From a virus: 21,429 bases of DNA. Shown here one piece after another: positions 1 through 21,429 of the stretch. Numbering within the stretch: the stretch's first letter is position 1; every line of letters begins with the position of its first letter. A program made the translations under genes and the position numbers. Where the stretch lies: IMG/VR virus record IMGVR_UViG_3300048033_000589, positions 1 through 21,429 of that record; one strand, given 5' to 3'. The notes beneath the pieces are model-generated. The model had not been told where the DNA came from. It did not search any database and saw only the letters and a program-made list of their open reading frames with translations.

Positions 1-224
1 CGGTAAACCTAGATAATCTGTTTCGGCATATGCAAAACCCAGACATCAACCCGACGGCCCGCATAGAATTCCAAAAAATGCTCAACAAGATGGGCAGGTT
101 GGAACCGGATACCAAGGCAGACACGGCAGGGGCTGGACCCCAAGTCGTAATCAACATCACTCGTGCCAAGGACGAAAGCGAAGCCATCATTATTGAAGGT
201 CAAACCATAGAAGATGGCGCATGA
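1..224 (+). CDS. Probable small terminase subunit, C-terminal part (cut by window edge)
   Basis: The reading frame is already open at the left edge (first full codon at base 3) and stops at 222-224, so this is probably the end of a longer gene. An internal ATG at 30 would give 64 residues. The visible part has a helical stretch (ARIEFQKMLNKMGRLEP), then a polar linker, then a short strand-like segment (PQVVINITRAKD) and an acidic tail. The last 11 bases overlap the start of the large terminase gene, the usual place for the small subunit, which recognises phage DNA and recruits the large subunit. No diagnostic DNA-binding motif is visible in the remaining piece, so the assignment rests mostly on position and on the similar tails of small subunits in related gene orders. 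Confidence 0.5.
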   Translation, partial: VNLDNLFRHMQNPDINPTARIEFQKMLNKMGRLEPDTKADTAGAGPQVVINITRAKDESEAIIIEGQTIEDGA

Positions 225-1629
225 GATCAATTTTGAGGTCATAGAGAGCCTCGATGAGTTCTTTTACTCTAAAAAGTTTATATCACTGGCAGTAGGACCG
301 GTCGGATCGACCAAAACGACAGCCGGTATCATGAAAATACTGCACCACGCGGCGGTTATGGCCCCGTGTAAGGACGGAATACGCCGATCTCGTGCGATTT
401 GGGTGCGAAACACGCGAGAACAGCTGCGCGATACGAGCATTCCCGACTTTTTGAAGTGGATTCCAGACGGGGTTATGGGGTATTTCCTCAAAACCGAGTA
501 CAAATTCGTCCTAAAAGTGGGCGATATTGAGTGCGAAGTGCTGTTTCGTGGCCTCGATGATGCCAATGACGTGCGTAGATTGCTCAGTTTACAGGCTAGT
601 TTCTTCATTTTTGACGAATTTAGGGAGATCCACCCCGATATTTACAACGCTGCGCAGGGTCGTGTGGGGCGTTATCCAGACAAAATGATGAACGGTGTGG
701 GGTGTCAAACCGACGATGGAGAGGCAAATATGCACCTTTGGGGCATGACGAACCCCCCTGATATGGACACTTTTTGGGAAACTCTGCTCACAGAGCCGCC
801 TGAGAACGTGCATGTAACGATACAGCCCAGCGGTCTGGCCCCAGAGGCTGACTGGACGCAGTTTTTGCCTGATGACTACTACGATAACCTTGCTCACGGT
901 AAAACTGAAGACTGGGTGGACGTGTATATACACGCACAGTTCGGTAAGTCGTTATCTGGACAACCCGTGTTTCGTTCGTTTGATCGATCTGCTCACACAG
1001 CCAAGGATGAGCTGGTGCCGATGTACACCGATAGCCCGATTATAATCGGTGTGGACGCGGGGTTAACGCCTGCGGCGGTTGTAGGGACGGTTGCGCATGA
1101 CGGTCGACTGGTCGTCTACGACAGTCTAATCTCTGACGGTATGGGGGCGCTACGCTTCGTGAGAGAGCGCCTGAAGCCCCTGTTGGCCAATAAGTACCCT
1201 GGGCGGCGTGCGGTTGTAATTATCGATCCAGCGGCGTTTCAGCGCGTTCAGACGGACGAGAGAACGGTTGCGGACATTTACAAGAATGAAGGGTTTAGTA
1301 TCCGCCCTGCCCGTACGAACTCAATCGCGGCTCGTATCGCTGCGGTCGAAACGTACCTGACACGGATCGTAGATGGAAAGTACGGGTTTGTTATATGTCC
1401 TACCCATGCAACATCTTTGGTGCAGGCACTGTCGGGTAAGTATCGGTACAAGATCAACACGAAAGGTGCGCGGGACGAGAAACCCGAGAAGTCACACCCA
1501 TGGTCGGATGTGGCTGATGCGTTTCAGTACATGTGCCTTCACGCAGACGGCGGTGAGACATTTGGAGCGTCTAGCTTAAACACCCAACGTAAAGAGGTCG
1601 TTCGCGTCTCGTCTAGCGGCTGGACGTAA
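214..1629 (+). CDS. terL: Terminase large subunit (packaging ATPase and nuclease)
   Basis: This 471-residue protein should pump phage DNA into the empty capsid and cut the concatemer. The N-terminal ATPase half has a Walker A-type loop GPVGSTKT (residues 28-35), a Walker B FFIFDE (130-135, D134 and E135) and a coupling-type motif GMTNPP (177-182). The C-terminal half looks like the RNase H-fold nuclease, with acidic residues at IIIGVDAG (D281), VVIIDPA (D338) and HPWSDVADAFQY (D432/D435). The length is normal for the family. The start at 214 overlaps the preceding gene by 11 bases, suggesting translational coupling. The next gene is the portal, the partner on which the motor docks. All key motifs are present and there is no sign of disruption. 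Confidence 0.93.
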   Translation: MAHEINFEVIESLDEFFYSKKFISLAVGPVGSTKTTAGIMKILHHAAVMAPCKDGIRRSRAIWVRNTREQLRDTSIPDFLKWIPDGVMGYFLKTEYKFVLKVGDIECEVLFRGLDDANDVRRLLSLQASFFIFDEFREIHPDIYNAAQGRVGRYPDKMMNGVGCQTDDGEANMHLWGMTNPPDMDTFWETLLTEPPENVHVTIQPSGLAPEADWTQFLPDDYYDNLAHGKTEDWVDVYIHAQFGKSLSGQPVFRSFDRSAHTAKDELVPMYTDSPIIIGVDAGLTPAAVVGTVAHDGRLVVYDSLISDGMGALRFVRERLKPLLANKYPGRRAVVIIDPAAFQRVQTDERTVADIYKNEGFSIRPARTNSIAARIAAVETYLTRIVDGKYGFVICPTHATSLVQALSGKYRYKINTKGARDEKPEKSHPWSDVADAFQYMCLHADGGETFGASSLNTQRKEVVRVSSSGWT

Positions 1630-1631
1630 TC

Positions 1632-1662
1632 TGTTGACGTGTAAACACGTTGATGCTACTGT
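1632..1662 (+). promoter_or_regulatory. Dyad element A with possible promoter, upstream of portal
   Basis: The 62-base gap between terminase and portal holds TGTTGACGTGTAAACA at 1632-1647, a copy of a 16-bp imperfect palindrome (TGTTNAC, two bases, GTNAACA) found at three other gene junctions in this window. Its left arm contains TTGACG at 1634-1639, close to a sigma70 -35. TACTGT lies 17 bp further on, at 1657-1662, and is only a weak -10 match. The repetition is seen directly. Whether it is a promoter, an operator or both is inference. Confidence 0.55.
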
Positions 1663-1691
1663 ACGCATGACGTCACAGGTGAGATTTTGAT

Positions 1692-3728
1692 ATGGCGCTA
1701 GGCCCAGCTCTAATTCCTGTTGCGCGTGCTTCTGATCTTGAGGCGCAAGCGCAGCGTGCTTCTGATGAGAAACAGAACACCCCTATGATTCAAGGGCTGT
1801 CTTCTCACGTTTATAAGCGATGGGAAGTAATGCGGGATCATCACCAGGACAGCTTAGAAGAGCGTCTTGCGCAGTGCGTTCGCGCTCGGAATATGGAGTA
1901 TGAACCTGCAAAACTTGCTGAAATACAGGAGCAAGGTGGCTCAGAAATCTTTATGGGTATTGTCAGCGCTAAGTGTAGGACTGCTACTGCTTGGCTGCGA
2001 GATACGCTTTTAGGGACTGGCACAGATAAACCTTGGTCTCTTAGTGCGACGCCTATTCCAGAGGTGCCGCCAGACATAGCTCAGGCGATGCAGAATATAA
2101 TGCAGCAGAACCTGATGCAATATTACGACGCTGGCGGCGAACCGCCAAACGAAGCTGAGCTTAAACAGCTTGCGTCGGGTATGAAGGATACGGCCATGCG
2201 GGCCATGAAGTTCGAAGCGGAGAAGCGCGTCGAGCGGATGGAAACCAAAATGGAAGATCAGATGATCGAGGGGGGCTTTACGAAAGCGCTGTTCGAGTTC
2301 ACAAACGATATAGCGACCTTTCCTTACGCGATCCTAAAAGGACCAATTCCCCGCAAACGTAAAGCAATGAAGTACGTTGAGGGCGGATTAGGCGTAGTCG
2401 AGGTACTGCGCGACGAGTGGGAGCGCGTTGACCCGTTTAAGTTTTACTGGATGCCATGGGGCGATGATATCCACTCTATGCCTATAGCAGAACTGCATCA
2501 CTTAACGCGAGACGACGTTGAGAACATGCTCGGCGTTGAGGGCTACGACGAAGACGCTGTGCGCTCAATACTTACCGATTTCGGTTCGGGCGGGTTTAGC
2601 TGGCTCGACCACAACGATGACCTCATGGAAGACGCCACAGGGCAAGACTTTGATGAGGCGAACACAGATTTAGTCGCAGCGTTACAGCTTTGGGACACAA
2701 TCCCCGGCGATGTTTTACTAGAATGGGGGCTTAGCGAGGAAGAGGTCGAAGACCCTCAAAAATCGTATCCGTGTGAAGTGTGGATGATTGACAACATTGT
2801 CGTTCGCGCGGTGCTTAACTATGATCCATTGGGGCGTAAGCCTTACTATATGTCTTCTTTTGAAAAGGTTCCGGGCCGTATCGACGGCAACGGGGTCGCC
2901 GATCTTTGTATGGACGCTCAAAATATGTGTAACGCCGCTGCTCGGGCGCTTGCAAATAATATGGGCATCTCCTCCGGTCCACAGGTCGGCGTTAATATCA
3001 GTCGACTTCCAGCGGGCGAAGACATCACTCAGATGTACCCGTGGAAAATTTGGCAGTTCAAACAGTCCGATTACGCAGACTCAACACCGCCTATGAGCTT
3101 TTTTCAGCCGAACTCTAACGCAGCTGAACTGATGGGCGTATTTGATCGCTTTATGGCTATCTCCGACGAGGTGTCAGGTATTCCGCGTTACATGACCGGC
3201 CAGCATGTTCCAGGCGCAGGGCGTACGTCCTCGGGGCTGTCTATGCTTATGTCAAACGCCGGTAAAAGCATAAAACAAGTTATTAGCAATATTGACCATG
3301 ACGTGATGCAGCCAATGCTGGAGCGCCAGTATCAAAGAAACTTAAGGTACTCAGATGACCCAGACCTTATCGGCGATGTCCAGATTGTGGCAACGGGCGC
3401 TATGTCGCTTGTCGTTAAAGAAGCTGAAGCTGTCCGTAAGACTGACTTCCTCCGTCTTATTCTGGAAAGTCCGGTTGCACAGCAGATTGTTGGCTTGCCA
3501 GGTACGGCTGAACTCCTCCGCGACCTCGCGGGCAATCTTAACACCAATGTTGACCGCCTTGTCCCTAGCCGAGAAGATGTTCAGAAGCAGCAAGAGTTAG
3601 CTCAGCAACAGCAAATGATGATGCAGCAAATGCAGGCTCAGGAGCAAGCAGCACAGCTGCAAGAAGACGGCACGCCAAAAGGTGGGCGACAAGACAATAC
3701 AATGAGTCCCCGTCCTAATGGGCAGTAA
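1692..3728 (+). CDS. Portal protein (head-tail connector)
   Basis: This 678-residue protein is of the size and type that form the dodecameric DNA gate at one capsid vertex, through which the terminase packs and the tail ejects the genome. The best sign is the conserved segment GRTSSGLSMLMSNAGKSIK (starting near residue 510), a form widespread in portals of podoviruses, preceded by a stretch ending SDEVSGIPRYMTGQ. The N-terminal half has long charged helices (about 130-200) and many acidic patches. The last 60 residues are rich in glutamine and methionine (about 620-655), a flexible or coiled-coil tail typical of portals. The ribosome site is a modest AGGTGAG before ATG 1692. It lies between terminase and scaffold, as expected. 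Confidence 0.9.
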   Translation: MALGPALIPVARASDLEAQAQRASDEKQNTPMIQGLSSHVYKRWEVMRDHHQDSLEERLAQCVRARNMEYEPAKLAEIQEQGGSEIFMGIVSAKCRTATAWLRDTLLGTGTDKPWSLSATPIPEVPPDIAQAMQNIMQQNLMQYYDAGGEPPNEAELKQLASGMKDTAMRAMKFEAEKRVERMETKMEDQMIEGGFTKALFEFTNDIATFPYAILKGPIPRKRKAMKYVEGGLGVVEVLRDEWERVDPFKFYWMPWGDDIHSMPIAELHHLTRDDVENMLGVEGYDEDAVRSILTDFGSGGFSWLDHNDDLMEDATGQDFDEANTDLVAALQLWDTIPGDVLLEWGLSEEEVEDPQKSYPCEVWMIDNIVVRAVLNYDPLGRKPYYMSSFEKVPGRIDGNGVADLCMDAQNMCNAAARALANNMGISSGPQVGVNISRLPAGEDITQMYPWKIWQFKQSDYADSTPPMSFFQPNSNAAELMGVFDRFMAISDEVSGIPRYMTGQHVPGAGRTSSGLSMLMSNAGKSIKQVISNIDHDVMQPMLERQYQRNLRYSDDPDLIGDVQIVATGAMSLVVKEAEAVRKTDFLRLILESPVAQQIVGLPGTAELLRDLAGNLNTNVDRLVPSREDVQKQQELAQQQQMMMQQMQAQEQAAQLQEDGTPKGGRQDNTMSPRPNGQ

Positions 3729-3738
3729 AAGCTACATG

Positions 3739-3769
3739 TGTTGACACGTTAACAGCTTTAGAGTAGATT
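3739..3769 (+). promoter_or_regulatory. Dyad element B with the best -35/-10 pair
   Basis: TGTTGACACGTTAACA (3739-3754) is the most symmetrical of the four dyad copies: TGTTGAC and GTTAACA around the centre AC. It includes a perfect sigma70 -35, TTGACA (3741-3746). After a 17-bp spacer comes TAGATT (3764-3769), a four-of-six match to TATAAT. It sits in the 47-base gap between the portal and the 77-residue gene. A transcript from here would cover scaffold and capsid. Confidence 0.6.
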
Positions 3770-3775
3770 TATGAC

Positions 3776-4009
3776 ATGATTGACTTGAATCTTTGTGATC
3801 AGCAGCACGTAAAAGCACTGTTGAGACTTAAAGAAACAGGTGAAACGTCGCTGTTAGGTCTTTTTAAGGCCGAAGCAGAGAAAGCCAAAGCTCGTCTAGT
3901 GAGCGCAACCGATATGGTTTCAGTCCACCGGTTGCAAGGACGTGCAGAAGCATTTGAAGACCTACTGGAGTCCGTTGAAGAAGCGGCGAAGGTAGTAAAC
4001 CGCTCGTAA
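3776..4009 (+). CDS. Small helical protein between portal and scaffold, function unknown
   Basis: This 77-residue acidic protein appears to be almost entirely alpha-helical: a short N-terminal part (MIDLNLCDQQHVKALLRL), then two long helices rich in Ala, Glu and Lys that could pair as a hairpin (FKAEAEKAKARLVSATDM and VHRLQGRAEAFEDLLESVEEA). Small helical proteins of this kind often lie between portal and scaffold in podovirus-like genomes. I know no proven role, but the position suggests a capsid-assembly or minor virion component. Its start lies directly downstream of dyad element B, and no strong ribosome-binding site is visible ahead of the ATG. No catalytic motif is seen. Confidence 0.8.
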   Translation: MIDLNLCDQQHVKALLRLKETGETSLLGLFKAEAEKAKARLVSATDMVSVHRLQGRAEAFEDLLESVEEAAKVVNRS

Positions 4010-4016
4010 GAGCACG

Positions 4017-4064
4017 ATGAAGCACACCATATACGGGAGCAGCCTACCTACGGGCGCTGTGTAA
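4017..4064 (+). other. Possible 15-codon mini-ORF in the 82-base gap before scaffold
   Basis: The gap 4010-4091 has no dyad element. It holds an ATG at 4017 opening a 15-residue frame (MKHTIYGSSLPTGAV) that stops at 4064, shortly before the scaffold ribosome site GAGGAGAA. The sequence AAGCAC near 4020 and GTGCTT near 4074 could also pair and bracket the mini-ORF. It may be a leader peptide, a relic or chance. Only conservation in relatives could decide. Confidence 0.2.
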
Positions 4065-4091
4065 CAGAGTTGGTGCTTTGAGGAGAACCAT

Positions 4092-5048
4092 ATGGCGTTG
4101 CCAAAGCAGGTACAGGCACAGATTGCCGAAATTGAAGCGTACGAAAAATCGTTAGAAGCCCAACACGAACCTCAACCCGAGGAGTTGGATACGGAAGCGG
4201 AAGTAGTAGCGACGATCGAAGCAGCACCCGAACCTGAAGAAGCGAAGCCAGCTGACACGTCACCGACGGACGTAGAGGAAGAGACTTTTAAGCAAAAGTA
4301 CAAAACCCTTACAGGTAAGTACGATGCTGAAGTTCCACGGTTGCACCAACAGGTGCGAGAGATGACCGAGGCAACAAAGCAGCTCCAAGAGGAGCTAAAA
4401 GCGCTTAAAGTCGAACCGACAAAGCCGAAGGAGAAAGTCAGTTTAGTGACCGACGCAGATCGAGCCGAATTTGGTGAAGAACTGCTGGACGTTCAGCGCC
4501 GAGTTGCGCAGGAAGTCTCTCAAGACTACGAGGGGCGACTGGAGCAGCAAGACGCGGTTATCAAGAAGTTGCAGGACGAACTTGCAAAGACGGGTAGCCA
4601 AGTTGGAGAAGTAGGATTTAGTCAGAGGCTCAACCAAGCCGTGCCTGATTTCCCGCAGATCGACAACGATGAGCGTTGGGTAGCGTGGTTAAATGAGCAT
4701 GATCCTATGCTTAGAGGCCCACGCAGAGTTCAAGCACAGCAGGCGTTTGATGCCGGTGACGTAGAAGCCATAGCCCACTATGTGAACATGTGGAAAGAAA
4801 CGTTAGCAGCACCGACCGAAGCTAAGCCTAACCAAGCCGAACTTGAGAAGCAGGTTGCTCCAAACCGTTCTGCTAATTCTGTGCGTACACAGAGTACAAC
4901 CCAGAACTCTAAAATTTATTCGCCTAAAGACGCGGATAGAGCTTGGAATAAGGTCCGTACACTGAATACGCGAGGGCAGTACGCGGAGGCGGAAAAACTT
5001 GAAGCTGACTTAACCGCTGCGTATATGGAAGGCCGCGTTAGAGCTTAG
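4092..5048 (+). CDS. Scaffold protein for capsid assembly
   Basis: This 318-residue, highly charged protein has no hydrophobic core sequence, as is typical of phage scaffolds, which line the procapsid interior and are lost or cleaved before DNA fills the head. The first 70 residues are strongly acidic and rich in Glu and Pro. Residues about 75-185 form a likely coiled coil (KYKTLTGKYDAEVPRLHQQV onward, then EGRLEQQDAVIKKLQDELAK). A middle part (VPDFPQIDNDERWVAWLNEH) is better ordered. The C-terminus is a basic helical segment (DADRAWNKVRTLNTRGQYAE) of the kind that binds coat protein. Position between portal and major capsid gene supports the role. The start follows a good GAGGAGAACC site. 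Dyad element C separates it from the capsid gene. Confidence 0.82.
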   Translation: MALPKQVQAQIAEIEAYEKSLEAQHEPQPEELDTEAEVVATIEAAPEPEEAKPADTSPTDVEEETFKQKYKTLTGKYDAEVPRLHQQVREMTEATKQLQEELKALKVEPTKPKEKVSLVTDADRAEFGEELLDVQRRVAQEVSQDYEGRLEQQDAVIKKLQDELAKTGSQVGEVGFSQRLNQAVPDFPQIDNDERWVAWLNEHDPMLRGPRRVQAQQAFDAGDVEAIAHYVNMWKETLAAPTEAKPNQAELEKQVAPNRSANSVRTQSTTQNSKIYSPKDADRAWNKVRTLNTRGQYAEAEKLEADLTAAYMEGRVRA

Positions 5049-5056
5049 GCATAACG

Positions 5057-5087
5057 TGTTAACATGTAAGCAGCTATTAGGTCGATA
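5057..5087 (+). promoter_or_regulatory. Dyad element C upstream of major capsid gene
   Basis: TGTTAACATGTAAGCA at 5057-5072 is a third copy of the 16-bp dyad, with one base off the symmetrical consensus (AGCA for AACA). Downstream bases resemble those after copy B: 10 of the next 15 match, including a GT-C/A-GAT group near 5081-5086. The -35-like hexamer is TTAACA and the 17-bp-spaced -10 (TCGATA) is poor, so sigma70 use is uncertain. It lies 38 bases before the capsid ATG. Confidence 0.5.
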
Positions 5088-5109
5088 ACCAACTTAATAG
5101 GAGGCCAAA

Positions 5110-6120
5110 ATGGCTGCTGTATTCCCCGTCGTCGGTTCCGGCGCATTCGACACAAACCCATCTTACTCAGGTGGATTCATCCCACAACTATGGTCGCAAA
5201 AATTGAACGCTAAGTTCTATGCGAACACAATGATGACTGAAATTTCCAATACTGATTGGGAAGGCGAGATCAAAAACCAAGGCGATACAATTCGTATCCG
5301 TACTGCACCATCAATCACAATCAACGATTATGCTGGCGCTGGTACTACACTGACTTCTGAAGTCCCTGCTCCAATCTACCAAGACATGCAGATCGACCAA
5401 GGTAAATACTTCAGTGTTCAAGTAAACGATGTACTCGCACACCAAGCGGACATGGACTTGATGAACATGTTCACTGATGATGCTGCTAAACAGCTGAAGA
5501 TCAACATTGAAAACGATACGTTCTTCAACTGGTTCGTAACCACAGGCGCACACGCTAAAAACAAAGGTGCAAATGCTGGTAACATCTCAAGCGCTTATAA
5601 CTTGGGTACTGACGTAGCCCCAATCGACCAAGCAACTCCTGCGAACATTTTGAACGCAATCTTGCAAATGTCTTCATCTCTCGATGAGCAAAACGTACCG
5701 GAAGATGGCCGCTGGCTTATCATTTCACCGCGTGATCGTCAGTTGTTGATGCAAACAGACATTGCTCAAGCCTACTTCACAGGCGATCAGTCAAGCACCA
5801 TCCGTACCGGCAAAATCGGTATGTTGGACCGCTTCACTGTGTACGTGTCCAACTTGTTGCCAAAAGGCCAAGCAGGCAAAGGTCTTGTTGCGGGTCTATC
5901 AGCCACAACATCAGGCGCTTCAGTGTCTAACGCTAAAGCACGTCGTATGATGGTAGCTGGTACAAGCACAGCTTGTTCGTTTGCTTCGCAAATCAGCAAA
6001 ACTGAGCCACTTCGCAACCAGACTGACTTCGGCGACATCGTTCGCGGTCTTGCAGTATATGGTCGCAAAGTTGTTAAGCCAGAAGCTCTCTGCACCGCGA
6101 TTGTTGGAGCAGCCAGCTAA
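5110..6120 (+). CDS. Major capsid protein
   Basis: This 336-residue protein is the expected shell subunit, directly after the scaffold. Its N-terminus (SYSGGFIPQLWSQKLNAKFY), followed by EGEIKNQGDTIRIRTAPSIT and DQGKYFSVQVNDV, matches a coat family common in podovirus-like marine phages. An HK97-type fold is assumed from the family, not shown here. The ribosome site is the strongest in the window (AGGAGG at 5099-5104, five bases before the ATG), as expected for the most abundant protein. Codon use looks more uniform, with many AAC, GGT and CGT codons. Its own dyad element lies upstream and a GC-rich hairpin lies downstream, so it may be produced from a defined transcript. No cleavage signal for a maturation protease is obvious. 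Confidence 0.9.
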   Translation: MAAVFPVVGSGAFDTNPSYSGGFIPQLWSQKLNAKFYANTMMTEISNTDWEGEIKNQGDTIRIRTAPSITINDYAGAGTTLTSEVPAPIYQDMQIDQGKYFSVQVNDVLAHQADMDLMNMFTDDAAKQLKINIENDTFFNWFVTTGAHAKNKGANAGNISSAYNLGTDVAPIDQATPANILNAILQMSSSLDEQNVPEDGRWLIISPRDRQLLMQTDIAQAYFTGDQSSTIRTGKIGMLDRFTVYVSNLLPKGQAGKGLVAGLSATTSGASVSNAKARRMMVAGTSTACSFASQISKTEPLRNQTDFGDIVRGLAVYGRKVVKPEALCTAIVGAAS

Positions 6121-6133
6121 AAGCTGACTTAAC

Positions 6134-6155
6134 GGGAGGGGCTAACGTCCCTCCC
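6134..6155 (+). terminator. GC-rich hairpin after the capsid gene, probable terminator
   Basis: GGGAGGG (6134-6140) and CCCTCCC (6149-6155) form a perfect 7-bp stem with an 8-base loop, 13 bases after the capsid stop codon. The following bases are CCTTACTTG, not a long T tract, so termination is likely partial. T7-like phages have a terminator in the equivalent place after the capsid gene. It could instead protect the capsid mRNA from 3' decay. Confidence 0.55.
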
Positions 6156-6178
6156 CCTTACTTGCGAAGGGGCAGATT

Positions 6179-6868
6179 ATGGCAACTGTAAAAGTTACCG
6201 ATATTATTAGAAACGTAGAACATGTTCTACAAGACACCAGCATTCGTTGGCCACGCACGGAACTCCAGAACTGGATGAACGAAGCGTATCTAGCGATTAT
6301 TCTTATGCGCCCTGACGCAAATGCTAAAACAGGCACATTCACTTGCACAGCAGGTTCTCGACAGCAGCTGACCTCTCAGTTCGCCTCTAGTTTGAAACTT
6401 TTAGATGTTACGCGCAACTTAGCATCGGCTTCGGACAAGCGAGCCGTACGGCTTGTAGCCCGGTCTGTATTGGACGATCAACGCCCTACATGGCACGGCG
6501 AAACTGGTACGGTAAACATACAACACTACATGTATGATCCGCGCCAACCCAAAGAATTTTTTGTGTACCCACCCGCTACAACAGCAGCAGAAATTGAAGT
6601 AATTTACGCTGACGCTGTTACCGGACACGCACTCAGCGAAAGCGCTTTGGACCCGACTGGTTCTAACGCGACTGTAATTTTGCTGGACGATATTTATAAA
6701 AGTCCAATTACCGACTGGGTGCTATATCGTGCGTATTCAAAAGACGCAGAGTACGGATCAAACGAACAAAGAGCCGTAGGAGCGTACAACGCTTTCAATA
6801 CCGCTCTTGGGGCTAAAACTCAGGTAGACGCAGCTGTGTCTCCTCAGCAAGCTAGTTCGGTGACATAA
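6179..6868 (+). CDS. Head-tail adaptor protein, DUF6682-like
   Basis: This 229-residue protein begins with a helical segment typical of phage adaptor proteins that sit under the portal: VTDIIRNVEHVLQDTSIRWP then ELQNWMNEAYLAIILMRPDA. The DT..RWP..EL..W.N.A pattern is the hallmark I associate with the DUF6682 adaptor family. A beta-rich middle follows (RQPKEFFVYPPATTAAEIEV), then a helical C-terminal part (SPITDWVLYRAYSKDAEYGS) that also recurs in these proteins. It should join portal to tail and help hold DNA in the filled head. It starts after the capsid hairpin with only a weak GGGGCAG ribosome site and is one base from the next gene. Confidence 0.8.
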   Translation: MATVKVTDIIRNVEHVLQDTSIRWPRTELQNWMNEAYLAIILMRPDANAKTGTFTCTAGSRQQLTSQFASSLKLLDVTRNLASASDKRAVRLVARSVLDDQRPTWHGETGTVNIQHYMYDPRQPKEFFVYPPATTAAEIEVIYADAVTGHALSESALDPTGSNATVILLDDIYKSPITDWVLYRAYSKDAEYGSNEQRAVGAYNAFNTALGAKTQVDAAVSPQQASSVT

Positions 6869-6869
6869 C

Positions 6870-7508
6870 ATGGCAAAAACGTGGGCGAGCTTTCTTCCGT
6901 ATGTGCAGCCACACGTTCCCGGCTGTCCACAGGTTGTAATTGACACACATCTGCAAGAAGCGGCGGCTGAGTTTATTGGCCGCAGTGAACTTTGGCGTTT
7001 TGACATTGAATCAGATTTTACGAGTAAAAATACATCTGACTATGAAATTGACGTTCCTAGCGGAGCGGTTTTAGAGAATGTTTTATCGTTATTTGTTGAC
7101 GGTTCAGCTGCAAAACGCGTTACCGACAGGCATTTTCAGTCCTCAAATACGACTGAAAATTCTGCGCCTTCCTCGTTTAGTATATACCAAGACAACCAAA
7201 TACGGTTTTTCCCAACGCCAGACCGAAAGTATACGTTCGAGGGTGTGGGAGTTTTAAAGCCGTCTTTAAGTGCTACAGGCGTAGAAGACTTTATATTCGA
7301 AACGCACGGGCGCTCTATCGCGTGCGGGGCCATTTGGCGACTAGCAATTATCCCGGGCAAAGAATGGTCGAACCCCGAGGTGGCGATGTACTATAAAACC
7401 GAGTTCTACAAGCACATGGACGCCGCTAAAGGGCGAGACACGCGGCGCGTTAATTTGCGCATTGCTCCTGTTGGCTTTGACCGAGCTACAGCTGGCGGAG
7501 GAAGATAA
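6870..7508 (+). CDS. Second head-tail adaptor / tail tube-like connector protein
   Basis: This 212-residue protein has the layout of tail-tubular A or second adaptor proteins in short-tailed phages. It has an N-terminal helical region (WASFLPYVQPHVPGCPQVVI, then LQEAAAEFIGRSELWRFDIE), a central beta-rich part (SIYQDNQIRFFPTPDRKYTF) and a final helical part (SNPEVAMYYKTEFYKHMDAA) ending in RRVNLRIAPVGFDR. The early helical segment recalls proteins that start with an array of helices contacting the portal. It follows the DUF6682-like adaptor by one base and overlaps the next gene by one base, so the block is probably translated as a unit. Exact orthology to T7 gp11 or P22 gp4 cannot be judged by eye. 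Confidence 0.7.
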   Translation: MAKTWASFLPYVQPHVPGCPQVVIDTHLQEAAAEFIGRSELWRFDIESDFTSKNTSDYEIDVPSGAVLENVLSLFVDGSAAKRVTDRHFQSSNTTENSAPSSFSIYQDNQIRFFPTPDRKYTFEGVGVLKPSLSATGVEDFIFETHGRSIACGAIWRLAIIPGKEWSNPEVAMYYKTEFYKHMDAAKGRDTRRVNLRIAPVGFDRATAGGGR

Positions 7509-7843
7509 TGGCTACAACCTTTAAATACGTGCAAGGCGATACGGGTCCACAAATCAAAGTAGCCCTTACAGAAGAAGATACTGGGGGTGCGGTTGATCTA
7601 ACAGGCGGCACAGCCACACTGCACTTCAGAGCCGCAGGCGAAGAAACTGTATTGTTTAGTCGCGGATTGTTTATCAACCCGGAAACGGCGTCTGACGGCG
7701 TTGCCATCCTGCAATGGCAAGCGAACGACTTAAACCAAGACGCTGGTGCCTATGAGGGCGAGATCGAAGTGGTTCGCAGCACAGGTTTGCGCGAGACACT
7801 GTACGACAAATTAAAATTTAAGATTAGGGAAGACTTCGCATGA
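7508..7843 (+). CDS. Small BppU N-terminal-like beta protein, virion appendage
   Basis: This 111-residue protein resembles the N-terminal immunoglobulin-like domain of the lactococcal phage baseplate protein BppU. It opens with KYVQGDTGPQIKVALTEEDT, followed by VDLTGGTATLHFRAAGEETV, and a later AYEGEIEVVRSTGLRETL and DKLKFKIRED. The pattern 'V..GD..P.i...L.d...G...DLtGat....' is typical of this fold, which often stands alone as a short gene next to fibre genes. It probably forms an attachment or spacer part of the appendages. The ATG shares an A with the preceding TAA (TAATG), with AGGAAG upstream. The end overlaps the next gene by four bases (ATGA). Confidence 0.65.
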   Translation: MATTFKYVQGDTGPQIKVALTEEDTGGAVDLTGGTATLHFRAAGEETVLFSRGLFINPETASDGVAILQWQANDLNQDAGAYEGEIEVVRSTGLRETLYDKLKFKIREDFA

Positions 7844-9129
7844 AGCTAAAGTCCGCAACATTTGTAGCACAAACGAAAGCTGTTTTCACGCAGCTAAGTA
7901 GTGCTGCCAGCGTTACGACTTTAAATCGTATTCTTGCATCCGTGCAGGCAGGCAACTTTATACTTTTCGCTTCGTTGTTCGATACGTTCTATATCAAAGA
8001 CGGAGCCGGTGCTTCCGATGGTGCGGTTCTTGAGTTCTTCAAAACACTCACCGACGACGCTGCCGTTGCGGAAGAAGCGACTAATTCGTTTATGAAGTCG
8101 CTGTCGCACACTGCGACCTTTGATGATAGAATTGATTTCTTTGCTTTTGGCAAATCTTTTCAGAACACTTCCGCCGTAGCCGAGGCGTATGCGGCGCACA
8201 TACAAAAACCCTTCAGCGATGGATTTTCGGTTGCAGAAGACGCAGCGAGCTTGCACCCCAACAAGGGTCTATTTGAGGCTCCAGCCGCAGCCGATGCGAT
8301 AAACACGTTCGGCGTGGGTAAAGCCAACACAGATGTATTTACTGCGCTAGACGCCCATGCTTTTTCTTCGGCTAAACCATTAAACAATTCGTCATCCGCA
8401 GCAGACGCGACGTCGAAAGAGCCGGGTAAAGTTCTAAACGACATCGTTACTAAGTTTGACGATCAAACAATTCTGTTTACCATGAAAGCGCCTGACAACC
8501 CTGTTGGGGCTGTGGATGGGGTAAACACAAAAGGCATTGGTAAATCTGAGGAAGACACTGCGGTTTCTTTAGACCAAGCGACACGTAGTTTTAACAAAGA
8601 TGCCCAAGATATTTTTGCGGCGATTGACGAGATAAACTCGTTTTCCACGAGCAAACAGATCGTCGATTCCATTTTTGTTACTGACGATGTGGATGGAGCC
8701 GCGTCGATTTTAGACGACCAAGAAATGCAATTTGTCAAACTGCACACTGATGTGGTCGGTGTCGGCGATTCTATCCAAATTGGAATTGTGTTCACCCGTC
8801 AGTTTATCGACACGGGAGTTGCGCTAGACAGCGTTGCGTTCGCGATAGCGAAAGCTCTGTCCGATGGTTATACAATTTCTGACGTCGCAAATGTGCTGAC
8901 AGGTAAGCACGTTTCTGATACATTCGCGTTAAGCGAAACTCATACGAAAGCCGTAACTGCGGCCCGTACAGACAGCGCCCTTTTAGGAGACGCACACGCC
9001 TCAGCACTGTCAAAGGTGTTGTCTGATACCCCGCTAATAGCCGACGCGGGTTCACTAAGAAGTCAAGGTTACTGCGACTTCACTTACTTTGCGGAAGATT
9101 ATGTCGGTGCTTCCCGAACCTTTACTTAG
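7840..9129 (+). CDS. Repeat-built structural protein, 18-19-residue K..(L/F).D repeats
   Basis: This 429-residue, alanine- and aspartate-rich protein is unusual in composition and made largely of short repeats. From residue 68 to about 405, most segments begin with Lys and run 18-19 residues in the pattern K-x-(L/F)-x-D-x-x-x-(V/A)-x-(D/E)-x-(A/V). Examples are KTLTDDAAVAEEATNSFM, KPFSDGFSVAEDAASLHPN, KALSDGYTISDVANVLTG and KVLSDTPLIADAG. The N-terminal 67 residues differ and include a hydrophobic stretch (LASVQAGNFILFASLFDTFY). The last 25 residues (YCDFTYFAEDYVGASRTF) end in an aromatic cap. Similar repeats occur in other phage virion proteins, and a trimeric fibre or elongated stalk is the likely shape, though the fold is unproven. 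It sits among appendage genes and is translationally coupled to the BppU-like gene. Confidence 0.75.
   Translation: MKLKSATFVAQTKAVFTQLSSAASVTTLNRILASVQAGNFILFASLFDTFYIKDGAGASDGAVLEFFKTLTDDAAVAEEATNSFMKSLSHTATFDDRIDFFAFGKSFQNTSAVAEAYAAHIQKPFSDGFSVAEDAASLHPNKGLFEAPAAADAINTFGVGKANTDVFTALDAHAFSSAKPLNNSSSAADATSKEPGKVLNDIVTKFDDQTILFTMKAPDNPVGAVDGVNTKGIGKSEEDTAVSLDQATRSFNKDAQDIFAAIDEINSFSTSKQIVDSIFVTDDVDGAASILDDQEMQFVKLHTDVVGVGDSIQIGIVFTRQFIDTGVALDSVAFAIAKALSDGYTISDVANVLTGKHVSDTFALSETHTKAVTAARTDSALLGDAHASALSKVLSDTPLIADAGSLRSQGYCDFTYFAEDYVGASRTFT
8041..9054 (+). repeat. About 17 degenerate 54-57-bp coding repeats
   Basis: The repeats are visible at protein level as segments that mostly begin with Lys at an 18-19-residue spacing. 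They have diverged strongly at DNA level, so they are old. Three units are longer (about 28, 38 and 36 residues) and seem to have lost the leading Lys of an internal unit. Confidence 0.7.
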
Positions 9130-9138
9130 GAGATCGTT

Positions 9139-9597
9139 ATGATTAACGAAAATTTGAAGCTCTCCGGTCAGCTTAACATCGTCCTAAAGGACAAGGCCGG
9201 GAATGTAAAAGAACAGCGCGAGGTTAAAAACCTCGTTGTGGATGCGGGTTTAGCGTATATCGCCTCTCGCATGGTAGGCACTGCGAAAAACGTTATGTCG
9301 CACATGGCGTTGGGTAGTAGCTCTACAGCAGCGGCAGCAGGTCAAACTGATTTGGTCAGTGTACTTGGCTCTCGCGAAGCGTTGGACTCAACTAGCATTT
9401 CGGGAACAAACGACGAGAAGGTTGTGTATGTGTCGTCGTTTGAAGCAGGCGACGCTACAGGTGCAGTAAAAGAGGCTGGAATTTTTAACGCGGCTTCTGG
9501 CAATGACATGCTTTGCCGCACAGTATTTTCAGTTGTGAACAAAGCTGCGGATGACACGATGGCCGTTACTTGGACGATCACACTTTCAGCATCTTAA
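9139..9597 (+). CDS. Small virion-type protein preceding the main fibre, function unknown
   Basis: This 152-residue protein begins with a short beta-strand segment (LSGQLNIVLKDKAGNVKEQR), then VKNLVVDAGLAYIASRMVG, and continues with Ser/Thr/Ala-rich beta-like sequence ending TMAVTWTITLSAS. The 'KNLvVdaGl..ia.r..' block followed by 'h.alG.sst' is a recurring pattern in small phage proteins next to fibre genes. I therefore think it is a fibre-linked structural or attachment component, but no experiment-backed family role comes to mind. The start has a good TTAGGAGATC ribosome site, and the gene ends 20 bases before the large fibre. The composition (rich in A, S, T, V; few Cys or Trp) fits an extracellular structural protein. 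Confidence 0.7.
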   Translation: MINENLKLSGQLNIVLKDKAGNVKEQREVKNLVVDAGLAYIASRMVGTAKNVMSHMALGSSSTAAAAGQTDLVSVLGSREALDSTSISGTNDEKVVYVSSFEAGDATGAVKEAGIFNAASGNDMLCRTVFSVVNKAADDTMAVTWTITLSAS

Positions 9598-9617
9598 TAA
9601 AATAGAGGGGCGTACTT

Positions 9618-12600
9618 ATGTCTACGATCACTACACGCGCAGGAAAAGGTTCGCCCCTCACCAACACTGAGGTCGATACTAACTTTACGAACCTCAACAC
9701 CGATAAACTGGAAACCTCTGGCGGAACGCTGACAGGTAATTTGACGATCTCTTCCGGTGGAACACCGCAGTTGACCTTGTATGACAGCGGTAACGGCGGC
9801 GGTGGCGGAGCGACGCACCGTATCGACTTCGAAAACACCAGCGGCGTTTCTACGGCAATCTTGATCGACAGTAGTGATACCACTAACAGTGACTTAGTTA
9901 TTACGAATAACCACGCAAGCGGGTATGTCGACGACGATGGTATATCAGACGCTACTTCCGATATTGTTCTGTACCCACTAACGCATGTCCGCATAGCCAG
10001 TGGCGATCTGCAAATGGGCAGCACGACTGTTATCGACAGCTCGAGAAACGCCACGTTCCAGACGCTAAAGATCGAAAGCAACGTTGTCAGTACAACTTCA
10101 GATATTGCCTTGACGGCGAATGCAGCAATTAATGCCGTAAACAGCATGTCTTTTGGAATGACGGAGGATACCAGTGGCTATTTCCGGTGGATGTTTGGCA
10201 ACGACTCCAACATTGGTGGCACCGCTGGCGGCGTTGAGAAGATGAAGCTCAACCACAACGGCAACCTAACTTTGGCAGGCACTGTTGACGGTGTTGACAT
10301 CGCCGCATTTAAAACTGCTTACGATAGTCATATGCATCCGTTTACAGATATTACTTCAACAGGTTTACTTTCTAATAATGATTTAGACGATTACACCTCT
10401 AGGGAGTTATTGCATTGGGGCAGTTCCAACCCAGCTAATAGCCCTGCCGCATATGGCGCTATGTTTGTGATCCCAGATGGTAGTCAAGCCCAACAACTAG
10501 TACAGACATACGGCGGCGCTGCTAACAAAGTTTCGCTTTATGGTCGGCGTAGAACTAACAGCACATGGGATACAAGTTGGACGCAATATTTCAGCGATCA
10601 CTACCACCCCAACGCAGACAAATGGACTACAGCGCGTACACTTACTTTAACGGGCGATGTAACAGGTTCTGTCACTTGGGACGGTTCTGCCCCCGTCAGT
10701 ATGGATACTACAGTTGTATCTGCACCATCTCTACTCGTTAGCCATGTTCCGACTAGCGCCCAAAGCGGGATTATATACCCTGCGATTATTGAGGCAAAAG
10801 ACAGCGGTAACGTCAACGACTACGTGCTTGACGATGGCGTCGGGATTCAATTTAAAATTGGCACAAACCCCGATGGAAGCCCCTCAGAATACTCTCAGGT
10901 CGGGGCTAGTATTGCTGCTATTAGAGAATCTACTACCGATATCTCCAGCAATACGGGCCTTGGGCTTTTTATTTCTCAGAACAACGAAACACTGGATGAA
11001 GCGCTTCGAATTGACAACGTGGGCAACGCTGATTTCAAACTCGGCACCCTCAAAATGGGTGGAACGGCTCTCGTCACTCAAGATCGAGATGTGACGCCTC
11101 GTAAAGTTAACATTGTTTCGAGTGAAAACGACGCGCTCAAATTAAATATCACTGACGATGTTGCTAACCGCTCCAGAAACGCCATGCACATTGATTTTAA
11201 CTTATCAGGTGCAGATGCTACTACGGCGGATCGAACCAAAGTCGCTCTTAGGATTGACCTAGATTCAACTGCTACAGGCGGGGATACAAACCACGAGCAT
11301 CGTGTGTACGGTATAATAAATGATGTTCGTGCCAGCGGCGATAGCGATATTATATACGGTCAGTATAATTATGTAGAGCCGCACCTTTCTTCGGGGACTA
11401 CAAGCGTTGTTTACGGGGACTATTCCATCGTAACAGTAGACGAAAGCGGCTCGGGGCGAACGACTACTGCAACCGGAACATACGGATATGTAAACATTAC
11501 ATCTTCGGGTACTGGGGGCGAAACTGCCAATGCTTACGGCGGCTACTTTAGAGCGCTCTGCGGCGGCACGCAGGAAAAAAACATTACAAACATGCACGGC
11601 ATTATGGCCGAGGTGGAGATTGATAACAGCGCTAATGGTGTTACGGTAGATAACGCATATGTTGTTCGGTCGTATTATGATAACGATGTTGTTTCGACTG
11701 GCGACGTTGTTGTTACGAACACTTATTTGTACCACGGCGCTTACGCCGGTACTTTACCTAACAACCCTTTCGGCGTGTACATTTCATCCGACGTGCCAAA
11801 CTATTTTAGGGGCAATGTTGACGTTCGCGGCTCCAACGGTTTGGAGGTTAAAAACGCGTCTGACACGCACCTCAGGGTGCAGCTGCAGACCGAGCTTGCC
11901 AGTGATTATGGTATTCTGCGCTTTTACGGCAAAGATAGCGTGCAGGTAGGCTTTTTAATCGGTTACGGTAGTTCGCACGGTTCGACGCCCGACGAGCTTG
12001 TCGTAAAAGCCACTGCCGCCGACGGGAAGTTCGCGGTCTATACTAACGGGCAGCGGCGCTTGCGCGTCGAAAACACCCTAACGACTGTTACAACACCGAT
12101 GGTGGTAAACCCCGTTACCGATGTGAGCTTCACAAGCACGGGTCACGCTTTCCAGATCGGAGCCGTGGGCGGCGCGAATATGCGTTTCGATACTAACGAA
12201 ATTATGTGTATAAATGCTGACGCAACTAGTCACGACTTACGGTTACAACACTCAGGCGGCAGGGTACTCGTTAACAACGACCTCATCCTTGAGGGTCATA
12301 GGATTTCCACAAACGGTGTTAACCTGGACTTTTCTGTTGATGCTGATGCGAGCAGCTCGAACCAAAGCATACGTTTCTTCGAAGGTGGCGTGTTGCGTAT
12401 GCAGCTTGAGGACAACGATTTATATGTCCAAGATAACATCAACGCCGGATATATGGTCGCCACTTCTGGGAACGCAACACAATATGATACAGGCGCTGCT
12501 ACTGTTAATTGTCGAACCGCAGCCCTAGTTGACGGATCGACCGGCGCGTACAGAACGTACATACAGTCCTATAATTCTACAGACCCAGACCTCGGCATGT

Positions 12601-13517
12601 TTGTAGCCCACAGCAAAGATGTGATGGCGGACACAGGAGTGACATCTGAGAGTCATCAAAGTACCGCTCATGTCTTAGACAACGGCGGACGCCATTTTCT
12701 ATGGAATAGTGTCTACGCTGGGCGCTCACGAGCAGGGACTACCTCAGGTACAAACGCTTATCGAGCGGGGGATAATGTTGTCGTTGCGTACTCTGGTACA
12801 GGTAATGCTCACGGGGCGACCGCTTCGGCGGGTTCGACAGCGATTTATGGCCGTGAAACAGCAAACGGTGATGACGTTTTTCTAGTTGCCACTGGCGGGC
12901 AGCATCGTATTGAGTTTGACGCAGATGGTAACGGACGTTTTGACGGCGGTGCTGATATTTCTGCGGCCGACTATGCGGAATACTTTGAGTGGGTCGATGG
13001 CAACCCTGACAACGAAGATCGTCGTGGGCGTTCTGTAGTTTTAACCACCGCTGGTAAAATGCGTATCGCAACATCAGAGGATGATACCGCAGACTTCTTA
13101 GGGATTGTTTCTGTAGAAGCCGCTGTTGTAGGTGACAGTGCTTGGGCTGCATGGACAGGTAAGTGTGAGCGTGATCGCTTTGGTCAAAAAGTATATGAAG
13201 ACTACGAACTTCTGTGCTGGGGGCCGTATGACGAAGACACTAAGTCCTACAAAACCCAAACCACCCGGCAGGCTATGATTGATGACGGGCGCGAGGCCGA
13301 CATACCCGAAGATGCTATAACCGTAGTTAAGCAACGGCAAAAACTGGCGGCTGATTACGATCCAGGCCGTGAGTACATTGCCCGAAAAGACAGACCGGAG
13401 TGGCAAGCAATCGGGCTTATGGGGAAACTCCCGCTTCTCAAAGGACAGCCAACTGCACCGCAGTGGCGCAAACTATTTGATCTCAATGATGAGGTCGAAA
13501 TGTGGCTAGTTCGCTAG
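9618..13517 (+). CDS. Large tail fibre with pyocin-knob-like and Peptidase_G2-like domains
   Basis: This 1299-residue protein is the main candidate for host contact. The N-terminus (LTNTEVDTNFTNLNTDKLET, then SGGTLTGNLTISSGG) is a standard fibre start. Around residues 254-330 is a likely pyocin-knob domain (DLDDYTSRELL, YGAMFVIPDGSQAQQLVQTY, TNSTWDTSWTQYF), flanked by HxH motifs HMHPF and DHYHPN that in other trimeric fibres bind metal. Residues about 560-730 carry repeated YG-Y units, probably beta-helical. From about residue 1100 comes a Peptidase_G2-like C-terminal domain with ADYAEYFEWVDGNPDNEDR (from 1117) and FLGIVSVEAAVVGDSAW. In phi29-type appendages this domain aids trimer folding and then cuts itself off. 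No enzymatic glycan-degrading site was recognised. The ribosome site is AGAGGGG. Confidence 0.88.
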   Translation: MSTITTRAGKGSPLTNTEVDTNFTNLNTDKLETSGGTLTGNLTISSGGTPQLTLYDSGNGGGGGATHRIDFENTSGVSTAILIDSSDTTNSDLVITNNHASGYVDDDGISDATSDIVLYPLTHVRIASGDLQMGSTTVIDSSRNATFQTLKIESNVVSTTSDIALTANAAINAVNSMSFGMTEDTSGYFRWMFGNDSNIGGTAGGVEKMKLNHNGNLTLAGTVDGVDIAAFKTAYDSHMHPFTDITSTGLLSNNDLDDYTSRELLHWGSSNPANSPAAYGAMFVIPDGSQAQQLVQTYGGAANKVSLYGRRRTNSTWDTSWTQYFSDHYHPNADKWTTARTLTLTGDVTGSVTWDGSAPVSMDTTVVSAPSLLVSHVPTSAQSGIIYPAIIEAKDSGNVNDYVLDDGVGIQFKIGTNPDGSPSEYSQVGASIAAIRESTTDISSNTGLGLFISQNNETLDEALRIDNVGNADFKLGTLKMGGTALVTQDRDVTPRKVNIVSSENDALKLNITDDVANRSRNAMHIDFNLSGADATTADRTKVALRIDLDSTATGGDTNHEHRVYGIINDVRASGDSDIIYGQYNYVEPHLSSGTTSVVYGDYSIVTVDESGSGRTTTATGTYGYVNITSSGTGGETANAYGGYFRALCGGTQEKNITNMHGIMAEVEIDNSANGVTVDNAYVVRSYYDNDVVSTGDVVVTNTYLYHGAYAGTLPNNPFGVYISSDVPNYFRGNVDVRGSNGLEVKNASDTHLRVQLQTELASDYGILRFYGKDSVQVGFLIGYGSSHGSTPDELVVKATAADGKFAVYTNGQRRLRVENTLTTVTTPMVVNPVTDVSFTSTGHAFQIGAVGGANMRFDTNEIMCINADATSHDLRLQHSGGRVLVNNDLILEGHRISTNGVNLDFSVDADASSSNQSIRFFEGGVLRMQLEDNDLYVQDNINAGYMVATSGNATQYDTGAATVNCRTAALVDGSTGAYRTYIQSYNSTDPDLGMFVAHSKDVMADTGVTSESHQSTAHVLDNGGRHFLWNSVYAGRSRAGTTSGTNAYRAGDNVVVAYSGTGNAHGATASAGSTAIYGRETANGDDVFLVATGGQHRIEFDADGNGRFDGGADISAADYAEYFEWVDGNPDNEDRRGRSVVLTTAGKMRIATSEDDTADFLGIVSVEAAVVGDSAWAAWTGKCERDRFGQKVYEDYELLCWGPYDEDTKSYKTQTTRQAMIDDGREADIPEDAITVVKQRQKLAADYDPGREYIARKDRPEWQAIGLMGKLPLLKGQPTAPQWRKLFDLNDEVEMWLVR

Positions 13518-13545
13518 TCAAAACTCAAACCAAAGGAGACTTTCG

Positions 13546-13770
13546 ATGGCAAAAGATGAAAAGAAAACCATTACGGTCAACGATACAGAATACAATATTG
13601 ACGACTTAACAGAACTGCAAATGGTAATGGTAAATCACATTACCGACCTAGACCGAAAAATGAGTAGTGTTCGGTTTAACCTCGACCAACTAAGCGTCGG
13701 TCGGGAAGCATTTGTTAACAAGTTAACAAGTTCGCTTGAAACACCAGCGCAGGAAATGGCGGCAGAATAA
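13546..13770 (+). CDS. DUF6447-like small protein
   Basis: This 74-residue acidic protein has a short beta opening (KTITVNDTEYNIDDLTELQM) followed by a long helix (NHITDLDRKMSSVRFNLDQL). The pattern 'iti.g.eY..ddLs......v..i...d.ei..l...l..l..ar..' fits the DUF6447 family, small proteins common in marine phages, often near fibre genes. No function is known to me. The helix may form a coiled coil with a virion or membrane partner. A strong AAAGGAGAC ribosome site precedes the ATG, and the stop overlaps the next start by one base (TAATG), so it is co-translated with the small membrane protein that follows. Confidence 0.8.
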   Translation: MAKDEKKTITVNDTEYNIDDLTELQMVMVNHITDLDRKMSSVRFNLDQLSVGREAFVNKLTSSLETPAQEMAAE

Positions 13771-14003
13771 TGGAAATGAACGCACTTTGGGACGTCGGTT
13801 TGACGGCTGGTTTAGGCTTCATCGTATGGTGGGCTAAAAGTCAGCACGATGAACTAAGGCGCGTTCAAATCTTACTCAACCGAACCAGAGAGGAACTCGC
13901 CAAGGAATATTCGACCAAAGTCGAGAGCAACGCATCCATAGACCGACTTATAGTTCGTTTAGATGCTCTCGACGCAAAAATGGACAGGATGCTCGAACGA
14001 TAA
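13770..14003 (+). CDS. Small N-terminally anchored membrane protein with coiled-coil tail
   Basis: This 77-residue protein has one hydrophobic segment near the N-terminus (residues 5-23, LWDVGLTAGLGFIVWWAKS) followed by a charged, wholly helical part, including a heptad-like C-terminus (LIVRLDALDAKMDRMLER). The design resembles haemolysin XhlA-like and other accessory lysis proteins, where the helix lies in the cytoplasm and the anchor in the inner membrane, but the orientation cannot be set from sequence alone. It is translationally coupled to the DUF6447-like gene and followed after nine bases by another membrane protein. A lysis-related or membrane-remodelling role is inference. Confidence 0.72.
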   Translation: MEMNALWDVGLTAGLGFIVWWAKSQHDELRRVQILLNRTREELAKEYSTKVESNASIDRLIVRLDALDAKMDRMLER

Positions 14004-14012
14004 GGGAATACT

Positions 14013-14480
14013 ATGATTGAAGTCTTAGCCCTCGCGGGCGCGGTAACTAAAATTGCAGGCGGTATAAGTAGCGCTATTCAAGCGGGCAAAGATATGAACT
14101 CTGTCCTGCCGCATTTTGGAAAACTGGCTAAGTTAGAAGCAGACATCAATCTCGCGGAGCAGGGCAAGCACAAAGGCCCACTCGGCAGGCTTACTTCATC
14201 AGAGGAAGAAGGCTTCGCTATTGCCCAAGCAAAAATGGCGCACAAGGAAGCAATGGAAACGCTTCGCAGCGCGTGCAGATTGTACGGACCGCCTGGAATG
14301 TGGGACTTGGTCGTACGCGAGCAGGCTGAAGCACGCAAACGCCAGAAGGACGCCCTAGAAGCGCAAGCTAAGGCCAGAGATCGCTTGTTTTACGGACTAT
14401 CCATAACAATAGCCGTGGTGGTCTTTTTAGGCGGAACGGCAGTTATGATCTGGGGTGCAAATGAGATTGCGAATGGGTGA
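14013..14480 (+). CDS. Helical protein with C-terminal membrane anchor, function unknown
   Basis: This 155-residue protein starts with a weakly hydrophobic Gly/Ala-rich helix (MIEVLALAGAVTKIAGGISS), continues with charged helices and ends in a clear transmembrane segment (residues 125-148, LFYGLSITIAVVVFLGGTAV). The segment just before it (REQAEARKRQKDALEAQAKA) is a long charged helix, probably a coiled coil. I recognise this general layout from hypothetical proteins of marine phages, with no known role. It could be a lysis accessory protein, or the N-terminal helix could insert as well, making a hairpin. Its stop codon overlaps the GTG start of the next gene by four bases (GTGA). The start follows AAGGGAA. 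Confidence 0.72.
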   Translation: MIEVLALAGAVTKIAGGISSAIQAGKDMNSVLPHFGKLAKLEADINLAEQGKHKGPLGRLTSSEEEGFAIAQAKMAHKEAMETLRSACRLYGPPGMWDLVVREQAEARKRQKDALEAQAKARDRLFYGLSITIAVVVFLGGTAVMIWGANEIANG

Positions 14481-14650
14481 GACTTGTACAGGTAAGACGC
14501 GAACGCTGGGTGGTCTACGACGAGAACGACAAAGTCGTAATCATAACGCACCACAGAAGGATCGCATCAGATTATATGAGGAGTATGCTAAATGGCAGAC
14601 AAACCAATAAGGAAGACGACAGGCAAGGGCGGAAACTACCGCAAGACTAA
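14477..14650 (+). CDS. Overlooked 57-aa protein with GTG start
   Basis: A GTG at 14477 forms a GTGA overlap with the stop of the previous gene and opens a 57-codon frame ending at TAA 14648-14650. The first two thirds read as a proper small beta/alpha domain: RLVQVRRERWVVYDENDKV, then VIITHHRRIASDYMRSML. Strand, acidic turn, strand and helix with alternating hydrophobic residues suggest real coding. The basic, polar tail runs 59 bases into the next gene. A competing frame from ATG 14461 (starting MRLRMGETCTG) lacks such a pattern. The gene fills the otherwise unexplained gap before 14592. The function is unknown. It is short and has a non-ATG start, which makes it easy to miss. Confidence 0.65.
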   Translation: MRLVQVRRERWVVYDENDKVVIITHHRRIASDYMRSMLNGRQTNKEDDRQGRKLPQD

Positions 14651-14876
14651 GTCTGGCGCTGGCATGACAGCCAAGGGAGTTGCTGCGCACCGACGTGCTA
14701 ACCCCGGTTCTAAACTAAAAACTGCCGTAACCGGCAAAGTCAAAAAGGGCAGCAAGGACGCCAAGCGACGTAAGTCGTTCTGCGCACGTTCGGCTGGTCA
14801 GATGAAGAAGTTTCCTAAAGCTGCGAAAGACCCGAACTCTCGTCTGCGTCAAGCTAGAAAAAGGTGGAAGTGCTAA
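14592..14876 (+). CDS. Very basic DUF6321-like protein
   Basis: This 94-residue protein has about 31 Lys/Arg and only three acidic residues (net charge near +28). The pattern GVAAHRRANPGSKLKTAVTG, then AKRRKSFCARSAGQMKKF and a C-terminal DPNSRLRQARKRWKC matches what I know as DUF6321, a small domain of marine phages and some large viruses with no proven function. The RRKSFCARS and R.W.C parts each hold one conserved Cys (two in all), so a metal site shared between subunits is possible. The charge suggests nucleic-acid binding, but that is inference. The start follows GAGGAG eight bases upstream. The stop shares an A with the next start (TAATG). First of four consecutive tiny basic proteins. 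Confidence 0.8.
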   Translation: MADKPIRKTTGKGGNYRKTKSGAGMTAKGVAAHRRANPGSKLKTAVTGKVKKGSKDAKRRKSFCARSAGQMKKFPKAAKDPNSRLRQARKRWKC

Positions 14877-15070
14877 TGGCAAATGCAAAACCAAACAATC
14901 CAGCTTTGTGGTCGCGGGCTAAGGCAGCGGCAAAGAAAAAGTTTAAAGTTTATCCGAGTGCATATGCTAACGCGTGGGCAAGTAAGTGGTATAAATCTAA
15001 AGGCGGCGGCTGGAGCGGCGGCAATAATAAGGTAGCTAAACGTGGCAAAAGCAAAAGCAAAAAAGCCTAG
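14876..15070 (+). CDS. Very basic 64-aa protein with YPSAYANAW motif
   Basis: The start chosen is ATG 14876, which overlaps the previous stop (TAATG) and has AAGGTGG at 14861-14867. An in-frame ATG at 14864 would add MEVL only. The 64-residue product has 17 Lys/Arg and no acidic residue. Its centre, KKFKVYPSAYANAWASKWYK, followed by a GGGWSGG turn, is a motif I have seen in small proteins of phages and large viruses, whose role is unknown to me. The C-terminal KRGKSKSKKA is pure basic tail and is encoded in the same DNA as the start of the next protein. DNA or RNA binding is a guess from charge. Confidence 0.75.
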   Translation: MANAKPNNPALWSRAKAAAKKKFKVYPSAYANAWASKWYKSKGGGWSGGNNKVAKRGKSKSKKA

Positions 15071-15293
15071 TGCCAAGGGTGGCTTGGGTAAATGGTTCGG
15101 GGAAGAGTGGACTGACGTCAAGACAGGTAAAGCCTGTGGACGCAAATCGGCTAAAGGTAAATCCAAGAGGCCGTATCCCGCTTGTCGCCCTAAAAAAGTT
15201 GCGTCGAAGATTTCTAAATCGGAGGCAGCAAAGAAGACCGGTTCTAAGCGAGTGAAGTGGTCCACAACAGCCAGCGGAAAGAAAAGGAAATAA
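15042..15293 (+). CDS. Very basic 83-aa protein with GKWFGEEW and YPACRP motifs
   Basis: The gene starts with GTG 15042, after AAGGTAG, inside the end of the previous gene (29-base overlap). The 83-residue product has about 28 Lys/Arg and four acidic residues. The motif run GGLGKWFGEEWTDVKTGKACG then RPYPACRPKKVASK is distinctive. It resembles a family of tiny Lys-rich proteins with a W-F-x-E-x-W block and paired Cys found in marine phages and large viruses, but I do not trust a family number. The two Cys (ACG, PAC) could bind metal. Tail: WSTTASGKKRK. Role unknown. It is the third in the basic-protein run and ends two bases before the next ATG. Confidence 0.75.
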   Translation: MAKAKAKKPSAKGGLGKWFGEEWTDVKTGKACGRKSAKGKSKRPYPACRPKKVASKISKSEAAKKTGSKRVKWSTTASGKKRK

Positions 15294-15294
15294 C

Positions 15295-15414
15295 ATGGCC
15301 TATGGAAAAACAATGAAGAAGTCCGGTAGAAAAATGCCGTTTAAAAACTGTGCGTCCTGCAAATCAAAAGCCGCCTGCAAGAAAATGGGCCGCTGTATGA
15401 AAAAGAAGAAGTGA
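15295..15414 (+). CDS. Overlooked 39-aa Lys- and Cys-rich protein
   Basis: ATG 15295 opens a 39-codon frame ending TGA 15412-15414, exactly filling the 121-base gap between its neighbours, with one base on each side. The product has 15 Lys/Arg, no acidic residue and four Cys spaced C-x2-C-x5-C-x5-C (core CASCKSKAACKKMGRC), which could form a small zinc-binding or disulfide knot. GAAAAGGAAATAAC upstream is an acceptable ribosome site. The exact fit to the gap, the fourth place in a run of basic proteins and the patterned Cys make it likely real. The function is unknown. Confidence 0.7.
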   Translation: MAYGKTMKKSGRKMPFKNCASCKSKAACKKMGRCMKKKK

Positions 15415-15415
15415 C

Positions 15416-15631
15416 ATGGCGCACACCGTTATTGATGATTGGAAGATTATTCCACGACTGATGATGCTTGCGGTGACGGTGCTTACCTATCAGGCTGTGC
15501 ATTGGTTCATGGGTCTTGACGATCCTTCGATTGCTCAGTCTGGCCTTGTCAGCGTATGTATGGGCGCTCTTACAGGGTGTTTTGGCATCTGGATGGGCAA
15601 GGAATCAACTGCGAGTGGAAAGTCCGTATAA
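15416..15631 (+). CDS. Two-transmembrane small membrane protein, holin-like
   Basis: This 71-residue protein has two hydrophobic segments: residues 15-34 (LMMLAVTVLTYQAVHWFMGL) and 42-61 (SGLVSVCMGALTGCFGIWMG), separated by a short acidic turn (DDPSIAQ) and ended by a polar tail. Small two-TM proteins of this kind are usually listed as holins or membrane proteins of unknown role in phages. Here another, better holin candidate follows, so this could be its antagonist, a pinholin or an independent inner-membrane protein. It starts one base after the 39-aa gene. Dyad element D follows at once, so it probably ends a transcription unit that starts far upstream. Confidence 0.68.
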   Translation: MAHTVIDDWKIIPRLMMLAVTVLTYQAVHWFMGLDDPSIAQSGLVSVCMGALTGCFGIWMGKESTASGKSV

Positions 15632-15635
15632 TATG

Positions 15636-15651
15636 TGTTAACGTGTAAACA
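15636..15651 (+). promoter_or_regulatory. Dyad element D upstream of lysis genes
   Basis: TGTTAACGTGTAAACA at 15636-15651 is the fourth copy of the 16-bp dyad (TGTTAAC, GT, GTAAACA). It lies in the only gap of the lysis block, between the two-TM gene and the 3TM holin. No -10 hexamer lies 17 bp downstream, where the ribosome site AAAGGAG is instead. A perfect TATAAT overlaps the preceding stop (15627-15632) but has no matching -35. This may be an operator rather than a -35 element. Confidence 0.55.
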
Positions 15652-15666
15652 GAAAGGAGTGGTCTT

Positions 15667-16050
15667 ATGTTACAAGCACTACTCGGCCCCGTAGCTAACC
15701 TTGCGGGGTCTTGGCTCCAAGGAAAGGCTGATAAGCAAGCTGCGGCGGCGCAGCTCAAACTTGTGGAGGCTGAAAGCAAAGCAAAAATTCTCTTGTCCAA
15801 AGAGACGTCAACTGCCGACTGGGAACGGATCATGGCAGAAAATTCTGGCGGGTCGTGGAAAGATGAGTTTTTCGCTGTAATTTTAGCAATCCCTTTAATT
15901 TTATGCTTCATTCCCGGCATGGAGGGCGTTGTTGCTCACGGGTTTGAGCAGCTTTCCAAGGCACCCGACTGGTATTTTTGGGCGCTTTTGACCGCGATTT
16001 CAGCCAGTTTTGGTGTGAAGGGCGTCAAGCAATTTATGGGTAAACGGTAA
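15667..16050 (+). CDS. Holin candidate, GTA_holin_3TM-like
   Basis: This 127-residue protein fits the 3TM holin family first described in gene transfer agents of alphaproteobacteria. It has an N-terminal amphipathic segment (LLGPVANLAGSWLQGKADKQ), a long helix to about residue 58, then SWKDEFFAVILAIPLILCFI (residues about 63-82) and WYFWALLTAISASFGVKGVK (102-121). The SW.DE.....l..P pattern is the family signature I rely on. It should form the lethal membrane lesion that lets endolysin out at the end of infection. It has a good AAAGGAGTGG ribosome site and its own dyad element, and leads the four-gene lysis string through the endolysin. The stop and next start overlap (TAATG). Confidence 0.8.
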   Translation: MLQALLGPVANLAGSWLQGKADKQAAAAQLKLVEAESKAKILLSKETSTADWERIMAENSGGSWKDEFFAVILAIPLILCFIPGMEGVVAHGFEQLSKAPDWYFWALLTAISASFGVKGVKQFMGKR

Positions 16051-16385
16051 TGGAAAATTTTAAGTTACCAATAGCCCTAGTCTTAGCGATGGCCGTACAA
16101 TTAGCAGGCGGCGTCTGGTGGGTTTCACAGCAAGCGTCAACCATATCAGGTCTTCAAGAGACTGTCAGTCAGCTTGGGTCTCGCATGGCCATAGAAGACA
16201 ACATTAATTTAAAACGCGATGTTGCGAACAACAGTGATGACATCGGTCGCATCTGGGACGAACTCGAAGAAGCGTGGGACGAGATGGCGGGTCTAGCCAG
16301 CATGATTTCGCGGGTCACAGAAGTACAGCAACGTGTCGCAATTATTGAAAACGAACTGAAGTATCTAAGCCGAGGCCCGAAGTAA
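16050..16385 (+). CDS. Membrane-anchored coiled-coil protein, possible spanin-like
   Basis: This 111-residue protein has an N-terminal hydrophobic segment (residues 4-25, FKLPIALVLAMAVQLAGGVW) followed by a long, strongly acidic coiled coil (IWDELEEAWDEMAGLASMIS and EVQQRVAIIENELKYLSRGP). The N-in, C-out topology with a periplasmic coiled coil resembles inner-membrane spanins (Rz), which join inner and outer membranes in the last step of lysis. Location between holin and endolysin supports it. However, no lipoprotein partner (Rz1) is evident within or after it, so the role stays open. It is coupled to the holin by TAATG and to the next tiny gene the same way. Confidence 0.72.
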   Translation: MENFKLPIALVLAMAVQLAGGVWWVSQQASTISGLQETVSQLGSRMAIEDNINLKRDVANNSDDIGRIWDELEEAWDEMAGLASMISRVTEVQQRVAIIENELKYLSRGPK

Positions 16386-16480
16386 TGGAGAACTGGCAAG
16401 CAATTCTTCTACTGATGGTGAGCGTAAACACCATTGTTAATTGTTGGCGTTTGCACATCGAAAGGAAAAGACATGAGTAA
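16385..16480 (+). CDS. Overlooked 31-aa single-TM peptide between coiled-coil protein and endolysin
   Basis: ATG 16385 shares an A with the previous stop (TAATG) and opens a 31-codon frame ending TAA 16478-16480, which overlaps the endolysin start by eight bases. The peptide has one hydrophobic segment (residues 3-20, NWQAILLLMVSVNTIVNC) and a basic tail (WRLHIERKRHE). The tight coupling on both sides and an obvious membrane segment argue that it is translated. It could be an antiholin, a small spanin partner (though it lacks a clear lipobox) or a translational coupler for endolysin. The function is unknown. Confidence 0.6.
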   Translation: MENWQAILLLMVSVNTIVNCWRLHIERKRHE

Positions 16481-17117
16481 GGCAATGCGTACTCTACAAG
16501 AAAAAGTAGGCGTGGGTGCAGATGGAGCCTTTGGCCCCAACACTGCTCGAGCAATCGCAAAGCACTACGAGCTATCGCCAGCGCGAGCGGCTCACTTGCT
16601 TGGTCAGTCTGCGCACGAGAGTGGGTATTTTAAGCTCACTGAAGAAAACCTAAACTACTCAGAGGGTGCGTTAAATAGTGTCTTCGGGCGATACTTCGGC
16701 GAAGGTAAAGAAAACGCCTCAGATTATGCGCGTAACCCGCAAAAGATTGCCAACTATGTGTATATGGATAAGCATAGATCAAAGGGCGGCGCTCTAGGTA
16801 ACACTGAAGACAATGACGGTTGGGCGTTTCGAGGCCGTGGGTTTTTACAATGCACCGGGCGTGCAAATTACCGAAAATTTGCATCTGAAATGCGGTTGCC
16901 TGATGTAATGAAAGACCCTGATCTTGTAGCTACAGACTACGCATTCGAAAGCGCATACTGGTTTTTTGACCGAAATGGGCTTTTTAGTATTGCAGATAAA
17001 GGTGTCAACGATGATGTGATTACGCAAGTTACCCGTCGAGTAAACGGGGGGACGCACGGCTTAGACGACCGTCTCGCTAAAACGCACAAAATCTATTCTT
17101 GGTTAGCGGGGGCATGA
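16473..17117 (+). CDS. Endolysin, glycoside hydrolase family 19-type lysozyme/chitinase
   Basis: The start chosen is ATG 16473 (AAAGGA at 16461-16466), giving 214 residues. A TTG at 16434 in the same frame would add 13 unlike residues. The N-terminus has a peptidoglycan-binding-like run (VGVGADGAFGPNTARAIAKH, residues 12-31). The GH19-type core follows: HLLGQSAHESGYF (41-53, E49 likely catalytic acid), the conserved FRGRGFLQCTGRANY (119-133), FESAYWFFDRNG (158-169) and a C-terminal VTRRVNGGTHGLDDR (186-200). GH19 endolysins cut glycan bonds of peptidoglycan. No signal peptide is seen, so release needs a holin, consistent with the candidate at 15667. It follows the tiny membrane gene with an eight-base overlap and ends one base before the next gene. 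Confidence 0.9.
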   Translation: MSKAMRTLQEKVGVGADGAFGPNTARAIAKHYELSPARAAHLLGQSAHESGYFKLTEENLNYSEGALNSVFGRYFGEGKENASDYARNPQKIANYVYMDKHRSKGGALGNTEDNDGWAFRGRGFLQCTGRANYRKFASEMRLPDVMKDPDLVATDYAFESAYWFFDRNGLFSIADKGVNDDVITQVTRRVNGGTHGLDDRLAKTHKIYSWLAGA

Positions 17118-17118
17118 C

Positions 17119-17562
17119 ATGACGGCTACAACAAAACGCGTTGTCCTTAGAAAAACTGTTCGTTACCAGTTTACGCTCGACATCCCAAATAGCTCTAGCC
17201 TTACTAACGCGCAATCCCTGGCGTACGCCGAGGGTACAGGTGGCCCTTTAAACTCTAACAACGACATAGGTAAACTCTTGGCGGGTTCTAGCGCTATGAA
17301 TGGGTCTATTACAACTACAGCCGATTGGGCGGTTAACAGCTCATCGAATATAGAACCCTACTTTATGTGGACACCTTCGTATCAGTACGCCGTGGGAGAT
17401 CGCGTTAGCCCTACTGCTAACTCCAACAAGCTCTACACCGTTGCGAATAGGAGTGGGTATAACACACTAACAACAGGAAGTAGCGAGCCTAATTGGCCTA
17501 CTTCTGTAAACGGTACAGTAAATAACGGCGGGATCACTTTTACCTGCATAGCAAAGTTCTGA
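17119..17562 (+). CDS. Small fibre or decoration-type protein, function unknown
   Basis: This 147-residue Ser/Thr/Asn-rich protein has two parts. The first (KRVVLRKTVRYQFTLDIPNS to about residue 75) is polar and beta-like. The second (WTPSYQYAVGDRVSPTANSN, KLYTVANRSGYNTLTTGSSE, PNWPTSVNGTVNNGGITFTC) is a small beta domain of the 'Y..GD.v......Y....sG.tg...P.Wp...G.tv.dg...w' type. This domain recurs in fibres and carbohydrate-binding parts of phage virion proteins. A decoration or receptor-contact role is plausible but unproven. It sits between the endolysin (one base away) and the nozzle protein (nine bases). Its start has no strong ribosome site, so it may be translated by coupling. Confidence 0.7.
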   Translation: MTATTKRVVLRKTVRYQFTLDIPNSSSLTNAQSLAYAEGTGGPLNSNNDIGKLLAGSSAMNGSITTTADWAVNSSSNIEPYFMWTPSYQYAVGDRVSPTANSNKLYTVANRSGYNTLTTGSSEPNWPTSVNGTVNNGGITFTCIAKF

Positions 17563-17571
17563 GGTAGGTAA

Positions 17572-20142
17572 ATGCCGGTTTTAAAAATAACAACGTTCGG
17601 GGGGATAGCACCCAAGATACCACCAAGGTACCTCAAGGAGAGCGCTGCGCAGGTAGCATTTAATTGCCCAATGTGGAACGGGAGTTTGACACCTATAGCA
17701 GACTTAGGTTCTTCTGTTCACACACTAACAAAAACGGGAACGCCCCAAACGATATACCGCTTCGGGCAAGATACTATAGCGGACGACCGCTACTGGTTTC
17801 ATTGGCCTGCGGACGTAGACGTGTGTCGTGGACAAGTTGCGGGTGACGCGTCCGAGTGGACTTTCTTCACAGGCGATGGTGTGCCCAAAGCGACATACAA
17901 CTCTTTGGCGCTTGCAACCGGAAACTTCCCCACTAATTCCCGCCCTCTTGGGCTACCGGCCCCTTCCATTGCGGCGACCGCCACTGCTGCTGACTTTGAC
18001 CCTGCGTCCCACCCAGCCGAAGTCATTTTGACCGAAGCTCACATTGAGCAAATGAATAAAGACGACGACGTTTTGGTTAGTATCACTACAGACACCGCCG
18101 ATGAGTACACCACTGCCAACTTGACCAACACCAATATAACAGCGGCACACGTTAGAAGTAAAATAAACGCTCTGTCAGGTGTAACCGCTGTCGTCGAAGA
18201 CGAAACGGTAAAGGTAACAACGAACGCAACTGGAACTGACGCGAAGCTGTTTGTAAAGTTTCAGACCGGCACGGAGTTCGACACGGAAGGGTCATTTACT
18301 TTAGACGCTGCTGGCACAAAACTAGACCTAGATGACTCAGGTAACGCAAATACAGATGCTTACATTATTATCGAAGACGGCGAAATCGGGTCGATAGGCA
18401 ACGGGGACGTTATAAAAGTCAGCACCGAAGGCGGAGAGCTTTTTAGCGCGAATGCAGGCGGAACGAAAACTGCAACTTCTCTTGCCAGCTTTATAAACTC
18501 TCGTGACACGGGCAACAAAATTCTAGCAACTAAATATGGCAGTTGTGTGGTTATCACTCCTCGCAGTGAGGGCGATGGGGTAAACGGGTATATTGAATAC
18601 AAACGTACCGTAAGTGGCAGTACAGCCTATAAAGACCGTGTTAACGGTTCGGAAGCAGCGTCGCCCGCTTACGTTTTCGTAACTCAGGACGATGTCGACG
18701 AGGCGCACGAACGATTTATCAGGCTTAAAGTTAATTCAAACAAAAATTATATTTATGCTCCGGACAACGCGACAGTAAATGACCTTTCGTCCCTTTCTCC
18801 ATACGGCGTGGCAGTTGAAATATTTGGGCAAGTAGAGCCTTTTGCCGTCGTCAAAACAGATACTGTAGGGTCAAATGTTTCCATCGACTTGCGTAGCGGG
18901 TTGTACGCGGAAAACCCTATTTACTCTGTGCAATCAGGGGAAGGCTACATTGACGAAGACCAAACGCTTGAAACCCGCATTTACACCTACACATGGGTGA
19001 ACAAAGAAGCTGGGTTTACGATTGAGTCTGCGCCAGCGGGAGCATCTAATGGTGTCGAAGTTCGCACCGGTCAAGGTGTCAATCTCAGTGGCTTAGAGCC
19101 TACGCCCGGTGGAGAGTACATTGCGACTAATCGAAGGATTTACCGTTCAGTGAGCGGTGTTTATCTTTTTGTGAAAGAACTACCTGCCAGCAGCACAAGT
19201 TTTACGGATGACGTTAAACCAGAAGACCTCGCAGAAGAAATGCCTACACTTAACTGGGCTGCACCACCCTCAAATTTAGCAGGACTTACAAACTTACCCA
19301 ACGGTATGATGGCGGGTTTTGTTGGGCGAGATGTGTATTTTTGTGACCCCTATCACCCACACGCGTGGCCAGAAGGCTACGTTCAGACGCTAGATTACCC
19401 TGTCGTTGGCTTAGGCCGTATGGATACTACTCTAGCAGTTCTTACGACCGGCGTGCCGTACTTAATGCAGGGGGCGCACCCAACTACAATGGCAGTCGTG
19501 AAATCAGACTTGCAGCAAGCATGTGTGTCAAAACGCAGTATCGTAAGCCATGGCGGCGCAGTTATGTACGCAGCTCCAGACGGCCTTATGATGTTATCGC
19601 CCGGTGGCTCAAAGATTGTTACAGAGCAGCTTTTCGACCGAACGCAGTGGCAGACGTTTTTTAAACCAGAAAGCATCCATGCCTACGCGCACGACAAACA
19701 ATACATCGCTTTTTACGATAACGGGACTACACAAGGTGGCTTTATCTATGACATGACAAGCGGGAATATTGTGACGCACGACATTTATGCGGAAGCCGCT
19801 TTTCACGACTTACAACGCGATAAACTGTTTGTTGCGCTCGCGGATCGCAGTGTGCGTGTGTGGGGCGACGGCAGTGTTAAAAATTACACTTGGCGCTCTA
19901 AAAAGTTTACTATGCCCAAACCCCTTAGTTTTGGTTGGGCGCAGTTAGAGGCCGAAGCGTACTCCATGGTTATGAAGTTGTATGTGGACGGAACGCTTGC
20001 CCACACAAGAACTGTCGGTTCGCGTGATCCATTTAGGCTACCGGTTGTGGTAGGGCGCGACTGGGAAATACAGGTCGAGGGAACGCACGAAGTTTTCTCT
20101 TTAGCCCTTGCTCATTCAGCTTCGGAGTTACGAGATGGCTAA
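17572..20142 (+). CDS. Tail nozzle-like structural protein
   Basis: This 856-residue protein starts with a segment typical of nozzle or stabilisation proteins of short-tailed phages: FGGIAPKIPPRYLKESAAQV, then AFNCPMWNGSLTPI, with IYRFGQDTIADDRYWFHWPA further on. Related openings (few residues, then G..PR..P..L....A..A.N..l..G.L.P) are common in this group and in T7 gp12-like tubes. Between about residues 164 and 343 lie two copies of a 65-residue beta-type module. The C-terminal part (YEYIAT-like IYRSVSGVYLFVKELPASST, MMAGFVGRDVYFCDPYHPHA, GAVMYAAPDGLMMLSPGGSK) looks like propeller or tube repeats. The end (LPVVVGRDWEIQVEGTHEVF) is similar to other tube proteins. The gene overlaps the next start by eight bases. 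Confidence 0.78.
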   Translation: MPVLKITTFGGIAPKIPPRYLKESAAQVAFNCPMWNGSLTPIADLGSSVHTLTKTGTPQTIYRFGQDTIADDRYWFHWPADVDVCRGQVAGDASEWTFFTGDGVPKATYNSLALATGNFPTNSRPLGLPAPSIAATATAADFDPASHPAEVILTEAHIEQMNKDDDVLVSITTDTADEYTTANLTNTNITAAHVRSKINALSGVTAVVEDETVKVTTNATGTDAKLFVKFQTGTEFDTEGSFTLDAAGTKLDLDDSGNANTDAYIIIEDGEIGSIGNGDVIKVSTEGGELFSANAGGTKTATSLASFINSRDTGNKILATKYGSCVVITPRSEGDGVNGYIEYKRTVSGSTAYKDRVNGSEAASPAYVFVTQDDVDEAHERFIRLKVNSNKNYIYAPDNATVNDLSSLSPYGVAVEIFGQVEPFAVVKTDTVGSNVSIDLRSGLYAENPIYSVQSGEGYIDEDQTLETRIYTYTWVNKEAGFTIESAPAGASNGVEVRTGQGVNLSGLEPTPGGEYIATNRRIYRSVSGVYLFVKELPASSTSFTDDVKPEDLAEEMPTLNWAAPPSNLAGLTNLPNGMMAGFVGRDVYFCDPYHPHAWPEGYVQTLDYPVVGLGRMDTTLAVLTTGVPYLMQGAHPTTMAVVKSDLQQACVSKRSIVSHGGAVMYAAPDGLMMLSPGGSKIVTEQLFDRTQWQTFFKPESIHAYAHDKQYIAFYDNGTTQGGFIYDMTSGNIVTHDIYAEAAFHDLQRDKLFVALADRSVRVWGDGSVKNYTWRSKKFTMPKPLSFGWAQLEAEAYSMVMKLYVDGTLAHTRTVGSRDPFRLPVVVGRDWEIQVEGTHEVFSLALAHSASELRDG

Positions 20143-21429
20143 ATTACCTACAGTTACCAGTAACATAGCTCCAGACCTTCGAACGTTTTTAGATCGTGTG
20201 CGCGAGGCAATTAACGGAACGGGCGCGGATTCTCTTGTTTCCGTCAGACAACTTGTTGCTGCGGGGGTCGTAACTCATACAGGTAACGGCATTACTGGCT
20301 CAGGCGGCACGGGTCCGGTCTCGACACCCATCCGCCCAGAAAACGTTGAAGCCGCTGGCGCGTTGGCAAACATTATGGTGACGTGGGATAAGCCTATTTA
20401 CAACGGGCACGCATACGCAGAAGTGTGGGCTGCATCACGCACTACAGAACAAGCCGCTGCTAATCCACCGGAAAACCCTATTCTCGGTCAAGCGGAGCTT
20501 GTAGGCATGGCACCGGGAGTTTTCTTCGCTCACAATCTTGGCGCGGGGGCTACTCGCTTTTATTGGGTAAGGTTTGTTAACGTCCTTGGGGAAGTTGGCC
20601 CCTACCAGAGTACCGAGGGTATAGCTGGGCAAACATCTGTCGACCCTACTTACATGCTGGAGGTACTGACTGGAGCGATAACTGAAGGCCAACTCTATAG
20701 CGACCTTAGTGACCGCATTGATCTTGTTGACGGCGCTAGTACCCTTGCGGGTTCTGTTGCGCAAAGAATTTTAGCTGAACACAATTCACGGGTTTCCGCG
20801 CAGTCTGTAATTAGTAGTGCAGTTTACGCGGAGGAAACGGCTCGTCAGGACGCGGATAGTGCCACTACGCAGCAGTTGAATATAGCTATATCTCAGCACC
20901 AGACGAACACCGCGGGCATACTATCCGAACAAACAACGAGAGCAGATGAGGACACCGCCTTAGCGCAACAAGTCAACGCTGTCGTCGCACAGGCAGGCAC
21001 AAACGCTGCGGCGGTTCAAACTGAAGCAGCAGTTCGAGCAAGCGATGATTCTTCTAACGCAAGTTTAATTACCTCTCTGAACAGCACCGCTGCGGGTAAT
21101 ACGGCGGCTATTTCCGACGAAGCAGATGCCCGAGCAGATGCCGACACTGCCGAAGCAACTGCAAGAACTACGCTGCAAGCCACTATAGATAGCCGCGAAC
21201 TTGGGTTTCCTGTTGAACAGTGGAGCAACTTGGCTTCTGGCGCTTCTAAGGTTGAAATTACAGACGGCGTTGTAGGGGTCCACGCGCTTAAACTTGTCGG
21301 TGGCAGCACGACGAACCAGATGGTTACGACCGACAACGCTATTCAGATTGATCCTTCAAAGACTTATCGGGTTAAGTTCTGGGCGCGCCCCAGTAGCGGC
21401 TGCACAGGTAAACTCTATTTCAGCTTACG
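20135..21429 (+). CDS. gpJ-like receptor-binding tail protein, N-terminal part (runs off window)
   Basis: ATG 20135 opens a frame with no stop to the end of the window (431 full codons). The first 65 residues are a polar lead. Residues 67-165 look like a fibronectin type III domain (RPENVEAAGALANIMVTWDK and FYWVRFVNVLGEVGPYQST). A segment DPTYMLEVLTGAITEGQLYS DLSDRIDLV (about 170-199) matches the 'ITE.QL...L..RIDL' hinge found in lambda gpJ-type tail-tip proteins. Residues 200-350 are an Ala/Asp/Glu/Thr-rich coiled coil with repeated ADADTAEATAR-like runs. From 355 a jelly-roll-like module begins (VEITDGVVGVHALKLVGGST, SKTYRVKFWARP), probably carbohydrate-binding. The start overlaps the nozzle gene end by eight bases. 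The true length and C-terminal receptor domain lie outside the window. Confidence 0.82.
   Translation, partial: MAKLPTVTSNIAPDLRTFLDRVREAINGTGADSLVSVRQLVAAGVVTHTGNGITGSGGTGPVSTPIRPENVEAAGALANIMVTWDKPIYNGHAYAEVWAASRTTEQAAANPPENPILGQAELVGMAPGVFFAHNLGAGATRFYWVRFVNVLGEVGPYQSTEGIAGQTSVDPTYMLEVLTGAITEGQLYSDLSDRIDLVDGASTLAGSVAQRILAEHNSRVSAQSVISSAVYAEETARQDADSATTQQLNIAISQHQTNTAGILSEQTTRADEDTALAQQVNAVVAQAGTNAAAVQTEAAVRASDDSSNASLITSLNSTAAGNTAAISDEADARADADTAEATARTTLQATIDSRELGFPVEQWSNLASGASKVEITDGVVGVHALKLVGGSTTNQMVTTDNAIQIDPSKTYRVKFWARPSSGCTGKLYFSL

Follow-up and report, generated by a model that had tools for sequence, protein, structure and literature searches.

A Repeated Palindrome at Gene Starts

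The window is the whole 21,429-nucleotide stretch of the viral record IMGVR_UViG_3300048033_000589 that was analyzed here. Its genes include those for the portal and the major capsid protein (Table 1), and the assignment of a terminase large subunit is backed by a match to phrog_2. No Rfam match was found in the window. All genes were called with a greedy longest-ORF script and no trained caller, and for this reason the counts of coding positions given below are approximate.

A sequence-only reading of this DNA had reported four copies of a 16-bp dyad in intergenic gaps of the late operon, upstream of the portal, 77-aa, capsid and "holin" genes. These four copies are real. The 16-mers at 1632, 3739 and 15636 match TGTTNACNNGTNAACA exactly, the copy at 5057 (TGTTAACATGTAAGCA) deviates at one position, and each of the four sits in an intergenic gap, between 15 and 44 nt 5′ of an ORF start. 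The gaps at 4010–4091 and 6121–6178 lack the dyad, as reported, also when scanned with a 22-bp matrix. The portal is supported by the SU10_portal profile and the capsid by annotated relatives; the name holin is not supported, since the 127-aa gene after dyad D matches phrog_2524, a PHROG of unknown function. The extent and number of the sites also had to be revised. The full dyad is a 22-bp palindrome, A-NN-TGTTNACNNGTNAACA-NN-T, with symmetric outer A and T and a core of the layout TTNA-N4-TNAA. The matrix for this element finds seven matches of at least 8 bits in the window, among them an exact copy at 13713–13728 that had been missed and weaker ones at 8894 and 14965. With up to three mismatches allowed, the window contains 21 matches to the 16-mer, compared to a mean of 10.0 in shuffled sequence (sd 2.8, largest 16). 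A TATAAT hexamer at 15627–15632 lies directly 5′ of dyad D.

Table 1. Dyads, putative promoters and assigned genes in the window
Feature	Position	Strand	Description
Dyad A	1629–1650	.	exact 16-mer; 30.0 bits; 16-mer ends 44 nt 5′ of portal gene; left arm reads as −35 TTGACG
Putative portal promoter, sigma-70-like	1634–1662	+	TTGACG, 17 bp, TACTGT; from sequence and class pattern
Portal protein gene (678 aa)	1692–3728	+	Pfam SU10_portal, 51.1 bits (cutoff 30)
Dyad B	3736–3757	.	exact 16-mer; 30.0 bits; 21 nt 5′ of 77-aa gene; left arm reads as −35 TTGACA
Putative promoter 5′ of 77-aa gene	3741–3769	+	TTGACA, 17 bp, TAGATT; from sequence and class pattern
Dyad C	5054–5075	.	one mismatch (TGTTAACATGTAAGCA); 26.3 bits; 37 nt 5′ of capsid gene; stoperator-like
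Major capsid gene (336 aa)	5110–6120	+	matches annotated major capsid/coat genes (tblastn); Rhizobium phage RHph_TM3_14A at 43% identity
Intragenic dyad, 429-aa gene	8891–8912	.	21.8 bits; begins 248 nt 5′ of next gene
Dyad at 3′ end of 74-aa ORF	13710–13731	.	exact 16-mer; 24.4 bits; 41 nt 5′ of 77-aa ORF at 13770
Weak intragenic dyad	14962–14983	.	15.3 bits; 58 nt 5′ of predicted ORF start at 15042
Dyad D	15633–15654	.	exact 16-mer; 28.2 bits; between 71-aa and 127-aa genes; adjoins GAAAGGAG (ribosome-binding-like)

Recurrence in Related Contigs

The same reading had proposed a scan of relatives, in which further copies at gene junctions would support a regulatory role and a random spread inside genes would count against it. 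A matrix trained on 48 sites from ten contigs (G000–G009, 297,712 bp, with G007 covered for 20,000 of its 21,002 bases) and tested on these same contigs finds 107 dyads of at least 11 bits compared to none in the reversed sequence, and 122 compared to 4 at 8 bits or more. This corresponds to about one dyad per 2.8 kb. In fifteen contigs, 166 dyads reach 12 bits, with two in the control, both from G010; each contig contains 5 to 20. The centers of 79 of 154 sites are noncoding (7.5 expected), 75 fall inside predicted genes, and 89 lie no more than 100 nt 5′ of an ORF start (18.9 expected). A random spread inside genes is thus not what we see. The same gene starts carry dyads in many relatives, and these include early as well as late genes; the proposed dimeric regulator and its regulon are thus well supported. 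The assignment of the dyad to the late operon was too narrow.

At the capsid gene, 60 of 92 distinct upstream regions contain a dyad of at least 12 bits; our display of this locus covers 76 of 80 loci, omitting L035, L054, L060 and L071, where the capsid start is cut off. The dyad upstream of the 77-aa ORF at 13770 recurs in 7 of 13 distinct upstream regions, the window included. In 22 of 70 rows, a count that includes overlapping loci, the intragenic dyad at 8891 has a counterpart between −245 and −250, and this conservation may be partly explained by conserved coding. We also considered an RNA hairpin or a terminator. Among 146 distinct sites, ten of the eleven arm pairs stay within 7 counts of the complementarity expected for independent arms, the largest excess being 52 versus 45.2, and the remaining pair falls far below it (28 versus 48.9). 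Since the arms vary independently, we can eliminate this possibility.

Position of the Dyad Relative to Promoters

The left arms of dyads A and B do coincide with a TTGAC −35 element that is followed after 17 bp by a −10-like hexamer, as had been noted. This arrangement is common among relatives: the −10 element lies at +25 relative to the dyad start for 31 of the 43 portal upstreams that have a dyad (60 in total) and for 45 of 60 at the 77-aa gene (78 in total). Other genes follow other patterns. The −10 element is found at +11/+12 in 12 of 20 cases for terS, at +10/+11 in 9 of 11 for moxR (spacers of 16–18), and at −5 in 45 of 51 for alpA. The dyad thus occurs in three registers, over the −35 element (portal, 77-aa gene), over the spacer and −10 element (terS), or over the −10 element and start (alpA). 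Capsid, primase and tail142 upstreams show no consistent relation between dyad and promoter, in line with the poor promoter match that had been noted at dyad C.

Some promoters persist where the dyad is missing. All five alpA upstreams without a dyad retain TTGAC-17-TAnnnT, a pattern that occurs at a rate of 0.006 in shuffled sequence. For the portal gene, 8 of 17 dyad-less upstreams have the promoter; within this set, the end of the contig truncates the dyad of L052, and L031, L057, L158 and L160 look misanchored. For the 77-aa gene the count is 7 of 18, and these seven score 7–12 bits and may represent decayed dyads. The corresponding terS counts (9 of 20 with dyad, 8 of 11 without) were set aside because the presumed start cut the dyad in several rows.

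Proteins That May Read the Dyad

One gene tracks the dyad across relatives. It codes for a helical protein of about 190 residues, here called protein b. All 26 b-containing rows that span the locus have at least four dyads; of the nine rows without b, five have no dyads and four keep some (overlapping loci included; 19 contigs with and 7 without b). Sites of at least 12 bits are present at 8/8, 8/8, 7/8, 7/7 and 4/4 syntenic positions in the b-containing contigs G001, G010, G012, G003 and G013, compared to 4/8 (a fifth at 11.5 bits), 3/8 and 0/7 in G002, G011 and G016, which lack b. A search with b returned 68 new loci, all with at least two dyads (398 dyads in 687,480 bp versus 1 in the control); this is a looser test of the matrix, and some of these loci come from contigs analyzed before (L211 from G001, L217 from G003). 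A dyad of 12–17 bits lies upstream of b itself in 7 of 14 contigs.

Relatives without b show partial or full loss of the dyads. In the best helicase tree, rows without b fall in two places inside the clade; the well-supported branches require no more than two changes when the outgroup is counted, and equal clustering arises in 26 of 500 shuffles of the labels. Three loci without b (G011, L115 from the same contig, and L116) have 2.5–3.9 dyads per 10 kb, within the range of b-containing rows (1.7–8.7).

Protein b matches no convincing Pfam or PHROG family (weak rows only) and contains no recognizable DNA-binding domain. The predicted model is entirely helical (pLDDT 91.4), with a conserved basic stretch, RRxNGRxxQxxRRxR, on a long helix. 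No PDB or BFVD fold matched at E 0.001. A tyrosine-recombinase fold of the MrpR type was also considered; in VIA the best Z was 5.7, at an rmsd of 4.6 for 81 residues. Structure, family and sequence searches with protein b matched nothing meaningful.

Tyrosine integrases of several types were found in 12 of 14 dyad contigs examined at the right place, with L122 and L130 called by resemblance alone. PF00589 scores above cutoff in L107, L110, L132 and G010; in G001 it remains below and DUF6538 exceeds its cutoff. No integrase was seen in the dyad contigs G011 and G002. An integrase is unlikely to read the dyad, as several dissimilar types accompany one and the same site. We also dismissed a phrog_1448-like protein that adjoins terS in 31 records: the dyad-bearing contigs G011 and L166 lack it, and it occurs in L158, L160 and L162, which have zero or one dyad.

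Probable Operators of a Lysogeny Repressor

We propose, with a probability of roughly 0.7, that these tailed phages, a clade in which most members carry an integrase, encode a lysogeny (immunity) repressor and that the dyads serve as its operators. From the sequence comparisons we infer both protein binding and a repressive effect. A dimer would bind the 22-bp palindrome. At promoters, it would exclude RNA polymerase by covering the −35 element, the −10 element or the start. At promoter-less dyads between or inside genes, the repressor may act as a roadblock, by analogy with mycobacteriophage stoperators. Silencing of both early and late transcription would result in a quiet prophage and in immunity. 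The sequence-only reading had left activator, repressor and polymerase factor side by side; we favor the repressor because of the three registers, the sites without promoters and the promoters that persist without a dyad. The data fit such a partly stoperator-like operator better than they fit an activator or a sigma site.

The common overlap with the −35 element at 17-bp spacing upstream of the portal and 77-aa genes could also point to an activator, or to a phage sigma or polymerase factor, that turns on late genes. We consider this quite unlikely. A fixed distance between element and promoter would be expected for a phage sigma or polymerase promoter, in contrast to the three registers found; dyads also mark early operons and alpA, some have no promoter, and the alpA promoter survives without one. 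Similar doubt applies to the idea that the AlpA-like 67-aa helix-turn-helix protein (PF05930 above cutoff) reads the dyads. It has a dyad at its own promoter (51 of 56 distinct upstreams), but nearly identical helix residues occur in the dyad-less L120 (the same as G016) and L124, and its helix-turn-helix is strongly divergent in L126, L112 and L122 despite the same dyad.

Partition or genome-organization sites for a ParB-type protein (parS-, Noc- or KorB-like) would agree with the density of the dyads and with the intragenic copies. As a 16-bp palindrome with TGTT/AACA ends, the dyad also resembles parS. Nevertheless, it appears very improbable, given that the parS core has no match in any of 16 contigs, none of 26 early or nearby proteins scanned matches ParB, and the dyads are placed strongly at promoters and gene starts. 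A host regulator that lets the phage follow host physiology is rather unlikely. LexA boxes have the forms GTTC-N7-GTTC (alpha) and CTGT-N8-ACAG (gamma); neither falls within the dyad consensus, and they occur 0–4 and 0–1 times per contig, respectively. LexA and parS spacings both misfit the dyad, its presence follows a phage gene (b), and some sister phages carry other palindromes. A precedent for host control is provided by CtrA, a host protein with TTAA-N7-TTAA sites described as strongly clustered in some alphaproteobacterial phages (PMC9437464). Like these sites, the dyads are two-part elements, many of them intergenic, and would serve a transcription regulator. In contrast to those phages, TTAA-N7-TTAA is not enriched in our contigs (0–3 per contig versus 0.0–3.9 expected, 16 contigs).

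If the dyads are indeed operators of a phage repressor, protein b is the best candidate, at slightly less than even odds. We lowered this estimate a little because contigs such as G011 lack b and keep dyads at ordinary density. Furthermore, b and integrase were lost together and are confounded. Judging from the clade, the phage of the window probably encodes b and an integrase; its early region lies outside the window, and the contig of G009, a near relative, stops short of the b locus. It is doubtful, though conceivable, that the b family constitutes a new class of all-helical, sequence-specific master repressors which read a distributed palindrome without a recognized helix-turn-helix, and that the group has swapped site-plus-repressor sets. 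Protein b would then be a new kind of DNA-binding protein.

Comparison with Known Distributed Operators

The stoperators of L5 and Cluster A phages are described as numerous short sites conserved across the genome, 24 of them in L5. They lie mostly between genes, a minority of them at promoters, and their consensus differs among related phages; they are conserved in lytic D29 (PMC6550527, PMC5712189). The dyads resemble them in being many, related and dispersed, with about half of their centers noncoding and with promoter overlap at portal, 77-aa, terS, alpA and moxR but not at others. They differ in that L5 sites are 13 bp long, asymmetric and oriented with transcription; the present sites are 22-bp palindromes and show none of these features of mycobacteriophage stoperators. 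D29 has lost its repressor. The Cluster A repressor has reportedly been characterized, in contrast to the reader proposed here, which is a candidate. SPBRE of Bacillus phage SPbeta, a 15-bp motif in the promoters of ten named genes, was likewise a repeated intergenic element first found in silico; it was later described as the site of the master repressor MrpR, which has an unexpected, tyrosine-recombinase-like fold (PMC10516654). Protein b is predicted to be all-helical, and no fold match for it was found. Repeated motifs between ORFs of Nostoc cyanophages, for which a stoperator role was suggested, share this placement with the dyads; they are asymmetric with an 11-bp conserved core, belong to other phages, and in the passage on them have no repressor gene linked to them (PMC4916379).

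Among the systems compared here, distributed operators are best known from actinobacteriophages and SPbeta, and the dyads would be a palindromic form of them, found in a clade of uncultured phages. Their tie to one uncharacterized protein, and mostly to integrases, offers a testable handle on the lysogeny choice, and dyad density suggests itself as a sequence marker that may help to separate temperate from virulent relatives in metagenomes.

Other Palindromes in Dyad-Less Relatives

Some relatives that lack the dyad contain other repeated palindromes: AGTATCNNNGATACT in G016, TAATCCCRYGGGATTA in L195, and GTTACCTNNNNAGGTAAC in Rhizobium phage RHph_TM3_14A, where the present dyad is absent (2 matches at 2 mismatches). 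This is the pattern expected of immunity groups. Markov shuffles served as the null for palindrome groups, since palindromes survive plain reversal. No perfect-arm group exceeded eight such shuffles in the first 50 kb of each of CRP-3, HMO-2011 and CRP-212 or in 48.7 kb of RHph_N3_19. This is a weak negative, because the same method misses the studied dyad in G001 and G012. The group in L203 was not significant (3 versus a null maximum of 3). Palindromes in L200 were seen by eye. A search for prophages in genomes of bacterial and archaeal species gave three distant matches with 31–32% identity.

Repeated Palindromic Unit

The sequence-only reading had listed four copies of a 16-bp dyad in the window, at 1632, 3739, 5057 and 15636. 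All four exist, the third with one mismatch and the others exact, although the list was incomplete, as a further exact copy lies at 13713. When 48 gene-proximal sites from ten contigs were aligned, the flanks proved symmetric, with A three positions before the 16-mer in 46 and T three positions after it in 39, which extends the unit to a 22-bp palindrome. A matrix for this unit finds seven sites in the window, and 107 sites of at least 11 bits in the ten contigs (297,712 bp) versus none in the reversed sequence. At 12 bits, fifteen contigs hold 166 sites versus two in the reversed control, both in contig G010.

A capsid search yielded 80 related loci; the closest named phage by this protein is Rhizobium phage RHph_TM3_14A (43%). 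In 62 of the 76 displayed loci a dyad with at most two mismatches lies within 110 nt upstream of the capsid gene. The same 110 nt contain none in the other 14, one of which offers 39 nt only. In larger records (57.6, 59.1 and 53.7 kb; sparser in one of 55.3 kb) dyads occur across early and late genes. The early genes include a family A DNA polymerase, an SNF2 helicase, a DUF927 primase, a PD-(D/E)XK nuclease, a 67-aa AlpA-like protein and the ATPase phrog_1297 with its DUF2201 partner. This ATPase is called moxR below.

Position Relative to Promoters

In distinct upstream regions, related loci included, the -10 element takes several offsets from the first base of the dyad. It follows this base by 25 nt at portal (31/43 dyad-bearing regions, out of 60 regions) and the 77-aa gene (45/60, out of 78), by 11–12 nt at terS (12/20, out of 31) and by 10–11 nt at moxR (9/11, out of 16), and precedes it by 5 nt at alpA (45/51, out of 56). 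Dyads also precede capsid (60/92), primase (37/45) and tail142 (7/8), with no consistent promoter beside them. A single register would be the expectation for an activator or sigma-type element; an operator is free to take several, as observed. Furthermore, TTGAC-17-TAnnnT is kept in all five dyad-less alpA upstreams (shuffled rate 0.006) versus 44 of 51 dyad-bearing ones. At this gene at least, the promoter can do without the dyad. Promoters in dyad-less portal (8/17) and 77-aa gene (7/18) upstreams are weaker evidence. The dyads are best read as a network of operators serving a phage repressor, a reading to which we assign a probability of about 70%.

Candidate Reader of the Dyad

Early-strand proteins without a BLAST match in the dyad-less contig G016 were screened in 16 records, which span different parts. 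A 57-aa protein and protein b (~190 aa) each reach 10 records, and a phrog_1448-like family reaches 8. Rows that cover the polA to PD-(D/E)XK interval number 35 (19 contigs with and 7 without b); 26 of them encode protein b, and each of these contains at least four dyads. A b-profile search gave 73 loci with 68 new identifiers, all 68 with at least two dyads, amounting to 398 dyads in 687,480 bp versus one in the control. A six-frame profile search located b in 101 sequences, each with at least two dyads, and did not find it in nine rows lacking b that were checked.

Among relatives without b, G016, L120, L203, L204 and RHph_TM3_14A have zero dyads, G002 has six in 55 kb, and G011/L115/L116 have 9–11. 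The latter is an ordinary density, which slightly reduces our confidence in the operator network. Syntenic sites reach at least 12 bits at 34 of 35 scored positions in five genomes with b, versus 4/8 in G002 (a fifth scores 11.5), 3/8 in G011 and 0/7 in G016. Contigs with b keep the site in 84/84 alpA and 63/66 primase upstreams. A helicase tree of 19 rows places G002, and G011 with (G016, L203), separately inside the clade with b. This topology, of mixed support, would fit two losses of b; counting the outgroup, the branches with good support require two changes, and clustering is as strong in 26 of 500 shuffles. Relatives with partly kept sites are reminiscent of mycobacteriophage D29, which is lytic, is considered a descendant of a temperate phage (PMC5712189) and has well-conserved stoperators (PMC6550527, PMC5712189).

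The AlphaFold2 model of b is confident and all-helical (pLDDT 91.4, pTM 0.75); searches by structure, family and sequence returned no convincing relationship to a fold or family. Among its invariant residues, R95, N98, G99, R100, Q103, R106, R107 and R109 all lie on one long helix (85–121), and this stretch may contact DNA. The polA-b interval has a dyad of 12–17 bits in 7 of 14 contigs (G010, L110, L121, L122, L126, L132, L137) and a weaker site or none in the other seven. This pattern would fit autoregulation by way of a weaker operator. Protein b is the leading, unproven candidate for the repressor.

Integrases and Literature

Between tail and primase genes, 12 of 14 dyad contigs encode a tyrosine integrase: one type in G001, G012 and G014, further integrases in G010, L107, L119, L110, L118, L132 and L121, and genes called by resemblance only in L122 and L130. 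PF00589 scores above cut-off in L107, L110, L132 and G010, and just under it in G001 (24.1 vs 27.1), where DUF6538 is above. No integrase was seen in this region of G011 and G002, which have dyads, or in dyad-less G016 and L203. Integrases have been reported for HMO-2011-type phages (PMC9038755), in the main text of which palindromes, repressors and promoters are not mentioned. The partly covered literature on RHph_TM3_14A and on stoperator-like palindromes in proteobacterial, marine and Rhizobium phages yielded no account of these sites.

Palindromes in Dyad-less Relatives

If regulators and sites were exchanged as sets, dyad-less relatives would be expected to contain other palindromes. G016 repeats AGTATCNNNGATACT (7 vs null maximum 3), L195 repeats TAATCCCRYGGGATTA (6 vs 2), and RHph_TM3_14A has 17 perfect-arm members of GTTACCTNNNNAGGTAAC (vs 4), with 44 copies at up to three mismatches in its whole record versus 3 reversed. 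No palindrome group exceeded chance in those of L203, L162, L191 and L186 that were compared with shuffles. Several GTTACCTNNNNAGGTAAC copies end 1–5 nt from a start codon, so their right arm may also serve for ribosome binding.

Neighboring Loci

Features noted at neighboring loci
Feature	Contig	Position	Remark
terS-adjoining gene	G001	47735-48232	opposite strand
terS-adjoining gene	G016	20026-20511	opposite strand
terS-adjoining gene	G011	36846-37529	opposite strand
terS-adjoining gene	L166	431-1075	opposite strand
Variable slot near polA	G002	14814-15444	
Variable slot near polA	G010	33611-34688	
Variable slot near polA	G016	13064-13744	
Variable slot near polA	L132	1238-1570	
Short-repeat region	G001	about 47400-47730	by eye
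Short-repeat region	G009	about 8600-8860	by eye
AlpA-like gene	L106	8387-8587	67 aa
Lysine-rich run	window	14592-15293	by eye
Lysine-rich frame	window	15294-15415	by eye
HNH-homing-like gene	L166	1717-2433	by eye

The AlpA-like protein occurs in 37 rows; L135 apparently spans its position without a match there. Its recognition helix varies in L112, L122 and L126, with promoter and dyad unchanged. The terS-adjoining gene encodes dissimilar proteins between phages, phrog_1448-like in many. Between this gene and the early operon lies a control region rich in short repeats of the TAGACA/AAGACA type, perhaps a replication origin. By eye, the slot near polA holds differing small HTH-like proteins, some with a lone sigma-70 region-4-like domain. 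The window encodes a run of small lysine-rich proteins, followed in the adjacent gap by another short lysine-rich reading frame. The HNH-homing-like gene immediately precedes terS, and its own start carries a dyad (1715).

Follow-up and report, generated by a model that had tools for sequence, protein, structure and literature searches.

A cassette of small, highly basic proteins in a phage genome and its probable role inside the virus head

Introduction

Phage T4 packs its head with hundreds of copies of basic internal proteins that bind DNA under low-salt conditions; some of them are ejected and are active in the host (PMC9026906). T4 IPII and IPIII begin with MKTYQEFIAE↓A, where the arrow marks the boundary after the glutamate. 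The T4 prohead protease gp21 recognizes L/I-x-E, and in phiKZ and SPN3US a gp21-like protease cuts inner-body and ejection proteins after Glu; several of these proteins are associated with DNA (PMC9026906).

Two protein families without an assigned function, DUF6321 and DUF5872, are common across marine viruses. DUF5872 is listed in the algal virus CpV-BQ1 (PMC12085832). A search of the open-access literature found no mention of DUF6321 and found DUF5872 in one paper, without a function. In the same open-access literature, "capsid targeting sequence" and "cyanophage" are mentioned together only in a T4 review. Here we examine a cassette of four genes that brings members of both families together. 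It lies in a 21,429-nucleotide stretch of viral DNA (IMG/VR record IMGVR_UViG_3300048033_000589, positions 1 to 21,429), which is referred to as the window. We propose that three of its products, with the fourth as an optional partner, are probably small basic internal-head proteins that work like the T4 internal proteins.

Organization of the Cassette

All four genes are on the plus strand. P1 (14592..14876) encodes 94 amino acids with a KSFCARS motif and a C-terminal RWKC; it has 31 Lys/Arg, 3 Asp/Glu and a pI of 11.8. P2 (14876..15070) encodes 64 amino acids with the motif YPSAYANAW, 17 Lys/Arg, no acidic residue and a pI of 10.9. P3 (15042..15293) starts with GTG and encodes 83 amino acids with GKWFGEEW, CG and YPACRP motifs, 28 Lys/Arg, 4 Asp/Glu and a pI of 10.8. 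P4 (15295..15414) encodes 39 amino acids with 15 Lys/Arg, no acidic residue and a pI of 10.4. Its four cysteines are spaced C-x2-C-x5-C-x5-C, a pattern that may bind metal. The preliminary description had reported four tiny, highly basic and overlapping or touching reading frames, and their positions, lengths and charges all hold. Among the products of the 49 plus-strand ATG reading frames of at least 35 amino acids, P4, P1 and P2 carry the highest positive charge; P3 stands outside this list owing to its GTG start.

The genes are tightly joined. P1 and P2 overlap in TAATG, P3 starts 29 nt within P2, P4 starts 1 nt past the P3 stop and the next reading frame begins at 15416. P3 lies in the +1 frame relative to P2, and a programmed frameshift from P2 into P3 was considered and rejected. 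P3 can start at a GTG of its own, which AAGG precedes by about 9 nt, and therefore translational restart is the simpler explanation. A scan for promoters and terminators returned sites no more frequent than expected by chance.

Family Membership and Selective Constraint

P1 is a DUF6321 protein (PF19846), with a score of 45.8 bits against a Pfam gathering cut-off of 28.5. P2 and P3 correspond to the N-terminal and C-terminal halves of DUF5872 (PF19197), a model of 116 positions of which each covers about half. P2 aligns to positions 1-42 with 21.6 bits, under the cut-off of 27.5, and P3 aligns to positions 45-105 with 26.1 bits, slightly under it. Both halves are thus present, and in the order of the family. 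Relatives of P3 and one fused relative exceed the DUF5872 cut-off (53.3 bits for the P3-type sequence of phage P-SCSP2 and 51.9 bits for locus L159), and in loci L142 and L165 the P2-type and P3-type sequences are contained in a single reading frame. P4 had no match in the family searches. The four motifs had been thought to be four different ones; two of them turn out to be halves of DUF5872 and one is DUF6321, so that only the four-Cys protein stays without a family. The P1, P2 and P3 types are called modules A, B and C below.

Codon comparisons reveal strong purifying selection, so P1, P2 and P3 are real genes and not chance reading frames. Between P1 and its relative in L166 there are 20 synonymous changes and no non-synonymous ones, and the comparison with the relative in L168 gives a dN of 0.02 and a dS of 1.2. 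P3 compared with its relative in L167 has a dN of 0.02 and a dS of 1.5, and P2 compared with its relatives has a dN of 0.06-0.11 and a dS of 0.4-1.6. The codon evidence for P4 is weaker, with only two relatives compared, and P4-type reading frames recur behind P3-type genes. Invariant residues are G24, S62, R66, G69 and W92 in the P1 family, PSAY in the P2 family, and W18, W23, C32 and C48 in the P3 family.

AlphaFold models, made from alignments that left out rows from annotated records, are of low confidence. The P1 model has a mean pLDDT of 68 with a helical C-terminal half, and the P3 model has a mean pLDDT of 58. A Foldseek search of the PDB with the P1 model matched nothing, and PDB sequence searches with P1 and P3 gave zero matches.

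Genomic Setting and Occurrence in Other Small Phages

The cassette is flanked upstream by a homolog of gp44 of Roseobacter phage CRP-901 (14477..14650, plus strand), whose end overlaps P1. This overlapping end is probably not conserved; in L166 the homolog of the upstream gene ends immediately 5' of P1. The downstream neighbor (15416..15631, plus strand) is a homolog of CRP-901 gp43, which is annotated as a TMhelix protein, and belongs to phrog_10198. Compared with CRP-901, the stretch between about 14592 and 15414 is a unit that has been inserted (or lost), because in that phage gp44 and gp43 adjoin and the cassette is absent between them. Genes for capsid, portal-type and large terminase proteins lie upstream of the cassette in the window, and genes for a TM-type protein, a phrog_2524 protein and a phrog_181 endolysin lie downstream. 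No prohead protease was found among the window proteins searched, and the sequences of P1 to P4 carry no T4-type capsid-targeting peptide. The lysis-side region of the window is similar to Roseobacter phages CRP-901 and CRP-902, and positions 1-8000 had no DNA match in isolated phage records at distant sensitivity. Either the head-gene half of the window is without a close cultured relative or the genome is a mosaic.

The same modules occur in other small phages, where the stand-alone forms sit among late structural genes. In P-SCSP2 they stand alone between the scaffold and capsid genes, in P-SCSP1a they lie between capsid and gp11, directly after the capsid gene, and in HTVC023P they lie 3' of the capsid gene. 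In CRP-2 they lie 5' of the terminase, and in the pelagiphages HTVC203P and HTVC010P they lie near or downstream of an M15 peptidase. A term search of the cryo-EM paper on P-SCSP1u found no mention of small internal proteins.

These positions bear on the suggestion that the products are cationic peptides that disturb the host membrane alongside the nearby lysis genes. The window, in which TM-protein genes and the endolysin follow the cassette, would suit such lysis helpers, as would the pelagiphage cassettes downstream of the M15 peptidase. Elsewhere the genes are flanked by those for scaffold and capsid or precede the terminase gene, and the T4-like relatives described below carry head-type signals, which makes a role in lysis very improbable. 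The preliminary description had offered lysis or the anionic membrane as one option; its one support is the lysis genes nearby in the window, and it is not borne out among the capsid, scaffold and terminase genes of other phages.

The modules are numerous and keep company. Scans of viral contigs confirmed at least 599, at least 547 and at least 568 relatives from 600 candidates per query, and a single DUF6321 query matched 546 phage records. Pairing was counted in loci flanked by at least 1.5 kb on both sides and drawn from the nearest 80 per query, a set that was not randomly sampled. Among the matches listed from marine viral contigs, module C was found near B in 56/56 loci and B near C in 51/51; A lay close to B in 15/56 and to C in 19/51, and B lay close to A in 29/41. 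The most frequent gene orders among these matches are B-C, A-B-C and B-C-A. A four-Cys gene with the P4 spacing directly follows module C in 10/192 of the P3-type loci listed. The preliminary description had made the recurrence of all four genes as a neighborhood a test of its proposal: P1 to P3 do co-occur in relatives, while the four-Cys gene accompanies them in a small minority. A profile of module B searched against 84,980 cellular genomes matched 34 contigs only, nearly all of them from marine metagenome-assembled or single-cell genomes, a rarity that fits a viral family.

Many B-C loci also encode a further small basic protein with the pattern FxARHxC...YWxC (L090-L100, L202, L213, L227-L229 and CRP-2 L242:1832-2116). 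Two T4-like reading frames contain it joined to B and C, and the version in CRP-2 gives a weak match to phrog_220, "minor head protein and DNA pilot".

Fused Modules and Cleavage-Type Motifs in T4-Like Cyanophages

T4-like loci often join the modules in long single reading frames. Among the matches listed, there are 32 fusions of the order CBA, 30 CB, 23 CA and 10 CAB. An example is SSM1_115 of phage S-SM1, a reading frame with C, B and A modules located between the terminase genes. A hydrophobic-x-E motif directly precedes the modules in 29/34 (A), 36/38 (B) and 23/28 (C) non-redundant junctions, compared with 9.1, 17.8 and 9.1 expected when residues are shuffled within the junction. In 71% of cases a hydrophobic residue stands two positions before the glutamate closest to the module, versus 32% for other linker glutamates (Fisher 6e-17), and the residue after this closest glutamate is mostly G, D, A, K or S. 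Counted along entire proteins, the motif reaches 2.0 times expectation in a set of 36 non-redundant precursors, compared with 1.02 in 197 control reading frames of the same loci. The precursors are enriched in the reversed motif as well (1.41, compared with 0.96 in the controls), and therefore part of the motif signal is local clustering. The predicted cuts fall within a few residues of the starts of stand-alone B and C, with a larger offset for A. A comparison by eye with the T4 capsid protein (FLTE↓A) points to ILTE↓T and ILTE↓A as the presumed cleavage sites of the cyanophage capsid proteins.

The long module proteins (L045, L036, L282, L308 and other T4-like loci) carry additional recurring modules, CWxGY...NCV, CxxGxYYC, QQRFFGMVR and RDEYGDPxGGPKIS, which are often set apart by acidic linkers and may be further head cargo.

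An alternative is that the products are helpers in building the head. Such helpers would be minor scaffold or decoration partners without a role on DNA and would mostly be lost after prohead assembly, much as T4 core proteins are cut small and most of the fragments exit the head (PMC9026906). The genes of P-SCSP2, between scaffold and capsid, and of P-SCSP1a, right after the capsid gene, are placed as such helpers might be. Within the precursors, however, it is the modules that are strongly conserved and basic, and the remainder is nearly neutral; the lack of the cassette in CRP-901 would also be odd for an assembly factor. We regard assembly helpers as improbable.

Targeting Peptides and Detection in Virions

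Some T4-like relatives of P1 begin like T4 internal proteins. S-CREM1_179 (91 aa) starts with MKTYNDFITE, after which DUF6321 follows immediately, and S-SZBM1_192 starts with MKTFKQYITE↓A... and contains DUF6321. The proteins of L348, L350, L353, L354 and L358 start with MK(T/N/D)YF(D/N)F(I/L)KE↓S... and have DUF6321 at the end. The longer S-SZBM1_194, from the same region as S-SZBM1_192, has an internal TYREFIAE↓G. Among the matches listed, targeting-type N-termini number 31 in T4-like loci, 1 in other loci and 0 after shuffling.

Two related proteins without the modules, S-SZBM1_191 (L408:27312-27629) and S-CREM1_177 (L447:1370-1699), are encoded between terminase genes and have the T4-type targeting N-termini MKSFKSFLSES and MKSYKQFLSES, suggesting that there is more undescribed cyanophage head cargo. 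S-SZBM1_190, a virion protein whose gene also lies between terminase genes, was checked and is not a module protein. S-SZBM1_139 (L410:989-2362), a virion-detected protein of 457 aa whose gene adjoins that for the cytidylyltransferase, has both a CWKGY...PDC module and a stretch rich in Ala and Lys that resembles a histone tail.

Lys/Arg-rich proteins are poorly seen after trypsin digestion. The absence of S-SZBM1_192 and S-SZBM1_194 from the list of 30 virion proteins of S-SZBM1 (PMC9146016) is therefore weak negative evidence. S-CREM2 gp137 (108049-109521) has DUF6321 at its end (tblastn 109288-109518) and was found in virions purified on CsCl, where 4 unique peptides covered 4.1% of it, the peptide positions not being given (PMC10665884, Table 3). 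The authors of that proteome caution that some proteins may be carry-over (PMC10665884).

The extreme positive charge and the conserved Cys pairs would also suit late nucleic-acid binders that are never packaged and whose targets, during infection, are the DNA or RNA of the host or of the replicating phage. The T4-like versions bear head-targeting-type N-termini and prohead-protease-type sites, and one DUF6321 protein, S-CREM2 gp137, was found in virions. Both findings argue against non-packaged binders, which we consider unlikely.

Proposed Role Inside the Head

As a whole, the functional interpretation in the preliminary description is partly supported. Of its options, the one that placed the proteins in the virion interior, on packaged DNA, is favored by the targeting N-termini and cut-site motifs of the T4-like relatives and by the S-CREM2 gp137 peptides. 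The charge of the modules suggests contact with packaged DNA. P1 to P3 would be loaded into the head with the DNA, neutralizing or condensing it, and might enter the host together with it, as T4 internal proteins do. T4-like cyanophages would make these domains with a capsid-targeting peptide or within long precursors, and the prohead protease would cut the precursors at hydrophobic-x-E, freeing the modules. The phage of the window, the pelagiphages and the cyanopodoviruses would encode the mature form directly, in the late region. We infer from sequence the cleavage itself, the location in the head, the contact with DNA and the whole reading for the window's own phage.

A broader idea is possible, and we put it forward tentatively. 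Marine tailed phages of unrelated lineages may draw on a common kit of mini-proteins, interchangeable and protamine-like, which accompany the packaged DNA. T4-like phages would make them as protease-released strings, and small phages and algal giant viruses (with a fused DUF5872) would make them as finished pieces, so that the toolkit would cross virus realms.

If the internal-head reading is true, two unexplained families of marine virus proteins gain a testable job. Many "hypothetical proteins" of cyanophages would turn out to be head precursors that are processed at predictable sites, and what lies beside the DNA in very common ocean phages could be tested by virion proteomics.

Comparison With Known Systems

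P1 belongs to DUF6321 above the curated cut-off. It is free-standing at 94 aa, whereas in cyanophages the domain often makes up the C-terminal end of a long protein. DUF5872 is here split into two overlapping genes, each just under the family cut-off. The phiKZ and SPN3US systems belong to giant phages, their sequences are different, and the available sections of PMC9026906 do not describe a multi-module precursor for them. P1 to P4 are not classed as T4-type internal proteins, because their sequences were checked for the targeting peptide and lack it; gp21 was likewise not found among the window proteins searched, and no likeness between the window proteins and the mature parts of T4 internal proteins was noticed, as judged without a similarity search. 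What P1 to P4 do share with T4 IPI, IPII and IPIII is that they are small and basic, and the T4-like relatives of P1 have in common with the T4 internal proteins both the capsid-targeting type of N-terminus and the L/I-x-E motif.
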